From NCBI RefSeq assembly GCF_000383415.1, contig NZ_KB911256.1, positions 785,348 to 849,347 of the forward strand: DNA of 64,000 nucleotides. Direction: 5' to 3'. Positions 1-64,000 of this stretch are shown piece after piece. The position numbers and the translations under genes are program-made. Position 1 is the first letter of the stretch; every line of letters starts with the position of its first letter. This stretch comes from Hyphomicrobium zavarzinii ATCC 27496. Its GTDB lineage: Bacteria > Pseudomonadota > Alphaproteobacteria > Rhizobiales > Hyphomicrobiaceae. A model generated the notes under the pieces. It saw only the letters and a list, made by a program, of their open reading frames with translations. It made no database searches and was not told the origin of the DNA.

Positions 1-68
1 AAACCTACGAGAAGCTCGCGGGCTTCTTCAAGAAGATGGTTGAAGCCGGGCTCGAAAGACGCCGATAA
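1..68 (+). CDS. 3' end of an unidentified CDS
   Basis: Frame 3 is open from the left edge and ends at TAA 66-68. The 21 visible residues are lysine- and arginine-rich and end in ERRR, which fits the C-terminus of a helical protein. The start and nearly all of the gene lie outside the window, so no function can be given. It could also be a chance open frame. The 80 bases after it hold nothing recognisable. Confidence 0.35.
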   Translation, partial: TYEKLAGFFKKMVEAGLERRR

Positions 69-148
69 GCACTGGTTAGGCCGCGCTGAAGCACAGAAAG
101 ATCTGGCAGCGCTGGCGTCCCCAGAGCTCGGCTATGTGACGAGCTTGG

Positions 149-1156
149 CTATTCGACAGGCGTCACAGAGAACCCGCTCGACTTCAGGATCGAGATAAGG
201 CCGTCCGCTCCCGGAAGGTGGGTTGCGCCAACGGCGACAAAGGCGCCGCCAGTCTCAAACAACGGCAGTCCCCGCTCGGCCATTCGCACGTTGCGCGCGG
301 TGATCAGGCCGTGTCGGATGTCCTGCATACGTGCATCCGTGAGCCCCGCGTTCGGTGCAAGCTCACGCATGAGATCGAGCGAAGCTGAAATTTGCCGGCC
401 TTTGTAGAGTTCCAGCATCGTGGCCGTCACGTCGTCGGCCCGGTCATTCATCTCGATGCTGGAGCGTAGCCAGGCAGCTTGAGCTTCGTCTGGTATGGAA
501 GCCAGCGTTTCAAACTGTTCGAGAAGAGTTTCGAGCCCCACGATTTTCTTGCCTTGTGACTTGGCAAAGTTTGCGACGATGAGATCCATGGGTTCATGCG
601 TCACATTCGGGCATCCAGCCGCCAGAAAGAGTGTGGCCACCCACGGCCGGACGCCTAGTGCGAGGTCTTCGGGATAGCCCGCGGCGGCGATCGCCTTTTC
701 GACCACACGCAATTCGCTATCGTCCAGCATGCGCTGCAAAGGCTTGTCGCGGGCGCTCATCAGCTTTCCGGCCTGCGCCATCACATGACCGTAAGCGCCG
801 CGTGACAATTGCTCTTGCTCGAGTGCGACCACACGCGAAGCGGTGATAGCGGATGTAACGGCCGGGCTAAGCTCTTGAAGGCTAGGGTGAGCGATGTGAA
901 GCGTGCCGAGAACGTAGGACGGCGAAATGCCGTGCCTTTCGATGCGCCACAGGATCGCCTGACTGTTTTCCGCCTGCCTTGCATTTTCGAGCAAGGATGC
1001 GACCCCTGCCGGACGTTTGAGTGAGAGTTCGGCGATGAGACTGCGTCCCTCGCACCCGGGCTGCGGTGCCGCGTAGCTGTTCGATGGGCTCAAAGAGCTG
1101 ACCAAGACCATCGCAGATACTGCGATTGCACGAACCGTCGCGATTGTTTTTGCCAT
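149..1156 (-). CDS. TraB/GumN family exported protein
   Basis: Predicted product of 335 residues starting at the ATG read from 1156, which is followed by a signal-peptide-like stretch (MAKTIATVRAIAVSAMVLVS). A start 22 codons upstream is possible but would put an unlikely extension before the signal. The mature part carries the family's N-terminal GTLH motif (VLGTLHIAHPS) and a central EQEQ segment. Conserved Gly/His/Glu motifs of TraB/GumN (PF01963, COG3735) suggest a Tiki-like metalloprotease fold, but activity is not established for bacterial members. The gene diverges from the lipoprotein at 1385 across about 230 bases that contain no obvious site. Family is fairly certain, role unknown. 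Confidence 0.8.
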   Translation of the reverse strand: MAKTIATVRAIAVSAMVLVSSLSPSNSYAAPQPGCEGRSLIAELSLKRPAGVASLLENARQAENSQAILWRIERHGISPSYVLGTLHIAHPSLQELSPAVTSAITASRVVALEQEQLSRGAYGHVMAQAGKLMSARDKPLQRMLDDSELRVVEKAIAAAGYPEDLALGVRPWVATLFLAAGCPNVTHEPMDLIVANFAKSQGKKIVGLETLLEQFETLASIPDEAQAAWLRSSIEMNDRADDVTATMLELYKGRQISASLDLMRELAPNAGLTDARMQDIRHGLITARNVRMAERGLPLFETGGAFVAVGATHLPGADGLISILKSSGFSVTPVE

Positions 1157-1384
1157 TGCGTTCTCACTGAGCAAGCCAGCCGTGTTGAGATGAACAAAGG
1201 TCGCTTCGTAGAACGAAGCCACGAGCGGCTCGGATCTCCGGATTGGATCTCATTTTCCAGCAAATCTGGGATCAGTCGAGGGCGGGAAATATTCCATGGA
1301 ATTATTGCTCCATTTTCCAGCCCGCAGATCAAATCCAACACCGCCGCGTCGACGTTTGCGGGAGACTGCAAGGGGAGTACGGAG

Positions 1385-1945
1385 ATGCCAAGCTGGCGTG
1401 CCTCATCGAATTGCAAAAGAAACTCGTCGCTCTCAAAGCGGGGCGTGTTCATTGTCATTGTGTTCGCGCCTCTTCTGAGCGCCTGCAGTGACGAACCGGC
1501 GGTTCAAGGTAAGCCAGCGAAAACGCCGCAATCGAGCTCGGGCCTCGACCGGCAATGGCTGGAGATCCACAGCTCAATCAAACCTGCGCAGTGGGTTTTG
1601 GATTGGCGGCATCCGAAGGAACGGTCGGCCTCTGACGAGGAGATGCAGCGCGTGCAAAAGCATCTCACGGCGGCGCATAGCATCTACCGGGAAAGCGAGC
1701 GAATGATTGCCAATCGCGCCGTTCAGCTCGAGCAGATGCTGGCAAAGCTCAATGTGCAGGAAAGCGCGGCGAACATACTGGAGGATATTTCCTCGGTCGC
1801 TGGCGAAATCGGGCAGACCGAGGGCTTCGGCGCAGTTTCCCAGCATTACTACATTTTGCGCAGCGGAAAGTACGATCGAGAAGCAGCGCTCGCTTTGCTG
1901 AAGCAGCGGTACGGCACCCGCACCGTCAAATCTACGGGCGATTGA
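1385..1945 (+). CDS. Predicted lipoprotein of unknown function
   Basis: The chosen ATG at 1385 follows a good ribosome site (AAGGGGAG) and gives 186 residues. It begins with a basic stretch, a hydrophobic segment and a lipobox LLSAC with the lipidated Cys at about residue 34. The longer open frame from 1190 has no such signal and is rejected. The rest is soluble, with a WxxxWRHP-like segment and a helical charged region around residues 90-160 that may form a short coiled coil. I do not recognise a family. Its likely location is the inner face of the outer membrane or the periplasmic face of the inner membrane. Confidence 0.65.
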   Translation: MPSWRASSNCKRNSSLSKRGVFIVIVFAPLLSACSDEPAVQGKPAKTPQSSSGLDRQWLEIHSSIKPAQWVLDWRHPKERSASDEEMQRVQKHLTAAHSIYRESERMIANRAVQLEQMLAKLNVQESAANILEDISSVAGEIGQTEGFGAVSQHYYILRSGKYDREAALALLKQRYGTRTVKSTGD

Positions 1946-2142
1946 GCAACCCTCGCGCACCAGGAATGCTCCACGTGATGATTGTGCATCGCCTCGTGAT
2001 CCAGCTCGCGGCTTGCTAGCGTAACGCGAGCGCGGACGCTGAGTTTATGAGCACTCGGCCGACGCGGCCCAGTCGCGACGGCAACCCATCCCGCTGATCG
2101 CGGCTGGGCGGTGCATCTTGCAACGAGCCTTTGATTGATGGA

Positions 2143-2164
2143 GGAGGGAGCCGACGCTCCCTCC
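2143..2164 (-). terminator. Hairpin downstream of the B12 operon
   Basis: A perfect 9-bp inverted repeat, GGAGGGAGC / GCTCCCTCC, with a 4-base loop lies 33 bases past the stop of the last minus-strand gene. The strand is inferred from that position. The following T tract is poor, so termination may be weak or may instead mark the 3' end of the message. Confidence 0.45.
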
Positions 2165-2196
2165 TGCTGGTAGCGGCGCTATAGGCTGACAGGCGC

Positions 2197-2742
2197 TTAG
2201 GCCGCGGGGACTGTCAGAGACGATGAACGTTCGACAAATGCCTTCAGTACGAAGTGCAGGGCAAGAAGGCCGGCGTAGGCCAGACCATTGAGCGCGAGAA
2301 CCCAGCCGACGGTCTCGAACGTATAGGCTTCGGCTCCGCCGAGAACGAGAGCCGCGGCAAAGATGGCTCCCTGGAAAACGATGAAGGCCGTGGCAAACGC
2401 GAGTGCGGCCGAACCTGACGGTGAGGCGAGGCGCACCGATAGCCGCGCGGCGAAGAACCCCGCCACCATCGCTGCGCCGATCAAGGTGGACCAGACGAGT
2501 GACATCCCTTCCATGGGATATCCGAGGATCGCGAACCCAACCAGTTGATTGAGAAGCCATGCCACCAAGACGGTGAGCAGGCCTTCCATCCGGTTCAGGC
2601 CGACGGCGGCAAGCGCGGCGACTGCCACAAACGGGGCGCCGCAAGAAAATGCAAGCGTGCCTCCGAGGCCCAATGCGCAGATGAGAGCCATCCAGAGCAT
2701 CGGAGCCGGTGTCCGGAGGGAGGTAGAGGCGTTTGCGTTCAT
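2197..2742 (-). CDS. Small polytopic membrane protein of the B12 operon (BtuM-like candidate)
   Basis: The 181-residue product starts at ATG 2742, preceded by GGAGAACC; the longer frame to 2790 is not needed. It shows five or six hydrophobic segments between residues 15 and 168. Cys22 and Cys34 lie in or next to the first segment, and conserved-looking motifs include SCGAPF and NQLVGFAILGYP. It is the third gene behind a cobalamin riboswitch and btuB, so a role in moving a corrinoid or precursor across the inner membrane is the best inference. A BtuM-type S component, which is small and uses a Cys to bind cobalt, is possible but I cannot confirm the family. No ATPase subunit is present nearby. 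Confidence 0.65.
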   Translation of the reverse strand: MNANASTSLRTPAPMLWMALICALGLGGTLAFSCGAPFVAVAALAAVGLNRMEGLLTVLVAWLLNQLVGFAILGYPMEGMSLVWSTLIGAAMVAGFFAARLSVRLASPSGSAALAFATAFIVFQGAIFAAALVLGGAEAYTFETVGWVLALNGLAYAGLLALHFVLKAFVERSSSLTVPAA

Positions 2743-2810
2743 ATCCAGGTTCTCCTCAATGGAAATGTTAAGGGGTATCCGCACGACCAAAAGCAGCTTC
2801 GGTTCCGCGC

Positions 2811-3437
2811 TCAGTCCATTTTCGGTTTCGCGGCAAAACCGCGGGCTTTTTCGTCCAAGGCTTCAGGCTCGCGGCCGAGCCACTTCTTGGAGATCGCGCG
2901 CCATGCCTTGAGACGATCCCAAACAGGCTCTTCCTCAGCGGTGTCCTCGTCCGTGACGAAAGGGTTCGGGAAGAAGATCGAGATCATCGGCTCATCCTTG
3001 CCGTTCCACATCTCAAAACCCCATGTCACGGGCGAACCGTCGCGCATCATTCCGCGATACATCACGGCGCGTGACGGCTTGCGATGCGCACGAACCTCGG
3101 GCGAGGTCGGAGCGAAGGACGGGCCCATCGTCTCACCAACGCAGAGGTGGAAATGGCCGCCCTTGCTGAAGAAGATAGTGAGATAGCCGTCATGCACGGT
3201 GATCCGGCTCGGTGGCGTTACGCACATGATCTCGTAAGCCGCGCCCTGAATAAGAGGCCCATATCTCAGGCCATCCCAGTGGTTTTCGAAGATGTCCGTG
3301 AGAAACGCGACCAGGAAGTCCTGCGTTGCGGGAAGTGCCCACTCCTGACGAGACGCGACGCCGCCGCAGCTTGGGGCTTTGATGAGAGTCGGCTCGGGAT
3401 TGATGTTCCAGGTCTCGAAACTTCGGGGCATTTCCAT
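2811..3437 (-). CDS. Conserved protein of unknown function in the B12 operon
   Basis: Predicted 208-residue soluble protein from ATG 3437, which has GGGAGAG seven bases upstream; a second ATG six bases later is also possible. It has no signal peptide. The middle has a GGHFHLCVG motif with two His and one Cys that could bind a metal or a cofactor, and the C-terminal third has FFPNPF. The length and motif resemble a DUF7676-type family that I recall from neighbourhoods of cobalamin genes, but this is from memory. It sits between btuB (93 bases upstream) and the small membrane protein (68 bases downstream) on one strand, so it should share the riboswitch. No enzymatic function can be assigned. 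Confidence 0.65.
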   Translation of the reverse strand: MEMPRSFETWNINPEPTLIKAPSCGGVASRQEWALPATQDFLVAFLTDIFENHWDGLRYGPLIQGAAYEIMCVTPPSRITVHDGYLTIFFSKGGHFHLCVGETMGPSFAPTSPEVRAHRKPSRAVMYRGMMRDGSPVTWGFEMWNGKDEPMISIFFPNPFVTDEDTAEEEPVWDRLKAWRAISKKWLGREPEALDEKARGFAAKPKMD

Positions 3438-3530
3438 GAGTGGCTCTCCCAATCGTTTTGCTTTGTGGTGAAACGAGCGGACCCGAAATGACCGCTCGTT
3501 TCTATCTTCAAAGTCCATCCGGCGTCCGGG

Positions 3531-5447
3531 TCAGTTGCGGGGCAATGGCATCTTGAGGCCGCCGTAGACCGAGAGCCCAGCGGTGCCGTATCCGACGTAG
3601 GTTTGATAGTCCTCGTTGAGCAGGTTTTCGCCGCGTACGTAGGCTTCGACACCGGGAAGCAACTCGTAAGAGGCTTTCGCGCTCACCAACACGTAGTCGT
3701 CGAGTTCGACGCCGCCGCTACCGAGCGTATCGGTCACGCCCTTTGCGGTGACGTTGAGGGCCACCTTCTCCATGGGCACGAGGTCAACTCCGAGTACCAC
3801 GTTGTTCTTGGGAACGTGGTTGAGCCGGGCACCCGACGCGGTCTCGGTGTCGACATAGGTGTAGCTCGCCGACACGGTGACGCCGGGCACGATCATCACA
3901 GCCGAGGTCAGCTCAACGCCGTTGCGTCGCGTCACGCCGGGGATGTTGGTGTATTTGTATTTGCCCGTTCCGGGGTTGTACTCGGTGGAGATGAGGTTGT
4001 CGGTATCGAGCTCGAAATACGTCACGCCCAGTTGCACCCTGCCGTCCAGGAAACCCTGGTCGATGCCGGCGTCCCAGGTCTTGCTGGTCTCCGGCTCGAG
4101 ATTAGGGTTCCCGTACTCCGAATAGGATGGATAGAGCGGGAATTCCCCGAACAGCTCGTCCAGGGACGGCACGCGGAAGCCGGTCCCATAGCTTCCCCGG
4201 ATCTTCGTAGCGCTTCCCGGAAAGAGATAGGCGCCCGTCAGCCGGTGTGTTTTGAAGTCGCCGAAATTGCTGTGGCTATCGAGACGGCCGCCGCCCGTCA
4301 GCACCAAGCCGTCAATTGGCTCGATCATGAGCTGCGCAAAGTAGCCTGTCCAATCTGCCGATTGGCCGTTGACGGAGTAGGAGTCCGCCGTCGTCTTTTC
4401 CCAATCGACGCCGCCCAGCAAAGACAAGCGCTCGTTGAGTGTCACAACACCTTGGTATTCGGCCTTGACGCGCTCGCCGACGTAGCTCCCGGCCGAGCTG
4501 CCGAAATACTCGCGCTCGTTCCGCATCCCTTGTAGCGCGACGGTGTTCCGGAATGCCCCGTCGAGAAACGAGACCTCGGCGCCCACCCGTCCGGCATGCT
4601 GTACGACATCGACGGTATCGGCATTGTCGTTAAACGGAAATCCGCCGTCGATATCGAGATCGGCGTCGAGCGTGCGGGCGCTGAAGAAGACCTTCGCAGA
4701 CGGGGTGAGATAGTATTCGCCTCGTCCCGAGAATGTCAGGTTTCTGTAGCCGTCATCCTCGGTGCCAACCGCGGCTGCGGAGAAACCGTCCGTGTCGACG
4801 CCTTGGGCGGTGACCGAAATGTTGCTGCCGTCGTTGGCGGCGTAGCCAGCGGTATAGGCGCCGCGAAAGGTATTGTAGGCGCCGTATTCCACGCCTCCCC
4901 CTTGGGAGAAGCCGGGCTTGGTCGCTTTTTTGGTCTCGATGTTGATGACACCGGCAACAGCGTCGCCGCCGAACAGCGTGCTCTGCGAGCCCTTCACCAG
5001 CTCGATACGTGACACATCGCCGACAAGCAAATGCTCGAAGGCGGTCTCGGTGGTGACGCCCGAGGGGTCGCTCAGATCCATCCCGTCGACGAGCAACTTT
5101 ACGTACCTTCCGCTCGCCCCGCGGATGCTGATTCCGGCTTGCGTGCCCGGCGGTCCGAATTGTGAAAAGTTCACGCCAGGCAAGGTCTCGAGGTAGTCCT
5201 TGAGATAGGTCCTCGATTGCTTCGCGAGATCCTTCTCCGTGAGAACCTCCACGGTGGAGCCGACTTTCGAGGCGTCCGTCGGCGTGCGGTTGGCCGAGTA
5301 GATGGTTATGCCTTCAAGCTCCATAACTTGAGCTTTCGCCGAATGGCCGAATGCCGACGCGACAAGCAGCACGGTCGACGACACTAGCACCGCCCTGCGG
5401 GCAGTCCCGAAATCGCGCGCTGCCACGAAAGAAATTCGATACGTCAT
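3531..5447 (-). CDS. btuB: TonB-dependent vitamin B12 receptor
   Basis: A 638-residue outer-membrane receptor. The start at 5447 is preceded by a strong GGGGGAC site and opens a signal peptide ending near SAKA (about residue 39). A TonB box-like segment (EGITIYS) follows at about 45-51, then the plug domain (about 58-170, with IRGASGRYVKLLVDG) and a long beta-barrel. The last residues are LPRN and not the usual aromatic residue, which is slightly atypical for barrel insertion. Assignment to cobalamin among TonB receptors rests mainly on the cobalamin riboswitch directly upstream. The 31 extra codons at the start of the longest frame overlap the leader and are rejected. Expression should fall when adenosylcobalamin is abundant. 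Confidence 0.9.
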   Translation of the reverse strand: MTYRISFVAARDFGTARRAVLVSSTVLLVASAFGHSAKAQVMELEGITIYSANRTPTDASKVGSTVEVLTEKDLAKQSRTYLKDYLETLPGVNFSQFGPPGTQAGISIRGASGRYVKLLVDGMDLSDPSGVTTETAFEHLLVGDVSRIELVKGSQSTLFGGDAVAGVINIETKKATKPGFSQGGGVEYGAYNTFRGAYTAGYAANDGSNISVTAQGVDTDGFSAAAVGTEDDGYRNLTFSGRGEYYLTPSAKVFFSARTLDADLDIDGGFPFNDNADTVDVVQHAGRVGAEVSFLDGAFRNTVALQGMRNEREYFGSSAGSYVGERVKAEYQGVVTLNERLSLLGGVDWEKTTADSYSVNGQSADWTGYFAQLMIEPIDGLVLTGGGRLDSHSNFGDFKTHRLTGAYLFPGSATKIRGSYGTGFRVPSLDELFGEFPLYPSYSEYGNPNLEPETSKTWDAGIDQGFLDGRVQLGVTYFELDTDNLISTEYNPGTGKYKYTNIPGVTRRNGVELTSAVMIVPGVTVSASYTYVDTETASGARLNHVPKNNVVLGVDLVPMEKVALNVTAKGVTDTLGSGGVELDDYVLVSAKASYELLPGVEAYVRGENLLNEDYQTYVGYGTAGLSVYGGLKMPLPRN

Positions 5448-5694
5448 AAGTCCCCCGTCACGATTGATGGACGGGAGCCCGTGCAGACTCACCACAAAAT
5501 CAAACAGCCCCACACGATGCCCACGCAGCCGCACATGCATGCAGCGGCGCGCGGCGTTGCAGCGCGAGACTTTGTTTTGTCAGAGGGTTGTTTCGACCCA
5601 AGGCATGCCTGACGTAGCTCCCAAAAGGTTGCACATCAGCCGCCACTACGGGTAACCGTTCCACCGAGCGTCCCGCACGGAGGATGGGCGACTC

Positions 5695-5897
5695 GTGCCG
5701 GCAGGTCTCCTGGCTCACGGCTCGAACGTCTCGCTCCGACCTTCCCGGTGATCCAACGCGGATCTCCAGTGGCATAAAAGGAGTAGACTTGCCGCTTACA
5801 GTTGCGGGAGCAGCCTCGGCTTCGGCGCAGTGACGCGCCTCACCGTGTTCCCTTTTCACCCGTCGCTCGCTTGCGCGCACTCCGGGAACCGTCACGC
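5695..5897 (-). promoter_or_regulatory. Cobalamin riboswitch
   Basis: Read on the minus strand, the leader holds the hallmark pieces in the right order: GGTTCCCGGAG near 5890, GGGTGAAAAGGGAA, then CCGCAACTGTAAGCGGC (complement of 5791-5807), GCCACTGG (complement of 5766-5773), GGGAAGGTC, and the B12 box GAGCCAGGAGACCTGC (complement of 5701-5716). About 250 bases separate it from the btuB start. A possible downstream GC-rich hairpin could act as the expression platform, but I could not define it. The remaining 5898-6259 stretch holds only the promoter region of the next gene on the other strand. Confidence 0.93.
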
Positions 5898-6259
5898 GTA
5901 CTAAGACGCGGTAACTTGCGGCGGTTGTCAATCCCCCATCGCGAAGATGTGGTGACACCCGCGGCGCGCCGGTCGCGCGACGTGGCTTCTCTGGTTTCCA
6001 AACCGAGCGTGAGCGCGAACTCGGTGATGCCTGTTCACAGCAATGGAGCGAGGAGCGAAGTGCACTCGGCTAGGCACGCTCAACGATGCGCGGCGATGAG
6101 AGAGTGTGCCGTGCTCAGCGATGCCGTGGGTTCGGCACACCTTTTCATCACACGGGAAGATTTGTCAGATCTTCTGGGACACCCTTGTGTGGCCGCAAAT
6201 CATCAGAGTACAAATTGGTATGTAATATACTTTTTGCATATGACTATTGGGGATACATC

Positions 6260-8905
6260 ATGCCTCATCGTCTATTCGCATTTGTTGCGGCCTTTGCAGT
6301 TTTTCTATCGCTTGGACACAGCGCGCACGCGACGCAGAGAATAGCGCTGGTCATTGGGAATTCGAACTACAAGGTGGGGCCACTCGCCAATCCGATCAAA
6401 GATGCGGAAGCCATTGCCCGCACCTTCGAATCCTTGGGATTCGATAAGGTCCTTCTCAGAAAGGATGTGGGTATCCAGGGCATCAGAAGTGCGTTGGGAG
6501 AGATCTCGCGGCTTGCTGTTGGGGCCGATGTCGCGGTCATCTATTTTGCCGGACATGGCACTGAGTATTCCGGCAAGAACTATTTGATCCCGGTCGATGC
6601 CCGGCTTGATCGCAGCTCGGATCTCGATCTCGAGGCCGTGAGCCTCGACACGGTCCTCAATCAGCTCGACGGCGTTCGGAAGCTCAAACTTGTTATCCTC
6701 GACGCCTGCCGGAACAACGTGTTTCCGATGGCCGGCGGGCGCAGAAGCATCCCGCGCGGCCTGGCGCGCGTTGAACCTGACGGCAATACGCTCGTCGCCT
6801 ACGCCGCCAAGGAGGGGATGACGGCGGACGACGGCAGCGGGCTTGAGCACAGCCCTTACACGAAGGCCTTGTTGCGCCACCTTTCTGCGTCGAGCACGGA
6901 GATCCGGCTGGTCTTCGGCCGCGTCCGCGATGACGTGATGGAGCTCACGCACGGTCAGCAGATTCCGCATGTTTACGGGTCTCTAGGCGGAGGAGAGATT
7001 TACCTCGGTGGAGCGGGCGCTACGCCACCTGCGGCGGCTGCGCCGGCAGTAACCCCGCCTGTATCACAGGCGCCGAGCCCGCAGCGGCCCGCCGTGAGCA
7101 AACCCCAGCCCAAGACCGCAATGCTGGAGACCGCGCCGCTGCCGAAGGACGATCGGTCCGTCGCGCCGATAGCCGCCAATCATCCCGATGCGAATTGGTC
7201 GATGCCGACGGGCGACTACGCCAACTTGCGTTACAGCTCGCTCGATCAGATCAATGCAAACAACGTGAGCACGCTGCGTCAGGTCTGGAGCTTTTCCACC
7301 GGTGTGCTCCGGGGTCATCAAGGAAACCCTCTGGCCATTGACGGCACTCTCTACGTCCATACTCCCTTCCCCAACTACGTTTATGCGTTGGACATGGATG
7401 AGGGGGAGGTGAAGTGGGTGTACCAGCCGCGCATGGATCCTTCTACGATCCCGGTCATGTGCTGCGATACCGTCAATCGGGGAGTCGCATATGAAGACGG
7501 CGTGCTGTTTCTCTACCAAAGCGACACCACGCTGACCGCGCTCGATGCGAAAACCGGCAAGGAGCTCTGGAAAGCGGTCAATGGCGACCCGAAACGGGGA
7601 CAGACGGGAACCAACGCGCCGATTGTCATCAACGGGAAGGTGATCGTCGGCCTATCTGGCAGCGAATTCGGCGTGCGTGGCCATATCACCGCCTACGCCG
7701 CCGACACGGGAAAACGACTGTGGCGCGCGCACGCGACAGGGCCGGACGGCGATATCCTTTTCGATCCGCAAAAGACCATGTCTCTGGGAAAGCCGGTGGG
7801 GCGCGACTCCTCGCTGAAGACGTGGACCGGCGATCAATGGAAGATTGGCGGCGGAACGGCCTGGGGCTGGTTCTCCTATGATCCGGACCTCGACCTGCTC
7901 TACTACGGCACCGCCAATCCCTCGACGTGGAACGCCGTGCAGAGGGCGGGACCGGATGGCAAGGCGATCGACCAGAAGTGGACGATGTCGATCATCGCGC
8001 GCAATCCGACTACCGGCATGGCCGCGTGGGCCTATCAGATGACGCCGTTCGACGAATGGAGCTACGACGGCGTCAACGAGATGATCCTTGCAGACATCGA
8101 CGTCGAGGGCCGGGAGCGCAAGGTCCTTGTTCATTTCGACAAGAACGGCATCGCCTACACGCTCGATCGCGCGACCGGCGAGCCGCTCGTCGCTGCCAAG
8201 TTTCTCGAAGCGACAAACTGGACCAGCGGTGTCAGTCTGGATCGCGCGAGCCGCAACTATGGGCGTCCCGCGGTCGTCGCCTCGCGCTCACCGTTTCTCA
8301 ACGGCTCCGATATCAATACGAAGGACATCTGTCCTTCCAGCTCAGGCGCTAAGAACCAGGGACCTGCGGCCTATTCCAAGCTGACTGGCCTCTTCTATGT
8401 GCCAGTCAATGCCCTGTGTATGGACTATGAGCCGTTTCGGGTCACCTACACGCCCGGCCAGCCGTACGTGGGAGCGGTGCTGTCGATGTTCCCTCCGCAG
8501 GGACAGACCACGCGTGGCAGTTTCATCGCGTGGGATGCGGCTCAGGGGCGCGCTGTTTGGGAGGCCCCGGAGGATTTTCCGGTGTGGTCCGGGGCGCTGG
8601 CAACCGCCGGCTCCATCGTTTGCTTCGGAACCGTTGACGGATACTTGAAATGCCTCGACCAGAAGGACGGGAAAGCGCTCTTCAAGTACAAGACGCCGTC
8701 CGGCATTGTGGGCAACGTCATGACCTACGCGCACAAAGGCAAGCAGTACCTGGCGGTGCTGTCGGGGCTTGGCGGCTGGGTGGGGATCGGCATGGCCGCG
8801 GGGCTGACGAATCCGACCGACGGCCTTGGGATGGTCGGGGCGACAGCGGATCTGCAGAGGCGCACAAGCCTCGGGGGTGCGCTCGTGGTGTTTGCGCTGC
8901 CTTGA
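6260..8905 (+). CDS. Exported caspase-like protease fused to a XoxF-like quinoprotein domain
   Basis: An 881-residue product. The start at ATG 6260 follows GGGGA and opens a clean signal peptide (1-24); the longer frame from 6086 is not supported. Residues 25-250 form a C14 caspase-like domain with catalytic His99 (YFAGHG) and Cys150 (LDACRNN). A proline/alanine linker spans about 252-300. Residues 310-880 are a PQQ alcohol dehydrogenase propeller like methanol dehydrogenase, with the vicinal disulfide Cys401-Cys402 (CCDTVNRG), metal ligands Glu469 and Asn553, and the lanthanide-type Asp603. The catalytic Asp two residues before Asp603 is replaced by Ser601 (EWSYDG). The propeller may therefore be a sensor or binding module and not a dehydrogenase. 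It would act in the periplasm. Confidence 0.88.
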   Translation: MPHRLFAFVAAFAVFLSLGHSAHATQRIALVIGNSNYKVGPLANPIKDAEAIARTFESLGFDKVLLRKDVGIQGIRSALGEISRLAVGADVAVIYFAGHGTEYSGKNYLIPVDARLDRSSDLDLEAVSLDTVLNQLDGVRKLKLVILDACRNNVFPMAGGRRSIPRGLARVEPDGNTLVAYAAKEGMTADDGSGLEHSPYTKALLRHLSASSTEIRLVFGRVRDDVMELTHGQQIPHVYGSLGGGEIYLGGAGATPPAAAAPAVTPPVSQAPSPQRPAVSKPQPKTAMLETAPLPKDDRSVAPIAANHPDANWSMPTGDYANLRYSSLDQINANNVSTLRQVWSFSTGVLRGHQGNPLAIDGTLYVHTPFPNYVYALDMDEGEVKWVYQPRMDPSTIPVMCCDTVNRGVAYEDGVLFLYQSDTTLTALDAKTGKELWKAVNGDPKRGQTGTNAPIVINGKVIVGLSGSEFGVRGHITAYAADTGKRLWRAHATGPDGDILFDPQKTMSLGKPVGRDSSLKTWTGDQWKIGGGTAWGWFSYDPDLDLLYYGTANPSTWNAVQRAGPDGKAIDQKWTMSIIARNPTTGMAAWAYQMTPFDEWSYDGVNEMILADIDVEGRERKVLVHFDKNGIAYTLDRATGEPLVAAKFLEATNWTSGVSLDRASRNYGRPAVVASRSPFLNGSDINTKDICPSSSGAKNQGPAAYSKLTGLFYVPVNALCMDYEPFRVTYTPGQPYVGAVLSMFPPQGQTTRGSFIAWDAAQGRAVWEAPEDFPVWSGALATAGSIVCFGTVDGYLKCLDQKDGKALFKYKTPSGIVGNVMTYAHKGKQYLAVLSGLGGWVGIGMAAGLTNPTDGLGMVGATADLQRRTSLGGALVVFALP

Positions 8906-9089
8906 CCGTAGAACGTGGTGCGAGGTGGCGCGCGGGATTTCCTGCGAAGAGACAAGCATCCAACGAGCGGGCGCGGCTTCGGCCGGACGCCGTCGTGTTT
9001 TCATCGGGCATGAACCGGCTCTGTGGCGCGGACGAGGGGTGGGAGACATTGTTGCCCCCCTTTCGGCCTGTTGATACCCTTACTCGTCA

Positions 9090-9716
9090 ATGGTTATGGA
9101 GGACTGGGTGCCCCGCGGCCCTGCTAAAAGTGCCGACAGTAGCTCATTCGCGTTCTCGGACGCGGCTTCCGACATCGCGTTTCTCGAGCGGATCCGATGG
9201 TTTCGGATGTCGTTGATTGAACGCATCTGCACCTCCAGCACAAGTCAGTCCGACAAGGTTCTGGTCCATTTGCGCCAGGAGCCGACTTCGCAGATGGCCG
9301 AGTTCTTCTATCTGCTGGATTGCCAGCAGATCCGCACGGTCGGCCAATTGCAGAGGCTTGCCGAATTGCACAACGCCTATGTTGTCGCCGTGACCAAGGA
9401 CAAGAGCAAGATGCGCCGGCTTGGGCTGACGTCCGACCGCTTGCTCGACGCGATGTTCACCTCCGACACGATGCCGAGGCTCTTGCAGAACTGGCAGGAG
9501 GAGCCGGGGGCAATCGATCAATCAAACCTCGCACGCTTTCTCGGAGTCGTCATGTCGCCCGAGACGTGCCGGAAGACCGTGGTTGCCTGCGCCGAGGCCG
9601 GCTTCCTCGTCCGGAGAAAATCGCCCTATGGGACCTTCATCGTAAAATCCGCCGGGGATCTCGAGAGAGTATTTGGATCGACACTTCGTGAGGCTAGATC
9701 GAGGAACTCTAAATGA
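9090..9716 (+). CDS. Winged-helix (MarR-like) DNA-binding regulator
   Basis: A 208-residue cytosolic protein with no signal peptide. The C-terminal part, about 140-198, reads as a winged helix: LARFLGVVMSPETCRKTVVAC (helix-turn-helix) followed by AGFLVRRKSPYGTFIVKSAG (wing). The middle is helical with no recognised sensor domain. No strong ribosome site is seen before 9090, and an internal ATG at 9096 or 9208 could be the real start. The stop overlaps the start of the next gene by four bases (ATGA), so the two are translationally coupled. Its place inside the caspase block suggests it controls some of these genes. The 184 bases before it hold nothing recognisable. Confidence 0.6.
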   Translation: MVMEDWVPRGPAKSADSSSFAFSDAASDIAFLERIRWFRMSLIERICTSSTSQSDKVLVHLRQEPTSQMAEFFYLLDCQQIRTVGQLQRLAELHNAYVVAVTKDKSKMRRLGLTSDRLLDAMFTSDTMPRLLQNWQEEPGAIDQSNLARFLGVVMSPETCRKTVVACAEAGFLVRRKSPYGTFIVKSAGDLERVFGSTLREARSRNSK

Positions 9717-10390
9717 AGACGTGGCCGCTCCTGCCGCTGACGCTCGCGTCGTCTGTTCTCCTTTGTTGCCCTCTTGCGACGGCTCCCGGCTTCGCGGACG
9801 TGATCGCGCGGGCTAGCCCGCAGTTCACGGACGCCGAGTTGGCGATCATTGCTCGTAACGAGTCGCTGCGGCGGACCCGGGAGAGCGATCCTTGGGTGGT
9901 GAAGGGGTTTCTGGAGCGGTTGGGGAAGCTTGACGAAGAAGCCGGCGGGGCCGAGGGAAAGGGCCAGGATCCCGACATCGATCGATACCTTCGGTCGTCT
10001 CCTGAAGCGGCCCACGATCTTCTGCAGATTATCATGCAGGCGGGAAGCGCGGGGCAGGCTGATACGTTGAAGTCCCAGGCAAATGCGCAAGGCTCATCCG
10101 ACGAGCAAAGCCTTTCTCTTCCTGCCGGAACTCACATCGAGATCGTGTCCTATGACAGCCAAAGCGGGACGTTTGCGGTTTCCTCGGTGGCCTTTCCGGG
10201 AGAAGGCCTCACCTACGCGACCGCGCGCGCACTGCGAGATGCGATCGCGGCGGCCGAATTTCAGGACCTCTTGGCGAAACCTGATCAACTCGTGACGAGA
10301 CGCTTTACCCTGTCCAAGGACCTTGCCGCCGTCTTCTCGGACGCGATTGAAGAAGCCCATGATCGGCAGGAGCAACCGTCTGCCCCTTGA
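9713..10390 (+). CDS. Exported protein of unknown function
   Basis: A 225-residue product with a signal peptide (about 1-28, cut near GFADV). The mature chain is hydrophilic, with a Ser/Gln-rich middle (about 105-135) and a C-terminal segment of alternating strands and helices (about 138-215). No catalytic motif or known domain was recognised. It is coupled to the winged-helix gene through the ATGA overlap, which suggests that the regulator and this protein act together. It converges with the dipeptidase gene only 15 bases downstream. Confidence 0.6.
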   Translation: MKTWPLLPLTLASSVLLCCPLATAPGFADVIARASPQFTDAELAIIARNESLRRTRESDPWVVKGFLERLGKLDEEAGGAEGKGQDPDIDRYLRSSPEAAHDLLQIIMQAGSAGQADTLKSQANAQGSSDEQSLSLPAGTHIEIVSYDSQSGTFAVSSVAFPGEGLTYATARALRDAIAAAEFQDLLAKPDQLVTRRFTLSKDLAAVFSDAIEEAHDRQEQPSAP

Positions 10391-10405
10391 AAGCGCGTTT
10401 TGGCG

Positions 10406-11269
10406 TTAGGGATGAGGGCTCTCCGGCTGGCTTGGCTCCGATGTTTCCATTTGCGGGGGCTCGGAGGTGCGCTCCCCCTTTGCGCTCGACGGGGACGCTT
10501 CCGGCCGGCGACGCACGGGGATGTCGAAAGACCGGGAACTCGCGCCCTGAAACGTGAAGTGCCACCACTCACGGGAATAGTTCGAGAAGCCCTGAGCCTC
10601 CATGGCCGATTTGAGCAAGGCGCGCGCGGCCTTCTGCTGAGAGGTCAGGCCCGAAGCGTGGGTGTGGCTCTTGCTGTCGAAGCAGTCGTAGCTCGTTCCC
10701 ATGTCGACGCTGCCGTCGGAGCCTCTTTTGGAGACCTCTGCCGTGCAGGCCTCGAGGCTCGTTTCCTGTTGTGTTTCGGATGGAGGCAGAGACGGCGCGG
10801 CCGCGAGGGGCACGATCGTGAGATCGACGGCGCGGCCGGTCGAGTGCATGGAGCGCGAGGCGATATATCCCGCCTCGATGAGGGAGCGCTTGGCGACTTT
10901 GGGCATGTATGTCTTCGTGAGTGGCGTGCTCTTCCCGTCGGACACCCAGCGAACGAATGATTTGACGGCTTCCACCGGCCGATAGCAGTCGTAGACTCTC
11001 AAGGCATATTTCTGCGCTGCAAGCGCGGCCTGCACGCGTTTCAGAGCCGCGGCCGCGCCACGCGTGAGAATGCATTCGGGCGCCTCATAGCCCGGGACCC
11101 GCGCGCCGGTGAAGTTGCGCGGGCCTGCATAGCGCATATCCTGCTCGATCGACGCATCGATCTTGCCGAGGTAAACGAGGGGAGAAGGGAGGTCTCGCGC
11201 GTCCGCGGCTACGTCGCCAGCGTGGCCGAGGACGATGGCGGCGCCGAGAGCGAGCACGAGCCGCTGCAT
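10406..11269 (-). CDS. D-alanyl-D-alanine dipeptidase-like peptidase (M15, VanX type)
   Basis: A 287-residue exported zinc peptidase. The ATG at 11269 has AGGAG upstream and gives a signal peptide of about 22 residues. The VanX-type motif SxHxxGxAxD is seen as SMHSTGRAVD with zinc ligands His142 and Asp149. The catalytic Glu234 and third ligand His237 are in EWWHF, and the YDCYRP segment supplies the family Arg97. Known members hydrolyse D-Ala-D-Ala in wall recycling or glycopeptide resistance. Vancomycin resistance is unlikely here because there is no vanHA. The C-terminus adds a Ser/Pro/Glu-rich tail of about 40 residues. It follows the caspase gene at 12788 by 37 bases on the same strand, so the two are probably one operon. 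Confidence 0.85.
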   Translation of the reverse strand: MQRLVLALGAAIVLGHAGDVAADARDLPSPLVYLGKIDASIEQDMRYAGPRNFTGARVPGYEAPECILTRGAAAALKRVQAALAAQKYALRVYDCYRPVEAVKSFVRWVSDGKSTPLTKTYMPKVAKRSLIEAGYIASRSMHSTGRAVDLTIVPLAAAPSLPPSETQQETSLEACTAEVSKRGSDGSVDMGTSYDCFDSKSHTHASGLTSQQKAARALLKSAMEAQGFSNYSREWWHFTFQGASSRSFDIPVRRRPEASPSSAKGERTSEPPQMETSEPSQPESPHP

Positions 11270-11306
11270 GATCCTTGCTTCTCCTCGGAGCGGATTATGA
11301 CGGGAT

Positions 11307-12788
11307 TTAGTTGCCAATCAGCCTGATCTCGTTGATCGCGAGGTCCTGGTATTTCCAGCCCGCATAGACGGAGGTTACCTTGAGCTGCATCCATGCGGCG
11401 TCTCCGCTGGATGCAACATCGATCACCTGCTGTTCGGCATGATCATCGAGCCGGAACGGGATGCGTTGTCCGTTCGAGAATACGAGCTCGCCGGATTGGA
11501 CGCGGCCGTTCTTGTGGAAGATGTCGCTGTTCTTGCCGTAGCCGTTCTTGATCAGCACCTGACGGATCTTGCGCCGGCTCTGGAAATCGAACACCACCCA
11601 TTGCCCCGTGCCGTCTCCGCGCACGCCCTCCACCCAGGCGGTCCTATCGTTGCCGTCCAGCATATTCACCGGAAGGTAGGAGTTTCCGTATTCGGGGCTC
11701 CGAACTGAGCTTGCACACAGCGTGAAGTCTCCCTGGCTGTGGCAGCGTTCCTTCGCGGAGCGTGGCCTTTCCGCGGACGGCGAGGCGGGGGCGGGTGGGG
11801 CCAGCATCGCCTGCTGCTCCCGCGTTTCTCGCTGACGCTTGAGGGCTTCGATCTCCGCTCGCATTGTCTCGACCTTGGCGGCTTCTGCTGCAAGGCGCTC
11901 GGCATCGCCGCGTCTTCTTGCTTCGTCGGCCAATTGACGCTCAAGGCGACGTTTTTCAGCTTCTGACGCCTCTAGCCTATTGAGGACGTCCTGAGAGGGA
12001 GCAAGGGAGGCGTGTGTACCGCCTTCGCTCATGGAGAGAGAGATCGCCGATCCGCCGAGGGTGCCGTAGATATGGGGGCGCTGAGTATCGGAAGTCGCCG
12101 AGATGACGTCGTCGCGAATACGGCCGAGCATCAAGCGAATGTCGATGTCCGGCGTCGCGATGTGCTTGAGCAGCGCTGCGGTGAACGGACTGTTCCTTTG
12201 GCCCGTGCCGTCATCGGCGGTGGTGCCTTCCTTGGCGGCATAAGCAACGAGCGTATTGTCATCCGGCTCGACGCGGGCGAGGCCCCGCTCGACGCTTCGC
12301 TTTCCTCCCGCCGGACGGAACGGATTGTTGCGGCAGGCGTCGAGAATGACCAGCTTGAGCCGCGTTGCACCCTCGAGCTGCTGGAGCACCGTATCGAGAT
12401 TGATGGCTTCGAGCTCGACGTCGCTTGCGCGTTCGGGGTTTGCGTCGACTGGAATCAGATAATTGCGTCCATGCAACTCCAGCCCGTGGCCGGCAAAAAA
12501 CACGACAACGATATCGGCGCCGACGGCGGCACGCCCTATCTCGCGCAACGTTGCGCGCATGCCGTCTCCCGTAAGGTCCTGTCTGAGAATGACCTCGTCG
12601 AATTTTATGTCTTGCAGCGCAGACGCTACGGCGCGCGCATCATTCACCGGGTTTGCCAGCGGCGCGATTTTGTAGGCCGAGTTCCCAATAACCAACGCCA
12701 CCCGTTTCCCCGTTCCGGCGGAAACAGGCGCGCCTGCGAATGCACAAGCGCATAGCAATGAAAACACAGCGCAGATCCGTCTGTGCAT
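11307..12788 (-). CDS. Exported caspase-like protein with coiled coil and discoidin-like domain
   Basis: A 493-residue product with a strong GGGAGGAG site before its ATG. A signal peptide covers about 1-24. The C14 domain spans about 27-250, with His101 (FFAGHG) and Cys152 (LDACRNNPF). A charged coiled coil runs from about 266 to 327. A short Pro/Ala linker leads to a discoidin or NADase-type glycan-binding-like domain (about 349-492, with NMLDGNDRTAWVEG and VLIKNGY). The C-terminal domain probably anchors the protease to a glycan or wall component. It shares the RNNxF subfamily signature with the caspase-quinoprotein at 6260 and lies upstream of the M15 dipeptidase gene. Confidence 0.87.
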   Translation of the reverse strand: MHRRICAVFSLLCACAFAGAPVSAGTGKRVALVIGNSAYKIAPLANPVNDARAVASALQDIKFDEVILRQDLTGDGMRATLREIGRAAVGADIVVVFFAGHGLELHGRNYLIPVDANPERASDVELEAINLDTVLQQLEGATRLKLVILDACRNNPFRPAGGKRSVERGLARVEPDDNTLVAYAAKEGTTADDGTGQRNSPFTAALLKHIATPDIDIRLMLGRIRDDVISATSDTQRPHIYGTLGGSAISLSMSEGGTHASLAPSQDVLNRLEASEAEKRRLERQLADEARRRGDAERLAAEAAKVETMRAEIEALKRQRETREQQAMLAPPAPASPSAERPRSAKERCHSQGDFTLCASSVRSPEYGNSYLPVNMLDGNDRTAWVEGVRGDGTGQWVVFDFQSRRKIRQVLIKNGYGKNSDIFHKNGRVQSGELVFSNGQRIPFRLDDHAEQQVIDVASSGDAAWMQLKVTSVYAGWKYQDLAINEIRLIGN

Positions 12789-13277
12789 TCACTCCTCCCA
12801 CGACCGGGGATTCTGAAAGAATAGTATGTCTGCAGACGACCTCGTGCGCAAGCCCGTCAAAGTGATTATCATGCGAAAACGCCAGTTGTTTTGGACGTCC
12901 TCCTGAGCGGCGTTGTTTCGGCGAGGTGGTGGCCGCTAAGGGGCTTCCCAAAGCCTGGGAGCCCTTCCTCTGGACGGTCTCTTTGCTTTGGAGGATGTCT
13001 AGATGCCGTCCCGTTTGCCGGGTCGTTTTCCGGCAGGACCTGCACGGCACGACGGCCGGCTCTGCTTGGAGAGAAAAGCGGGCGGACGATTATTTGATGA
13101 TTTGAGAGACGCAATTCAGAGACGCGGTGAGATGTAACTAACTGCACTCTTCTTCGGCCGTCAGAGTAGCGGCGGCTTGTTTGAAATCTTTTGAGAGACG
13201 GGTCCGTCACGCTTTGCCGGGCACGGATAAACCGCACGTGTTATCTCGGCAATGCCAAGGGCATAGGGGCGAGGCAA
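12789..13277 (+). other. Intergenic region between divergent caspase genes
   Basis: This 489-base gap separates two divergently transcribed caspase genes and must hold both promoters. No coding frame with a ribosome site, no terminator and no RNA fold was recognised. An 11-base direct repeat, TTTGAGAGACG, occurs at 13101-13111 and 13190-13200, 89 bases apart, and could be a regulator site or chance. Confidence 0.4.
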
Positions 13278-16200
13278 ATGATGAAACGGCAGAGTGCACC
13301 TCGGCATTGGTTCATTTTACTGGCGGCGGTTTTCTTCTCGACTCTGGCGGCTTCTCACAGCTTGGCCGAGCCGGCGGCGTCTCCCTCCGAAGAGGTGCGG
13401 GCTCTGCAGCGGCAGCTCCGGGGTCTTGGCTATGTGGATACGCCCGACACGGGGCTTATGGACGTTCAGACCCGGTATCAGATCTGGTTCTTCGCGGAGG
13501 AGAACCGGCTGGACAAGAATGGTCTCTTCAACAATCTCCAAGTCGCCACAGTCGCCGATCTCTTGAGGCAGCACGCAGAACAGGTCGCCGAGGATCGAAA
13601 GAAAGCGCGTGTCGTCGTTCCGCGCAGCCATCCAAAAGATTCCTTCCTGGAGGTCGTGGCCTCGCCCGATGGGAAGTGGGCGGCGAGTTTTGCAGACCGG
13701 TTGATCAAGATTTGGAATCTCGAAACCGGCCTTGCGGTCCGCGACATTGAATTTGGTTGCTGCATGAAGGCAGCGGCGTTTCTGCCGGATTCCAAAAGTC
13801 TGGCGATCGGCACATCGGGCCCGTCTATCCGGATCCTGGATCTTGCAACCGGGGCGATGACGCATCGTGTCGTGATCGAGGGAAAGATCGACACGCTCGA
13901 TCGCAACATCACAAAAATCGAGGTGCGCCCCAACAGTGACGAGTTGATTGTCGCCGACCAGGTCGGACAGGTGTTCGTGTTCGACTGGAAGAAGAACGCC
14001 GAAGTGGCCAAGCTGGGGCGCCATCCCCCAGCCTCGAACATGTTCAGCAACGACATCGAAGGTCTCGCGGTGTCGCTGGACGGCCGCCTGGCGGCGTCGG
14101 TTCGTGACGACGATCCCCGTGTGGTGATCTGGGACCTCGTGTCTCGCAAGCAGTCGAAAACGGTGAAGCTTCCGAAAGAATTCGAAGATGCGCGGTTCGC
14201 GTTCAACAGCGATGCGACCAAGCTTGTCGTCTGGTCACACTACAAGAACTCGATGGGAGAGCTCGAGCTATCCTCCGGCAAGTTCAGGTCCATCGCGCTT
14301 CCGGGCTATTTGAACGGACTGCTGTTCAATCCGGCTTTGACGAAGAACTACGCGGTGATCGTGGACCAGAAGGGAATTTCGCAGATCGGAATGCTGGACC
14401 CCGGCACCGGGAGTTTCGAGCCGGACTATCCCTTGTCGGAAACCGGCTTCGCATCGGGCAACGTTGAGATGGCCGGCGGCTCCGATGCGGGCCGATCCAT
14501 CCTCGCCGGCAGCGAGGGGATGGTACGGATCGGAAGCCTCAAGGAGAAAACCAGTTGGAAGAACCGTGTCGATCCGCGATTGAAGATCGACAACGTGCTT
14601 CCCTGTGGGCCTGGCTTCTCGACGATCCAATACGATCGCTATTCGCAGAAATTGGGTGTGTGGGACTTCCAGAAGGGCACGCTGGCGGCGCAGCTCAGGA
14701 TGGATGGCCAGCCCCTTGGCAGCCCTGATGCATCCGGCAGCGATCTCAGTGTCAGCTCCGCCGTCTGCTCAGGCGATGGCGAGATGCTCATCACAGGGCT
14801 GGGCTCTGGCGACGTCGTGCGATGGAGCCTGACCGGGGCGGAGCCCTCACGCCTGTCGACGATCGCCGGGCGGCCGAGCGAGGCCTACGACAAAATGCTT
14901 GGCGTTGCGATTTCGCCCGACAAGCGTCTCATCGCGGTGAGCCGCGGCAATGGCATGGTTGAGCCGGAAGGGTCTCCCGGCACGGCGCGCAAGAACCGGT
15001 CTGAGATCGTCTTCTACAATGCCGAGAGCGGCGGAGCCGAGCGGACGATCGCCTTCGACAAGCTTACGACGGAGCAGACCTGGGGCCAGAACCAAACGCG
15101 CGTTGTAGCGCTTTCCAGCCGGTCGAACACCGGGCAGATGGCGTTCTCTCCGGATGGTGCCCGCCTCTTCGCTGCGCGTAGCGAATGGCGATTTGGGATG
15201 TGGAGCGTCGATTCCGGACAGCGCATTCAGACCTATGAGACACTGCAGAAGTTCCAACGGTTCATGCCTGAGGTTGGCGTGAAGACCGCTGAGGACCGCC
15301 GTGTCGCCACCCATGCCGAACGGGGTTTCTCGCGGGTTCAGCAGCTCTTCGTGCCTCCTGAGACGAGCCGGATCTATGCCCTTCTGGATGCGTCCGATAC
15401 AGGGTTCTCGCCCAGAAAGACCTTTCTTCTCGACTACAGCTACGGCTTCTCCCATCCCGAGCGGGTGCTGGAGGTGGAGACAATCCGCGTCGGCACCATC
15501 GATCGCAAAGGCACGCGCTTTTTTGGCGTCAACGGGCTGTCGGAGATCCTCGTTTACGAACTCCCCTCGGGCAAGCTCTTGCACCGGATGAAGACCACTC
15601 AGGGCGGGCTCTCGTCGATCGACGTGTCTCATGACGGCAGCCGGATTTATGGCGGCAGCGACGAGGGCATGGTGCAGACGTGGGATAGCGCGACGGGAGA
15701 GTTGCTCGCTACCAGCGTCCTGCTTGGGGACGGCGAGTGGCTGACCATGACGCCGGAGGGCTTTTTCAACGGGTCTCCGAAAGCAGGTCAGCTCATCTAT
15801 CTCCGCACGGGACCGATGCAAATCTCGACCATCGATCAGCTCTATCAGTTCCTCTATCGCCCGGACCTGGTGCAAGAGAAGCTTGCGGGCGATCCCCAGG
15901 GGCTGGTCCGTGCCGCGGCCGTGAAATTGGATCTTGGCCAACTGGTCGCCTCGGGGGCTGCGCCGAAGGTATCGATCGTATCCCCCGCTGCGTCGGGATC
16001 CGTCGAGAGCGAGCGGATGACGGTTGAAGGCGAGATCACCGACCAAGGCGGCGGCGTCGGGCGTATCGAATGGCGCATCAACGGCGTCACGCAAGGCGAG
16101 GTGGAGGGGCAGCGGGGACTCGCGCGCGTCGAGGAGGCCACGACGTCAGCGTCTGCCGGCAGGAGCATCAAGGCGGCGCAAGCCTTGTCCCTCGAGCCTG

Positions 16201-17309
16201 GCGAGAACACCATCGAGCTCGTTGCCTACAACGCCGCCAACCTCATTGCGTCCGAACCTGTGTCGATCCGGCTGTCTCTTCCCGAGAGTGCTGTGAAGAC
16301 GCCGCCGACTCTCTACGTGCTGGCCGTCGGCATCAACGATTACTACGACGGCCGATTGCGGCTGACCTACGCGGTGCCGGACGCGACCAAGTTCTCCGCG
16401 GCCTTGGAGCGTGCCGGAGCCGGACACTACAACAGCATAGACGTAACCACCCTGACCGACAGCGATGTGACGTCGGAGGGACTTGAGCGGGCCTTCTCGG
16501 AGCTGTCGAAGAAGGTGCGGCCGCGCGACGTGCTCGTGTTCTTCGCAGCGGGCCATGGCAAGACGGTGGATGGGCGCTACTACTACCTGCCGCGAGACTT
16601 CCGTTACCAGACAGAAGCGTCAATTGCGGAACTGGGCATCGGGCAGGACAAGTGGCAAGCGTGGTTTGCGAAGATTCCGGCCCGCAAGAGCATCCTCATC
16701 TACGACACCTGCGAAAGCGGAACTCTGACCGGCGCGAATGCCCAGCAGATCGCCATGCGCTCGGGTCTCGAGCAACAGGCGGCAGTCGGCCGTCTCATCC
16801 AGGCCACGGGGCGCACGGTTCTGACAGCGGCGACCTCGGACCGGCCCGCGCTCGAAGGATACCGAGGGCACGGCGTGTTCACCTACGCCCTGCTGGACGG
16901 CTTGGCCCGCGCCGACAGCAATGGGAACGGCCTCATCGAGGTCACGGAGCTTGCGGGCTTCGTCGACACGGCCGTGCCCGAGATTACGGAGAAGGCGTTC
17001 GGGTTGCGCCAGCTGCCGCAGATGAGCATTCAGGGATCCGATTTCGCGCTTGCCCGCAAAGTGGACGGACTGGTTGCCGAGAGCGGGGCCGGACCCGCTG
17101 TTCCTGCCATTCCCGAAAAGCCGACACACGTAGCCTTGGAAGCGGTTCAGGTCTTCAAGGATGCTGGTCCGGCGGGTGAGGCGGTTCTGGAGCTGAAGCC
17201 CGGCATGACCTTTGCGGTAATCAAAACCGAGAACGGGTGGTCGCTGATTGCACGCGATGGCAAGGCAATCGGTTATGTCGAGGAGGCCAAGGCCCAGAAG
17301 CTGCAGTAA
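13278..17309 (+). CDS. Giant exported WD40-caspase-SH3 protein
   Basis: A 1343-residue product from ATG 13278 (GGGGCGAGG upstream; a second ATG follows immediately). Order: signal peptide (about 1-32), a peptidoglycan-binding-like helical repeat (about 38-90, LQRQLRGLGYV), a large WD40-type propeller region (about 115-870, for example DRLIKIWNLETG and GMVQTWDSATG), an Ig-like segment (about 925-1000), a C14 caspase domain (about 1010-1265) with His1093 (AAGHG) and Cys1145 (YDTCESG), and an SH3-like domain (about 1280-1343). Residues 1213-1224 form a perfect EF-hand loop. The wall-binding and SH3 parts suggest attachment to peptidoglycan in the periplasm. It heads a run of nine co-directional genes. 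Confidence 0.88.
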   Translation: MMKRQSAPRHWFILLAAVFFSTLAASHSLAEPAASPSEEVRALQRQLRGLGYVDTPDTGLMDVQTRYQIWFFAEENRLDKNGLFNNLQVATVADLLRQHAEQVAEDRKKARVVVPRSHPKDSFLEVVASPDGKWAASFADRLIKIWNLETGLAVRDIEFGCCMKAAAFLPDSKSLAIGTSGPSIRILDLATGAMTHRVVIEGKIDTLDRNITKIEVRPNSDELIVADQVGQVFVFDWKKNAEVAKLGRHPPASNMFSNDIEGLAVSLDGRLAASVRDDDPRVVIWDLVSRKQSKTVKLPKEFEDARFAFNSDATKLVVWSHYKNSMGELELSSGKFRSIALPGYLNGLLFNPALTKNYAVIVDQKGISQIGMLDPGTGSFEPDYPLSETGFASGNVEMAGGSDAGRSILAGSEGMVRIGSLKEKTSWKNRVDPRLKIDNVLPCGPGFSTIQYDRYSQKLGVWDFQKGTLAAQLRMDGQPLGSPDASGSDLSVSSAVCSGDGEMLITGLGSGDVVRWSLTGAEPSRLSTIAGRPSEAYDKMLGVAISPDKRLIAVSRGNGMVEPEGSPGTARKNRSEIVFYNAESGGAERTIAFDKLTTEQTWGQNQTRVVALSSRSNTGQMAFSPDGARLFAARSEWRFGMWSVDSGQRIQTYETLQKFQRFMPEVGVKTAEDRRVATHAERGFSRVQQLFVPPETSRIYALLDASDTGFSPRKTFLLDYSYGFSHPERVLEVETIRVGTIDRKGTRFFGVNGLSEILVYELPSGKLLHRMKTTQGGLSSIDVSHDGSRIYGGSDEGMVQTWDSATGELLATSVLLGDGEWLTMTPEGFFNGSPKAGQLIYLRTGPMQISTIDQLYQFLYRPDLVQEKLAGDPQGLVRAAAVKLDLGQLVASGAAPKVSIVSPAASGSVESERMTVEGEITDQGGGVGRIEWRINGVTQGEVEGQRGLARVEEATTSASAGRSIKAAQALSLEPGENTIELVAYNAANLIASEPVSIRLSLPESAVKTPPTLYVLAVGINDYYDGRLRLTYAVPDATKFSAALERAGAGHYNSIDVTTLTDSDVTSEGLERAFSELSKKVRPRDVLVFFAAGHGKTVDGRYYYLPRDFRYQTEASIAELGIGQDKWQAWFAKIPARKSILIYDTCESGTLTGANAQQIAMRSGLEQQAAVGRLIQATGRTVLTAATSDRPALEGYRGHGVFTYALLDGLARADSNGNGLIEVTELAGFVDTAVPEITEKAFGLRQLPQMSIQGSDFALARKVDGLVAESGAGPAVPAIPEKPTHVALEAVQVFKDAGPAGEAVLELKPGMTFAVIKTENGWSLIARDGKAIGYVEEAKAQKLQ

Positions 17310-17329
17310 AAAGATTGACGAGAGCAGCG

Positions 17330-17623
17330 ATGGCCGTGTCTCGCGGTCTTCTGCTTGCGAGTGTGGGGCTCGGCCATGCCCTGGGGTTTGTGGGTGCAGC
17401 GCCGGCGGGAGAGACCTCTCCTCCTTTGGAGATGCCGGCCCAATGCCTTTCCGTGAGCGACGGATGCCGGGTCTGCAAGCTCACCCCGCGGGGCGAAATC
17501 GTCGGATGCTCATGTCCCGGGATCGCTTGCGGCGTGGGGCCGTGGACCTGCACGGAGCCGCTGGCGACCCCGGTCGGCCCGGATCTGAGCCCGGCCGCGC
17601 CCCCGCCAAGCGGTAACGCATAG
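17330..17623 (+). CDS. Small cysteine-rich exported protein
   Basis: A 97-residue product, ATG 17330, only 20 bases after the giant caspase gene. A signal peptide ends near residue 28. The mature part has six Cys in a short span (CLSVSDGCRVCKL, GCSCPG, CGVGPWTC counts as successive pairs) and a Pro-rich tail, which suggests disulfide bonding in the periplasm. The longer frame from 17237 lies inside the upstream gene and is rejected. No family is recognised. The open frame is short, so the call is tentative. About 200 bases follow without a gene. Confidence 0.5.
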   Translation: MAVSRGLLLASVGLGHALGFVGAAPAGETSPPLEMPAQCLSVSDGCRVCKLTPRGEIVGCSCPGIACGVGPWTCTEPLATPVGPDLSPAAPPPSGNA

Positions 17624-17825
17624 TCTCTGTGTCCAAGAACAGATGCGCAATCTTCATCCGCAATCGCGCTAGTCCGATCCATCCGCTCTCTCCCGGTCGC
17701 TGGGGGGCTTCCAATCGGATGGGAAGGGGGCAAGCCGCTCGGGCCATTTTGCCGATCCGCTCCGTCAGCCATGTTGGGGACAGGCGACCTCGATCCATCG
17801 AGGCGAACAGCGGAAGGAGCGGCCC

Positions 17826-18359
17826 ATGGCCCGGATCAGATTTCCTCTCTCTATCGTGACCTCTTTCATTTTCGCGGCAACCCTGTTGGCGCCTGCCGCT
17901 CAGGCCGCGTCTCTCCGCGACCTTGCTGTGGCGAACGCGGAGCACGGCGCCAGGATCAGCGTGTCGGCGCTCAACGGGAGGCGGATGGAGGAGGGTGAGA
18001 CAGCTCGTTTCAGGATTGAGAGCAACAAAACCGGCTTCGTGCACCTCTACGTCAGGAACGCGTCCGGCCGGATGCAGCTCTGGATGGAAAACGTTCCCAT
18101 CCGTGCGGGCCGGAAGCTTCAATATCCGATGGACCCGTCGATCAAGATCCGTGCGATCGCGCCGTTCGGGGACGACGAAATCGTAGCGGTGCTGACGCGG
18201 TTCCAGGTTGATGGCTTCATCGGCCGGAGAATGACGTCCTCTCCCACGGAACTTGACCTGGATGTGCGGGAATTCGAGGACGAACTCGCGACGATCTTAA
18301 CTGCCGATAGCAAAAATCCGTGGGTATGGGCGCGCACGGTTGTGACGGTACGCGAGTAA
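17826..18359 (+). CDS. Exported DUF4384 domain protein
   Basis: A 177-residue product with a strong GGAAGGAG site and a signal peptide ending at AQAA (about 27). The mature part is a stand-alone DUF4384-like beta-sandwich: an EGETARFRIES segment, then FVHLYVRNASGRMQLWMEN and VPIRAG..LQYPMD. This fold is found at the C-termini of other proteins in this block and is common beside caspase-like and kinase domains, where it may be a binding module. It has no catalytic residues. It lies 28 bases upstream of the trypsin gene. Confidence 0.75.
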   Translation: MARIRFPLSIVTSFIFAATLLAPAAQAASLRDLAVANAEHGARISVSALNGRRMEEGETARFRIESNKTGFVHLYVRNASGRMQLWMENVPIRAGRKLQYPMDPSIKIRAIAPFGDDEIVAVLTRFQVDGFIGRRMTSSPTELDLDVREFEDELATILTADSKNPWVWARTVVTVRE

Positions 18360-18387
18360 AGCTAGCATACTATCAGACGTCTGAGAC

Positions 18388-20082
18388 ATGTTCGGGATCG
18401 GTGGCATGTTTTATTCATTTCTCTGGTGGGGCGTTCTTCTCAGCTTGTTTGCCGCGCCAGCTTTCGCTGAGTCACACCCTAGCGCTTCCCAAACCCAAAT
18501 CGAGATGGCCCAGGCCGCCGACGAGGAGTTCATGGAGCCGGATGCCGGAGCGTCAGACGATGAAGGAGCGGATGCGGCGGTGCCGCACACCGGGGAGGCA
18601 GACGACGCTTCTGACGAGGGCGCGAAAGAGGACTTTGATCAGTCTCTCGAAGCACATGGCGAGAGCGACGAGGAGCGGTCATCCGATGTGTGTGGAGCAG
18701 TCAAAAGCGGCGGCGATCGTGATGCGAAGATCATCGGCGGGTGTAAGTCCCGCCCCGGTAGCTGGCCGAGCTACGTCTACCTGAACATACAAAAAGGACA
18801 GTCGGAGTTTCTGTGCGGCGGGATTGTGATCGATAGCAACTGGGTGGTCACGGCGGCGCATTGCATTGCGGATGCGCCCTCTCCCGCTGAGAACTGCGCG
18901 CCGGGGCCGGTGACGGACTACGCGGCCACTTCGGTTACGGTCTTCGAAGGTACGGACACACGATACGGCGCTTCGAAGAAAAAGCTGGGACGGCGCCTCG
19001 CTGTCGACCGGGTGGTCCGCCATCCCGCGTACAAGGGATTGTGCGCTTCGCCAAAGGGGCATCACGACATTGCCCTGCTGCGGCTGAAAACGGTTGCCAA
19101 ATCCCCCACGGGATTGCTCGACAAGAAGGATGGGGGTGGTCTCAGCTTTACCAAGCCTGGCGCCTTCGCGACGGTGATTGGCTTTGGTGACACCGGAGAA
19201 GGGATCTCGAACCATCTTCGTCAGGTCGACGTTCCAATTTTCAGCGAACGCGACTGCCGCAAGGCGTACTCCGACGCGGGCGTGGATTATGCGCTCCAGG
19301 TTTGCGCTGGGTTCGACGCGGGCGGGAAGGACAGTTGCGGCGGCGACAGCGGCGGTCCCCTCTACATCCGCGATCCGTTGGGGCAGCAGGTTCTGATCGG
19401 GATCGTGAGCTGGGGCGCAGGGTGTGCCGAGGCAGGAAAGCCTGGGATCTACACGTCAGTCGCCGGGCATGAGGGATGGATTCGGCAATACGTGCCCGGC
19501 GCAGTATTCGCCTTGCCTTCCTCAAACGCGCCGTCCGGTGTCGATGCGTCGCTCGGTCAATTCGTAGGTCCGCCACCGGCCGACAGTCCGAGCGCCAATG
19601 GTGAGGTGACGGTCAGTCTGACCAACGGAGCCCGCGTCAAGATCGGCGAAGCGATCTCGATCCGCGTCACGAGCTCGCTGACGGGTGCGCTGGTCGTGCT
19701 CAACCAGGACCAGGCGGGTAAGGTCACGCAGTTATTCCCCAACAGCTTCAGCGCCTCCACGCAGGCAGGCAAAGCCCGCGAGATCATCCACGCCGGAGAG
19801 ACCATCGAGATTCCGGGCAGCGATCAGAGCTTCATGCTGAAGGCCTCGCCGCCGGCGGCCCGCAACACCATCATCGCGATCGTGGCGCCTCCCGATGCGA
19901 AGATTGGGGATCTGGTCGATCCATCGAAGGCGCTGCAGGAGATTGCCGATCCCGTGGCGCTGCTTACCGAAATCACGCAGCGGAGCAATGAGGCTGACCG
20001 TTCGCGCGGCGTCGACGTCGTGGGAGCGGCCAAGGTCGGGCGTGCAGTAGGGAAACGGCCGTTCGATATCGTAACCAATTAG
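18388..20082 (+). CDS. Exported trypsin-like serine protease (S1) with C-terminal DUF4384
   Basis: A 564-residue product (an internal ATG at 18406 is an alternative start). A signal peptide (about 1-27) is followed by a strongly acidic propeptide (about 43-99). The zymogen activation site is Lys114-Ile115 (AK/IIGG). The catalytic triad is His158 (TAAHC), Asp227 (HHDIAL) and Ser321 (GDSGGP). Asp315, six residues before the Ser, is the S1-pocket Asp of trypsin, so cleavage after Arg or Lys is expected. Cysteines around positions 102, 143, 159, 290, 306, 317 and 346 fit the usual disulfides. A DUF4384 domain fills about 395-520. Such trypsinogen-like enzymes are uncommon in alphaproteobacteria. 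It lies close to the serpin at 20931. Confidence 0.92.
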   Translation: MFGIGGMFYSFLWWGVLLSLFAAPAFAESHPSASQTQIEMAQAADEEFMEPDAGASDDEGADAAVPHTGEADDASDEGAKEDFDQSLEAHGESDEERSSDVCGAVKSGGDRDAKIIGGCKSRPGSWPSYVYLNIQKGQSEFLCGGIVIDSNWVVTAAHCIADAPSPAENCAPGPVTDYAATSVTVFEGTDTRYGASKKKLGRRLAVDRVVRHPAYKGLCASPKGHHDIALLRLKTVAKSPTGLLDKKDGGGLSFTKPGAFATVIGFGDTGEGISNHLRQVDVPIFSERDCRKAYSDAGVDYALQVCAGFDAGGKDSCGGDSGGPLYIRDPLGQQVLIGIVSWGAGCAEAGKPGIYTSVAGHEGWIRQYVPGAVFALPSSNAPSGVDASLGQFVGPPPADSPSANGEVTVSLTNGARVKIGEAISIRVTSSLTGALVVLNQDQAGKVTQLFPNSFSASTQAGKAREIIHAGETIEIPGSDQSFMLKASPPAARNTIIAIVAPPDAKIGDLVDPSKALQEIADPVALLTEITQRSNEADRSRGVDVVGAAKVGRAVGKRPFDIVTN

Positions 20083-20118
20083 CAGAACGTCAACACGAGT
20101 GGGCGAAAGGAACGTACG

Positions 20119-20859
20119 ATGACACTCCATGGAGCTTTGAGGTTTGCTGTCGCGCTTTGTGGCGCTCTGGCCTTGACCTCTCAACTGTCTTGGGCGGGCG
20201 CGCAAAGAGACGCGCCGGTCACTCTGGCCGAGAACGCCGCTCCCGCTGAGGGCGCAGCCGCAACTGCCGAGGCTGACGGCGAGGCCAGCACGGAGGAGAT
20301 CAATGAACAGAAGAGCGCAAGCAAGGAGCTCGAGCGCGATCTCGCCGCGGAGCTGAAGCCGATCTACGATCTTGGTGACGAGAACGGCAAGGGGCCGAAG
20401 ATCGGCATCGACGCGTGGGTGAACAAGAAGAGTCTGACCTACGCCGTCGGCGATACGCTGTCGATTTCCGTGAAGCCGCAAAAAGATGCCTACATCACCA
20501 TTCTCAATATCGGCTCGAGCGGCTCGACGACTGTCCTCTATCCAAATCATTTCCAGAAAGACGCTCGTGTGAAGGCCGGGTCCGTGGTCCGCATACCCGG
20601 GCGGAAGGAAAAGTGGCAGATCACGGTCGGCGGCCCTTCGGGAGTCGATCTGATCAAGGTGATCGCTTCAAAAAAGCCGCTCACGCTCAAGGAGTTGCAG
20701 ACCCTCGCGGCGACCGACGAGAAGAACCCGCTGATTTCCATCGGACGCTCGAGCGAGGAGACCGCCAAGGATCTGAGCGCTGAACTCAAGCCGGACGGTG
20801 GAGATGAGAAGGACCCTGCGTTCGGCGTGCGGAACCTACTTGTTCGGGTCAAGAAGTAG
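20119..20859 (+). CDS. Exported DUF4384 domain protein
   Basis: A 246-residue product, ATG 20119, with AAAGGA upstream. A signal peptide (about 1-27) is followed by an Ala/Glu-rich low-complexity segment (about 35-80). A DUF4384-like beta domain (about 90-190) contains KSLTYAVGDTLSISVKP, DAYITILNIGSSGSTTVLYPN and a lysine-rich end. The C-terminal 50 residues are charged. It has no catalytic motif. It lies between the trypsin and serpin genes, 36 bases after the first. Confidence 0.75.
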   Translation: MTLHGALRFAVALCGALALTSQLSWAGAQRDAPVTLAENAAPAEGAAATAEADGEASTEEINEQKSASKELERDLAAELKPIYDLGDENGKGPKIGIDAWVNKKSLTYAVGDTLSISVKPQKDAYITILNIGSSGSTTVLYPNHFQKDARVKAGSVVRIPGRKEKWQITVGGPSGVDLIKVIASKKPLTLKELQTLAATDEKNPLISIGRSSEETAKDLSAELKPDGGDEKDPAFGVRNLLVRVKK

Positions 20860-20930
20860 GGGCTTCCGTGCGGGTGCCGGCCCAGACAGGCGAGCAATGA
20901 CGGCGGTGGCTTCCAAGTGAAGACGATCCC

Positions 20931-22151
20931 ATGACATCTGTCCAAGGAGAAGCCCGGCCCTCGCGCCGGACGGTCATTGCAGGACTGGGCGCGCTGACCC
21001 TCTGGCCGGACGCATTGCTCGCGCAAGCGCCGGCAAAGGGAGCGAACGGTTCGGTCGTCAACAGGCTCGGCGTGTCGGTGCTGGACCGCATCGCTCGCAG
21101 GCACAAAGGGCAAAACGTCGTTATCGCCCCTCACTGCCTTCATTCGGCGCTGGTGGGCCTTGCGGCGGGCGGAGACGACAGCCTGCAGAAGGCCCTTTCC
21201 GGCACCATTCTGACGGGACCCAAAGCAACGGTCGAAAGTGTGCTCGCGGATTGTGCGATTCTCGGTAGCGAGCTCGCGAAATCGTCACGGGAGGGCGTCG
21301 AACTGAAGACCGCTGTCGGCGTCTGGGTCCACCAGGACGTCACCCCGGAGGCGGAGTTCAAGGACCGGCTGAATGCGGCGTTTGCCGCCGAGGTCGCGGG
21401 CGTGGACTTCCGTGGCTCGGATGCGCTGGCGAAAATCAACGGATGGATTGGCGAGAAGACCGAGGGCCAGATCCCGCAGATGATCGACCGGCTGGATCCG
21501 TTGACCGAGTTCGTTCTGGCATCGGCCCTCTATTTCAAGGGGCGGTGGGCCCAGTCGTTCGATCCGGCGCGGACGGCGCCTTTGCCCTTCCGCTTGCGAG
21601 CGGGAGAGATCAAGCAGACCCCGATGATGGCCGCCGAGATCGATGGTGGGATCTGGGAGGACCGCAAGCTCCGCGCGATCTCCATTCCTTTTGGAACCGC
21701 CGAGGCCCCCCGCTTCCAGTTCGTGATTGTGCAGTCAAAGGATAGGAGCCGGCCCTTCTCGACACGGCAATGGGATCTCGGCGCCGTGCTTTCGAAGGCG
21801 AGCTTCACGCCGGCCCGGATCGATGTGACGATCCCCAAGTTCGCGGTGAAGTTTGAAAGCGACATGCGCGAGGCGCTTGAGGCGAGTGGACTTCGGGCGC
21901 TGGTCTCCAGCAGTTCCAAGTACACTCGCATATCTTCGAATGCGGTGCGCGCGCCTGTCATCAATCATGCGGTCAAGATCGAGGTTGACGAGAGGGGCGC
22001 GACGGCCGCCGCTGCCACAACGGTCACGGCAACACGCTCTATGACAGAGGTCGTGCGCGTTGTCGTGGACAGCCCATTCGCGTTCAGCATCTCCCATCGC
22101 GGCCTCAACCTAGATCTCGTCCAAGGGCTCATTGAGGATCCGGCGTCATGA
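20931..22151 (+). CDS. Serpin (serine/cysteine protease inhibitor)
   Basis: A 406-residue serpin with a twin-arginine export signal (SRRTVIAG at 11-18). Family landmarks are INGWIGEKTEGQI (169-181), SALYFKGRW (198-206) and the breach-region IPKFAVKFE. The reactive-centre hinge EVDERGATAAAATTV starts at 351; the small residues after Gly356 are typical of inhibitory serpins. Counting Gly356 as P15 gives P1 Ser370 and P1' Met371; one residue less gives Arg369-Ser370, which would match trypsin-like targets. Serpins inhibit serine proteases and some inhibit caspases. Both kinds are encoded here. The stop overlaps the next start by four bases. Confidence 0.93.
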   Translation: MTSVQGEARPSRRTVIAGLGALTLWPDALLAQAPAKGANGSVVNRLGVSVLDRIARRHKGQNVVIAPHCLHSALVGLAAGGDDSLQKALSGTILTGPKATVESVLADCAILGSELAKSSREGVELKTAVGVWVHQDVTPEAEFKDRLNAAFAAEVAGVDFRGSDALAKINGWIGEKTEGQIPQMIDRLDPLTEFVLASALYFKGRWAQSFDPARTAPLPFRLRAGEIKQTPMMAAEIDGGIWEDRKLRAISIPFGTAEAPRFQFVIVQSKDRSRPFSTRQWDLGAVLSKASFTPARIDVTIPKFAVKFESDMREALEASGLRALVSSSSKYTRISSNAVRAPVINHAVKIEVDERGATAAAATTVTATRSMTEVVRVVVDSPFAFSISHRGLNLDLVQGLIEDPAS

Positions 22152-23146
22152 TCAAGCTGACAGACGACCACCTTTGGCCGAGCCTGCGTGTCATGATCCA
22201 GAAATTTCGGATAGCGCTGTCTCACCTGGTTGGTGCGCTGGCCCTTGTGCCGCTGATCGCCGCGCCGGTCGTGGCGGAAGGCGCAAACTGCCTTGACCTC
22301 GAAAGCAAAATGCGCGCCGCGCGCAGGGCCGGAGATCAGACGGAGGTTTCGGCGCTGGCATCAAGGCTCCTCTCAGGCAACACACCCTGCACGGCGTTGG
22401 AGCGCGAGTTGATTCTGAGACAGGCTGCGCTCGCTTTTTATGATCAGGCTATCGCGCCCTCGCTCAGCGACGAGCGGAGGGCGAGCTTGTTGCGGGACGG
22501 TCTCCGCTTGGCTGAGCCGTGGAAAATGTCGGCCATGCTCGGGGATCTAGAAATGGCGCAAAAGGGCTATCTCCGCGCTGCCGAGCTCTACAGGAACGCG
22601 CTGGATGACATGAGAGACACGGTGGTCAATCCAGAAGCGCCGTCTCTGGAGGTCCAGCAGGCCATATTCAAGAAAGCGGAGCAGGCGGCGCTGCTCGCAC
22701 CCCGGCATGTCGCCCAGGTCAACATGCGCAGCGGAAAGCCAGGTGGAATTGCCGGTGGCGATGTACGCGGGTTCGTGCCGCAAAAGGTCGCTCATCCCAT
22801 TCAGTTCGTTTATCGGGAAGCGACATTTACGGAAGCCGGCGCGCAGGCCGTGAAGGAGATGCTCGAGCTCCTGCGAGAGACTTCTCCACCACATGTCACG
22901 CTGACGGGGCATACGGATAGCCGTGGAGACGACGCGTTCAACAAGGCGTTGTCGATCCGCAGGGCGAAAGCGGTTGCTGACTATCTGCGTTCGAACGGGT
23001 ACAGGGGCAAAATCCGCGTGGAAGGACGCGGAGAAGACGAGCCCTACGTCGGCGACGGCTCGGTCGAGCTTTCCGAGGACGAAATCCATCAGCAGAACCG
23101 CCGCGTGGAGCTCGAGGTGCCGAATGATCAAGCAGCACAAAAGTGA
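22148..23146 (+). CDS. OmpA-like peptidoglycan-binding protein
   Basis: A 332-residue product whose ATG overlaps the serpin stop (ATGA); an internal ATG at 22193 would place a signal peptide at the very start and is a good alternative. A helical, TPR-like middle (about 50-195) is followed by an OmpA C-terminal domain (about 225-325) with the peptidoglycan-binding signature TGHTDSRGDDAFNKALSIRRA. It probably tethers partners to the wall. It is coupled to the serpin and lies three bases before the next caspase gene, so it appears to be part of the protease operon. Confidence 0.85.
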   Translation: MIKLTDDHLWPSLRVMIQKFRIALSHLVGALALVPLIAAPVVAEGANCLDLESKMRAARRAGDQTEVSALASRLLSGNTPCTALERELILRQAALAFYDQAIAPSLSDERRASLLRDGLRLAEPWKMSAMLGDLEMAQKGYLRAAELYRNALDDMRDTVVNPEAPSLEVQQAIFKKAEQAALLAPRHVAQVNMRSGKPGGIAGGDVRGFVPQKVAHPIQFVYREATFTEAGAQAVKEMLELLRETSPPHVTLTGHTDSRGDDAFNKALSIRRAKAVADYLRSNGYRGKIRVEGRGEDEPYVGDGSVELSEDEIHQQNRRVELEVPNDQAAQK

Positions 23147-23149
23147 GGC

Positions 23150-24745
23150 ATGAATCCATTGCTAAGACGGCTCATTGCAGCGGCTGTGGTGTGCACGCTT
23201 TGGGCCGTGGTGCCCGATGTGGCATCGGCGCGAGTTCACGCGCTTGCCATAGGCATCAACGACTACAAAACAATCAAGAAGCTGGAGGGCGCCGTTGCCG
23301 ATGCCCAGGACGTCGCCCAGGCGCTTCGGTCCGTAGGGGCCACCGTGACACTGCTGACGGACAAGGAGGCCACGCGCAAGCGGATCGAGCGCGCTTGGCG
23401 TGAGATTGTGGGAGGTGCGGCGGCCGGCGACGTCGTCGTTTTTTTCTACGCGGGGCATGGAGGTCAGGAGCCGGATCGCGAGCCTTTCGACGAAGAGGAT
23501 GGCAAGGACGAAGCGTTCCTCCTGGCGGGCTTCAGCACGAAAAAGGGCGATCCAGGTTTTTCAGAGCGCCTCGTAGACGACGAGATCCACGGCTGGCTGA
23601 AAGAGGCGGTGAGCAAGGGGTTCAAGGTCGTCTTTGTTGCCGATTCCTGTCACTCCGGCGGAGCGGGCCGTGCGACCTTCGGCGGTGGGCAGGTACGCTT
23701 CGTGCCGCCTTATGGGGAAGAGGAAGGTGCATCGATCGCGCAAGCGGTCAACGCATCGCAAAAACAAGATGCGGTCGAGAGGGGGCGCGATCGCGACATC
23801 CCGGGTGTCTTTCAGTTTCTGGCCGTCAGCGAAAAGAACCAATCTCCTGAAGTGCGCATTGACGGCGAAAGGCGCGGTGCCTTGAGCTACGCTTTCAGCC
23901 GTGCAATCGAGGGTCAGGCAGATGCAGACCGGGATGGGATGCTGTCGGGTCTCGAGCTGCAAACGTTCCTCATCCCTCAAGTGGCCTTGTGGTCGGAAGG
24001 ACGGCAGATTCCGGATTTCGTTCCGCTCCGGCAGTCGGGAGATGGTTTGCTTCCGGCGGGAAAGGCGACGGCCACGGGCGCGGGACTGCACGCTCTTCCG
24101 CCGTTGTCCCTCAACATCGAGTCCGGTGGGGCTACGGCCTCTGCGAACCTGCGTTTGGACAACGCGACGATTGTCGCGGCGCAGAGGGACGCTGATCTCA
24201 TCTGGAATGAAGCCGACGGAACCGTTCGCAGCAGCACGGGCGACATTGTCGCCGAAGGCGTGCGGTTTGAGGAACTTTCCCAGATTGTCGAGAAGTGGCG
24301 TGTTCTCGGGATGCTGAAGCGAGTGTCCGCCGGGCATGCGATTGAAGTGAACCTGTCGGGAGGAACCAACAAGACCTACCGGACGGGGGAGGAGTTCAGG
24401 CTCGAGAGTGAGACATTGCCCTCGGGCAGCTACGTCACGGTCTTCGACCTCGCACCGGACGGGTCGGTCGCGTTTCTCCATCCCGACAAGACGCGACGAA
24501 GCCTCGCGGACAGCGAGGCGTCGCGATGGCCTGACGACATCCCTTTCTTCATTCCGAGGATTCGCGTGGAGGCTCCCTACGGCGCCGACCACATTGTGGT
24601 GCTCGCAAGCGATAAGCCGATCGATGGATTGTACAAGGCTGCTTCTGCCGTGTCGTCTGCAACCCTTACGGGTCTGCTGGCGCAGGTGTTGGACGGCGCG
24701 ACGTTCAGGATTGGGGTAGTGGGGATATACACGCGTGCAGAATAG
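23150..24745 (+). CDS. Exported caspase-like protein with DUF4384 domain (first copy)
   Basis: A 531-residue product. A signal peptide (about 1-27) is followed by a C14 domain (about 28-310) with His103 (FYAGHGG) and Cys167 (ADSCHSGG). Residues 258-269 (DADRDGMLSGLE) match all positions of a Ca-binding EF-hand loop. The C-terminal DUF4384 domain covers about 395-525 (EEFRLESETLPSGSY, SVAFLHPD). The DSCHSG signature places it with the caspase at 24735 and apart from the RNN type at 6260 and 11307. The next gene starts inside its last 11 bases, so translation is coupled. Confidence 0.88.
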   Translation: MNPLLRRLIAAAVVCTLWAVVPDVASARVHALAIGINDYKTIKKLEGAVADAQDVAQALRSVGATVTLLTDKEATRKRIERAWREIVGGAAAGDVVVFFYAGHGGQEPDREPFDEEDGKDEAFLLAGFSTKKGDPGFSERLVDDEIHGWLKEAVSKGFKVVFVADSCHSGGAGRATFGGGQVRFVPPYGEEEGASIAQAVNASQKQDAVERGRDRDIPGVFQFLAVSEKNQSPEVRIDGERRGALSYAFSRAIEGQADADRDGMLSGLELQTFLIPQVALWSEGRQIPDFVPLRQSGDGLLPAGKATATGAGLHALPPLSLNIESGGATASANLRLDNATIVAAQRDADLIWNEADGTVRSSTGDIVAEGVRFEELSQIVEKWRVLGMLKRVSAGHAIEVNLSGGTNKTYRTGEEFRLESETLPSGSYVTVFDLAPDGSVAFLHPDKTRRSLADSEASRWPDDIPFFIPRIRVEAPYGADHIVVLASDKPIDGLYKAASAVSSATLTGLLAQVLDGATFRIGVVGIYTRAE

Positions 24746-26294
24746 CTCCTCGAAGCACCCTAGACACATCGGCCGGTGTGTGTCCGGATTGGTCTTGGCG
24801 GCCGCTCTTGTGCTCGGAGGCGCCACGGCGGGGCGATGCGAGGATCGAGCGCTCATCATCGGCGTCAACAAATACGCTTATCTCGGAGAGAAATCGCAGC
24901 TAAGCGGCGCTGTGAACGACGCCCGCGTCATGGCCGGCCTGGCGAAAACAAAATGGGGCTTCAAGCCGCAGCAGATAAAAATGCTGCTGGATGCCGATGC
25001 GACGGCACAGGCAATTCGAAGTGCGCTTCGCGATTGGATCGTAGCCGATACGTCACCTGGGGACCGGGCGCTCATTTACTTCTCGGGGCACGGTTACTTT
25101 GTCGAGGATACCAGTGGGGACGAGGCTGACGGCCGGGACGAGGTGATCGTTCCCCACGACGGAAAACTGCTCGCATCCGGGTACGAGAATTTCGTGATTG
25201 ACGATGAAATCGAACGGGTTCTCCGCGAGATGGCCGATCGGCAGGTCATGTTACTTTCAGATAGCTGTCATTCCGGGACCATCGAGCGCTCGTTGGTCAG
25301 CGAGGACGAGGCCACCGGCAGTGAGGGTATGGTCCGCTCTCCCACGTGGACAACCGAGGGTATGCGCGGCGGCCCGGACAAAGATCTCGCCGTTGCACTA
25401 AAAACGAGCGAGCAAGCCTACAAGAAGCTGCGCCAGGCGAATTCGTTCATCGAGGCGCGCGATGTCACGGTCACGGGGCGAGGATCGCTGCTGGTATGGA
25501 CCGCAGCCGCGGCCACGCAGCTCGCACAGGAGGATGCGTCCCTTGCGCCAGGCGCGAGACAAGGTGTTTTCACCCGGGCGTTCGTGGATGGCATCGGCGG
25601 AGCAGCCGACAGCAACGGCGACGGAAAGGTCACGGCATCGGAGGTCCTGACCTACGCCCGTGCCAAGGCCGAGAACTATTGCGCGAGCTTCGCGTGCAAG
25701 ACGGGCATGACGCCAACCTTTGAGCCCGGAGGGTCCGAGCTCGGCAGAGATATGTCCGTTTGGCCCGTCGGCGCGGCTGCGGGAGATGCGGGCCAGGCTC
25801 CCCTTGATCCCACCGATGTCATTCCGGTTCCGCCAGAAGGGTTTTCCGTGAAGCTCGCGATCGAGCCCGGATCGACTGTCAGGCTTGGGCAGTCCATCAA
25901 GCTGCGGATCGAAAGCTCGCGGCCCGGCACGCTGATCGTGCTCGACGCGCGTGACGACGGGAAGGTCTTCCAGCTCTTTCCGAGCGTTTGTACGCACAAG
26001 GAGCGCGCCATCCGCGCAAACGCTCCGCTGCTGATGCCTGACCCCTCTTATGGCTGCGTCTTCAAAGCCGATGAGGCCGGACAGGGAAAAATCATTGCCA
26101 TCGTAGCAGAAGACAAGGTGCCTCTCGACACCCTGCTCGAGGGGACGCGTGCGAAGGGCATCGATGTGATTGGAAGGCCGTCGGAATATCTCGGAAGTAT
26201 TGCAGAGGCCCTGTTGGCCGTATGGACCGGAGATCCGCGCAACCGTCCGGTGAAGTGGGGTCTCGCGACGGCCTCCTATGAGATTGTGAAGTAA
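24735..26294 (+). CDS. Exported caspase-like protein with DUF4384 domain (second copy)
   Basis: A 519-residue product with a GTG start overlapping the previous gene. The N-terminus has a basic region and a hydrophobic signal segment (about 15-35). The C14 domain (about 37-340) shows His119 (IYFSGHG) and Cys178 (SDSCHSG). Residues 292-303 (DSNGDGKVTASE) are a perfect EF-hand loop. The DUF4384 domain spans about 370-515 (GSTVRLGQSIKLRIES, VFQLFPS). It is a diverged sister of the gene at 23150, probably by tandem duplication. The 161 bases after it, before the metallophosphoesterase, hold nothing recognisable. Confidence 0.87.
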   Translation: MQNSSSKHPRHIGRCVSGLVLAAALVLGGATAGRCEDRALIIGVNKYAYLGEKSQLSGAVNDARVMAGLAKTKWGFKPQQIKMLLDADATAQAIRSALRDWIVADTSPGDRALIYFSGHGYFVEDTSGDEADGRDEVIVPHDGKLLASGYENFVIDDEIERVLREMADRQVMLLSDSCHSGTIERSLVSEDEATGSEGMVRSPTWTTEGMRGGPDKDLAVALKTSEQAYKKLRQANSFIEARDVTVTGRGSLLVWTAAAATQLAQEDASLAPGARQGVFTRAFVDGIGGAADSNGDGKVTASEVLTYARAKAENYCASFACKTGMTPTFEPGGSELGRDMSVWPVGAAAGDAGQAPLDPTDVIPVPPEGFSVKLAIEPGSTVRLGQSIKLRIESSRPGTLIVLDARDDGKVFQLFPSVCTHKERAIRANAPLLMPDPSYGCVFKADEAGQGKIIAIVAEDKVPLDTLLEGTRAKGIDVIGRPSEYLGSIAEALLAVWTGDPRNRPVKWGLATASYEIVK

Positions 26295-26455
26295 CGATTA
26301 GGCCGATGACCCATCGTAGACGTGGGCGCTCGGTCGGACCGCAGGGGGAGTGCTCGCTGACGTTCCGGCAAGTATGAGGGACGACAAGGCTTGCTCGCCG
26401 CGCCACTCATCGGCAAGCTCCGGGAGGAACAGGCGCTATTCTGCGGGGCAAGCAC

Positions 26456-28207
26456 ATGAGGTTGATCGTTGATCCTCGACGCGGCGACGTCGAAGACGAT
26501 GCGTCCAGCACGAAGCACCGCTCGCTGCTCTCCATGGCGGGCAGTATTCTGGTCGAGGTGAGCCTGCCCAAGCTGCTGCTTGCATGGCTCATTCTGTTGA
26601 TCGTCCCGGCTATCGTGCTCGGCGTTGCGCCGCTGATCGCGACGAGCTGGGCCGCCAAGGTCGGAGGGCAGCTCGGCACGCAGCTCCTCGGGTTCGTGCC
26701 AGTCGTCATTCTTCTCGCCATTCTCGTCCTTGGCTGGTTGTTCGGGCGCAGGCTTTTCCATCTGGCGGAAAGCAGTTTCTGGTCGCTGAACGCGCTTGCG
26801 GTAGAGCCCGCTTACGCGATGTGCCGCGAGTCCCTGCGCCATGTCGCGGAGCTCATGCTTCCGGAAGCCGCGGAGGTCGCTCGCCGAGAGCGCCTCAGAG
26901 CGTGGACCGCCGCACTGTCGGGCATCCTCATCAGCGGGCTCGCGCTGGGCGCGGTGCTGCTCGCGTGGCCGGCCTCCCGTTGGATCGGTACGGCCGGCGA
27001 TCTACTTGCGCCGCGTACGCTAGCCTGGATCGCGCTTGCCAACACCGTCGTGCTGGTTGGCACCTACCTTGCCGTGGCGTCGCTCGTGTGGGCGTTCGCC
27101 GATATGACGATGCCGCCTCCGCGCGACATCGAGAGCTTTCCGCGAGCTTCGCCGGGTGCACGCAGCTGGCGCATCGCGCATCTGTCGGACCTTCACGTCG
27201 TCGGCGAGCGATATGGATACCGGATCGAGAGCGGCAGGTCGGGACCGCAAGGAAACGCGCGCCTGCACCGACTGCTCGCAGGGCTCGACGCGCTCCATGC
27301 TTCAGAGCCGCTCCACACTGTGTTGATCACGGGAGATCAGACCGATGCCGGCCGCGCGGCCGAGTGGGCCGAGTTTCTCGATGCGATGGCGGCCTACCCC
27401 GCTATTGCCGAGCGCGCGCTCATCCTTCCGGGAAATCACGACGTCAACATCGTCGATCGCGCCAACCCCGCGCGCCTCGATCTCAACGTGGATCCGAACA
27501 GTCGCTTGCGCAAAATCCGCACGCTATCGGCCACGGCGGCAATCCAGGGCACTCGCGCCAAGGTGATCGACCGCGCAGGCAAGCGCGTCGGCGAAACGCT
27601 TCAGGATGCCCTGGCAGCGCGCGCGTCCGGCCTTAAGAGCTTCGCCGATACCGGACGTCCCGTCTTCTCGACGGCGATCTCGGACCTGTGGAACGATCTC
27701 TTCCCCATGGTCCTGCCGCCCGATGACGAGGACGGGCTGGGCATCATCCTTCTCAACTCCAACGCCGAGTCTCATTTCTCCTTCACCAACGCGCTGGGGC
27801 TTGTCTCGGCGGATCAGGTGAGGGGCATCGAGACGGCGGCCGCGCAATATTCGCGTGCTGTCTGGCTCATTGGCCTCCATCACCACCCGATAGAATACCC
27901 GCGCGCCGCGAAGGTTCTGTCCGAGCGTATTGGCACGGCGTTGGTCAACGGCAATTGGTTCCTGCGCCAGCTTCGGCCGATGGCAAGCCGCGCCGTGCTG
28001 ATGCATGGCCACCGACATATCGATTGGATCGGCGAGTGTGGAGGAATGGCAATTGTCTCGGCGCCCTCTCCGGTGATGGAGGCGACCAACGACGTCGAGA
28101 CGCACTTTTACATTCACACGCTGGAGGCCGGGAGCGACGGCCGCATTCGCCTGCTGAAGCCGCAGCGCATGACGGTCGCCGGGGACGAGACGCGGGAGGT
28201 ATCGTAA
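26456..28207 (+). CDS. Membrane-anchored metallophosphoesterase
   Basis: A 583-residue product. Four hydrophobic segments (about 37-62, 78-98, 158-178, 190-213) precede a calcineurin-like phosphoesterase domain (about 235-560). The metal-binding motifs are visible in order: DLH (about 244), GDQTD, GNHD, LHHHP and GHRH. Substrate is unknown; membrane-bound relatives include 5'-nucleotidases and lipid phosphodiesterases. It converges with the RND permease 25 bases downstream and is probably not part of the caspase run, from which it is separated by 161 bases. Confidence 0.85.
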   Translation: MRLIVDPRRGDVEDDASSTKHRSLLSMAGSILVEVSLPKLLLAWLILLIVPAIVLGVAPLIATSWAAKVGGQLGTQLLGFVPVVILLAILVLGWLFGRRLFHLAESSFWSLNALAVEPAYAMCRESLRHVAELMLPEAAEVARRERLRAWTAALSGILISGLALGAVLLAWPASRWIGTAGDLLAPRTLAWIALANTVVLVGTYLAVASLVWAFADMTMPPPRDIESFPRASPGARSWRIAHLSDLHVVGERYGYRIESGRSGPQGNARLHRLLAGLDALHASEPLHTVLITGDQTDAGRAAEWAEFLDAMAAYPAIAERALILPGNHDVNIVDRANPARLDLNVDPNSRLRKIRTLSATAAIQGTRAKVIDRAGKRVGETLQDALAARASGLKSFADTGRPVFSTAISDLWNDLFPMVLPPDDEDGLGIILLNSNAESHFSFTNALGLVSADQVRGIETAAAQYSRAVWLIGLHHHPIEYPRAAKVLSERIGTALVNGNWFLRQLRPMASRAVLMHGHRHIDWIGECGGMAIVSAPSPVMEATNDVETHFYIHTLEAGSDGRIRLLKPQRMTVAGDETREVS

Positions 28208-28232
28208 TGGCGCAAGCGCAGGAAACGGACCA

Positions 28233-31200
28233 TCAAGCAGTGCCGCCGTCATTTGCGACCGCCACAGAGGGCGCGGTTCTCGAAAACCACGCGACGTAGA
28301 GGGCGGGAAGAAACACGAGCGTCAGCAGCGTGGCAATGAGAAGCCCGCCCATGATCGCGAAGGCCATCGGTCCCCAGAACACGGTTGGCGCGATGGGGAT
28401 CATACCGAGAACCGTCGAGACCGCGGTCAGCATGATCGGCCGGAAGCGTGTGCAACTCGCATCGATGGCGGCGGTGGTGACATCCTTGCCCTGAGACCGT
28501 TCGGACTCGATCTGCCCGATCAGGATGACGGCGTTCTTCGTGATCATGCCCAGAAGGGCGAGGATTCCGAGAATGGCAACGAAGCCGAGCGGCCGTCCCG
28601 AGACGAGGAGAGCGGCCACGACGCCGATCAGTCCGAGCGGTCCGACAGTCAGCACCAGCCCGAGCCGCTGGAAGCTGCGCAACTCCACCATCAGAACGGT
28701 CAGCATGATCAGTAGCATGAGCGGAACGACTGCGATCACCGAAGCCTGAGACTTCTGGCTTTCCTCGACAGTTCCGCCCTCCACGATGGCGTAGCCCTGT
28801 GGAAGCTCCTTTCGCAGCGCCGCGATGCTGGGCGCCAGCGCATCGACGACGGTCTCCGGCAGCGTGCCGCCGGAGACATTCGCCTGCACGGTAAGCGTCG
28901 GCACGCGATTGCGCCGCCAGACCACAGGCTGGTCCTGGGCATACTCGAAGGAGGCGAACTGGCTCAGGGGAACGGTTCTGCCGTTGGGGAGCGGAACCTG
29001 GATGGTGCGGAGAGTCGCGAGGGAGACGCGCTGCTCGTCCGTTGCCCGGGCGATCACGTCGACAAGATAGATATCATCGCGAACCTGGGTGAGCGTGTTG
29101 CCCGTAATGACGGTGTTGAGAACGGACGCCAGCGCTTCGGAGCTGAGGCCGAGCTGGCGCGCCTCGTCCTGGTTGACGGCGATGCGAACCTCGCGCGTCG
29201 GTTCGATCCAATCGAAATTGACATGCTCGGCCTGGCGGTTGGCGGCCACGACCGCAGCCAGCTTGAACGCGATGTCCCGGACGACCGCAATGTCCGGCCC
29301 GCTGACGCGATACTGAACCGGCCAGCCCACGGGCGGGCCCAGCTCGAGCGGCGAGATGCGGCCGACCACATTGGGGAAGTCGGTTGTCAGGAGCTTTTCG
29401 AGGCGCGCGCGCAGCCGTTCGCGCGCCGCGACATTCTTGGCGACGACCACGGCCTGCGCGAAGAACGCATTGGGGAGCTGGACATCGAGCGGGAGATAGA
29501 AGCGGATGGCGCCGCGGCCCACATAGGTGCTCCAGCGCGCGACGTCCTCATCGCCGCGAAGTGCCGCATCCAGCCGCTCGACGGCATCCTCCGTCGCGAA
29601 GATCGAGGCGTTCTGCGGAAGCCGCATGTCGACCAGCAACTCGGGCCGGTCGGAGGAGGGGAAGAACTGCCGGGGAATGAGAGGGAGCGCCAGAATGGAG
29701 GCCACGAACACGGCTAGCGTGGCGGCGATCGTCAAGCCCTTCGCCGCGACGGCGCGCGAAAGAAAGCCGCGATAGGTCTCCAGCACCTTGCTCGATTGGC
29801 CGCTCTCGGCGGGCGCAGGCGGCTTCAGAATGACGGAGCAGAGGATGGGGGCGAAGATCACAGCCACGACCCAGGAGACGAGCAGCGCGATGCTCACCAC
29901 GGCAAACAGCGAGAAGGTGTACTCGCCGGCGGAGCTGGCGGCAAAGCCCACGGGAACGAACCCGGCAATTGTCACGAGCGTGCCAGCCAGCATGGGGAAC
30001 GCGTAAGTGCGGAACGCGAAAGAGGCCGCTTCCTCCTTGCTGTCCCCCCTGGCGAGACGGGTGAGCGTTGCGTCAGTCATGGTCATCGCATCGTCGACCA
30101 GCAAAGCGAGGGCAATGATGAGCGCGCCGAGGGAGATGCGCTGCATGTCTATGCCGAAGAGCTCCATGATCGCGAAGACGATAGCGAGCGTGAGCGGAAT
30201 GGAGAGCGCGATGATGAGCCCTGCGCGCACGCCGAGGCTGATGAAGCTCACGACGAGGATGATGCCGACGGCCTGCCAGAGCGACGACATGAACTCAGAG
30301 ATGGCGCTCTCCACCGTCACCGCCTGATCCGCCACGAGCCGCGGTTCGATGCCGAGCGGAAGCGTGGCCTTCACTTCGTCCATTTTCGTTTTGATGTTTT
30401 GTCCGAGCGCGAGAATGTCGCCGCCGTCGCGCATGGCGATGGCAAGTCCAATCGCCGGCTTGCCGTTGACGCGGAGCAAAGGCTGCGGCGGATCCGAGAA
30501 ACCGCGCCTCACCTGCGCAATGTCGCGCAGGCGCAACATGCGGTCGCCAACCGCGAAGTTGACGTCGAGCACATCCTGCTCGGAGGTGAACGCACCGGAC
30601 ACCCTGAGTGATAGCGTCTCGTCTCCGGTTTCTATCGTGCCGCCGGGGCGCACGATGTTCTGGGATTGCAGCGCGCGGATCAGCGCCGACCGGTCGACGC
30701 CGAGCGTGGCGAGCTCCTTCATGGAGAACTCGACGAAGATCTTCTCGTCCTGCGCGCCCAGGATCTCGATCTTCGAGACGTCGCGGACTTTGAGAAGGGT
30801 GGAGCGCACGTCCTCCACGTGGTCGCGAAGCTCACGGTGGGTGAAGCCGTCCGCCGTGAAGCCGTAGATGATGCCGAAGGTGTCGCCGAAATTGTCGTTG
30901 AAGCCGGGACCGACGATGCCCATAGGCAAGGTGGATCTCATGTCGGCCACGTTGCGGCGCACCTCGTCCCAGATGTCGCGGACTTCGCGGGCGGTCGTGT
31001 CGCCCTGAAGGTTTACGAAGATGGTCGTGACGCCCGCCTTGGTGTAGCTGCGAAGAAAGTCGAGCTTTTCCGTTTCCTGAAGCGTGCGCTCGAGCCGCTC
31101 CGTCACCTGGTTGAGCGTTTCTTCGATGGTGGCGCCGGGCCAGGCGGCTTGCACCACCATGGTCTTTATGACGAAGGTCGGATCCTCGTTGCGCCCGAGC

Positions 31201-31298
31201 CGGGCATAGGAGAAGACACCGGCGATCACCGCCATGATCATGAAGTAGATCACCAGCGAGCGGTTGCGCAGCGCCCAGTGTGAAAGATTGACGCCCAT
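28233..31298 (-). CDS. RND efflux permease
   Basis: A 1021-residue inner-membrane transporter of the AcrB/MdtF superfamily. A first transmembrane segment at about 12-30 is followed by two large periplasmic loops and the usual twelve-segment plan. The proton-relay pair Asp402-Asp403 is in transmembrane helix 4 (ALLVDDAM). It exports drugs, dyes, solvents or lipids in exchange for protons with the adaptor encoded one base upstream (start and stop overlap). No outer-membrane TolC-like gene is present, so that partner is encoded elsewhere. Confidence 0.93.
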   Translation of the reverse strand: MGVNLSHWALRNRSLVIYFMIMAVIAGVFSYARLGRNEDPTFVIKTMVVQAAWPGATIEETLNQVTERLERTLQETEKLDFLRSYTKAGVTTIFVNLQGDTTAREVRDIWDEVRRNVADMRSTLPMGIVGPGFNDNFGDTFGIIYGFTADGFTHRELRDHVEDVRSTLLKVRDVSKIEILGAQDEKIFVEFSMKELATLGVDRSALIRALQSQNIVRPGGTIETGDETLSLRVSGAFTSEQDVLDVNFAVGDRMLRLRDIAQVRRGFSDPPQPLLRVNGKPAIGLAIAMRDGGDILALGQNIKTKMDEVKATLPLGIEPRLVADQAVTVESAISEFMSSLWQAVGIILVVSFISLGVRAGLIIALSIPLTLAIVFAIMELFGIDMQRISLGALIIALALLVDDAMTMTDATLTRLARGDSKEEAASFAFRTYAFPMLAGTLVTIAGFVPVGFAASSAGEYTFSLFAVVSIALLVSWVVAVIFAPILCSVILKPPAPAESGQSSKVLETYRGFLSRAVAAKGLTIAATLAVFVASILALPLIPRQFFPSSDRPELLVDMRLPQNASIFATEDAVERLDAALRGDEDVARWSTYVGRGAIRFYLPLDVQLPNAFFAQAVVVAKNVAARERLRARLEKLLTTDFPNVVGRISPLELGPPVGWPVQYRVSGPDIAVVRDIAFKLAAVVAANRQAEHVNFDWIEPTREVRIAVNQDEARQLGLSSEALASVLNTVITGNTLTQVRDDIYLVDVIARATDEQRVSLATLRTIQVPLPNGRTVPLSQFASFEYAQDQPVVWRRNRVPTLTVQANVSGGTLPETVVDALAPSIAALRKELPQGYAIVEGGTVEESQKSQASVIAVVPLMLLIMLTVLMVELRSFQRLGLVLTVGPLGLIGVVAALLVSGRPLGFVAILGILALLGMITKNAVILIGQIESERSQGKDVTTAAIDASCTRFRPIMLTAVSTVLGMIPIAPTVFWGPMAFAIMGGLLIATLLTLVFLPALYVAWFSRTAPSVAVANDGGTA

Positions 31299-32416
31299 TA
31301 CGGTTCCGCTCCGAGGATGCGTATCCTTTGTCCGGGATGAAGCGCCTGAACGCCCGCGGTCACGATGACGTCTCCCACGTCGAGGCCGTCGGAGATCATG
31401 ACGGTTGCCGGGTCGAAGCGGGCCACCTCGACGTTGCGGAGCGAGACGCTGTAATCGGCCGGGTTTACGATCCAGACGGCAGGCTGCAGATTGACCTTCG
31501 TCAGCGCGCTCGCCGGTATTTCGATGGTCGCCAGCGTGTCGAGTTCGATTTGGCCGGTTACTGTCGCGCCCAGCCGCATCGCTTCGGGCGGGTCCGTCAG
31601 CCCCACCTTCACCTCGAATGTACGGGTGGTCGGGTCGGCCTGGGGCGCCACGGTTCGCACGCGTCCGGCTGCCTTGACGGAGGGATCGTCGCTCAGCCGA
31701 ACCTCGATCTCCACGTCGGCTGGAACGGAACGCAGCACCTGCGCCGGCACGTCGAACACGCCGTCTTTTCCGTCTTCGCGGGCGAGACGGACGATCATCT
31801 GTCCCGCCTGCACCACCTCGTGAGGCTCGGCTCCGGTCGCGGTCACGACGCCAGGCGCGTCGGCCTCGAGCTCCGTGAAACTCACGAGATCATGGGCCGC
31901 TTTGAGCTGAGCCTCCGCGGCGTCGAGTTGCGCTTCGGCGGTCGCGCGCGCCTTCTCCGCCTGATCGTAGAGCGCGCGCGTCGTCCAGCCCTGGGAGAGA
32001 AGCGTCTCCTGCCGCTCGAAGCGATTGCGCGCTTCCGTTAGCGCCGCATGAGCGGCCGCGAGGTTGGCCTGCGCGGAGCGCAACGCATTCATCTCGTTCT
32101 GAGGCTCGAGCCGCGCGACTACTTGGCCTGCCTCGACGCGATCTCCAATTCCGACCGTGCGCTCTGCCATGCGGCCGGAGATGCGGAATCCCAGTGCGGC
32201 TTCGTTGGCCGCCTCGACCCGCCCGGTGAGCGCCAGCGGCTGCCCGCCGACACGCTTCTCGACAGTCGTGGTACGCACGGGACGGGGATCGGGCGCCGCG
32301 CTTTCGGTGTCGTCGCTACAAGCCGACAGGGCGAGCGTGCCGAGCAGCGCGATCGCGGGAAGAGGCACGCCGAGAAGAGGCGCGACCTGCTGTGATGCTC
32401 GGCTCCATCTGCTCAT
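31298..32416 (-). CDS. RND periplasmic adaptor (membrane fusion protein)
   Basis: A 372-residue lipoprotein; the start at 32416 yields a signal with lipobox LSAC (lipidated Cys33). The mature chain has the usual barrel-sandwich (lipoyl-like) halves around a helical hairpin of about 130-200 (LRSAQANLAAAHAALTEARN and the returning helix), then a beta-barrel and membrane-proximal domain. It joins the RND permease to an outer-membrane channel. It overlaps the permease gene by one base and lies about 40 bases past the GntP gene start region, transcribed in the same direction. Confidence 0.9.
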   Translation of the reverse strand: MSRWSRASQQVAPLLGVPLPAIALLGTLALSACSDDTESAAPDPRPVRTTTVEKRVGGQPLALTGRVEAANEAALGFRISGRMAERTVGIGDRVEAGQVVARLEPQNEMNALRSAQANLAAAHAALTEARNRFERQETLLSQGWTTRALYDQAEKARATAEAQLDAAEAQLKAAHDLVSFTELEADAPGVVTATGAEPHEVVQAGQMIVRLAREDGKDGVFDVPAQVLRSVPADVEIEVRLSDDPSVKAAGRVRTVAPQADPTTRTFEVKVGLTDPPEAMRLGATVTGQIELDTLATIEIPASALTKVNLQPAVWIVNPADYSVSLRNVEVARFDPATVMISDGLDVGDVIVTAGVQALHPGQRIRILGAEP

Positions 32417-32455
32417 CGGACAAAGCTCCCTCAACTGCCTGATCGGCGCGCGACC

Positions 32456-33913
32456 TCAGAACGATCCGAATAACGACCCCAGAACGATGACGGCCGCGAG
32501 GGCTATCATCGCGCCGAAGATGCAAACGACAACGATGTCCCGGTAGCTTTCGCGGTGTGTCGATCCGCACACGGCGAGCAGGGAGACGACCGCTCCGTTG
32601 TGCGGGAGGCTGTCGAGCGTTCCCGCCCCGATGACGGAGACGCGATGCAGCAGGTCCGGATGGATGCCCTGGTCCGCAGCAAGGTGCATGTAGGTGCCCC
32701 CGAGCGCATCGAGCGCGATGGTGAGGCCGCCGGAAGCAGAACCGGTGAGGGCCGCGAGCACGTTGGTCGCGACCGTGAGAGACACCAGCACGCCGCCGCC
32801 GATGGAGAGCACCCAATCGCGCACGAACGCGAAGGCGGGTAGCATGGCGACGACGGCGCCGAAGCCGACGAGGCTCGCAACGCTGAGCGCGGGGAGAACG
32901 GACGCGTTGGCGCCGGCATCCATGCTTTTGCGCAAGGCGGGGAGGCGCTCGTAGTTGAGAATGATGAGTACGAGCGTCGCCGTGGCCAGCGCGATGGCCA
33001 CCGACCACACGCCCCCCACGGCCTGGATGGAGGTTCCGCCCCACCGCTCCTCCTTGAGGAACGCGAAGTCGAGCGAGGGGAGAACGATCAAAGCCATCAG
33101 CAGATTGACGAGCACGACGACGAACAGGGGCAGCGCGGCAACCAAGATGGGCGGCAACGTCTCGGTGTGCTGGCCGTGAGAAATTTCGGCCGGGTCGAAC
33201 TCGCGAGCCGCTGTCGCACGCTCGCGGATGAACTCGTCGTCCGCCGCTGCAGCGCCCGCATCCCCAAGGTCCGCGCCCCCGAAACCTTCTCCTTTGAGCC
33301 GCGCCTTGTCCTCCTCACGGCGCAGCCACCACAACCCGAAGCCGAGCATGATGGCCGAGGCGATGATGCCGAGACCGGGAGCTGCGAAAGGCGTCGTGCC
33401 GAAAAACGGCATCGGAATGGCATTCTGGATCGCGGGCGTGCCGGGCAGGGCGGACATTGTGAACGTGGAAGTTCCGAGCGCGATCGCGGCCGGTATCAGG
33501 CGCCGGGGGATGTTCGCGGCCCGGAACAGCTCGATTGCCATCGGCGCCAGAACGAAGAACGCGACGAACAGGCTGACACCGCCGTAGGTCACCGCCGCGC
33601 CGGCTAGAATGACGGCGAGGATGGCGCGCGAAGGACCGAGCGTCTCCGTCATGTAGCGCGCGATGGCCTTCACGGAGCCGCTGTCGTCCATGAGCTTGCC
33701 GAACAACGCGCCGAGCAGGAACAGCGGAAAGAACTGCGCGAGAAACTGCGCCGCGTTGGACATGAACGTCTGGGTCCAGTGGGCGAGCAGCGGTTCGCGC
33801 GAGAAGGCGGCCGCGATCAGCGCGGCGGCAGGGGCCAGGAGAAGGATGCTCCAGCCGCGATAGGCGAGCCAGATGAGAAATCCGAGCGCAACGATGATGC
33901 CAAGAAGTCCCAT
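32456..33913 (-). CDS. GntP family permease
   Basis: A 485-residue polytopic protein with about 12 hydrophobic segments. Motifs such as YGGVSLFVAFFVLAPMA, SALPGTPAIQNAIP and the C-terminal SLPHNGAVV are characteristic of the GntP family, which imports gluconate and related hydroxy acids including 3-hydroxybutyrate. The three-base gap to the patatin gene upstream suggests one operon. A cytoplasmic loop around 205-245 is rich in Ala and Asp and unusually long. The substrate cannot be told from the sequence. Confidence 0.85.
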   Translation of the reverse strand: MGLLGIIVALGFLIWLAYRGWSILLLAPAAALIAAAFSREPLLAHWTQTFMSNAAQFLAQFFPLFLLGALFGKLMDDSGSVKAIARYMTETLGPSRAILAVILAGAAVTYGGVSLFVAFFVLAPMAIELFRAANIPRRLIPAAIALGTSTFTMSALPGTPAIQNAIPMPFFGTTPFAAPGLGIIASAIMLGFGLWWLRREEDKARLKGEGFGGADLGDAGAAAADDEFIRERATAAREFDPAEISHGQHTETLPPILVAALPLFVVVLVNLLMALIVLPSLDFAFLKEERWGGTSIQAVGGVWSVAIALATATLVLIILNYERLPALRKSMDAGANASVLPALSVASLVGFGAVVAMLPAFAFVRDWVLSIGGGVLVSLTVATNVLAALTGSASGGLTIALDALGGTYMHLAADQGIHPDLLHRVSVIGAGTLDSLPHNGAVVSLLAVCGSTHRESYRDIVVVCIFGAMIALAAVIVLGSLFGSF

Positions 33914-33916
33914 TGG

Positions 33917-34957
33917 CTAGACCTGATGAAGAAGGGAGTCCAGATCGACCGATGACCGGCGCCCGAGATCCTGGCTGTGCTTGGTCATGAACTCATCCGC
34001 CGAACGCCGTCCCTCGTCGCGCAGCATTTCGAGGAAGGGCCACTCCGCATTGAGTTTCGATGAGTAGCCGAGATTGCTCATGGTGTCGTTCGGCACCGCA
34101 TGGACGCGCATCTTGCCCCACAGGGCTCCCTCGGTCGTGCCGGGATCGGCGACCTGCCTCAGTAGCGCGATCATCTTGAGCTCTTTGAGCGTAACGGCGT
34201 TGAACGCGACCTCGTTGATCCGGTCGAGGATCTCCCGCGCCGAGCGCGGCGTGCCGGGACGCTCGATCGGGTTGATCGGAACCAGGATGGTGTCGCGCGA
34301 GGTGCATTCGAGCACCAAGGGCATGATGCTCGGGTTGCCGGAATAGCCCCCGTCCCAGTATGCGTCCCCGTCGATCTCGATGGCCTGGAAAAGCTGGGGC
34401 AGGCATGCGGACGCAAGAAGCACGTCGGGCGTAAGCTCGGCGTTGCGAAAGATGCGGCCGCGTCCCGTGCGGACATTCGTTGCGTTCACGAACAGCTTGA
34501 TTGAGCCGCTCGCAAGCCGGTCGAAATGGACGCATTCGGCGAGCACGTCGCGGAGGGGATTGAAGCCGCCCGGATTGAGATCGTAGGGCGAGATGAGCCG
34601 CGCGATCAGGTCCATGGTGATGAACGCGGGCGAGTTGTCGAGTGTCCAGCGTCCGAGCATGACGTCGAGGGGGCTGCGCTGAAAGGGACTGAAACGGGCC
34701 GCTTCAGAGACTTTCCGCCAGAAGGTCTCCAGCGCAGCGCGCGCACCCTCCGGCCCGCCATCGGCATAGCCGTCTGCCAGCACTGCGGCGTTCATCGCAC
34801 CGGCGGACGTGCCAGAGATCCCGTCGATCCGCAGGTTGGGCTCTTCGAGGAGCCTGTCCAGAACGCCCCATGTAAAGGCACCGTGCGCGCCACCACCCTG
34901 CAAGGCCAGGTCCACGAGAAGTGGAGTCTTGCGATCTTCGAGACGCACGTTGGGCAT
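33917..34957 (-). CDS. Patatin-like phospholipase or polyester depolymerase
   Basis: A 346-residue cytoplasmic hydrolase with the catalytic dyad Ser51 (GTSAG) and Asp202 (DGGYSG), and the oxyanion motif GGGAHG at 21-26. Patatin-like proteins cleave acyl esters of lipids; some rhizobial members are intracellular polyhydroxybutyrate depolymerases. The immediate pairing with a GntP permease would fit hydroxybutyrate metabolism, but that is an inference. The start at 34957 has GGAGC upstream. No membrane segments or signal peptide. Confidence 0.88.
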   Translation of the reverse strand: MPNVRLEDRKTPLLVDLALQGGGAHGAFTWGVLDRLLEEPNLRIDGISGTSAGAMNAAVLADGYADGGPEGARAALETFWRKVSEAARFSPFQRSPLDVMLGRWTLDNSPAFITMDLIARLISPYDLNPGGFNPLRDVLAECVHFDRLASGSIKLFVNATNVRTGRGRIFRNAELTPDVLLASACLPQLFQAIEIDGDAYWDGGYSGNPSIMPLVLECTSRDTILVPINPIERPGTPRSAREILDRINEVAFNAVTLKELKMIALLRQVADPGTTEGALWGKMRVHAVPNDTMSNLGYSSKLNAEWPFLEMLRDEGRRSADEFMTKHSQDLGRRSSVDLDSLLHQV

Positions 34958-35014
34958 CGGTAGCTCCGAATCGGGATCTCAGCCATCCCCGATCTGCGGG
35001 GCTCGGCGCGCGGT

Positions 35015-35584
35015 CTAGGGTTCGACCGCGCGGGGTTCCCGACGGAGCTGCAGACCGAGTGCTATCCACCAGGCGCCATGCAGCAGCAGATCGATGCCGA
35101 CCAGCGTGCCCAGCACCCACAGTCCGCTCACCGGCCATTTCGCGAGGATCACGAAGCCGGCGATGATGCCGATGACGCCGGACAGAAGGAGCAGCGAGCC
35201 GTACCAACGCCAGTACTGGAAGGACTGCACGACGCGCACGACGCCGGATGCGATGAGCGCCAGACCGAAGACGAAGGTGAGCATCACGGATGCCACCAGC
35301 GGATCGGAAATGAGGATCGCGCCGCAGACGGCGTAGAGTGCGCCGATGAGAAGCCGCAACGCAAAGCCGCTCCAATGCGGCGCCGTGAATGCGTGGAAGA
35401 CCTCAGATCCGCCGGCGATGATCAGGAAGAAGCCGATCAGGATCGCGCTGATCACGGTGGCGAGCGCGACATCGCCGAGAACGAAGAGACCGGCGGCAAC
35501 GAAGACGATGCCGAGCAGGAGTGCGCCCCACCAGCTCGTTGTCGCCAGATTCGGGCTCGAATGAATGACTGACTTGTCGACCAT
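35015..35584 (-). CDS. HdeD family membrane protein
   Basis: A 189-residue protein with six hydrophobic segments (about 17-185) and the family's alternating Gly-rich helices (GIVFVAAGLFVLGD, LIGALYAVCGAILI). The start at 35584 has AGAGG upstream; the longer frame to 35692 is not needed. HdeD members are linked to acid resistance in enterobacteria, but alphaproteobacterial copies have no proven role. It lies 57 bases from the patatin gene on the same strand. Confidence 0.8.
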   Translation of the reverse strand: MVDKSVIHSSPNLATTSWWGALLLGIVFVAAGLFVLGDVALATVISAILIGFFLIIAGGSEVFHAFTAPHWSGFALRLLIGALYAVCGAILISDPLVASVMLTFVFGLALIASGVVRVVQSFQYWRWYGSLLLLSGVIGIIAGFVILAKWPVSGLWVLGTLVGIDLLLHGAWWIALGLQLRREPRAVEP

Positions 35585-35735
35585 GGTGGACCTCTTGAAA
35601 TCGAGTGTGAAAGAGAAATGCGAGAAAGATTTCGGGGCGAATTCCTTCGTCTCCGAAAACAGCTCTCCGGAGAAGCGAGTGTACTGTTTCAAGTTTCAAG
35701 TGATCGGCAGCTCGAATGAAGCTGCCGATATGAAA

Positions 35736-36074
35736 TCACTTTTCTTCAGGCGCGGGCCCGCGCATTTCGGGAACGGCACCGCTCACGGTGCCGGTCGCGG
35801 GAAGCTTTCCGGCTTCGTCACCCATTCTCTGCGGCGGGCCTTTCTGTGAGGCAGAACCTCCCGTTCCGGTGCTTGCGCCAGTGGCGGCCGAGCCCGTGCT
35901 GGGCCCCGTCATATCGGGCGTTGCGTTACGCATGGTCTCGCTGGCAGGGAGCTTTCCCTGATCGCCCATTGTCACGGGCGGCCCTTTGGGCATGGGGCGC
36001 TCTTCAGCAAGGGCGGAGGCCGAAAAGGCTCCGAAAGAGACGATTGCAATAGCAGGCGTAATCAAAAATTTCAT
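35736..36074 (-). CDS. Small exported protein with two internal repeats
   Basis: A 112-residue product with a signal peptide (about 1-23). The mature chain has two degenerate copies of a unit with GPP..MGD..GKLPA and a TPDM or VPEM plus (T/R)GP, at 31-58 and 79-107, joined by a Ser/Thr/Gly-rich linker (about 59-77). It is low in hydrophobic residues and likely disordered. No family is recognised. The 239 bases upstream, to the YqhA-like gene, hold no further gene. Confidence 0.6.
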   Translation of the reverse strand: MKFLITPAIAIVSFGAFSASALAEERPMPKGPPVTMGDQGKLPASETMRNATPDMTGPSTGSAATGASTGTGGSASQKGPPQRMGDEAGKLPATGTVSGAVPEMRGPAPEEK

Positions 36075-36313
36075 TGCACGGACTCCTCAGCGATTGGTTC
36101 ACTAAGTGTCCCCCGTGCTCGAACTATAGGCCCAATTCATCCCCATGAGAAGGAAATGTAATGAAGCGGACCAATTGGAGTTAATTGTTCAAAAATCAGA
36201 GCGCGCTTCGGCTCAATGAGTTTGCGCAGCGTCCATTTTTTAACCTGGACGTTCTGATCTGGAGCAGTAAGCGATCGGAATGCGAAGCCGTGCGGCGTTT
36301 GCTTTGATCGGGC

Positions 36314-36823
36314 TCACGAGCCGTCTTTCTCGCTCGGCGGATCGCCTGCCCGGGGAGCTGTCGCGTTAATTTTGAGGAAGAAAGTCAAGGCCGCTATCAT
36401 CAGCGCGACGGCGATGCCGAGACCGAGGAGATCGAGGTCCCGTGTGCGCGCAACCGCTTCCTTGAGGAAGAGAACGGCAAGAACCGCGACGACGACGCTG
36501 ATCAGATTGTTCTTGAGATCCTCGATGTTGCGAATGACGAGCCATGCCGGAAGAGGAATGGTGTCGTCGATGAACAGCGCAAACAATCCGACGCAGGTGA
36601 TGTAGCCCACGATGGCAATCAGGAACACGTCGATGGCCGCCAGCAGGCCAACGGCCAAGAGACGCGCGCCTTCTGGAGAGACGGACCCTATCCGGAGCGT
36701 GTCGACGATCGCAGAGCCGACAACGGCGATCTCGTAGAGGATCAGCGCAACGGCGGCGACATAGATGCCGAGGATGGCAACGACAACGATGTATTTGCTC
36801 GAGGCAAGCGTCGTGCGCAACAT
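36314..36823 (-). CDS. YqhA/UPF0114-like membrane protein
   Basis: A 169-residue protein with four hydrophobic segments at about 9-30, 50-80, 104-125 and 130-150. The pattern of helices and the RNIEDLKNNLISVVVAVLAV segment resemble the UPF0114 (YqhA) family, whose function is unknown. The start at 36823 follows AGAGG. It is transcribed away from the glycine-riboswitch leader of the next operon. Confidence 0.7.
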   Translation of the reverse strand: MLRTTLASSKYIVVVAILGIYVAAVALILYEIAVVGSAIVDTLRIGSVSPEGARLLAVGLLAAIDVFLIAIVGYITCVGLFALFIDDTIPLPAWLVIRNIEDLKNNLISVVVAVLAVLFLKEAVARTRDLDLLGLGIAVALMIAALTFFLKINATAPRAGDPPSEKDGS

Positions 36824-37051
36824 GGGTTGGCCTCTTCTGGATACGGTCCATCTCAAATTGTCCCACGCGCAAGAGCATAAGCACCAACCAAATAGCTGAC
36901 AACGTGTTCAGAGCGAGGACGTGTTCAGGGGCAAGCCTGTGTTGGCCATCTGCGCAACTCTTGGGCAGAGAGTGCCCCCTTGCGGACAGTGCTCGACCAA
37001 AGTGGACTTGACCCTCGCCGCGAAGCTCACCATTTTCCCCATGTCGGCAAT

Positions 37052-37264
37052 CGACTGCGGAAGAGACCGGTCATGTTCACGCATGACCGGCGCCGAAGGA
37101 GCAACCGCCCCGGAAACTCTCAGGCAAACGGACTGCAGCCGAACGACACTCTGGAAAGCGATGAGGCGGTAACCCGCTCCATCCACCGACGATGACAAGG
37201 GCCGGGACCGCCTGTGAGTTGGCGGGAAAGGCACCTAATCTTTCAGGTCTCACGACAGAGGGGG
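37052..37264 (+). promoter_or_regulatory. Tandem glycine riboswitch
   Basis: Two successive glycine-type aptamers precede gcvT. The first (about 37052-37138) has GGAAGAGA, a hairpin of ACCGGTCATG with CATGACCGG, then CGCCGAAGGAGCAACC and CTCTCAGGCAAACGGACTGC. The second (about 37144-37264) has ACTCTGGAAAG, a long variable arm, then AAAGGCACCTAATCTTTCAGGT and GACAGAGGGG. Binding glycine is expected to switch on the glycine cleavage operon. Bases 36824-37051 just upstream must hold the promoter, but no clear elements were seen. Confidence 0.92.
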
Positions 37265-37299
37265 CTCGCATCTGTGCGCATAATGCGCGCAGAAGAGCT

Positions 37300-38484
37300 A
37301 TGGAGCCCCGCGTGAGCGACGCATCGCACCCCGATCCCGCGCCCGTTCTGAACCGTACCCCGCTCTATGCGCTGCATGTCGCGAGGGGCGCGCGCATTGT
37401 GCCCTATGCCGGCTACGAGATGCCGGTCCAGTATCCGTTGGGGGTTCTCAAGGAGCATCTTCACACGCGCGCCGCCGCGGGCTTGTTCGACGTCTCGCAT
37501 ATGGGCCAGATCGTCGTCCGCCCGAGGTCAGGTCAGATCGCCGACGCCGCGCTCGCGCTCGAGCGGCTCGTTCCCGCCGATCTCCTCAACCTGAAGCCTG
37601 GCCGCCAGTGCTACTCGTTCTTCACAAACGGAACCGGCGGAATCCTCGACGATCTGATGATCGCCCATCGCGGGGACCACGTCCTGCTCGTCGTGAACAG
37701 CAATTGCAAGGCGGAGGACGCCGCCCATCTTGCAGTCAACCTCTCCGGCACCTGCGAAGTCGAGCCGCTCGATCGCGCGTTGATCGCGCTTCAAGGCCCC
37801 AAAGCCGAAACCGCGCTGGCCCGCTTAGCACCGGCCTGCGCGTCGATGCACTTCATGGACGTGCGCGACATCGATATTCTGGGCGTTCCCTGCGTCGTCA
37901 CACGCTCGGGCTACACGGGTGAGGACGGATTCGAGATTTCCATACCCGCCGACCATGCGAGCGCGATCGCCGCCGCGCTTCTGGAGGATCCGAACGTACA
38001 GCCTATCGGCCTCGGCGCGCGCGATTCCCTGCGTCTCGAAGCAGGTCTCTGTCTCTATGGCGCGGATCTCGACGAAACGACGACGCCCGTGGAAGCGGGG
38101 ATAGCCTGGGCTGTTCCGCGAACGCGGCGCGCGGAGGGCGAGCACCCCGCCGAGTTTCCCGGAGCACGCATCATTCTCGACCAGATTGCGCGTGGTCCGG
38201 AGCGCTGTCGCGTCGGCCTGTTGCCCGAGGGGCGGGCTCCCGTCCGCGCAGGGGCGGACCTGTATCCCACGGAAGACTCGCAGCGTGCCGTCGGCACAGT
38301 GACCTCGGGAGGCTTCAGCCCCACCCTCGATCGTCCCGTTGCCATGGGGTACGTGCCGTCTTCGTTGGCGGCAACAGGCACCCGAATCTTTGCCGAGATC
38401 CGCGGAAAGCGCCTGCCCATGACTGTCACACCTTTGCCGTTCGTCGCGACCAGATTCAAACGCGGCCCGAGCCGCCAGCCGTGA
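37300..38484 (+). CDS. gcvT: Glycine cleavage system T protein (aminomethyltransferase)
   Basis: A 394-residue folate enzyme. The start at 37300 (AGAAGAG upstream) lies just after the riboswitch; the longer frame from 37192 overlaps the aptamer and is rejected. Family signatures are [18 protein letters not shown] and the C-terminal barrel. It transfers the methylene group from the lipoyl arm of GcvH to tetrahydrofolate and releases ammonia. It is the first gene of gcvT-gcvH-gcvP, under the glycine riboswitch. Confidence 0.95.
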
Positions 38485-38501
38485 GAAGGAGATCAACCGA
38501 G

Positions 38502-38861
38502 ATGAAATTCACCGATGAGCACGAGTGGCTGACGCTCGAGGGCGACGTGGCGACCGTCGGCATTACCGAGCACGCCACCACCCAGCTCGGCGATCTCGTC
38601 TTCGTCGATCTCCCGAAGGTCGGCACGACGGTGAAAAAGGGTGACGGCGCCGCGGTCGTCGAGTCGGTCAAGGCAGCGTCGGACGTCTTCGCGCCGATCG
38701 ACGGCGAGGTGGTGGAGATTAACGAGGCCGTGGTGAAGGACCCGGCGCTGGTCAATACGGACCCGCTCGGCAAAGGCTGGCTTTATCGCATGCGGCTCGC
38801 GAATGTCGCGGATTTCGACGGCTTGATGGACGAGGTGGCCTACAAGGCCCTGGTCGGTTGA
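38502..38861 (+). CDS. gcvH: Glycine cleavage system H protein
   Basis: A 119-residue lipoyl carrier. The ATG at 38502 has AAGGAG ten bases upstream. The lipoylated Lys57 lies in VESVKAASD. It shuttles the aminomethyl group between GcvP and GcvT and the reduced lipoyl arm to the shared dihydrolipoamide dehydrogenase. It starts 18 bases past gcvT. Confidence 0.97.
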
Positions 38862-38980
38862 GACACTTGCGCGCCTTCCGCTGCCGTTGAGACGCGGAAA
38901 GACATAGGCACTGAATACTGTCGTGCTTCGCCTCGGAAAGGCGCCCGCTTTTCCGGAAGCACCCTTGCGTGGAGACAACG

Positions 38981-41827
38981 ATGCCCGGCTCATACGATCC
39001 CTATGACTTCGCCAACCGGCGCCACATTGGCCCCTCGGCGGCCGAGATCACGGAAATGCTGAGTGTGATTGGTGCTGAAAGCCTGCACGCGCTCATCGAC
39101 GAGACCCTTCCGGCGAGCATCCGCCAGACGTCGCGTATCGACTTCGGCAAATCGCTCACCGAGCGCCGCGCACTCGACAAGGTGCGCGCCACCGCGAACA
39201 AGAACCGCGTGCTGACCTCGCTCATCGGGCAGGGCTATCACGGCACCATCATGCCGCCCGCCATCCAGCGCAACATCTTCGAAAACCCCGCCTGGTATAC
39301 GGCCTATTCGCCCTATCAGCCGGAGATCAGCCAGGGGAGGCTGGAAGCGCTCCTCAATTTCCAGACGCTCGTCTCTGATCTGACGGGGCTCGACATCGCT
39401 AACGCCTCGCTGCTGGACGAGGCCACCGCGGCCGCCGAGGCGATGGCCATGGCGCACCGCGTGGCGAGCTCCAAGGCCACGGCCTTTTTTGTGGACAAGG
39501 ACTGTCTGCCCCAGACCATCGCCGTCGTGAGGACACGCGCCGAGCCGCTCGGCTGGAATGTCATCGTCGGCGATCCCTTCACCGATCTCGATCCAAAGGC
39601 CGTTTTCGGCGCGCTGTTCCAGTATCCGGGTGTCTGCGGCGCGTGCCATGATTTCTCCGATCCGATCGCGAAGCTGCATGCCGCCGGCGCCATCGCTGCC
39701 GTCGCCGCAGACCCGCTGGCACTGACGCTCCTGAAATCGCCGGGCGAGATGGGAGCCGACATCGCCATAGGGTCGATGCAACGCTACGGCGTGCCGATGG
39801 GATACGGCGGCCCGCACGCAGCCTACATGGCGACCCGCGATGCCCTGAAGCGCACGCTTCCGGGCCGCATCGTCGGCGTCTCGGTGGACAGCAAAGGCAA
39901 CCGCGCCTACCGCCTCGCGCTGCAGACGCGCGAGCAGCACATCCGCCGCGAGAAGGCCACGTCGAACATCTGCACCTCGCAGGTTCTGCTCGCCGTCATC
40001 GCGTCCATGTATGCCGTGTTCCATGGGCCGCGCGGCCTGAAGGCCATCGCCGAGCGCGTGCATCGCGATGCTGTGCGGCTCGATGAAGGGCTGACCTCGC
40101 TCGGGTTCAAGGTGAGCCCTGCCGCTTACTTCGACACCATCACTGTTGAGGTCGGTGCCTATCAGGGGCTGATCCTCAAGAACGCAGTCGATAACGGCAT
40201 CAATCTCCGCAAGGTCGGCGGAGATCGCATCGGCATCACCGTCGACGAGCGCACGCGTCCCGATACGCTGGAGGCAGTCTGGCGCGCGTTCGGCGGCTTC
40301 GACCTCCGGTACGACGAGGCGTATCCAGCCTCCCGATTGCCGAAGAACCTGATCCGCACGTCGGAGATCCTGACGCATCCCATCTTCCACATGAACCGCG
40401 CCGAAAGCGAGATGACGCGCTATATGCGCCGCCTCGCCGATCGGGATCTCGCGCTCGACCGCTCGATGATCCCGCTCGGCTCGTGCACCATGAAGCTCAA
40501 TGCCACGGCTGAGATGCTGCCGATCTCCTGGCCCGAGTTCGGCGAGCTGCATCCCTTCGTGCCGGCAGATCAGGCGCTGGGCTACAAGGAACTGATCGGA
40601 GATCTCTCCGGCAAGCTCTGCGCCATCACCGGCTACGACGCCATCTCGATGCAGCCGAACTCGGGGGCTCAGGGCGAGTATGCGGGGCTGCTCGCCATCC
40701 GCGCCTATCACAGGAGCCGCGGCGACGTGAGGCGCGACGTCTGCCTCATTCCGGCGTCGGCCCACGGCACGAACCCCGCTTCCGCCCAGATGTGCGGCAT
40801 GACGGTGGTCGTCGTCGGCACGGACGCGGGCGGCAACATCGATGTCACCGACTTCCGCGCCAAGGCGGAGAAACACAAGGACCGCCTGGCCGCCTGCATG
40901 ATCACCTATCCTTCGACCCATGGCGTGTTCGAGGAGACGGTCGTCGAGCTGTGCGAGATCACGCACGCCAACGGCGGCCAGGTCTATTTCGACGGCGCCA
41001 ATCTCAACGCGCTCGTCGGGCTGGCCCGCCCCGGAGACATCGGCGCGGACGTGGGCCACATCAACCTGCACAAGACGTTCTGCATCCCCCACGGAGGCGG
41101 CGGCCCCGGCATGGGACCGATCGGCGTGAAGGCGCACCTCATACCGTTCCTGCCGGGACATCCCGAGACGGATGGCCGGGAGCACACCGTCTCGGCGGCG
41201 CCCTACGGATCGGCGTCGATACTGCCGATCTCGTGGAGCTACTGCCTGCTCATGGGTGGGCGGGGGCTCACCCAGGCCACCCGCATCGCAATCCTCAATG
41301 CCAACTACATCGCCAAGCGGCTTGAGAGCGCCTATCCGGTTCTCTACACCGGCCGCAATGGCCGCGTGGCGCACGAGTGCATCATCGACACGCGCCCTCT
41401 GCTCGAAAGCGCGGGCGTAACCGTCGACGACATCGCCAAGCGCCTCATCGATTGTGGCTTCCACGCCCCGACCATGAGCTGGCCTGTGGCTGGAACGCTG
41501 ATGATCGAGCCGACGGAGAGCGAGACCAAGGCGGAGCTCGATCGCTTCTGCTCCGCCATGCTGGCGATCCGCGAGGAAGCCCGTGCCATCGCCGACGGCC
41601 GCATCGACCGTAACAACAATCCGCTGAAGAACGCACCGCATACGGTCGAGGATCTGGTGGGCTCGTGGGAGCGGCCATACTCGCGAGAGGCCGCCTGCTT
41701 CCCGCCTGGCGCCTTCCGCGTCGACAAGTATTGGCCGCCGGTCAACCGCGTGGACAACGTCTACGGCGATCGCAATCTCGTCTGCTCATGCCCGCCCTTG
41801 GAGAGCTACAAGGAGGCCGCGGAATAG
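38981..41827 (+). CDS. gcvP: Glycine dehydrogenase (decarboxylating), P protein
   Basis: A 948-residue single-chain PLP enzyme (the fused P protein, not the split alpha/beta form). The start at 38981 has GGAGA upstream. The PLP-binding Lys698 is in [14 protein letters not shown]. It decarboxylates glycine and passes the aminomethyl group to GcvH. A 119-base gap separates it from gcvH, within the same operon. In a methylotroph this system can also adjust glycine and C1-folate pools. Confidence 0.97.
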
Positions 41828-41835
41828 AATGCCAG

Positions 41836-41892
41836 CGTCTCGGAGAGCTCGCGCACGCGCTTTCCGAGACGTCTGTCATGCATGTCAGACGT
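41836..41892. terminator. Paired inverted repeats between convergent gcvP and eutC
   Basis: An 8-bp stem, CGTCTCGG / CCGAGACG, at 41836-41871 overlaps a near-perfect palindrome, ACGTCTG...CAGACGT, at 41869-41892. The pair lies in the 71-base gap between convergent genes and probably ends transcription from both sides. Neither stem is followed by a long T tract, so the assignment is moderate. Confidence 0.45.
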
Positions 41893-41898
41893 GTCTGA

Positions 41899-42711
41899 TT
41901 ACTGCGACTCGATCAGGAAGCTCTTGCTCGGGGCGGTGAGCGTGCTCGAAAGCGTCTCCGCCTCGTCCTTGAGCTGAACGCCGGAGTGTCCGCGCTTGCG
42001 GGCCTCCGTCATCAGGTAGAGCAGCTTGTGCACAGCCACGCCGTAGTTGAGCCCCTCGCGCCGCACGTTCGAGATGCAGTTGCGGGATTCGTCCGTGAGA
42101 CCGACGCGGGGCTTCAGCGTCATGTAGATGCCCATGCTGTCGGGCGAGCTGAGGCCCGGACGCTCGCCGATCAGAACCACCACCATGCTGGCGCCCAGAA
42201 GCTCGCCCACCTCGTCGCCGACGGCTACGCGCGCTTCCCGCACCACCACGAGCGGGGCGATACGCCAGCCTTGCTGCACGAGCGGTGGCAGCATCACGTC
42301 GAGGAACGCTGTGGCGTTCTCCTCGATGGCGAATGAGGAAAGTCCGTCGCCGATCACGAATACGACGTCATAGCCCTCTGCGGGCCGCGCCACCTTCGTT
42401 AGCGCCTCTCGGGAGGCAGCCTCCAGGCGCCGGCCCTTGTCGGGCCGCTGGAGATACATCGGGCGATTTTCAGCGGCGCTATGCAGAACGAGAGGCTGGT
42501 GACCGAGCGCCACGAGTGACGCTTCGAGCCGCTTCACGTCGAGCTCATGATGCACGGCGTTGCGTGCCCGCGCATGCGCGAGCTGGAACTCGAGGTGCGG
42601 CTTCGTCGGCAGGCTGGTGCCCGCGCGGCCGAGCGCGATGCGCGCCGTCGTGTATTGGCGGAGCTTGCTCCACGGATTGGGAACGACGATGGGATTGTTA
42701 TCGTCCGACAT
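41899..42711 (-). CDS. eutC: Ethanolamine ammonia-lyase small subunit
   Basis: A 270-residue subunit of the adenosylcobalamin-dependent lyase that converts ethanolamine to acetaldehyde and ammonia. Family segments are RIALGRAGTSLPTKPHLEFQ near the N-terminus, the B12-binding-region VFVIGDGLSS, and LIGERPGLSSPDSMG and NCISNVRREGL near the C-terminus. The start at 42711 follows GGAG. It lies 13 bases past eutB. Its need for B12 links it to the btuB operon at 2197-5897. Confidence 0.95.
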   Translation of the reverse strand: MSDDNNPIVVPNPWSKLRQYTTARIALGRAGTSLPTKPHLEFQLAHARARNAVHHELDVKRLEASLVALGHQPLVLHSAAENRPMYLQRPDKGRRLEAASREALTKVARPAEGYDVVFVIGDGLSSFAIEENATAFLDVMLPPLVQQGWRIAPLVVVREARVAVGDEVGELLGASMVVVLIGERPGLSSPDSMGIYMTLKPRVGLTDESRNCISNVRREGLNYGVAVHKLLYLMTEARKRGHSGVQLKDEAETLSSTLTAPSKSFLIESQ

Positions 42712-42724
42712 GCGGGGCTCCACC

Positions 42725-44113
42725 TCAATGCAGATGCGAGAGTGCGCGCTGGAAAGGCGTCGGCAGCGTATTGGCCAGCTTCAGCGCCTCGCTCTTCTCG
42801 AAGATGCCGACGTTGAGCAGCCATTCCTCGAACTCGGGCGACGGCTTGAGACCGAGCGCCTTGCGCGCATAGAGCGCGTCATGGAACGACGTCGTCTGGT
42901 AGTTCAGCATGATGTCGTCCGAGCCGGGAATGCCCATGATGAACGTGATGCCCGCAACGGCAAGCAGCGTCAGCAGGGTGTCCATGTCGTTCTGGTCGGC
43001 CTCGGCATGGTTCGTATAGCAGATGTCGCAGCCCATCGGCACGCCGAGCAGCTTGCCGCAGAAATGATCCTCGAGCCCGGCCCGGATGATCTGCCGGCCG
43101 TCGTAGAGATATTCGGGACCGATGAAGCCCACGACCGTGTTGACGAGCAGCGGCTTGTACTTGCGTGCCACGGCATAGGCGCGCGCTTCGAGCGTTTGCT
43201 GATCGACGCCGTGATGGGCATTGGCCGAGAGCGCGCTGCCCTGTCCGGTCTCGAAGTACATGGCATTGTTGCCGACTGTGCCGCGCTGGAGGCTTTGCGC
43301 GGCGTCGTAGCCTTCCTTGAGCACCGCGAGATTGATGCCGAAACTGCTGTTGGCGGCCTCGGTTCCGGCGATGGATTGGAACACGAGGTCGACGGGTGCG
43401 CGCCGGTTGATGGCCTCGATGCTGGTCGTCACATGCGTGAGCACGCACGATTGCGTCGGGATGTTGTAGCGCTGGATGATCTCGTGAAGCATGTCGATCA
43501 GCGTGATTACGGCGGAGATGCTGTCCGTCGCCGGATTGATGCCGATCACCGCGTCGCCGTTTCCGTACATGAGGCCGTCGACGATGCTCGCCGCGATGCC
43601 TGTCGGATCGTCGGTCGGATGGTTGGGCTGAAGACGCGTCGAAAGGCGCCCCTTCAGCCCGATGGTGTTGCGGAACTTGGTGACGACACGGCACTTCTGC
43701 GCGATCAGCACCATGTCCTGCACGCGGCAGATCTTGGAGACGGCCGCGACCATCTCCGGAGTGAGGCCCGGCGCCAGCGCCGCGAGCGAGCGCTCGTTTG
43801 CCTCGTCAGAGAGAAGCCAGTCGCGGAAGGCACCGACGGTCAGATGCGAGATCGGCGCGAACGCCTTCGCATCGTGATCGTCGATGATCAGGCGCGTCAC
43901 CTCGTCGGTCTCGTAAGGCACCAGATGCTCGACGAGGAAGACTTTGAGGGGCACATCGGCGAGCGCCATCTGAGCGGCCACGCGTTCCTCGTCGTCGCCT
44001 GCCGCCACACCTGCGAGATAGTCGCCGGATCGCGCTGGCGTGGCTTTCGCCATGAGAACCCGGAGGTTCTCGAAGCTGAACCGGTGACCGGCGATGGAAT
44101 AAGAGTAGCTCAT
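42725..44113 (-). CDS. eutB: Ethanolamine ammonia-lyase large subunit
   Basis: A 462-residue catalytic TIM-barrel subunit. Recognisable segments are NHPTDDPTGIAASI, YGNGDAVIGINPATDS, TSIEAINRRAPVDLVFQS and the C-terminal MGIPGSDDIMLNYQTTSFHD. With EutC it forms the B12-dependent lyase. The ATG at 44113 fits other EutB starts; the preceding 10 codons of the longest frame are not needed. It is the middle gene of permease-eutB-eutC, with only 34 bases to the permease stop. Confidence 0.96.
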   Translation of the reverse strand: MSYSYSIAGHRFSFENLRVLMAKATPARSGDYLAGVAAGDDEERVAAQMALADVPLKVFLVEHLVPYETDEVTRLIIDDHDAKAFAPISHLTVGAFRDWLLSDEANERSLAALAPGLTPEMVAAVSKICRVQDMVLIAQKCRVVTKFRNTIGLKGRLSTRLQPNHPTDDPTGIAASIVDGLMYGNGDAVIGINPATDSISAVITLIDMLHEIIQRYNIPTQSCVLTHVTTSIEAINRRAPVDLVFQSIAGTEAANSSFGINLAVLKEGYDAAQSLQRGTVGNNAMYFETGQGSALSANAHHGVDQQTLEARAYAVARKYKPLLVNTVVGFIGPEYLYDGRQIIRAGLEDHFCGKLLGVPMGCDICYTNHAEADQNDMDTLLTLLAVAGITFIMGIPGSDDIMLNYQTTSFHDALYARKALGLKPSPEFEEWLLNVGIFEKSEALKLANTLPTPFQRALSHLH

Positions 44114-44147
44114 GAGGGTTGCCCGCCGATTGCTGCTGTCCAAGTCT

Positions 44148-45557
44148 TTAGAACGGCTCTTCCTCGCCTGGTGCCGCCGCGACCAGATGATGGCGGCTGT
44201 AGAGTGCGAAATAGGCGATGAAGATTGCGTAGACGACCGCGGCGCCGATGATCACCCGGGGATCCACGAGGAACCCCGCGACCACAGCGACGCACGCCAG
44301 GATGAGCGCGATCCCCGATGTGAGGATTCCGCCCGGCGTCCTGTAGGGCCGGTCGAGGTTAGGCTCCCGGATGCGCAGCGCGATATGCGAGGCCATCATC
44401 ATCACGTACGAGACCGTTGCTCCGAACACCGCGATCAGGATGAGGAGATCGCCCTGCCCGCTGAGCGAGAGCAGGAAGCCGATAATACCGGGTACGATCA
44501 GCGCAACATAGGGGGTTTTACGTCCGCTCGTCAGCGACAGCGCGCGGGGCAGATACCCGGCGCGAGACATGGCGAACACCAGCCGCGAGTAGCCATAGAT
44601 GATCGAGAAGAAGCTCGCGATGAGGCCGGCCAGACCGACGAAGTTGACGAACCGGCTCACCCAGGTCGGGCCGCCGAAGACTTTGGGAGACTCGAGTGCC
44701 GCCACCAGCGGATTGCCCGAATCCTTGAGTGCATCCGCCCCCGCGCCGCCCGGACCGAGCGTGAGGATCAGTGCACAGAATGCCAGCAGAACGAGGATGC
44801 CGCCGATCAGGCCGCGCGGCAGGTCCCGCTTGGGATCGTTGGTTTCCTCAGCCGCGAGCGGAACGCCCTCGATGGCGAGGAAGAACCAGATCGCGTAGGG
44901 GATCGCCGCCCAGATGCCGAGATAGCCGAACGGCAGGAACGGGCTCGCCCCGGCAGCATCGGTCACCGCGATGTCGAACAGGTTGTTCGTATCGAAATAG
45001 GGGATCATCGTGACGACGAAGACGATGAGCGCCACGACAGCCAGCGCCGTGATGGCGAAAATCAGCCGGAGCGCTTCGCCGGCACCATAGAGATGGATGC
45101 CGAGGAACACGACGTAGAAGGCCAGATAGACGATCCACCCGTCGATGCCGAACAGGGAATTACAGTAGGCGCCGATGAAAACCGCGATCGCGGCCGGCGC
45201 GATGGCATATTCGATCAGGATCGCGATGCCGCAGAGGAAACCGCCCCAGGGGCCGAAGGCGCGTCGCGCGAAGCCGTATCCGCCGCCCGCCGTGGGAGCG
45301 ATGGTCGCGAGTTCCGCAAGCGCGAAGCACATGCAGGTGTACATGGTCGCCATCAGGATGGAGGCGATGAAGAGGCCGCCCCAGCCGCCTTGTGCGAGTC
45401 CGAAGTTCCAGCCTGCGTAGTCGCCCGAGATAACGTAGGCGACGCCGAGGCCGACGAGCAGCAGCCATCCTGCGGCGCCGCGCTTGAGCTGACGCTTTTC
45501 GAAATAGTCTTGCCCAACCTTGTCGTACTCGACACCTGAGTGTCCCGCTGACTCCAT
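44148..45557 (-). CDS. eat: Ethanolamine permease (APC superfamily)
   Basis: A 469-residue polytopic protein with about 12 hydrophobic segments. Ethanolamine-permease features are the N-terminal GDYAGWNFGLAQGGWGGL and the central EGVPLAAEETNDPKRDLPRG. The start at 45557 has AGGGGATC upstream; the longest frame to 45758 runs into the divergent regulator. It imports ethanolamine for EutBC. No microcompartment shell genes are present. The regulator on the other side of 45558-45734 probably controls it. Confidence 0.9.
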   Translation of the reverse strand: MESAGHSGVEYDKVGQDYFEKRQLKRGAAGWLLLVGLGVAYVISGDYAGWNFGLAQGGWGGLFIASILMATMYTCMCFALAELATIAPTAGGGYGFARRAFGPWGGFLCGIAILIEYAIAPAAIAVFIGAYCNSLFGIDGWIVYLAFYVVFLGIHLYGAGEALRLIFAITALAVVALIVFVVTMIPYFDTNNLFDIAVTDAAGASPFLPFGYLGIWAAIPYAIWFFLAIEGVPLAAEETNDPKRDLPRGLIGGILVLLAFCALILTLGPGGAGADALKDSGNPLVAALESPKVFGGPTWVSRFVNFVGLAGLIASFFSIIYGYSRLVFAMSRAGYLPRALSLTSGRKTPYVALIVPGIIGFLLSLSGQGDLLILIAVFGATVSYVMMMASHIALRIREPNLDRPYRTPGGILTSGIALILACVAVVAGFLVDPRVIIGAAVVYAIFIAYFALYSRHHLVAAAPGEEEPF

Positions 45558-45734
45558 GGTGATCCCCTTGAACTTGTGTTTGTTTATTGTATTTCCGCAG
45601 CGCAGCATCATGCGTTCGGAGCCGGCGGGGCCGGCGCCGTTGTAAAGCGCGATGGAGGGTTGCGGCGCACATCGCCCAAAAATGACGACGGCAATCTCAC
45701 TCTTAGTGTTGGAAGACGCTAGTGATGCGCTATT

Positions 45735-46850
45735 ATGTCGTCTATCCAATTTCGGCATGCGTGCTTGACGTCCGACTTAAGTCTCATTCGGCAACAGGCA
45801 CGCGTAGTCCCGAAACAGCTCAAGTGGACGTTGCGCATGGTGGCTTTGTCGGAACGCCACGCCCCCCCGCCGAAGGGCTCGCCTGACGGTAATACGGCCG
45901 TTCACGCGGCTATCACGCGCGATATCGACGAGCAGGCGGCGCTTCTGCGCGGCTGGAACCAGACCTACGATCAGATCTCCGCCGGCGCCTTCAGCGGCTC
46001 GTTCTGGGAAGCCCGGATCGACGACGTTCAGTTTTTCCGTGAGATCACCAGCAATTCGCTTCATCAGACCGGAGACTTGCCGGAGGGGACGATCGCCGTC
46101 GGCGTGCCGATCGCGTTGCGCGGTAACGCGAGGTTCTGCGGTCAGCGGTGCGACGGAGCGCAGGTGCACGTCTTTTCCGGCAACGATGCATTCGAGTTCT
46201 TTTCGCCGAGCGGATTGGACATCGCGGGTTTCGTGCTGAGGGAGCAGGACTTGCGCTGCTCTTTGACCTCGGACGAGTTGGAAACGGTCCTGCCGTCGCT
46301 TGCAAACCCGCATCTTCGTGCGGTCGATGGCAGCGCGGCAGAGCACATGCGCCGCATCTTCGCCGACGTTTGCGAGGTCGTCACCAACTGTCCGGATCTC
46401 GAAAACGATGCGCCGCGCCGGGCGTCCATGACCCGCGATGTGCGGGCTGCCCTGGTAGCGGCCTTGTCGCGAACCGAAAACGACAGCTTCGACGTTCCCT
46501 CCGCGAAGCGCGCCCGCATCGTGCGCGATGCGCGCGATCTCGTGACCGAGTCGCCGGATGGTTATACGAGTGTGGAGGAGTTGTGCCGCACGCTGGGCGT
46601 CAGCCGGCGCGCGCTCCAGCAGTCGTTCCAGGAGACTCTGGGGCTCAAGCCCTCGGCCTATCTGCGGTCCCTGCGCATGAACGGGGCGCGCCGGGCGATC
46701 AAGCAGGCCAATTCCGTAGCGGAAGCGGCCACGCTCTGGGGCTTCTGGCACTTCGGCCGCTTTGCTCGCGACTACAAAGTGATGTTCGGCGAGCTTCCGT
46801 CGGAAGCCTTCCGCCGCTATCACGGACCGGCGGAGGCGGGCGAGCCGTGA
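45735..46850 (+). CDS. AraC family regulator of ethanolamine genes (EutR-like)
   Basis: A 371-residue regulator; an ATG at 45837 is a plausible shorter start and would leave 337 residues. The N-terminal two thirds form a beta-rich sensor region (QISAGAFSGSFWEARIDDVQFFRE). The C-terminal 100 residues form an AraC-type double helix-turn-helix (TSVEELCRTLGVSRRALQQSF and SVAEAATLWGFWHFGRFARDY). EutR in enterobacteria responds to ethanolamine and B12. The divergent position next to the permease gene supports the same role. The gene converges with the kinase gene 6 bases downstream. Confidence 0.85.
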   Translation: MSSIQFRHACLTSDLSLIRQQARVVPKQLKWTLRMVALSERHAPPPKGSPDGNTAVHAAITRDIDEQAALLRGWNQTYDQISAGAFSGSFWEARIDDVQFFREITSNSLHQTGDLPEGTIAVGVPIALRGNARFCGQRCDGAQVHVFSGNDAFEFFSPSGLDIAGFVLREQDLRCSLTSDELETVLPSLANPHLRAVDGSAAEHMRRIFADVCEVVTNCPDLENDAPRRASMTRDVRAALVAALSRTENDSFDVPSAKRARIVRDARDLVTESPDGYTSVEELCRTLGVSRRALQQSFQETLGLKPSAYLRSLRMNGARRAIKQANSVAEAATLWGFWHFGRFARDYKVMFGELPSEAFRRYHGPAEAGEP

Positions 46851-46856
46851 GCGGCT

Positions 46857-48287
46857 TCACCGCGACCCAAAGGTTTTGATGCCAGAAACGGCGGCGGCAA
46901 ACGCGGCGTGCCAGTCCGCGCACGGCGATTGTGGCTTCACGCGACGCCCGCTGCGCGTAAAAGCGAAAGGTCTGCCGACGGCTTCCGCGGCAAGCGCAGC
47001 CACGCCGACCGCCGTCAGCTCCGGTTGATCGGAGACGATCAGCTCCCGTTCGAGGCAATCGGCGAGAAACTGGCAGAAGTAGCGGTTGCGCGTCATGCCC
47101 CCGTCGATCGAGGTGGCCTCGCCCGGCGCTGAAGCCTTGCTGATCGCCATCATGACCTCGGCCGTGCGCAGCGCGACACCTTCCAGCACCGCCTGCACGA
47201 GATCCGCCTTGGTCGAATCGAGCGAGAGGCCAAGCCACGCGCCGCGCGCCGACCGGTCCCAATGCGGGCACGCAAGGCCGGCGAGCGAGGGCACGAATGC
47301 TAGCCCACGCGAGATCGCGGGAGGGGTGTCGAAGTGGTCAATGTCCGAGAATGCATCGAACAGGCCGAGCGATCTCGCCCATTCCAACGCCGACGACGCA
47401 CAATAGACGCCGCCGTCGACCGCATATACGGGCGCGTCGCCCGCGTTCTGCCAGGCGACGGTGGGCAGCAGACCGCCACCCGGGTTTTGGTGGAGCGTTC
47501 CGGTGATCTGCAACGCGAAGGCTCCGGTGCCGAACGTGATCTTCGCGTCGCCTTGTCTGCGGCAGCCATGGCCGTAGAGCGAGGCCTGCTGATCGACGAT
47601 GCTGGCTGTCAGCGGAACCTTTTTGGCCCCGCACGCCAGGGAGCCGAAGTCGCCGCTGGTGGGCACGATCCGCGGCAAGGCCTCGATTGGCACGCCGAAC
47701 AGGCGGCAGAGCTCCGGGTCCCAGCTTCCCGTCGTGATGTTCATGAGCGAGGTGCGTGAGGCGGTCGCGATGTCGGTTTCGAAACGGCCTGTCAGGCGAT
47801 CGAGGAAGAAGGCATCGGTGGTTCCGAGCCTGAGGCGGCCTTGATCGGCTAGCCGCCGCGCCTCGGGGATCTCACGTAGGATCCACGCGAGCTTGGATGC
47901 CGAGAAATAGGGGTCGAGCGGCAGCCCGGCACGCTCGCGCACGATCGCTTCCGCGCCATCGGCCTTGAGCCTGTCCATGAAGGCGGAGGTGCGCGCATCC
48001 TGCCACACGATTACGGGACCGACTGCGGACTTGGTTTCCGCATCCCAGCCGAGGCAGCTTTCTCCTTGATTGTCGATACCGATGGCCCCGAGATCGCCGA
48101 TCGCACCCGCCGCATCGAGGCAAGCCCGGATATTGCGGATCAGTTCCTCGGGATCGTGCTCGACATGATCGGGCGCCGGATAGAGCTGTTGGTGCGGCAG
48201 CGAGGCGATGGTCCGCACCGAGCCGTCGCCGTCGATGACCAGCGCGCGCGTGCTCGTCGTGCCCTGGTCGATGGCGAGCGTCTTCAT
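46857..48287 (-). CDS. FGGY-family carbohydrate kinase (glycerol-kinase-like)
   Basis: A 476-residue cytoplasmic kinase. The ATG at 48287 opens the phosphate-1 motif (DQGTTSTRAL) and overlaps the upstream gene by four bases; the much longer frame to 48623 is an artefact of that overlap. The C-terminal half has GLACPHWDRSARGAWLG and the adenosine motif DGGMTRNRYF. The closest family is glycerol kinase, but it is somewhat short and the FGGY family is broad, so the substrate could be another polyol. It is coupled to two FAD oxidoreductases. Confidence 0.85.
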   Translation of the reverse strand: MKTLAIDQGTTSTRALVIDGDGSVRTIASLPHQQLYPAPDHVEHDPEELIRNIRACLDAAGAIGDLGAIGIDNQGESCLGWDAETKSAVGPVIVWQDARTSAFMDRLKADGAEAIVRERAGLPLDPYFSASKLAWILREIPEARRLADQGRLRLGTTDAFFLDRLTGRFETDIATASRTSLMNITTGSWDPELCRLFGVPIEALPRIVPTSGDFGSLACGAKKVPLTASIVDQQASLYGHGCRRQGDAKITFGTGAFALQITGTLHQNPGGGLLPTVAWQNAGDAPVYAVDGGVYCASSALEWARSLGLFDAFSDIDHFDTPPAISRGLAFVPSLAGLACPHWDRSARGAWLGLSLDSTKADLVQAVLEGVALRTAEVMMAISKASAPGEATSIDGGMTRNRYFCQFLADCLERELIVSDQPELTAVGVAALAAEAVGRPFAFTRSGRRVKPQSPCADWHAAFAAAVSGIKTFGSR

Positions 48288-49525
48288 GCCTTGTCTTCCG
48301 CGAACACGATGTGCACCGGCCCGTTGAGATCGATGGGAAGCCGATCGAGCGGGATGAGAATACGCCGCTCGGGTAGCGCGTCGATCCTTTGAGACCATAG
48401 GTTTTGGCCGGAGACAACGACCGAAAGCGTGCCTCGGGCCGGCCGGCGTACGCGCACTTGGAGAGTCCTCGGTGCACCGCTTGCCGCGACGAGCCGTTGC
48501 GGCACCACATACTTGAGCGCGTCTCCCATGAGGGCGAGGCCTGCGCGTGGGGTGGGCTCCGGCAGTGTCCCGGCGAGGCTTCCCGCGATCATCCGCGCCG
48601 CAGCGCGGCCCTCGGCCCAGCACCAGCCAGCGGTCTCCACGGGGCGCAGCAGGTTTCCGGCAGCGAAGTATGCGGGATCGCTGAGGCGGAAGAACTGGTC
48701 CACGCAGGGACCACCCGACATGCTGTCCACGGCAAGGTGGCTGTCGCGCAGTAAAGAGGCCTCCGGCAGGAACTGCCCGGTGACGATCACCCCATCGGCC
48801 TCGATCCGCGAGGTCCGCCCGGAGCGATCGGCAACCTCGACTGCCTCTACCTGCGCGCGCCCCTCGATGCGCGTGATCGAGGCCCCGAGCATCAGCGGAA
48901 CGCCAAGCGCGCCGGGCAACAGCCGGGAGGCGCGCCAGGCGGTGATGCGCGCGTTGGGCTCTATCATTGCCACGGGCTTGATTCCGGCATGGCGGCAGGT
49001 GAGCAAGGCCGAGAACGAGACCAGCTCCGTGCCGAGAATGACGGGACGGCTGAACGGCTTGAGTCCGTCGAGATACACGAGGCCTTGCAGAGCCCCGGTG
49101 GAGAGCACGCCGCTGGGTTTCGTTCCGCCGATCAGCCGGGCGGCACGCGTTTTCTCTCTCACGCCGGTCGCGACGAGCACACGGCGCGCGCGGATTGTTG
49201 CGAGCCCGTCCGGAGACGAGACGTCAATCTGCGGGCCGGGCTTGAGCGAGGTGACGGAAACGCGTGTCCTGATCTCGACGCCCACCCGCAGCGCCCGCTC
49301 GACGAGACGCGCGGCATAGTCCGGTCCGCGAAGAACGCGCGAGAATTCGCGCATGCCGAACGGATAGTGGCCGCAATGACGCGGAATACCCCCGGCCTCG
49401 CGTTCGCGCTCGATCACCACGACGGAGGCAACGCCAAGGCGTTTCAACTCCACGGCCGCGGACAAACCGGCCGGTCCACCGCCGATGATCGCGACGTCGT
49501 AAGCAGGGGCGGTGTCACCTGTCAT
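48284..49525 (-). CDS. FAD/NAD-dependent oxidoreductase (GlpB-like)
   Basis: A 413-residue flavoprotein with an N-terminal FAD-binding motif (IIGGGPAGLSAAVELKRLG at 13-31), a second nucleotide motif at about 160-180 (VILGTELVSFSALLTCRHAG), and the flavin-contact motif VFAAGN-like AYFAAGNLLRPVET. It resembles the partner subunits of anaerobic-type glycerol-3-phosphate dehydrogenases and BFD-linked oxidoreductases. It overlaps the gene upstream by 11 bases and the kinase gene by four, so all three form one tight operon. Confidence 0.85.
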   Translation of the reverse strand: MTGDTAPAYDVAIIGGGPAGLSAAVELKRLGVASVVVIEREREAGGIPRHCGHYPFGMREFSRVLRGPDYAARLVERALRVGVEIRTRVSVTSLKPGPQIDVSSPDGLATIRARRVLVATGVREKTRAARLIGGTKPSGVLSTGALQGLVYLDGLKPFSRPVILGTELVSFSALLTCRHAGIKPVAMIEPNARITAWRASRLLPGALGVPLMLGASITRIEGRAQVEAVEVADRSGRTSRIEADGVIVTGQFLPEASLLRDSHLAVDSMSGGPCVDQFFRLSDPAYFAAGNLLRPVETAGWCWAEGRAAARMIAGSLAGTLPEPTPRAGLALMGDALKYVVPQRLVAASGAPRTLQVRVRRPARGTLSVVVSGQNLWSQRIDALPERRILIPLDRLPIDLNGPVHIVFAEDKA

Positions 49526-50915
49526 CTGGTGCCCCGCTCATGGGATGCTTGAGGCGGTCCTTGGTCAGGCGCGCGAGCTCGGCCGAGCAATAGAAGCCCT
49601 GGCAACGGCCCATGGTCACACGGGTCTTGCGCTTCAATCCGGCGAAGCTACCTGGCGCGAGCGGGCCTTCGAGAGCGGCTTCGATTTCCGCGCGCGTCAC
49701 GCGCTCGCAATGACAGACGACACCGTCGTTGCATGGTGTCTGCCAGCTTCGCTCTCCCGCTTCGCTGATCTGCGCCACCGTGGGCCAGATGGGATCGGTG
49801 AGAGCGTGAGGAGCGTGGCCAAGCTCGAGATACTGGGAGAAGACATGGCGCGCGATGCCGAGCGCCGAGCTCAGTCCCGTGGAGCGGATGCCGCCCACCG
49901 TGATGAGATTGATCTCGCGATGGGCACGGATCTGATAGTCCTTGAACTCGGTCGCAGGCCGGAGCCCAGCGTAGATCGCGGAGACCTCGATGTCGGAAAG
50001 AGCGGGCACGATTTGCGTGCCCCGTTCCTGCAACTGCGCGAGCGTCTCAGGCACCAGCACCGCCTCGTCTCGCGCCGTTTGTTCTTCGGCCGTCGGGCCG
50101 ACCAGAAGATTGCCGAAAGCGGTGCGGCACACGACGATGCCTTTGGTCGTCGCGCTGGGGACGGGAAGCAGGATGCTCTTCACCAGCCCTGCAGCCGCCT
50201 TGTCGTAGACGACGAACTGCCCCTTGCGCGGGCGAATATGAAAATCGGAGACGCCGCGAAGCGTCTGGTCGACGAGATCGCCATAGAGACCCGCCGCGTT
50301 GATTACGCACGTCGCTGCGATCTCTCCCGCGCTCGTCTCCAATCGCCAGGCCGATCCGTCGAACTGCCCCGCGAGGACTTCGCACTCGCGCCGAAGCTCC
50401 GCGCCGTTTGTGAGCGCCTGCAGCAAATAGGCGTGCGGTGCCGACCAGGGATCGATGATGAACTCTCGCGGAACGCAGAACCCCGCCCGTACGCGGCGCG
50501 AGAGATTGGGCTCCCTCCGCAAGATCTCGTCGGACGTGAGCGCCTCGACATCCCCGACACCGTTGTCGCGCGCCTGCTGCATCAGCTCGGGGAGGCGCGC
50601 TTCCTCCTCTTCCGTCCAGGCGAGCACCAGCGCACCGGACCGGATGAGCGGAAGGCCGAGACGCTCGCGAATGTCGAGATATTCGCTATAGCCGCTTGCA
50701 ATGCACGATTGCTCCAGCGAGCCGCAAGGCGCGTCGAAGCCCGTATGAAGGATCCCGCTGTTTCCCTTGGACGCGCCGTCGAGAATGTCGGGAGCCTTCT
50801 CGAGCACGATCATCTTCGCGCCTTCGAGAGTGAAGCGCCGCGCGATCGCACAGCCGACGACGCCCGCCCCGACAACGGCGACATCGAAACCGGATTGTGC
50901 GTGCGAGCGCGACAT
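49515..50915 (-). CDS. GlpA-like FAD dehydrogenase with C-terminal [2Fe-2S] domain
   Basis: A 466-residue FAD protein (VVGAGVVGCAIARRF at 14-28; GNSGILHTGF). The family dehydrogenates sn-glycerol-3-phosphate or related 2-hydroxy acids. The C-terminal 90 residues are a BFD-like iron-sulfur domain with a CxC pair (VCHCERVT) and a CxxxxC pair (GRCQGFYC), typical of GlpA and not of single-subunit GlpD. With the GlpB-like protein and kinase it probably forms a polyol-phosphate oxidation unit. The 191 bases upstream are shared with the divergent DeoR gene. Confidence 0.87.
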   Translation of the reverse strand: MSRSHAQSGFDVAVVGAGVVGCAIARRFTLEGAKMIVLEKAPDILDGASKGNSGILHTGFDAPCGSLEQSCIASGYSEYLDIRERLGLPLIRSGALVLAWTEEEEARLPELMQQARDNGVGDVEALTSDEILRREPNLSRRVRAGFCVPREFIIDPWSAPHAYLLQALTNGAELRRECEVLAGQFDGSAWRLETSAGEIAATCVINAAGLYGDLVDQTLRGVSDFHIRPRKGQFVVYDKAAAGLVKSILLPVPSATTKGIVVCRTAFGNLLVGPTAEEQTARDEAVLVPETLAQLQERGTQIVPALSDIEVSAIYAGLRPATEFKDYQIRAHREINLITVGGIRSTGLSSALGIARHVFSQYLELGHAPHALTDPIWPTVAQISEAGERSWQTPCNDGVVCHCERVTRAEIEAALEGPLAPGSFAGLKRKTRVTMGRCQGFYCSAELARLTKDRLKHPMSGAPDDR

Positions 50916-51106
50916 AAATCTGTACTCGTTCTAATTTTGCAGCTGCGAAGCTTGCGAGACCCGGGCCAACCGGGATGATGCCTGTTTAGTCAATTTTGGC
51001 GCGGCATTAGTCAGAATGACTGCCTGAATGATCACAACTTCAGCACTATGAATGTTGACTCGGGCAATCTTCTCGTTTTCATTTATCGAACGCAAGGGGG
51101 CTCGGC

Positions 51107-51862
51107 ATGAAACCGAAGCATCGGCAGGCGCACATCGCTGAGCTCGTCAGCCAGAGGGGGGAAGCCTCGGTCGACGCGCTTGCTCAGCAGTTTGGCGTCT
51201 CCGCGGAGACGATCCGGCGGGACCTCAGCCAGCTCGCGGAAGGCGGCGTCATCCAGAAAGTGCATGGCGGCGCGCGCCGCTCGCCCCTTATTGCAGAGGG
51301 CAGCTTTTCCGAGCGCATGGCGGAGAATGCCGGCGCAAAGGAGGAGATTGCGCGAAAGCTCGCTCCGCTCATCGAGCCTGGCGACACCCTCTTCATCGAC
51401 ACCGGCTCGACGACGCTTGCCTGCGCACATCAGCTTGCCGCGGTTCCCGAGCTTACCGTAATCACCAATTCGGTGCGCATTGCGCACGTGATGTCCTCGG
51501 GCGAGGGCCGGCCGAAGGTGCTGCTGCTCGGCGGCGAGTTTCGCAACGACAATGCGGAAACGGTTGGCCCGACCACGATCGAGCAGATCCGCGGATTCCA
51601 GGCGGATCATGCGGTGATCACGGTGGCAGCGCTCGATGCGTCTGTCGGTGCGATGGACGCGGAGCTCGATGAGGCGCACGTGGCGCGCGCGATGATCGAG
51701 TGCGCACACCGGCTCATCGTTGTCGCCGATGCCAGAAAGATGGAGCGCAAAGCGGCCTTCCGCGTCTGCCGGCTGGATGAGATCGATGTTCTTGTTTCGG
51801 ATACTGCGCCGTCGCCCGCATTCAGGGCCGCGCTAGGGGAAGCCGATGTCGAGTTCAGATGA
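51107..51862 (+). CDS. DeoR family regulator (GlpR-like)
   Basis: A 251-residue repressor with an N-terminal DeoR helix-turn-helix (EASVDALAQQFGVSAETIRRDLSQLAEGG) and a C-terminal sugar-phosphate sensor (PGDTLFIDTGSTT, GGEFRNDN). It diverges from the oxidoreductase operon and lies 48 bases before the TRAP genes, so it could control both. A T-rich stretch, TCGTTTTCATTTATCGA, at 51074-51090 resembles GlpR operators and could be its site, but this is weak. Confidence 0.9.
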   Translation: MKPKHRQAHIAELVSQRGEASVDALAQQFGVSAETIRRDLSQLAEGGVIQKVHGGARRSPLIAEGSFSERMAENAGAKEEIARKLAPLIEPGDTLFIDTGSTTLACAHQLAAVPELTVITNSVRIAHVMSSGEGRPKVLLLGGEFRNDNAETVGPTTIEQIRGFQADHAVITVAALDASVGAMDAELDEAHVARAMIECAHRLIVVADARKMERKAAFRVCRLDEIDVLVSDTAPSPAFRAALGEADVEFR

Positions 51863-51910
51863 ACATTCGCTGGCGCGCCTTGTGCGCGCCTTCTCGGTTG
51901 GGGGACTTCG

Positions 51911-52423
51911 ATGCCGGCCGTGATCAGGCACTATGTCAGGATCGTAGACAAGATCTCGAACTATGTCGGCTACGCCGCCATGTCGCTGGTGTTCGTCATG
52001 ATCGGCGTGCTCCTCCTTGATGCCGTCACGCGCAATGTCATCCGCATGCCGCTGCACTGGTGCGTGGAGTTCGCGCAATTCACGCTCGCTGCCTACTACT
52101 TCATGGGCGGAGCGATGACGCTCAAGAACGACGAGCACGTTCGGCTCGACCTCGTCTACTCCAGATTGTCCGACAAGGGCCGGGAGTGGATCGACATTCT
52201 CACGAGCGGCTGCCTCATTTTCTATCTCTCGATCATGCTCATCGGCGCCATCTCGAGCCTGAAGTACGCGATCGCGACCAACGAGAAGCGGTTCTCGATC
52301 TGGAATCCCTCGATGATCCCCATCAAGACGCTGATGGTCGCCTGTCTCGTGCTCATGATCCTTCAGGCAATTTCTCTGCTCTTCAAGCACATCGCGGCCG
52401 TCAGGGGTGTCGATCTCAAATGA
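51911..52423 (+). CDS. TRAP transporter small membrane subunit (DctQ)
   Basis: A 170-residue protein with four hydrophobic segments (about 23-45, 57-75, 97-120, 141-160) and the usual W..EFAQF turn in HWCVEFAQFTL. It forms the small part of the TRAP permease. ATG 51911 has a GGGGGAC site. Its stop overlaps the start of the large subunit gene by four bases (ATGA). Confidence 0.88.
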   Translation: MPAVIRHYVRIVDKISNYVGYAAMSLVFVMIGVLLLDAVTRNVIRMPLHWCVEFAQFTLAAYYFMGGAMTLKNDEHVRLDLVYSRLSDKGREWIDILTSGCLIFYLSIMLIGAISSLKYAIATNEKRFSIWNPSMIPIKTLMVACLVLMILQAISLLFKHIAAVRGVDLK

Positions 52424-53742
52424 GTCATGAGCTGATCGCACTTCTGATGTTCTCGTCGATGATGGTGATGCTGCTCACCGGGCAGCGCATCTTCGCGGCG
52501 ATCGGCTTCGTGGCCTCCGTTGCCGCGCTTGCCCTCTATGGACCCGGCGGCATCGAGATGCCGTTCAGCGCCACCTTCAAGCTGTTCAATTGGTTTCCGA
52601 TTCTCACGGTGCCCATGTTCATCTTCATGGGCTACATGTTCTCGGAGTCCGGCATCTCCGAAGAGCTTTATCGGATGCTGCACGTGTGGTTCGGCCGGTT
52701 GCGAGGCGGGCTCGCGATCGGCACTATGCTTCTCATGGTCATCATCTCCGCGATGAACGGCCTGTCGGTCGCCGGCATGGCCGTGGGAGCCACTATCGCG
52801 CTGCCCGAGATGCTGAGGCGCGGTTACAACAAAGTGATGATCTCGGGTGTGGTGCAGGGTGGCTCGTCCCTCGGCATCCTTATTCCACCGAGCGTCGTGC
52901 TCGTGCTCTACGGTATGATTGCGCGCCAGCCGGTGGGACAGCTTTGGCTCGCCGGCGTCGTCCCCGGCCTGCTGATGGCCTCGATCTTCATTCTCTACAT
53001 CGTCATACGATGCCGGTTGAACCCGGATCTCGCACCCACGGTAGACGATGAAGATCTCAACATGCCGCTCAAGGAGAAGCTCAAGCTTCTGCGCGCGGGC
53101 ATCATTCCATTTCTCATTTTCCTGTCGATGACCGGCTTGTTCGTGATGGGCTACACGAGCCTCGTCGAGGCCTCGGCGGTCGGCGTGACGGCGTCGATTA
53201 TCGCGGCCGCGGCCAAGGGCCGGCTCACCTGGAAGGTTCTTTTCGAAACCTCCAAGAAGACGCTGAACATCTCGTGCATGTTCATGTGGCTCATTCTTGC
53301 CGCGCTCGCATTCGGCGGCATCTTCGACGGACTGGGTGCGGTGCGCGCCATCGAGCGGCTGTTCATCACAGACATGGGTCTCGATCCCTGGATGGTGATG
53401 TGCATGATGATGGCGACCTTTATCTTCCTCGGCATCTTCCTCGACGACACCGCGATGCTCGTGATCGTCGCCCCACTTTTCATTCCGCTCGTGAAAGCCC
53501 TCGGGTTCGATCTGATCTGGTTCGGCGTGCTCTACACGATCACGTGCCAGATCGCGTACATCACGCCGCCATTTGGCTACAACCTGTTCCTGATGCGAGC
53601 GCTCGCGCCCAAGGAAATCACGCTGATCGACATCTATCGCTCGATCATTCCCTTCTTCCTCATGATGGTCGGCACAATCGTCATCCTGATGATCTTCCCG
53701 CAGATCGCGCTGTGGCTGCCCAACTACATGTATGGCAAGTGA
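52420..53742 (+). CDS. TRAP transporter large permease subunit (DctM)
   Basis: A 440-residue protein with about 12 hydrophobic segments; family motifs include GGSSLGILIPPS and the C-terminal TPPFGYNLFLMRALAPKE. The start at 52420 overlaps the DctQ stop; the longer frame from 52060 is read out of the DctQ gene and is rejected. It uses a sodium or proton gradient to import the organic acid or polyol brought by the binding protein. Confidence 0.93.
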   Translation: MSHELIALLMFSSMMVMLLTGQRIFAAIGFVASVAALALYGPGGIEMPFSATFKLFNWFPILTVPMFIFMGYMFSESGISEELYRMLHVWFGRLRGGLAIGTMLLMVIISAMNGLSVAGMAVGATIALPEMLRRGYNKVMISGVVQGGSSLGILIPPSVVLVLYGMIARQPVGQLWLAGVVPGLLMASIFILYIVIRCRLNPDLAPTVDDEDLNMPLKEKLKLLRAGIIPFLIFLSMTGLFVMGYTSLVEASAVGVTASIIAAAAKGRLTWKVLFETSKKTLNISCMFMWLILAALAFGGIFDGLGAVRAIERLFITDMGLDPWMVMCMMMATFIFLGIFLDDTAMLVIVAPLFIPLVKALGFDLIWFGVLYTITCQIAYITPPFGYNLFLMRALAPKEITLIDIYRSIIPFFLMMVGTIVILMIFPQIALWLPNYMYGK

Positions 53743-53792
53743 CGCCGCGCCTCGTACCGCTCGAAATAGATAGCATCACAGGGAGTAAGGAC

Positions 53793-54884
53793 ATGTCGAA
53801 ATCAGATTTGATCAAAGGCAGCACCGACGCCTCCAAGCAAAGCAGGCGCTCGTTCCTGAAGACGGCCGGAACCGGCGGCGCTGCGGCGCTGGCGGCGACG
53901 ACGGTGGCCGCGCCCTACGTCAAGGCCCAGGGCGGCAAGATCAAGTGGCGCCTGCAGACGTACTCGGGCGCGCCGCTCGGCGCCCATGTCATCAAGCCTC
54001 AGATCGAGGCATTCAACAAGGCTGCCAACGGCGAAATGGAGATCGAGCTTTACTATGCCGACCAGCTCGTACCTACCGCCGAGCTGTTCCGCGCCATGCA
54101 GAGCGGAACCATCGACGCCGTGCAATCCGACGACGCGACGATGGCCTCGCCGGTCGACATCGCAGACTTCGGCGGCTACTTCCCGTTCTCCTGCCGGTTC
54201 AGTCTCGATCTTCCGGTCATGTTCAAATACTACGGCTTGGACAAGATCTGGGAGGAAGCCTATTCCGAGGTCGAGAACGTCAAGTGGCTTTCCGCTGGTT
54301 CCTGGGATCCGCTCCACATCTTCACCAAGTCGCCGATCAAGAGCCTGGCGGACCTCAACGGCAAGCGCGTGTTCGGCGTGCCGACCGCAGGCAAATTCCT
54401 CTCGCGCTACGGTTTGGTGCCCGTCACCGTGCCGTGGGACAACGTTGAGGTCGCGATTCAGACGGGCGAGCTCGACGGCGTGGCCTGGTGCGGCTTCACA
54501 GAGGCCTACGAGGTCGGTTGGGCCGACGTCTGCAAGTACGCGCTCCTGAACAACATCTGCGGCGCCTGGTGTGGCTCCTACTTTGCCAACAAGCAGAGCT
54601 GGGAAAAGGTACCGCCGCACCTGCAGCAGCTCTTCCTCTCCACGATCGACCAGTCGCACTACTATCGCCAGGTCTGGTATTGGGGCGGCGAGGCGAAGCT
54701 GCGCGTCGAAGGCAAGAAGATGGAGCTGACCGAGATCCCGAAAGAGGAATGGGAGAAGGTGGTGAAGGACGCCGAAAGCTTCTGGGACGAAGTCGCGGCC
54801 AAGAGCCCGCGCGCGGCGCGTGTGGTCCAAGTCTACAAGGACTACACGGCCGTCATGAACAAGGTCGGCTATCCGTACCGCTGA
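53793..54884 (+). CDS. TRAP substrate-binding protein (DctP), Tat exported
   Basis: A 363-residue binding protein with a twin-arginine signal (SRRSFLKTAG at about 17-26) ending near VKAQ. The start at 53793 has GGGAGTAAGG upstream. It binds the ligand in the periplasm and hands it to DctQM. The residue pattern (YYADQLVPTAELFRAMQSGTIDAV) belongs to the TRAP family, but the substrate cannot be read. A ligand fitting the kinase and dehydrogenase operon is the best guess. The gene ends at a terminator. Confidence 0.92.
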   Translation: MSKSDLIKGSTDASKQSRRSFLKTAGTGGAAALAATTVAAPYVKAQGGKIKWRLQTYSGAPLGAHVIKPQIEAFNKAANGEMEIELYYADQLVPTAELFRAMQSGTIDAVQSDDATMASPVDIADFGGYFPFSCRFSLDLPVMFKYYGLDKIWEEAYSEVENVKWLSAGSWDPLHIFTKSPIKSLADLNGKRVFGVPTAGKFLSRYGLVPVTVPWDNVEVAIQTGELDGVAWCGFTEAYEVGWADVCKYALLNNICGAWCGSYFANKQSWEKVPPHLQQLFLSTIDQSHYYRQVWYWGGEAKLRVEGKKMELTEIPKEEWEKVVKDAESFWDEVAAKSPRAARVVQVYKDYTAVMNKVGYPYR

Positions 54885-54911
54885 GTATTCAGGACATGAG
54901 AGAGCGAGAGA

Positions 54912-54943
54912 AGGCGGCGGCCGTGTGCGCCGCCTTTTTCTTT
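54912..54943 (+). terminator. Rho-independent terminator of the TRAP operon
   Basis: An 8-bp GC-rich stem (AGGCGGCG / CGCCGCCT, loop GCCGTGTG) is followed by TTTTTCTTT. It lies 27 bases past the DctP stop and ends that operon. Confidence 0.88.
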
Positions 54944-54965
54944 GGAACTAAGGGGCCGCCCGCCA

Positions 54966-55373
54966 TCACGACGGTTTGTTTTGCCCAAACGAGGAAAGCT
55001 CGAAGATCTCCGACAGCATCCCCCAGAAAAAAGTCTCACCGGGGTATCCGGTTATCCGTCCGATCTCGCGGTCGTCTTCGACGAGAATGAATGTCGGCGT
55101 CACCGTGACGGGTTTGGTGATGAACGAGGGCAGGGGGGCGCGAAGATCGATATGACGCAGCGGCGCGAAACGGCCTTCGTCTGAAACGGGATAGATAGGT
55201 CCGATCTCTCGATCCCAGAGCGCACACCAGGAGCAGCCCGTCTGCCGCACCATGATCAGCTCGGCCGCTTGGGCATTGCTAGCGAGAGCAAGCATCAGCG
55301 AGGCGCCCGCGAGAATGCCACGATGCAGCCACGCCGACCGGCCGAAGGAGACGAGAAACCGCGCGATGATCAT
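54966..55373 (-). CDS. soxS: SoxS thioredoxin-like periplasmic protein
   Basis: A 135-residue product with a signal peptide (about 1-37) and an active-site CSWC motif (Cys47, Cys50) followed by a cis-Pro loop (VTVTPTFILVE). The short length and the immediate link to soxX fit SoxS, which keeps the SoxY sulfur carrier in the reduced, active state. It overlaps the soxX stop by four bases. Confidence 0.87.
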   Translation of the reverse strand: MIIARFLVSFGRSAWLHRGILAGASLMLALASNAQAAELIMVRQTGCSWCALWDREIGPIYPVSDEGRFAPLRHIDLRAPLPSFITKPVTVTPTFILVEDDREIGRITGYPGETFFWGMLSEIFELSSFGQNKPS

Positions 55374-56017
55374 TTGTTGACGGGGCTATCCGGATCGAAC
55401 AGATAGGCGACGACATCCTTGATCTGCTGCTCCGTCAAAAAGGCGTGCGCTCCGAAGCGCGGCATGTTCGAGCAGGCAACAGTGGCTTGAGGATTGTAGA
55501 TCTTCGCGAACGTGTCACGCGCAGCCTCGGCGCTGAAGTTGCGCAGCTTCCCATACTCCGAAAGGCTGGGTCCCAGCGTTCCGAACGAAAGCTCCGACTT
55601 CGCCATTTGATGGCAGGCGTAGCAGTTGCCGCCGTTCACGGTGTCGGCATTGTCGCTGAACTGTCCGCCGCGCCCGCTCTGAGCGACCTTCTCGCCATCC
55701 TGCCATTTGCCGAGAACCTGCCCATCCTTCGGCAGGACGACGGTTGAAGCTTCCCGCGCTAGGATCTTTTCGGCGACATCGTCGGGAGGGGCATTGCGAA
55801 AACGCGAGCAGGAGGCCTGCGTCTCGTCCTGCTTCAGCCGCACTTTCCAGGTGGCCTCGGCGTTGCGCCACATCTCCTGAACGTAAGGCTCGGTGATCGA
55901 TGGATCGCCCGCGCCGGAGCGTTGCGCCCCTTCGTCATGATGCTCACCGGTGTCGTGGGCGACGGCATTCATGGCGCCAGCGATGAAAAGGGCGGCGCAG
56001 AGTGTGAGTGTCCGCAT
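55370..56017 (-). CDS. soxX: Sulfur-oxidation cytochrome c subunit SoxX
   Basis: A 215-residue product. After a signal peptide ending near VAHD (about 20), a single heme c site (CYACH, 132-136) and the distal Met185 (SNMPRFG) mark it as SoxX. It pairs with SoxA to attach thiosulfate to SoxY. The start at 56017 lacks a strong ribosome site, and the longer frame to 56065 is possible. It lies 13 bases past soxA. Confidence 0.92.
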   Translation of the reverse strand: MRTLTLCAALFIAGAMNAVAHDTGEHHDEGAQRSGAGDPSITEPYVQEMWRNAEATWKVRLKQDETQASCSRFRNAPPDDVAEKILAREASTVVLPKDGQVLGKWQDGEKVAQSGRGGQFSDNADTVNGGNCYACHQMAKSELSFGTLGPSLSEYGKLRNFSAEAARDTFAKIYNPQATVACSNMPRFGAHAFLTEQQIKDVVAYLFDPDSPVNK

Positions 56018-56030
56018 GGGCGAGCCCCGG

Positions 56031-56855
56031 TTAGCGCTTGATTGAGGGGACATTGAGCGTTCCACCGTCGGCCTGCTTGGCCAGGTAGATCATGAGTGCG
56101 GTCAGTCCCGCCGAGCCGTATTCCGGCGGCGGCATGCGCATCTGACGATAACAGTCCCACAAGCGGTTCTGCATGGTCCGCATCTGGCTCTGAGACACGC
56201 GGTAGGTGGGCCACGATCCCATCGTCTCTGTCGCGTCCTTGCCGGGCTTGGTCAGGTTCGGGAGCTGGGTGGTCCGAATGCGTGCGGAATCGGCGCTGTG
56301 ACAGGTGGCGCAAGAGAAATCCAAGAGCGAACCGCGTCGATAGAAAAGCTCCTCGCCCACGGCGTAGGCGTTCTGCTCCTGCACGTCATCGAGCGGAATA
56401 TGGAACGTCATTCCGCTCGACTTGTTGGCGATGTAGGCCACGAGATCCTCCATGTCGGAGGTCGTGCCGGGCGTGCTGAACTTGCGCGCGACGATTTCCT
56501 TCGTGTCGAGCGCCTGTATGGTCGTCATGCACCAGAGAAGCCGCTGCTCGAGATCCATCACACTGTCGGAATCGGCGAAGTAGCGGGGAAGCTCCGCATA
56601 GGCGCCGTCCAGAATGCCGGGACCTTTGCCGAGATCGCACGTTTCGAGGGAGACGTTCTTCTCACCTCGCGCCAGCTTCCACAGCGCTTCGCCCCGGTCG
56701 ACGTTGAGAAACGCCGGGTTGGCCATCGGGTCGTTGATCATTTCCCGGTAACGCTGGATCTCGTCCTCGGTATCGCCTGCATGAAGCCCCGCCGCTCCGA
56801 AGACGAGAAGGACAAGGGTCGCGGCGAGGGAAAAAACGCGGACGCGATGTGTCAT
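56031..56855 (-). CDS. soxA: SoxA cytochrome c, single-heme type
   Basis: A 274-residue product from ATG 56855. A signal peptide (about 1-27) precedes the mature chain. The C-terminal heme site is CATCH (182-186) and the catalytic Cys235 ([11 protein letters not shown]) takes part in cysteine-persulfide chemistry. The usual first heme motif is absent: the Cys73 segment reads TCDLGKGPG, and Cys109 could form the disulfide seen in single-heme SoxA. It heads the soxA-soxX-soxS operon. Confidence 0.93.
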
Positions 56856-57061
56856 GCGGCTGACCTGGGTGTGGCGGCGCGCTAGGCGCGCTGCATCGAT
56901 GCGGCGGGCGTGGATGCGGCAGTTAATCTCTCCGCGCGCCGCGCAACAAATAGGAAGACCGAATGAGAGACATTGCCACTGCAAATGAGGTGCGCGGCAC
57001 AGTCGCCGATATGATGAGCCGATGAGCGAGTGCTCCGCTGCCGGGTATGAAGAGAGGAATC

Positions 57062-58111
57062 ATGAAGGCTCTGCGCGTCGTTCTTTCCCTGATCGTCTTG
57101 GCTGCCGGAGCCGTCTCCGCATGGGCCGTGGAATCGGAGGGGGCGAAAAAGTCAGCGGGCAATTCGGGGCCGGCGCGCCTCACGGTGCTTTTCGATGCGT
57201 TCGGTAGAAATCCGAGCCTCAAAAAGGACTGGGGCTATGCCGCCCTTGTCGAGATCGGAGGGCGCAGAATTCTCTTCGACACCGGCAACGATCCCGCCGT
57301 CTTCGAGCACAACGTCAAGACGCTCGGGGTCGATCTGCACACGCTGGACTTCGTCGTCATGTCGCATCGGCACGGCGATCACACGACCGGACTGTCCTAC
57401 CTCCTGTCGGTCAATCCTAAAGTCCGCATCTATGCCCCGAAGGAAGGGTTCGGCGTTTTCGGATCATCCGCGCCGTCCGCCTTCTATCGCAAAGAGCCGG
57501 GACTGCCGGCCGGCATGCGCTATTTCGACGGCGCTCCGCCCGAAGTCATGAAGTTCGGAAAAGCGTGGCCGGGCGCAAACATAGAATTGGTGGAAGAAAC
57601 CCGCGAGATTGCACCGGGCGTTCATGTGATCGCGCTCGTGTCCGACAAGCCGGGCACGCTCGAGATGAAAGAGCTGTCGCTAGCGATCGAGACGTCAGAA
57701 GGCATTGTGCTCGTCGTTGGCTGCTCGCATCCCGGCATCGATCGCATTGTTGCCGCGGCGGCGCGGATCGACCGGCGTATCCACCTCATAGCCGGAGGTT
57801 TGCATCTTCTCACGACCCCCGACGCCGAGATGATGCGCCAACTTAAAGCGCTGCATGAGACCTATGGCGTGGCCTGGATCGCTCCGGGGCATTGTACGGG
57901 AGAGCCGGCCTTCGCCGCACTCGCGCGTCTTTTCGGTGACCGCAGCATCTATGCGGGATTGGGAACGGCAATCGGGCTGGGATCAAACCCGCGCGCGGAT
58001 CTGATTCCCTCGACGCGCTACGCAATGGGCTCGGAGGACTTGCAGGGCTATCGAACCGTCCTGCGGCAGAGCCTCATACGGTTCGGGCGCCCCGCAACCG
58101 GGCGGCCCTGA
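57062..58111 (+). CDS. Exported MBL-fold metallohydrolase
   Basis: A 349-residue protein with a signal peptide (about 1-22). The metallo-beta-lactamase motif HRHGDH (102-107) and later GCSHPG and GGLHLL supply the metal ligands. The family resembles COG1237 hydrolases, whose substrates vary. The start at 57062 has AGAGAGGA upstream; the ATG at 57047 is less likely. It diverges from soxA by about 200 bases and may serve sulfur metabolism, but this is not shown. Confidence 0.85.
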   Translation: MKALRVVLSLIVLAAGAVSAWAVESEGAKKSAGNSGPARLTVLFDAFGRNPSLKKDWGYAALVEIGGRRILFDTGNDPAVFEHNVKTLGVDLHTLDFVVMSHRHGDHTTGLSYLLSVNPKVRIYAPKEGFGVFGSSAPSAFYRKEPGLPAGMRYFDGAPPEVMKFGKAWPGANIELVEETREIAPGVHVIALVSDKPGTLEMKELSLAIETSEGIVLVVGCSHPGIDRIVAAAARIDRRIHLIAGGLHLLTTPDAEMMRQLKALHETYGVAWIAPGHCTGEPAFAALARLFGDRSIYAGLGTAIGLGSNPRADLIPSTRYAMGSEDLQGYRTVLRQSLIRFGRPATGRP

Positions 58112-58140
58112 ACTCTGGAGCCGCCCCCATGTACCGAGTT

Positions 58141-59088
58141 CTAAAGGCACCAGTCGAAGGCCGACACGGGAGCCGGCACGTGCTTGTGCGACGTGGGCAC
58201 CGTCTCGACCTGCAGCGTTTCCCAGATCTCGTTGAAAAGCGCCGTCGGAATCGTATTCGGCTTTCCAACCGCGAAATAGTCGATCTTCGCCGGCTGCCCG
58301 TCGTCCAGGATGGGAATCGCCGGATGTCTGGAGGACATCGAGATCTTAGAGGCGGGCAGGATACCGGAGCCGAGTCCCATGTCGGACCATTCCTCGACCA
58401 CGGAATAGCTGCTGGCTTCGCCGAGATAGCGGTTCAACGTGCAGCAGTTGTCTTCGAACAGGCGCTTGGTGACTTGCGCCAGGCCGCAGGCGTTGGGAAC
58501 GAGCACGAACTGCTCTTCCGCGATCTCCCGCACTGTCACATGGCTGGCGTGCGCCCACTTCTCCCGCACCTCCTTGCGGGGAATGAACAGCAGCGGCTCG
58601 CTGTAGATGCGTTGAACCATGCAATCGGGGAGCGCCTGCGATCGGGTATCGAGCGGCGAGAGGATGATGTCGATCTGCGAGCGACGCATGAGGTCGCAGA
58701 GTTCCGCCAGATTGCTCTCGCGATAGACGATTTCCAGATCCGCCCGCTGCGCTTTGGCGGGCTCGAATGCGACTTCTGCCATGCGGATGCCGACGCAAGG
58801 CGAAAGACCCACGCTCACATGCTGCGCCTTACCGGTCTGCTTCGCGAGATCGCGCACGCGCTCGAACGCCTTCAGCGCATCGAGGACGGCCGGGAGGATT
58901 CGCTCGCCATAAGCGGTCAGCGCGACGCTGCGCGTCGTCCGCCGGAAAATGCGGTGGCCCAGGTCCGCCTCGAGCTGGGCGATGCCGTTGGAGAGGGTCG
59001 GCTGAGTGACGGCGCAACGAGACGCGGCGGCAACGAAGGAGCCCTCCTCGGCAAGCGCGCGAACATACCTAAGCTGCTGAAGATTCAT
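58141..59088 (-). CDS. LysR family regulator beside mtoX
   Basis: A 315-residue regulator with an N-terminal LysR helix-turn-helix (about 17-58: GSFVAAASRCAVTQPTLSNGI) and a C-terminal effector-binding fold. It diverges from the mtoX operon and is most likely its activator. It lies 29 bases from the stop of the convergent MBL gene. The gap 59089-59324 is AT-rich and must hold both promoters; an ATTATGCTATGATATAT stretch there could be a LysR site. Confidence 0.87.
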   Translation of the reverse strand: MNLQQLRYVRALAEEGSFVAAASRCAVTQPTLSNGIAQLEADLGHRIFRRTTRSVALTAYGERILPAVLDALKAFERVRDLAKQTGKAQHVSVGLSPCVGIRMAEVAFEPAKAQRADLEIVYRESNLAELCDLMRRSQIDIILSPLDTRSQALPDCMVQRIYSEPLLFIPRKEVREKWAHASHVTVREIAEEQFVLVPNACGLAQVTKRLFEDNCCTLNRYLGEASSYSVVEEWSDMGLGSGILPASKISMSSRHPAIPILDDGQPAKIDYFAVGKPNTIPTALFNEIWETLQVETVPTSHKHVPAPVSAFDWCL

Positions 59089-59324
59089 AGCAAAGCACCC
59101 GATAATGGGACGGTGGATTATGCTATGATATATGTCAAACTCGACCTTGAAAACCTATATTAGCCCAACAAGGCGCAACCAAGTTTCCCGAGCGTGGGCA
59201 TATATAGAAATTTTGAATGGTCAGCATTGCCAAATAGAATTTCACTTAACCAGTTCGGTGAGGGTAGCCTTCAGCATGTTTGCAATCGGGAACCGTTCGC
59301 GAGTAACGGTCGAGGAGGAAACAA

Positions 59325-60608
59325 GTGAAAAAGCTACTGAAATCAACTGTGTGCATGTTGGCTATGGTTGCGGCTGGGCCTGCAGTCACTCTTGCGGATG
59401 AGACCTGCAACTCGCCGTTCACTTCGGCGCTCATCAAGGGCCAGGAAGACTTCCTGCACGTTTGGACTTTGGGTGAGGTTGGTGTCGGCGACGAGTCCGA
59501 CAAGCTGGTAACGATCGACGTTCAGCCCAACTCGCCGACCTACGGCAAGGTCGTGCATTCCGTGTCCGTTGGCGGACGCGGCGAGGCACACCACACGGGC
59601 TTCACGGATGACCGCCGCTTCCTCTGGGCCGGCCGTCTGGACGACAACAAGATCTTCGTTTTCGACCTGATCGATCCGTCCAAGCCCAAGGTCGTGAAGA
59701 CCATCACGGACTTCGTGGATAAGACCGGCTTCGTAGGTCCGCATACCTTCTATGCCACGCCGGGCCGCATGATGATCCAGGCTCTGTCCAACAAGGACAC
59801 GCACGACGGTCAGACAGGCATTGCCGTCTACAACAACTCGGGCGAACTCGTCTCCGTGCACAAGATGCCGCTGGAGAACGGTGGCGACGGCTACGGCTAC
59901 GACATCGGCATCAACCCGGCGATGAACGTGATGCTGACGTCGAGCTTCACCGGCTGGACGAACTACATGATGGACATGGGTCAGATGGTCAAAGACCCCG
60001 ACGCCATGAAGAAGTTCGGCAAGTCGATGATCATGTGGGACTACAAGTCCATGAAGCCGATCAAGACCATGGAGGTTCCCGGCGCTCCGCTCGAGATCCG
60101 CTGGTCGCTGAAGCCCGAGGACAACTGGGCGATCACGGCAACGGCGCTGACGTCGAAGCTGTGGCTGGTCAAGCAGGACGAGAAGGGCGAGTGGCAGGCT
60201 AAGGACGTGGGCACCATCGGCGATCCGTCGAAGATCCCGCTGCCGGTCGACATCTCGATCTCCGCGGACGCGAAGGGCCTGTGGGTCAACACGTTCCTGG
60301 ACGGCACCACGCGCTACTACGACCTTACGAACCCCGAGGCGCCCAAGGAGGTTTACTCCAAGAAGATGGGTAGCCAGGTGAACATGGTCTCGCTGAGCTT
60401 CGACGGAAAGCGCGTCTACTTCACCACGTCTCTGCTCGCAAACTGGGACAAGAAGGGCGAGGACAACGAGCAGTGGCTGAAGGCCTACGATTGGGACGGC
60501 AAGCAGCTCGTCGAGAAGTTCAGCGTCGACTTCCATGCTGAAAAGCTCGGCCGGGCTCACCATATGAAGTTCTCGGCCAAGACCAAGGCTGCAGCTCTCG
60601 GAGAATAG
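59325..60608 (+). CDS. mtoX: Methanethiol oxidase (SBP56 family)
   Basis: A 427-residue periplasmic enzyme with a GTG start after a very good GAGGAGGAAAC site and a signal peptide (about 1-24). SBP56-family segments include GEAHHTGFTDDRR (His89-His90) and GPHTFY (His140), plausible copper ligands. The family was shown in Hyphomicrobium to be a copper-dependent oxidase turning methanethiol, oxygen and water into formaldehyde, hydrogen sulfide and H2O2. It heads mtoX-sco-mauG; Sco probably helps with copper and MauG with maturation. Confidence 0.95.
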   Translation: MKKLLKSTVCMLAMVAAGPAVTLADETCNSPFTSALIKGQEDFLHVWTLGEVGVGDESDKLVTIDVQPNSPTYGKVVHSVSVGGRGEAHHTGFTDDRRFLWAGRLDDNKIFVFDLIDPSKPKVVKTITDFVDKTGFVGPHTFYATPGRMMIQALSNKDTHDGQTGIAVYNNSGELVSVHKMPLENGGDGYGYDIGINPAMNVMLTSSFTGWTNYMMDMGQMVKDPDAMKKFGKSMIMWDYKSMKPIKTMEVPGAPLEIRWSLKPEDNWAITATALTSKLWLVKQDEKGEWQAKDVGTIGDPSKIPLPVDISISADAKGLWVNTFLDGTTRYYDLTNPEAPKEVYSKKMGSQVNMVSLSFDGKRVYFTTSLLANWDKKGEDNEQWLKAYDWDGKQLVEKFSVDFHAEKLGRAHHMKFSAKTKAAALGE

Positions 60609-60610
60609 CG

Positions 60611-61309
60611 TTGCCGCTTCCCAGCAGTGTTTGGCGGTTCCTCCGGCGGCGTTCTAGCCGCGTGCAGGCCGGCTATGTGGCGCTCTCTCTGCTAGCGTCC
60701 ACAATCCCCGTAGCGGGGAACGAGCAAAGCGTAGCCGGCCCTGTCCATCCCAAGGCGGGCACGTACAAACTGCAGAAGATCCAGCCGGCTCCGTCCGGCT
60801 GGGTCCTCGAGGACAGCGTCTGGATTCCACGCAGACTGTCCAGCTACACGAAGGACAAGATCACACTGTTCTCGTTCTTCTATGCCACGTGCCGGGATCC
60901 TGAAGGCTGCCCGAAGTCTTGGGACGCATTCAACAAGGTTCACGAGGCGATCAAGAAAGATCCGAGGCTGCAAAACAAGGTTCGGCTCGTCTTCCTGAGT
61001 CTCGATCCCAAGGTCGATACGCCGGAGATGATGTCGTTCTTCAAGACCTCGATCAGCACTCCGCAAGCTCCCTGGTCGTTCCTGACGACGTGGAACGACA
61101 CTTACCTTGCGCCTATCCTCAACGATCTGTACGTGCCGGCTTCGCGTGAATTCGACGACGCGGGCAAGCCGACCGACGTGATCAATCATCTGGTAAAGGT
61201 GTTTCTCATCGATAAGGATTCCTGGGTGAGGGAGATCTATACGACCAGCTTCTTGAATCCCGATGTCGTCCTTTCCGACATCGGAACACTCCTGCTTGAA
61301 GAAGAGTGA
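60611..61309 (+). CDS. SCO1/SenC-like copper-handling protein
   Basis: A 232-residue product with a TTG start two bases after mtoX (GGAGA upstream); an in-frame GTG at 60662 is an alternative. A hydrophobic signal segment (about 18-36) is followed by a thioredoxin-like SCO fold. The metal residues are Cys94, Cys100 and His192, but the cysteines are spaced CxxxxxCP where the usual SCO motif is CxxxCP. The gene is the known mtoX partner in Hyphomicrobium and is likely to load copper into MtoX. Confidence 0.85.
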   Translation: MPLPSSVWRFLRRRSSRVQAGYVALSLLASTIPVAGNEQSVAGPVHPKAGTYKLQKIQPAPSGWVLEDSVWIPRRLSSYTKDKITLFSFFYATCRDPEGCPKSWDAFNKVHEAIKKDPRLQNKVRLVFLSLDPKVDTPEMMSFFKTSISTPQAPWSFLTTWNDTYLAPILNDLYVPASREFDDAGKPTDVINHLVKVFLIDKDSWVREIYTTSFLNPDVVLSDIGTLLLEEE

Positions 61310-61327
61310 CAACGCGATAGGGATGAA

Positions 61328-62470
61328 ATGAGAAGAAAGCGACGGCTGCCTCTGGCAGTTCCAATATGCACCTCGGTGCTCACAATCCTCCTCGTCGGTC
61401 ACATTTGGCCGAACTCTGCCTCCGGCGGCGCCGATGATGCCGTGCCGCTTGGCCTCCCGCCCCTAGAAGCTCACCAGCGGCCCGTGAAGGCCCAAGTGGA
61501 GCTCGGGCGCAAACTCTTCTTCGACCGCCGGCTCGCCTTCAACAACACGAACTCGTGTGCGATGTGTCACATCGAGTCCCAGGGCCTCACCTCCAACCAG
61601 TCCGCGAGGGCCATAGGCATGGAGGGGCGCAGTCTCAGCCGCAACGCGCCTGCCCTCTACAATGTGGCTTATCAGGACACGCTGTTCCACGACGGTCGCG
61701 AATCCGATCTCGCCCAGCAAGCCTGGGCGCCGCTGTTGTCGCCTTTGGAAATGGCGAACCCCTCAATCGGCCATGTCGTCGACAAGATCCGCTCGTTCGA
61801 GGACTATCGGGGGCTGTTCGAAGCAGTCTTCGACGGTCATGGCCCATCCATGCAGACGATCGGCGACGCGCTGGCCTCGTATCAACGCACGCTGCTCTCC
61901 GGAAACTCGCGCTTCGACAAGTGGTACTACGGAAAGCAGGATGATGCCCTGAATGCCGATGAAAAGGCCGGCTTCGAGGTCTTCATGGGCAAGGGCCAAT
62001 GCGCGACGTGCCACACTGTGGGCGAGAAATCCGCGCTGTTCACCGATCACAAATTCTACGTGACCGGCATCGGCTACTATAACGCGATAGGCGCTGGATC
62101 GCGCGTCGCGAAGGTGGAACTGGCCCCCGGCTACTTCATCGACATGAAGTACGAGGACATGAAGTCCTTCAGCGCGCCGCGGATCAACGACATCGGGCGT
62201 TTTGCGGTCACTTTGGACGCAAAGGATCGCTGGGCCTACAAGACGCCGAGTTTGCGCAACATCGAGCTGACCTATCCCTACATGCACGATGGCTCACTCT
62301 CGACGCTTGAGGATGTCGTTGCGTTCTATGACAAGGGCGGACTCGAGCACGATGGAGAGCGTGCGCTCCAGCCGTTGCACCTGGCGGAAAAAGAAAAGGC
62401 TGATCTCGTTGCCTTCCTGAGAACTCTCACCACTGCGGAGGATCAGGCCAAGCACGAAGGCTACAGGTAG
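61328..62470 (+). CDS. MauG/di-heme cytochrome c peroxidase-like protein
   Basis: A 380-residue periplasmic protein with two heme c sites, CAMCH (77-81) and CATCH (225-229), and a C-terminal segment YKTPSLRNIELTYPYMHDGSL typical of the MauG/CcpA family. MauG catalyses post-translational oxidation of partner residues; CcpA enzymes remove peroxide. Either would suit MtoX, whose reaction releases H2O2. It is the last gene of the operon, 18 bases past sco, and ends 54 bases before a terminator. Confidence 0.88.
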   Translation: MRRKRRLPLAVPICTSVLTILLVGHIWPNSASGGADDAVPLGLPPLEAHQRPVKAQVELGRKLFFDRRLAFNNTNSCAMCHIESQGLTSNQSARAIGMEGRSLSRNAPALYNVAYQDTLFHDGRESDLAQQAWAPLLSPLEMANPSIGHVVDKIRSFEDYRGLFEAVFDGHGPSMQTIGDALASYQRTLLSGNSRFDKWYYGKQDDALNADEKAGFEVFMGKGQCATCHTVGEKSALFTDHKFYVTGIGYYNAIGAGSRVAKVELAPGYFIDMKYEDMKSFSAPRINDIGRFAVTLDAKDRWAYKTPSLRNIELTYPYMHDGSLSTLEDVVAFYDKGGLEHDGERALQPLHLAEKEKADLVAFLRTLTTAEDQAKHEGYR

Positions 62471-62524
62471 CAACGCGATACACGACGCTCACGGCGCTTG
62501 CTGTGCGTATTGATTTTCGGTGCG

Positions 62525-62557
62525 CGGCACCCGGGGGAACCGGGTGCCGTTTTTTTT
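62525..62557 (+). terminator. Rho-independent terminator of the mtoX operon
   Basis: A perfect 10-bp stem, CGGCACCCGG / CCGGGTGCCG, with loop GGGAA is followed by eight T (62550-62557). It closes the mtoX-sco-mauG operon and separates it from soxY. Confidence 0.97.
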
Positions 62558-62701
62558 GCTCCGAACGCGTCCCCATCCCGCTGCGGGCATCCGTGCGATC
62601 TCGATATATTTGAAATCCGAATAGGCGAAGTAAGGGGTCTGAATAATCTCAGCTCACAAATTCGCAATAAAAATATCAAGAAACAGGGGGTGCCGGTTAA
62701 T

Positions 62702-62726
62702 GTGCGATCGAACTTGCCGATCGCAC
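62702..62726. promoter_or_regulatory. Inverted repeat in the soxY promoter region
   Basis: A perfect 9-bp inverted repeat, GTGCGATCG / CGATCGCAC, with a 7-base spacer lies 60 bases before soxY. Its size fits an operator for a dimeric repressor such as the ArsR-type SoxR that controls sox genes in other bacteria. No soxR is seen in the window. Confidence 0.55.
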
Positions 62727-62785
62727 GATCGGAATAATAGGGCGTCGAAAAATCCAAGAAGGAAGAGGCAAGGGGTGGGTGAGAG

Positions 62786-63250
62786 ATGAAGGCACTGACG
62801 AGTGCGAGAACGCGCCGCGAAGTTCTCGTCGGAGCGGCAGGTTTTGCAGCGATTGTCGCGCTTCCTGCCGGACCGCTTCTTGCGTCGGGCTCCGAGGTTG
62901 ATGAGCTGATCAAGAAGGTTGCGGGTGAAAAGAAGGTCGCCGAAGGGCGCATTTCTCTCGACCTTCCGAATATCGCTGAAAACGGATTGGTCGTTCCGCT
63001 GAATTTCGATGTCGAAAGCCCTATGACGGCTGAGGATCACGTCAAGGCCGTCCATATATTTGCTGACGGAAACCCAAATCCGCACGTGGCGGATTACACC
63101 TTCACGCCGCTGAGCCCGAAGGCCGCGGCTCAGTTGCGGATCCGCTTGGCGAAGACGCAGACGATCACCGCTCTCGCCGTGATGTCGAACGGAGAGATCT
63201 TCTCCACCCGTAAGGAAGTCAAAGTCACGATCGGCGGCTGCGGCGGCTGA
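62786..63250 (+). CDS. soxY: Thiosulfate carrier subunit SoxY
   Basis: A 154-residue protein with a twin-arginine type signal (TRREVLVGAAG) and the defining C-terminal GGCGG motif, whose Cys152 carries the sulfur substrate on a flexible arm. It works as a SoxYZ complex in the periplasm, loaded by SoxXA and trimmed by SoxB. The start at 62786 has AGGGG upstream. Confidence 0.97.
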   Translation: MKALTSARTRREVLVGAAGFAAIVALPAGPLLASGSEVDELIKKVAGEKKVAEGRISLDLPNIAENGLVVPLNFDVESPMTAEDHVKAVHIFADGNPNPHVADYTFTPLSPKAAAQLRIRLAKTQTITALAVMSNGEIFSTRKEVKVTIGGCGG

Positions 63251-63298
63251 CGCCTCCGGTGCGACCGAACGTTTCGAAAGACCAAAGGATATTCAGTC

Positions 63299-63628
63299 AT
63301 GGCCGCAAAAGTCACGCCGCGCGTTCGCATGCCTGCGACGGCAAAAGCCGGTGAGATCATTGAGGTGAAAACCCTGATCAGCCACGAGATGGAGAGCGGG
63401 CAGCGCAAGGATGCGTCCGGAAAAATCATCCCGCGGCACATCATCAACAAGTTCACCGCCACCTTCAACGGTAAGGAAATTCTGAGCGCCGATTGGCATC
63501 CGGCGATTTCCGCCAATCCATACCAGTCGTTCTCCGTTCGGGCGACCGAAAGCGGCCTCTTCGTCTTCAGTTGGTTTGATGACGACGGCTCCGTCTACAA
63601 GTCCGAGCATCAGGTCACAGTGTCCTGA
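63299..63628 (+). CDS. soxZ: Sulfur-oxidation protein SoxZ
   Basis: A 109-residue beta-sandwich protein with no signal peptide of its own; it is co-exported with SoxY through the Tat system. Family segments include KTLISHEMESGQRKD and NKFTATFNGKEIL. It lies 48 bases past soxY and 31 before soxB. Confidence 0.97.
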   Translation: MAAKVTPRVRMPATAKAGEIIEVKTLISHEMESGQRKDASGKIIPRHIINKFTATFNGKEILSADWHPAISANPYQSFSVRATESGLFVFSWFDDDGSVYKSEHQVTVS

Positions 63629-63659
63629 CGCGCCCGATTTAGAGCTAGCGGAGCAAGAA

Positions 63660-64000
63660 ATGATATCGCGGCGTGAATTTTTCGTGGCTGCAACGGCCGC
63701 GGCAACGCTGGTCGCCGGCACCGGAGTTCCTCTCAGCCGGCTCTCGGCGGAGGGGCGTTTGACGCAGGATGATCTGCTCGCTTTCGAGCCGGTCGGAAAC
63801 GTCACGCTCGTGCATGTCACGGATCTGCACGCGCAGCTCGTGCCGATCCATTTTCGCGAGCCGTCCGCCAACTTCGGCGTCGGCGAGTCGCGGGGACGCG
63901 TTCCCCACCTCGTCGGTGCGGAGTTTCGCAGGGCGTTCAAGCTGACGGATGGCTCGGCGCTGGCGTACGCGCTGACTGCCGATGACTTCGAGGGGCTGGC
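63660..64000 (+). CDS. soxB: SoxB thiosulfate hydrolase, 5' part
   Basis: ATG 63660 opens a frame that runs to the window edge (113 codons seen, about a fifth of a usual SoxB). A twin-arginine type signal (MISRREFFVAATAAAT) is followed by the metallophosphatase-like start with the metal-binding motif VTLVHVTDLHAQLVP and REPS.NFGVGE. SoxB is the dimanganese enzyme that frees sulfate from the SoxY-bound intermediate. The rest of the gene lies beyond the window. Confidence 0.9.
   Translation, partial: MISRREFFVAATAAATLVAGTGVPLSRLSAEGRLTQDDLLAFEPVGNVTLVHVTDLHAQLVPIHFREPSANFGVGESRGRVPHLVGAEFRRAFKLTDGSALAYALTADDFEGL

Follow-up and report, generated by a model that had tools for sequence, protein, structure and literature searches.

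A gene block at 6260-26294 of the window (the 64,000-nucleotide stretch that was analysed, from Hyphomicrobium zavarzinii, a relative of root-nodule bacteria) encodes 13 proteins (Table 1), and we read its core, with somewhat better than even confidence and from sequence comparison, as a cassette of exported proteases for which a partner serpin is the putative brake. The core comprises a winged-helix gene and the seven-gene run at 17826-26294; the WD40-caspase gene probably belongs to it as well.

Table 1 Protein-coding genes of the block; reading frames were read directly and families assigned with Pfam.
Positions	Strand	Product	Basis or remark
6260..8905	+	Caspase-XoxF fusion, exported	Longer frame from 6086; Peptidase_C14 E 1e-33
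9090..9716	+	Winged-helix protein, likely regulator, marker of the system	AF2 model; weak Foldseek regulator matches
9713..10390	+	ORF225, small exported protein without known family	Pfam; signal-peptide heuristic
10406..11317	-	M15 D-Ala-D-Ala dipeptidase-like protein, exported	PF01427 E 3.5e-33
11307..12788	-	Caspase-like with F5/8-type (NADase_transloc) domain, exported	PF00656 E 6.2e-35; PF25302
13275..17309	+	WD40-like propeller with caspase, exported	Longer frame from 13191; Peptidase_C14 E 1.9e-14
17826..18359	+	DUF4384 protein, exported	PF14326 E 5.7e-8
18388..20082	+	Trypsin (S1A) zymogen with C-terminal DUF4384	Trypsin Pfam E 2.1e-42
20119..20859	+	DUF4384 protein, exported	Pfam E 3.7e-24
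20931..22151	+	Serpin, twin-arginine signal	PF00079 E 5.5e-63
22148..23146	+	OmpA-like, exported, N-terminal region conserved	Pfam; neighbour in many loci
23150..24745	+	Caspase-like with C-terminal DUF4384, exported	Peptidase_C14 E 2.1e-20
24735..26294	+	Caspase-like with C-terminal DUF4384, exported	Peptidase_C14 E 6.9e-22

The preliminary description had named five exported caspase-like genes with intact His/Cys pairs, and Pfam returned five Peptidase_C14 matches, with the dyad kept in the caspase p20 domain of 5/5 and a signal scored in 5/5 by our heuristic; its trypsin, serpin, DUF4384, OmpA-like and M15 assignments were likewise confirmed by Pfam. DUF4384 is common to the trypsin, two caspases and two small proteins; in the caspase at 23150-24745 it reached 26.4 bits against a Pfam cut-off of 27, and it exceeded the cut-off in the genome search. 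Given that 5/6 caspases and 5/6 DUF4384 domains of the 4.65 Mb genome lie within approximately 20 kb, the clustering is not due to chance.

The genes run on the plus strand from 6260 to 10390, on the minus strand from 10406 to 12788 and on the plus strand from 13275 to 26294; these strand switches require a minimum of three transcription units and rule out a single operon. The small gaps and overlaps said to link most of the genes are tightest in 17826-26294, where the longest frames are spaced by 28, 36, 71, -4, 3 and -11 bases. The OmpA start that carries the signal peptide is probably at 22193, 45 bases downstream of the longest-frame start, and the longest frame of ORF225 overlaps the winged-helix gene by 4 bases. 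Scanning for promoters and terminators gave 5 versus 2.7 in shuffles and 19 versus 14.5. The winged-helix protein matched no Pfam or NCBIfam family, yet its AlphaFold2 model (mean pLDDT 89.6) ends in a winged-helix arrangement, consistent with the regulator proposed earlier; DNA-binding regulators, many of MarR type, topped the Foldseek matches, none of them below E 0.0098.

The recurrence of the core in distant genomes supports this reading. Searching the order from the serpin, we detected a serpin in 14/297 genomes, and in 8 of these 14 (7/9 genera) a DUF4384 domain lay no more than 8 kb away, with trypsin, caspase and OmpA at the same locus in all 8. A rough estimate that assumes independent genera and uses hand-counted clusters places the probability of this proximity by chance below 1e-12. 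A search of 385 genomes across the class found 8 serpin carriers other than the window's genome; trypsin-caspase-DUF4384 stands beside the serpin in 4/8 (2/5 genera), with caspase-DUF4384 and OmpA near. In three loci of one genus (L162, L163 and L164) the trypsin and serpin genes share 4 bases when their longest frames are taken, an overlap that depends on the start codon. The conserved synteny proposed earlier as a check on a single system was thus recovered for the core only. Searching from the regulator, homologues were found in 11/297 genomes of the order and at 34 named loci, 26 of them in Rhizobium; trypsin was present in 32 and serpin in 28 of the stretches examined. Locus counts were taken from tblastn, which recovered serpin and regulator in 26/26 Rhizobium loci; a simple gene caller had overlooked 16/26 serpins, 7/26 regulators and also the L046/L139 trypsin. 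The combination of serpin, trypsin, caspase, DUF4384 and OmpA genes was seen again in several of the order's families and in two further families elsewhere in the class, its carriers including Prosthecomicrobium, Chthonobacter, metagenome-assembled genomes and Rhizobium. The serpin lies beside the trypsin in all 12 cassette genomes, directly adjoining it in most, and 7 genomes carry both trypsin-DUF4384 and a serpin, where 0.7 would be expected. A PF00089 census by itself was of little use since every one of the 297 genomes matches, probably because of DegP-type proteases.

The proposal first made, that of a proteolytic network in the envelope together with an inhibitor belonging to it, is partly supported. 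The core synteny and the loop and activation residues described below speak for that proposal; against it stand a gene order that differs between families, serpins located away from the cassette in 10/22 serpin genomes, and at least eight genomes (G024, G041, G048, G056, G062, G069, G176 and G251) that encode trypsin and DUF4384 in one frame and lack a serpin. Trypsin loci L045, L054/L104, L108 and L109 contained no serpin in the stretch examined, and none was found anywhere in the genomes from which L045 (G101) and L054 (G176) come; next to the serpins on Sphingomonas, Sphingobium and Haloprofundus plasmids, neither a trypsin nor a caspase is annotated. The serpin is therefore optional to the system, and the existence of trypsin-DUF4384 genomes without it weakens the term "dedicated". 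Furthermore, the left third of the block (caspase-XoxF, M15 and caspase-F5/8) yielded no relatives in other loci with HMMs built from the single window sequence, so that conservation as a single system does not extend over the full 20 kb. ORF225 relatives were detected by tblastn in L044, L105, L106, L108 and L110, with a weak HMM match in L050.

Three of the caspases carry additional domains that had been overlooked: the first is fused to a PQQ/XoxF methanol-dehydrogenase-like domain, the second bears an F5/8-type domain and the third a WD40-like propeller. The XoxF domain scored 661 bits with TIGR03075 and matched PDB 6oc5 at E 2.3e-250, with Ser in place of a conserved Asp; a full-length match to the fusion was present in the window's genome only, among 297 (three candidates scored per genome). 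The ends of the WD40-caspase protein gave below-cut-off matches to peptidoglycan-binding and SH3 domains, and long proteins with a C-terminal caspase domain are present in L044, L050 and L052. In the trypsin-caspase-DUF4384 proteins of Rhizobium and Chthonobacter, Gln/Cys occupies the dyad in 29/31 rows, and our sequence pattern for the His side gave zero matches in the class fusions L161-L164.

The window trypsin has the features of an activatable zymogen, with the activation site K-IIGG, the residues H57/D102/S195 and the pocket D189/G216/G226. An Arg or Lys at the activation position together with Asp189 was found in 46/46 complete trypsin rows (42, plus 4 from class loci). The DUF4384 protein at 20119..20859 was modelled by AF2 with a mean pLDDT of 77 and gave Ig-like matches only, none below E 0.0026.

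The serpin covers positions 3-370 of the 370-position PF00079 profile. Its reactive loop reads GATAAAATTVTATR-S, and its hinge, ERGATAAAATT, is of the inhibitory type when aligned with six relatives, with Gly at P15 and an Ala-rich P12-P9; the published motif ExGTEAAAA is partly matched, GAT standing where the motif has GTE. An Arg occupies the loop site in 40/40 rows of linked serpins from 37 genomes (36 aligned, 4 by eye). This Arg is not specific to linked serpins, because 5/6 unlinked serpins from the order carry it either at the loop site or one residue earlier, and the unlinked class serpins L159, L160 and L165 have an Arg near the site (by eye). In the window the Arg is followed by Ser, and its register depends on loop length: the usual P15-P1 count makes it P2, and reading it as P1 relies on a loop shorter by one residue. 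The reactive loops of C1-inhibitor and antiplasmin are one residue shorter. Six linked serpins share only 23-28% identity with the window serpin, too low to support recent copying of a single serpin behind the shared neighbours. In a tree of 17 hand-picked rows (10 linked, 7 unlinked), the linkage labels changed less often than in shuffles; a single linked clade was not resolved, and the window and G307 sequences formed very long branches.

Export was scored with a simple home-made heuristic that cannot separate signal peptides from membrane helices. It was positive for the five caspases, the two small DUF4384 proteins, the serpin, OmpA, M15 and ORF225, and negative for the winged-helix protein and the trypsin; the trypsin begins with a hydrophobic stretch that closes with AFA and has no basic residue. 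The twin-arginine motif of the serpin was read directly in the sequence. As controls, the cytoplasmic-type gcvT and patatin proteins were negative and the membrane-type phosphoesterase at 26456-28207 was positive.

Several other readings of these genes were weighed. The proteases might act outward on competitors, predators or host material, with the serpin shielding the cell from foreign trypsin-like proteases and co-location reflecting shared regulation. This reading is rather unlikely but has points in its favour: the products appear exported by the heuristic, host proteases are the targets of characterised bacterial serpins (PMC8233489, section 12), the Rhizobium copies lie on large plasmids of plant-associated strains, and trypsin-DUF4384 proteins occur without a serpin. 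However, the pairing of serpin and trypsin in 12/12 cassette genomes fits two partners, and the carriers extend beyond Rhizobium.

Ordinary envelope maintenance, in which OmpA, M15 and the proteases turn over cell-wall and envelope proteins and cluster by happenstance, would account for the OmpA and M15 genes in the block and for the joint occurrence of OmpA and caspase-DUF4384 in 14/20 chosen loci, mostly without a serpin. We regard it as improbable, since M15 relatives were not found in other loci and the serpin recurs with trypsin and DUF4384 far above chance. More doubtful still is an anti-phage or cell-death role, whereby infection would release the proteases and kill the cell, with the serpin as antidote. 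The distribution is patchy and accessory, the serpin occurring in 1/40 relatives (the window's own genome) and the block not being found between the same anchor genes in G001, and the PADLOC "caspase" model fits 4/5 window caspases (E 1.8e-6 to 6.5e-24). These matches are limited to the caspase domain, however, nearly all products are exported, and Pfam detected no NTPase, nucleotide-sensor or nuclease domain in the block.

Returning to the protease cassette with a serpin brake, we infer inhibition, activation order, trigger and purpose alike. The trypsin would be cleaved behind its Lys, either autocatalytically or by one of its caspase-like partners; the orthocaspase family is reported to cleave after Arg/Lys (PMC6426788). 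The active enzyme may then work in periplasmic or cell-surface complexes that DUF4384 and OmpA hold together, until suicide inhibition by the serpin ends its activity, and the winged-helix protein would control transcription. A likely use would be a self-limiting burst of envelope proteolysis triggered by stress or attack, the purpose being the weakest step.

Known systems share parts of this arrangement. Alphaproteobacterial fusions join trypsin, a QC-dyad pseudo-orthocaspase and DUF4384 (PMC6426788), and the trypsin-caspase-DUF4384 proteins of Rhizobium and Chthonobacter fit this description; whereas those fusions are single QC polypeptides, the window encodes trypsin-DUF4384 and caspase-DUF4384 separately and keeps His/Cys. 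Serpin, OmpA and operon go unmentioned in the passages of that paper considered here. Miropin, the siropins and thermopin (PMC8233489, section 12) are likewise serpins with an inhibitory-type hinge and an export signal; as that section presents them, they are directed at host proteases or no target at home is given for them, whereas the gene of the window serpin is linked to those of a trypsin zymogen and of caspases. NTP-dependent conflict systems also combine trypsin and caspase effectors in one system type, and the words "serpin" and "DUF4384" are absent from the main text, as consulted, of PMC7159879, which describes them. In contrast to those systems, the window proteins are exported and lack a STAND, vWA-MoxR or GTPase core: Pfam found no vWA, MoxR, STAND or GTPase domain in the 13 block proteins, of which the winged-helix protein and ORF225 match no family. 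Among the literature matches listed (titles and abstract starts, few subscription journals), we found no serpin-trypsin-caspase gene set and no caspase-XoxF fusion.

Serpins are the inhibitor class that controls blood clotting in animals, where serpin-controlled serine protease cascades include coagulation, complement and insect Toll. Those cascades also use an exported trypsin-type zymogen, a basic activation site and a serpin with a loop Arg; the window adds caspase-like proteases, DUF4384 and OmpA, and sequential activation here is a prediction from the basic activation site. In the PDB the trypsin came closest to plasma kallikrein and factor XI and the serpin to glia-derived nexin (E 1.3e-27), the nearest chain reflecting which structures have been solved. 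It is a tentative and rather unlikely extension that the cassette is an envelope counterpart of clotting or complement, in which trypsin zymogen and caspases would activate each other at basic sites on a DUF4384/OmpA scaffold, with sensor-domain input and the serpin as off-switch. Candidate sensors would be the XoxF-like pseudo-enzyme in the window and a Ser/Thr kinase in Rhizobium. If this extension were true, bacteria would retain some of their serpins to restrain cascades within their own cells' envelopes.

That several distant relatives keep these neighbours suggests that certain bacterial serpins come with their own partner protease. In a recurrent cassette where the serpin is a neighbour of caspases and of a trypsin zymogen that appears to match it in specificity, the home targets of bacterial serpins become directly testable, also in genetically tractable Rhizobium with the cassette on plasmids, and bacterial caspase-like proteins gain a defined exported setting.

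The 20-kb block (6260-26294) holds 13 genes, 11 of which were assigned a Pfam family and two of which were left without one. The preliminary description had most of the genes tied together by small gaps and overlaps; this applies to the seven genes at 17826-26294, where gaps measure at most 71 bases and two overlaps occur between the longest frames, but not to the whole block, which comprises at least three transcription units (plus strand 6260-10390, minus strand 10406-12788 and plus strand 13275-26294). The five caspase-like proteins were likewise said to carry a signal peptide and an intact His/Cys pair, and indeed both residues are kept in all five domains and all five proteins were positive in our export heuristic. 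By the same heuristic, every other protein of the block carries an export signal except the winged-helix protein, hereafter the regulator, and the trypsin, whose N-terminus is hydrophobic and ends in AFA without a basic residue. The block accounts for five of the six caspases and five of the six DUF4384 domains in the genome. In an AlphaFold2 model (mean pLDDT 89.6), the C-terminal end of the regulator forms a winged helix, and DNA-binding regulators topped the Foldseek list with E values of 0.0098 or above.

Genes of the block, and haem-motif DUF4384 proteins at other loci of the order
Feature	Location	Strand	Assignment
Caspase domain fused to PQQ dehydrogenase	6260-8905	+	Pfam
Small exported protein	in unit 6260-10390	+	no family
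Winged-helix protein (regulator)	9090-9716, in unit 6260-10390	+	no family; AlphaFold2 model
M15 peptidase	in unit 10406-12788	-	Pfam
Caspase with F5/8-type domain	11307-12788	-	Pfam
WD40-like protein with caspase domain	start of unit 13275-26294	+	Pfam
Seven-gene run: DUF4384; trypsin + DUF4384; DUF4384; serpin; OmpA; two caspase-DUF4384	17826-26294	+	Pfam
CXXCH-DUF4384 protein	L053:9859-12156		
CXXCH-DUF4384 protein	L057:7754-10234		
CXXCH-DUF4384 protein	L059:9116-11902		
CXXCH-DUF4384 protein	L060:5776-7998		
CXXCH-DUF4384 protein	L062:5309-8587		
CXXCH-DUF4384 protein, caspase about 10 kb off	L051:4361-7441		

We examined recurrence from three starting points. A serpin was found in 14 of the 297 genomes of the order, one copy each; in eight of these (seven of nine genera) a DUF4384 domain lies no more than 8 kb from it, and all eight loci also hold a trypsin, a caspase and OmpA. 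The remaining six are genome G308 and five genomes of a single genus, and marker genes were absent from the wider serpin context in the two of these six that were read, G308 and G073. Among 385 genomes of the wider class, eight further genomes encode a serpin, and contexts were read for all nine serpin places in them: OmpA, caspase-DUF4384, trypsin-caspase-DUF4384 and serpin stand together in four genomes, of which three belong to one genus and one to another; four have no marker gene beside the serpin. Synteny supports a single system for the core set, but the serpin sits elsewhere in the rest of the serpin genomes. In the three class loci of one genus (L162, L163 and L164), the longest frames of trypsin and serpin share 4 bases, and the true serpin may start a few codons downstream.

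One or more DUF4384 domains occur in 71 of the 297 genomes. Across 20 stretches with DUF4384 clusters, picked for holding several and hence not a random sample, caspase-DUF4384 was found together with OmpA in 14, a trypsin in eight and a serpin in six. The regulator-first search returned 34 named loci, a count not independent of the DUF4384-first count because the regulator alignment was derived from cluster loci. Rhizobium contributed 26; the other eight belong to Prosthecomicrobium hirschii, Chthonobacter (two), Aureimonas, an uncultured alphaproteobacterium, Bosea, Bradyrhizobium uaiense and Methylocystis. Within the stretches examined, 32 of the 34 hold a trypsin and 28 a serpin. Among the serpin-less loci, L108 and L110 are entire contigs (10.5 and 9.1 kb), L105 sits at a contig end, and L106 is a shorter cut of apparently the same contig as L044, where the serpin is present; L104 and L109, both full stretches, lack it. 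Across the 297 genomes, the regulator occurs in 11, the serpin in 14 and both in eight (hypergeometric 3e-10, relatedness ignored), with the two on different contigs in one of the eight, G308.

The cassette is also carried by plasmids. On pRL11 of R. johnstonii 3841, it spans RL_RS32750 to RL_RS32715. The regulator, which is annotated as hypothetical, comes first, followed by a small hypothetical protein, a DUF4384-OmpA fusion, caspase-DUF4384, trypsin-caspase-DUF4384 (RL_RS32725), serpin (RL_RS32720) and Ser/Thr kinase. This stretch matched 89 PLSDB plasmids (88 Rhizobium and one Neorhizobium); in 84, the match covers 80% or more of its length. Separately, a gene order shared by two sphingomonad plasmids (mobility types conjugative and mobilizable) has a serpin directly after traA, DUF6118 and DUF1971 (L152:4797-7107 and L153:4773-7086).

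At least 15 genomes hold a trypsin and a DUF4384 domain in a single open frame, among them seven of the eight linked serpin genomes; the exception is G307, whose trypsin lacks DUF4384. The association with the serpin is strong, with seven genomes observed to hold both versus 0.7 expected (relatedness ignored). Nevertheless, the serpin is optional and the trypsin can do without it, since such frames exist in at least eight genomes without any serpin (G024, G041, G048, G056, G062, G069, G176 and G251). Within its genus, the block is accessory. A serpin search of 40 relatives found only the window's own genome, with none in the seven other genomes of the genus, whose caspases number 0 to 4 per genome. 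In G001, of the same genus, the two flanking anchors (a btuB-like gene and gcvT) keep the window's spacing of about 32 kb, and in the stretches fetched none of the window genes called between these anchors was matched at 1e-15.

Several features were observed in the flanks. A cobalamin riboswitch (5683-5908) lies upstream of the btuB-like TonB gene (3531-5540), and a glycine riboswitch (37048-37145) upstream of gcvT. A few kb before the block begins, 149-1222 encodes a TraB/PrgY/GumN family protein. Directly after the block, a metallophosphoesterase (26456-28207) weakly matches a model for anti-phage phosphoesterases, scoring 53 bits where the cut-off is 420; six of the seven other genomes of the genus gave no match.

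The linked serpins comprise 40 rows from 37 genomes, three of which were counted twice. All 36 aligned rows place an Arg at the position of Arg369 in the window's serpin, followed by Ser in 35 and Gly in one. The other four rows, L161-L164, have by eye a loop Arg followed by Ala, placed one residue later in L161 by hinge count. The loop Arg alone is no mark of linkage, since six unlinked serpins of the order have Arg in the column (two), Arg-Ser one residue earlier (three) or neither (one), and three unlinked serpins of the class also have Arg nearby. With the hinge Gly as reference, usual numbering makes the window's Arg P2; we would instead read it as P1, assuming a loop shortened by one residue as in C1-inhibitor and antiplasmin. 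The best PDB match of this serpin is glia-derived nexin, and their Arg-Ser pairs align with one gap in HMMER. Of 42 serpin frames, 41 were positive in the export heuristic under a lenient test that accepted any in-frame Met ahead of the domain as the start.

The trypsins, whose best PDB matches for the window are plasma kallikrein and factor XI, retain a basic residue before the new N-terminus (Arg; Lys, in a K-IIGG site, in the window), Asp189 and Ser195 in all 46 rows, a set of 42 of 43 aligned rows (one truncated row omitted) and four class rows that includes genes fetched twice and genes from loci without a serpin. Of 31 rows of trypsin-caspase fusions, 29 bear a Gln/Cys dyad and two His/Cys. 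PMC6426788 describes a QC clade whose members have trypsin at the N-terminus and DUF4384 at the C-terminus, and the 29 Gln/Cys fusions fit it.

The PQQ portion of the caspase fusion is closest to lanthanide-dependent XoxF (PDB 6oc5). Of the four PDB chains shown, three read W-D-[FY]-D and one W-D-Y-A at a site where both free-standing XoxF-like genes retrieved from the window's genome read W-D-Y-D and the fusion reads W-S-Y-D, with Ser for the conserved Asp. Because this first Asp, which we take to be the catalytic base, is replaced, the XoxF-like domain may act in binding or sensing rather than as an enzyme. Among the matches listed, with three candidates scored per genome, no other of the 297 genomes gave a full-length match to the fusion. 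The caspase at 11307-12788 ends in a domain that matches PF25302 (E 2.4e-30), an F5/8-type family named 'NAD glycohydrolase translocation'.

Elsewhere in the order, in other families, proteins that carry two or more CXXCH haem motifs and end in DUF4384 lie near caspase-DUF4384 genes, so that cytochrome c and caspase stand in one exported gene set at these loci, which were picked for DUF4384 clusters and are not a random sample. OmpA is near four of five such genes, the exception being L060. The sole DUF4384 match of the window's genome outside the block (L134:256-2064, contig 4) resembles these proteins by eye, with CPACR in place of CXXCH; from its sequence, the haem site looks lost.

Collectively, the cassette recurs and is built from known protein families in a combination that we did not find in print; the portions consulted of PMC6426788, PMC7475262, PMC7159879, PMC8233489 and PMC10896300 do not describe a set of serpin, trypsin, caspases and DUF4384. 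The preliminary observation is real, and its reading as an envelope proteolytic network with its own inhibitor is sound for the core (17826-26294 and the regulator gene). Rival readings are outward attack or protection, defence, and maintenance. Alongside the observed parts, catalytic and loop residues, recurrence and heuristic export signals, we propose for the proteolytic network that complexes would form through DUF4384 and OmpA, that the zymogen would be cut after its basic residue by the trypsin itself or by a caspase, and that the serpin would end proteolysis by suicide inhibition.
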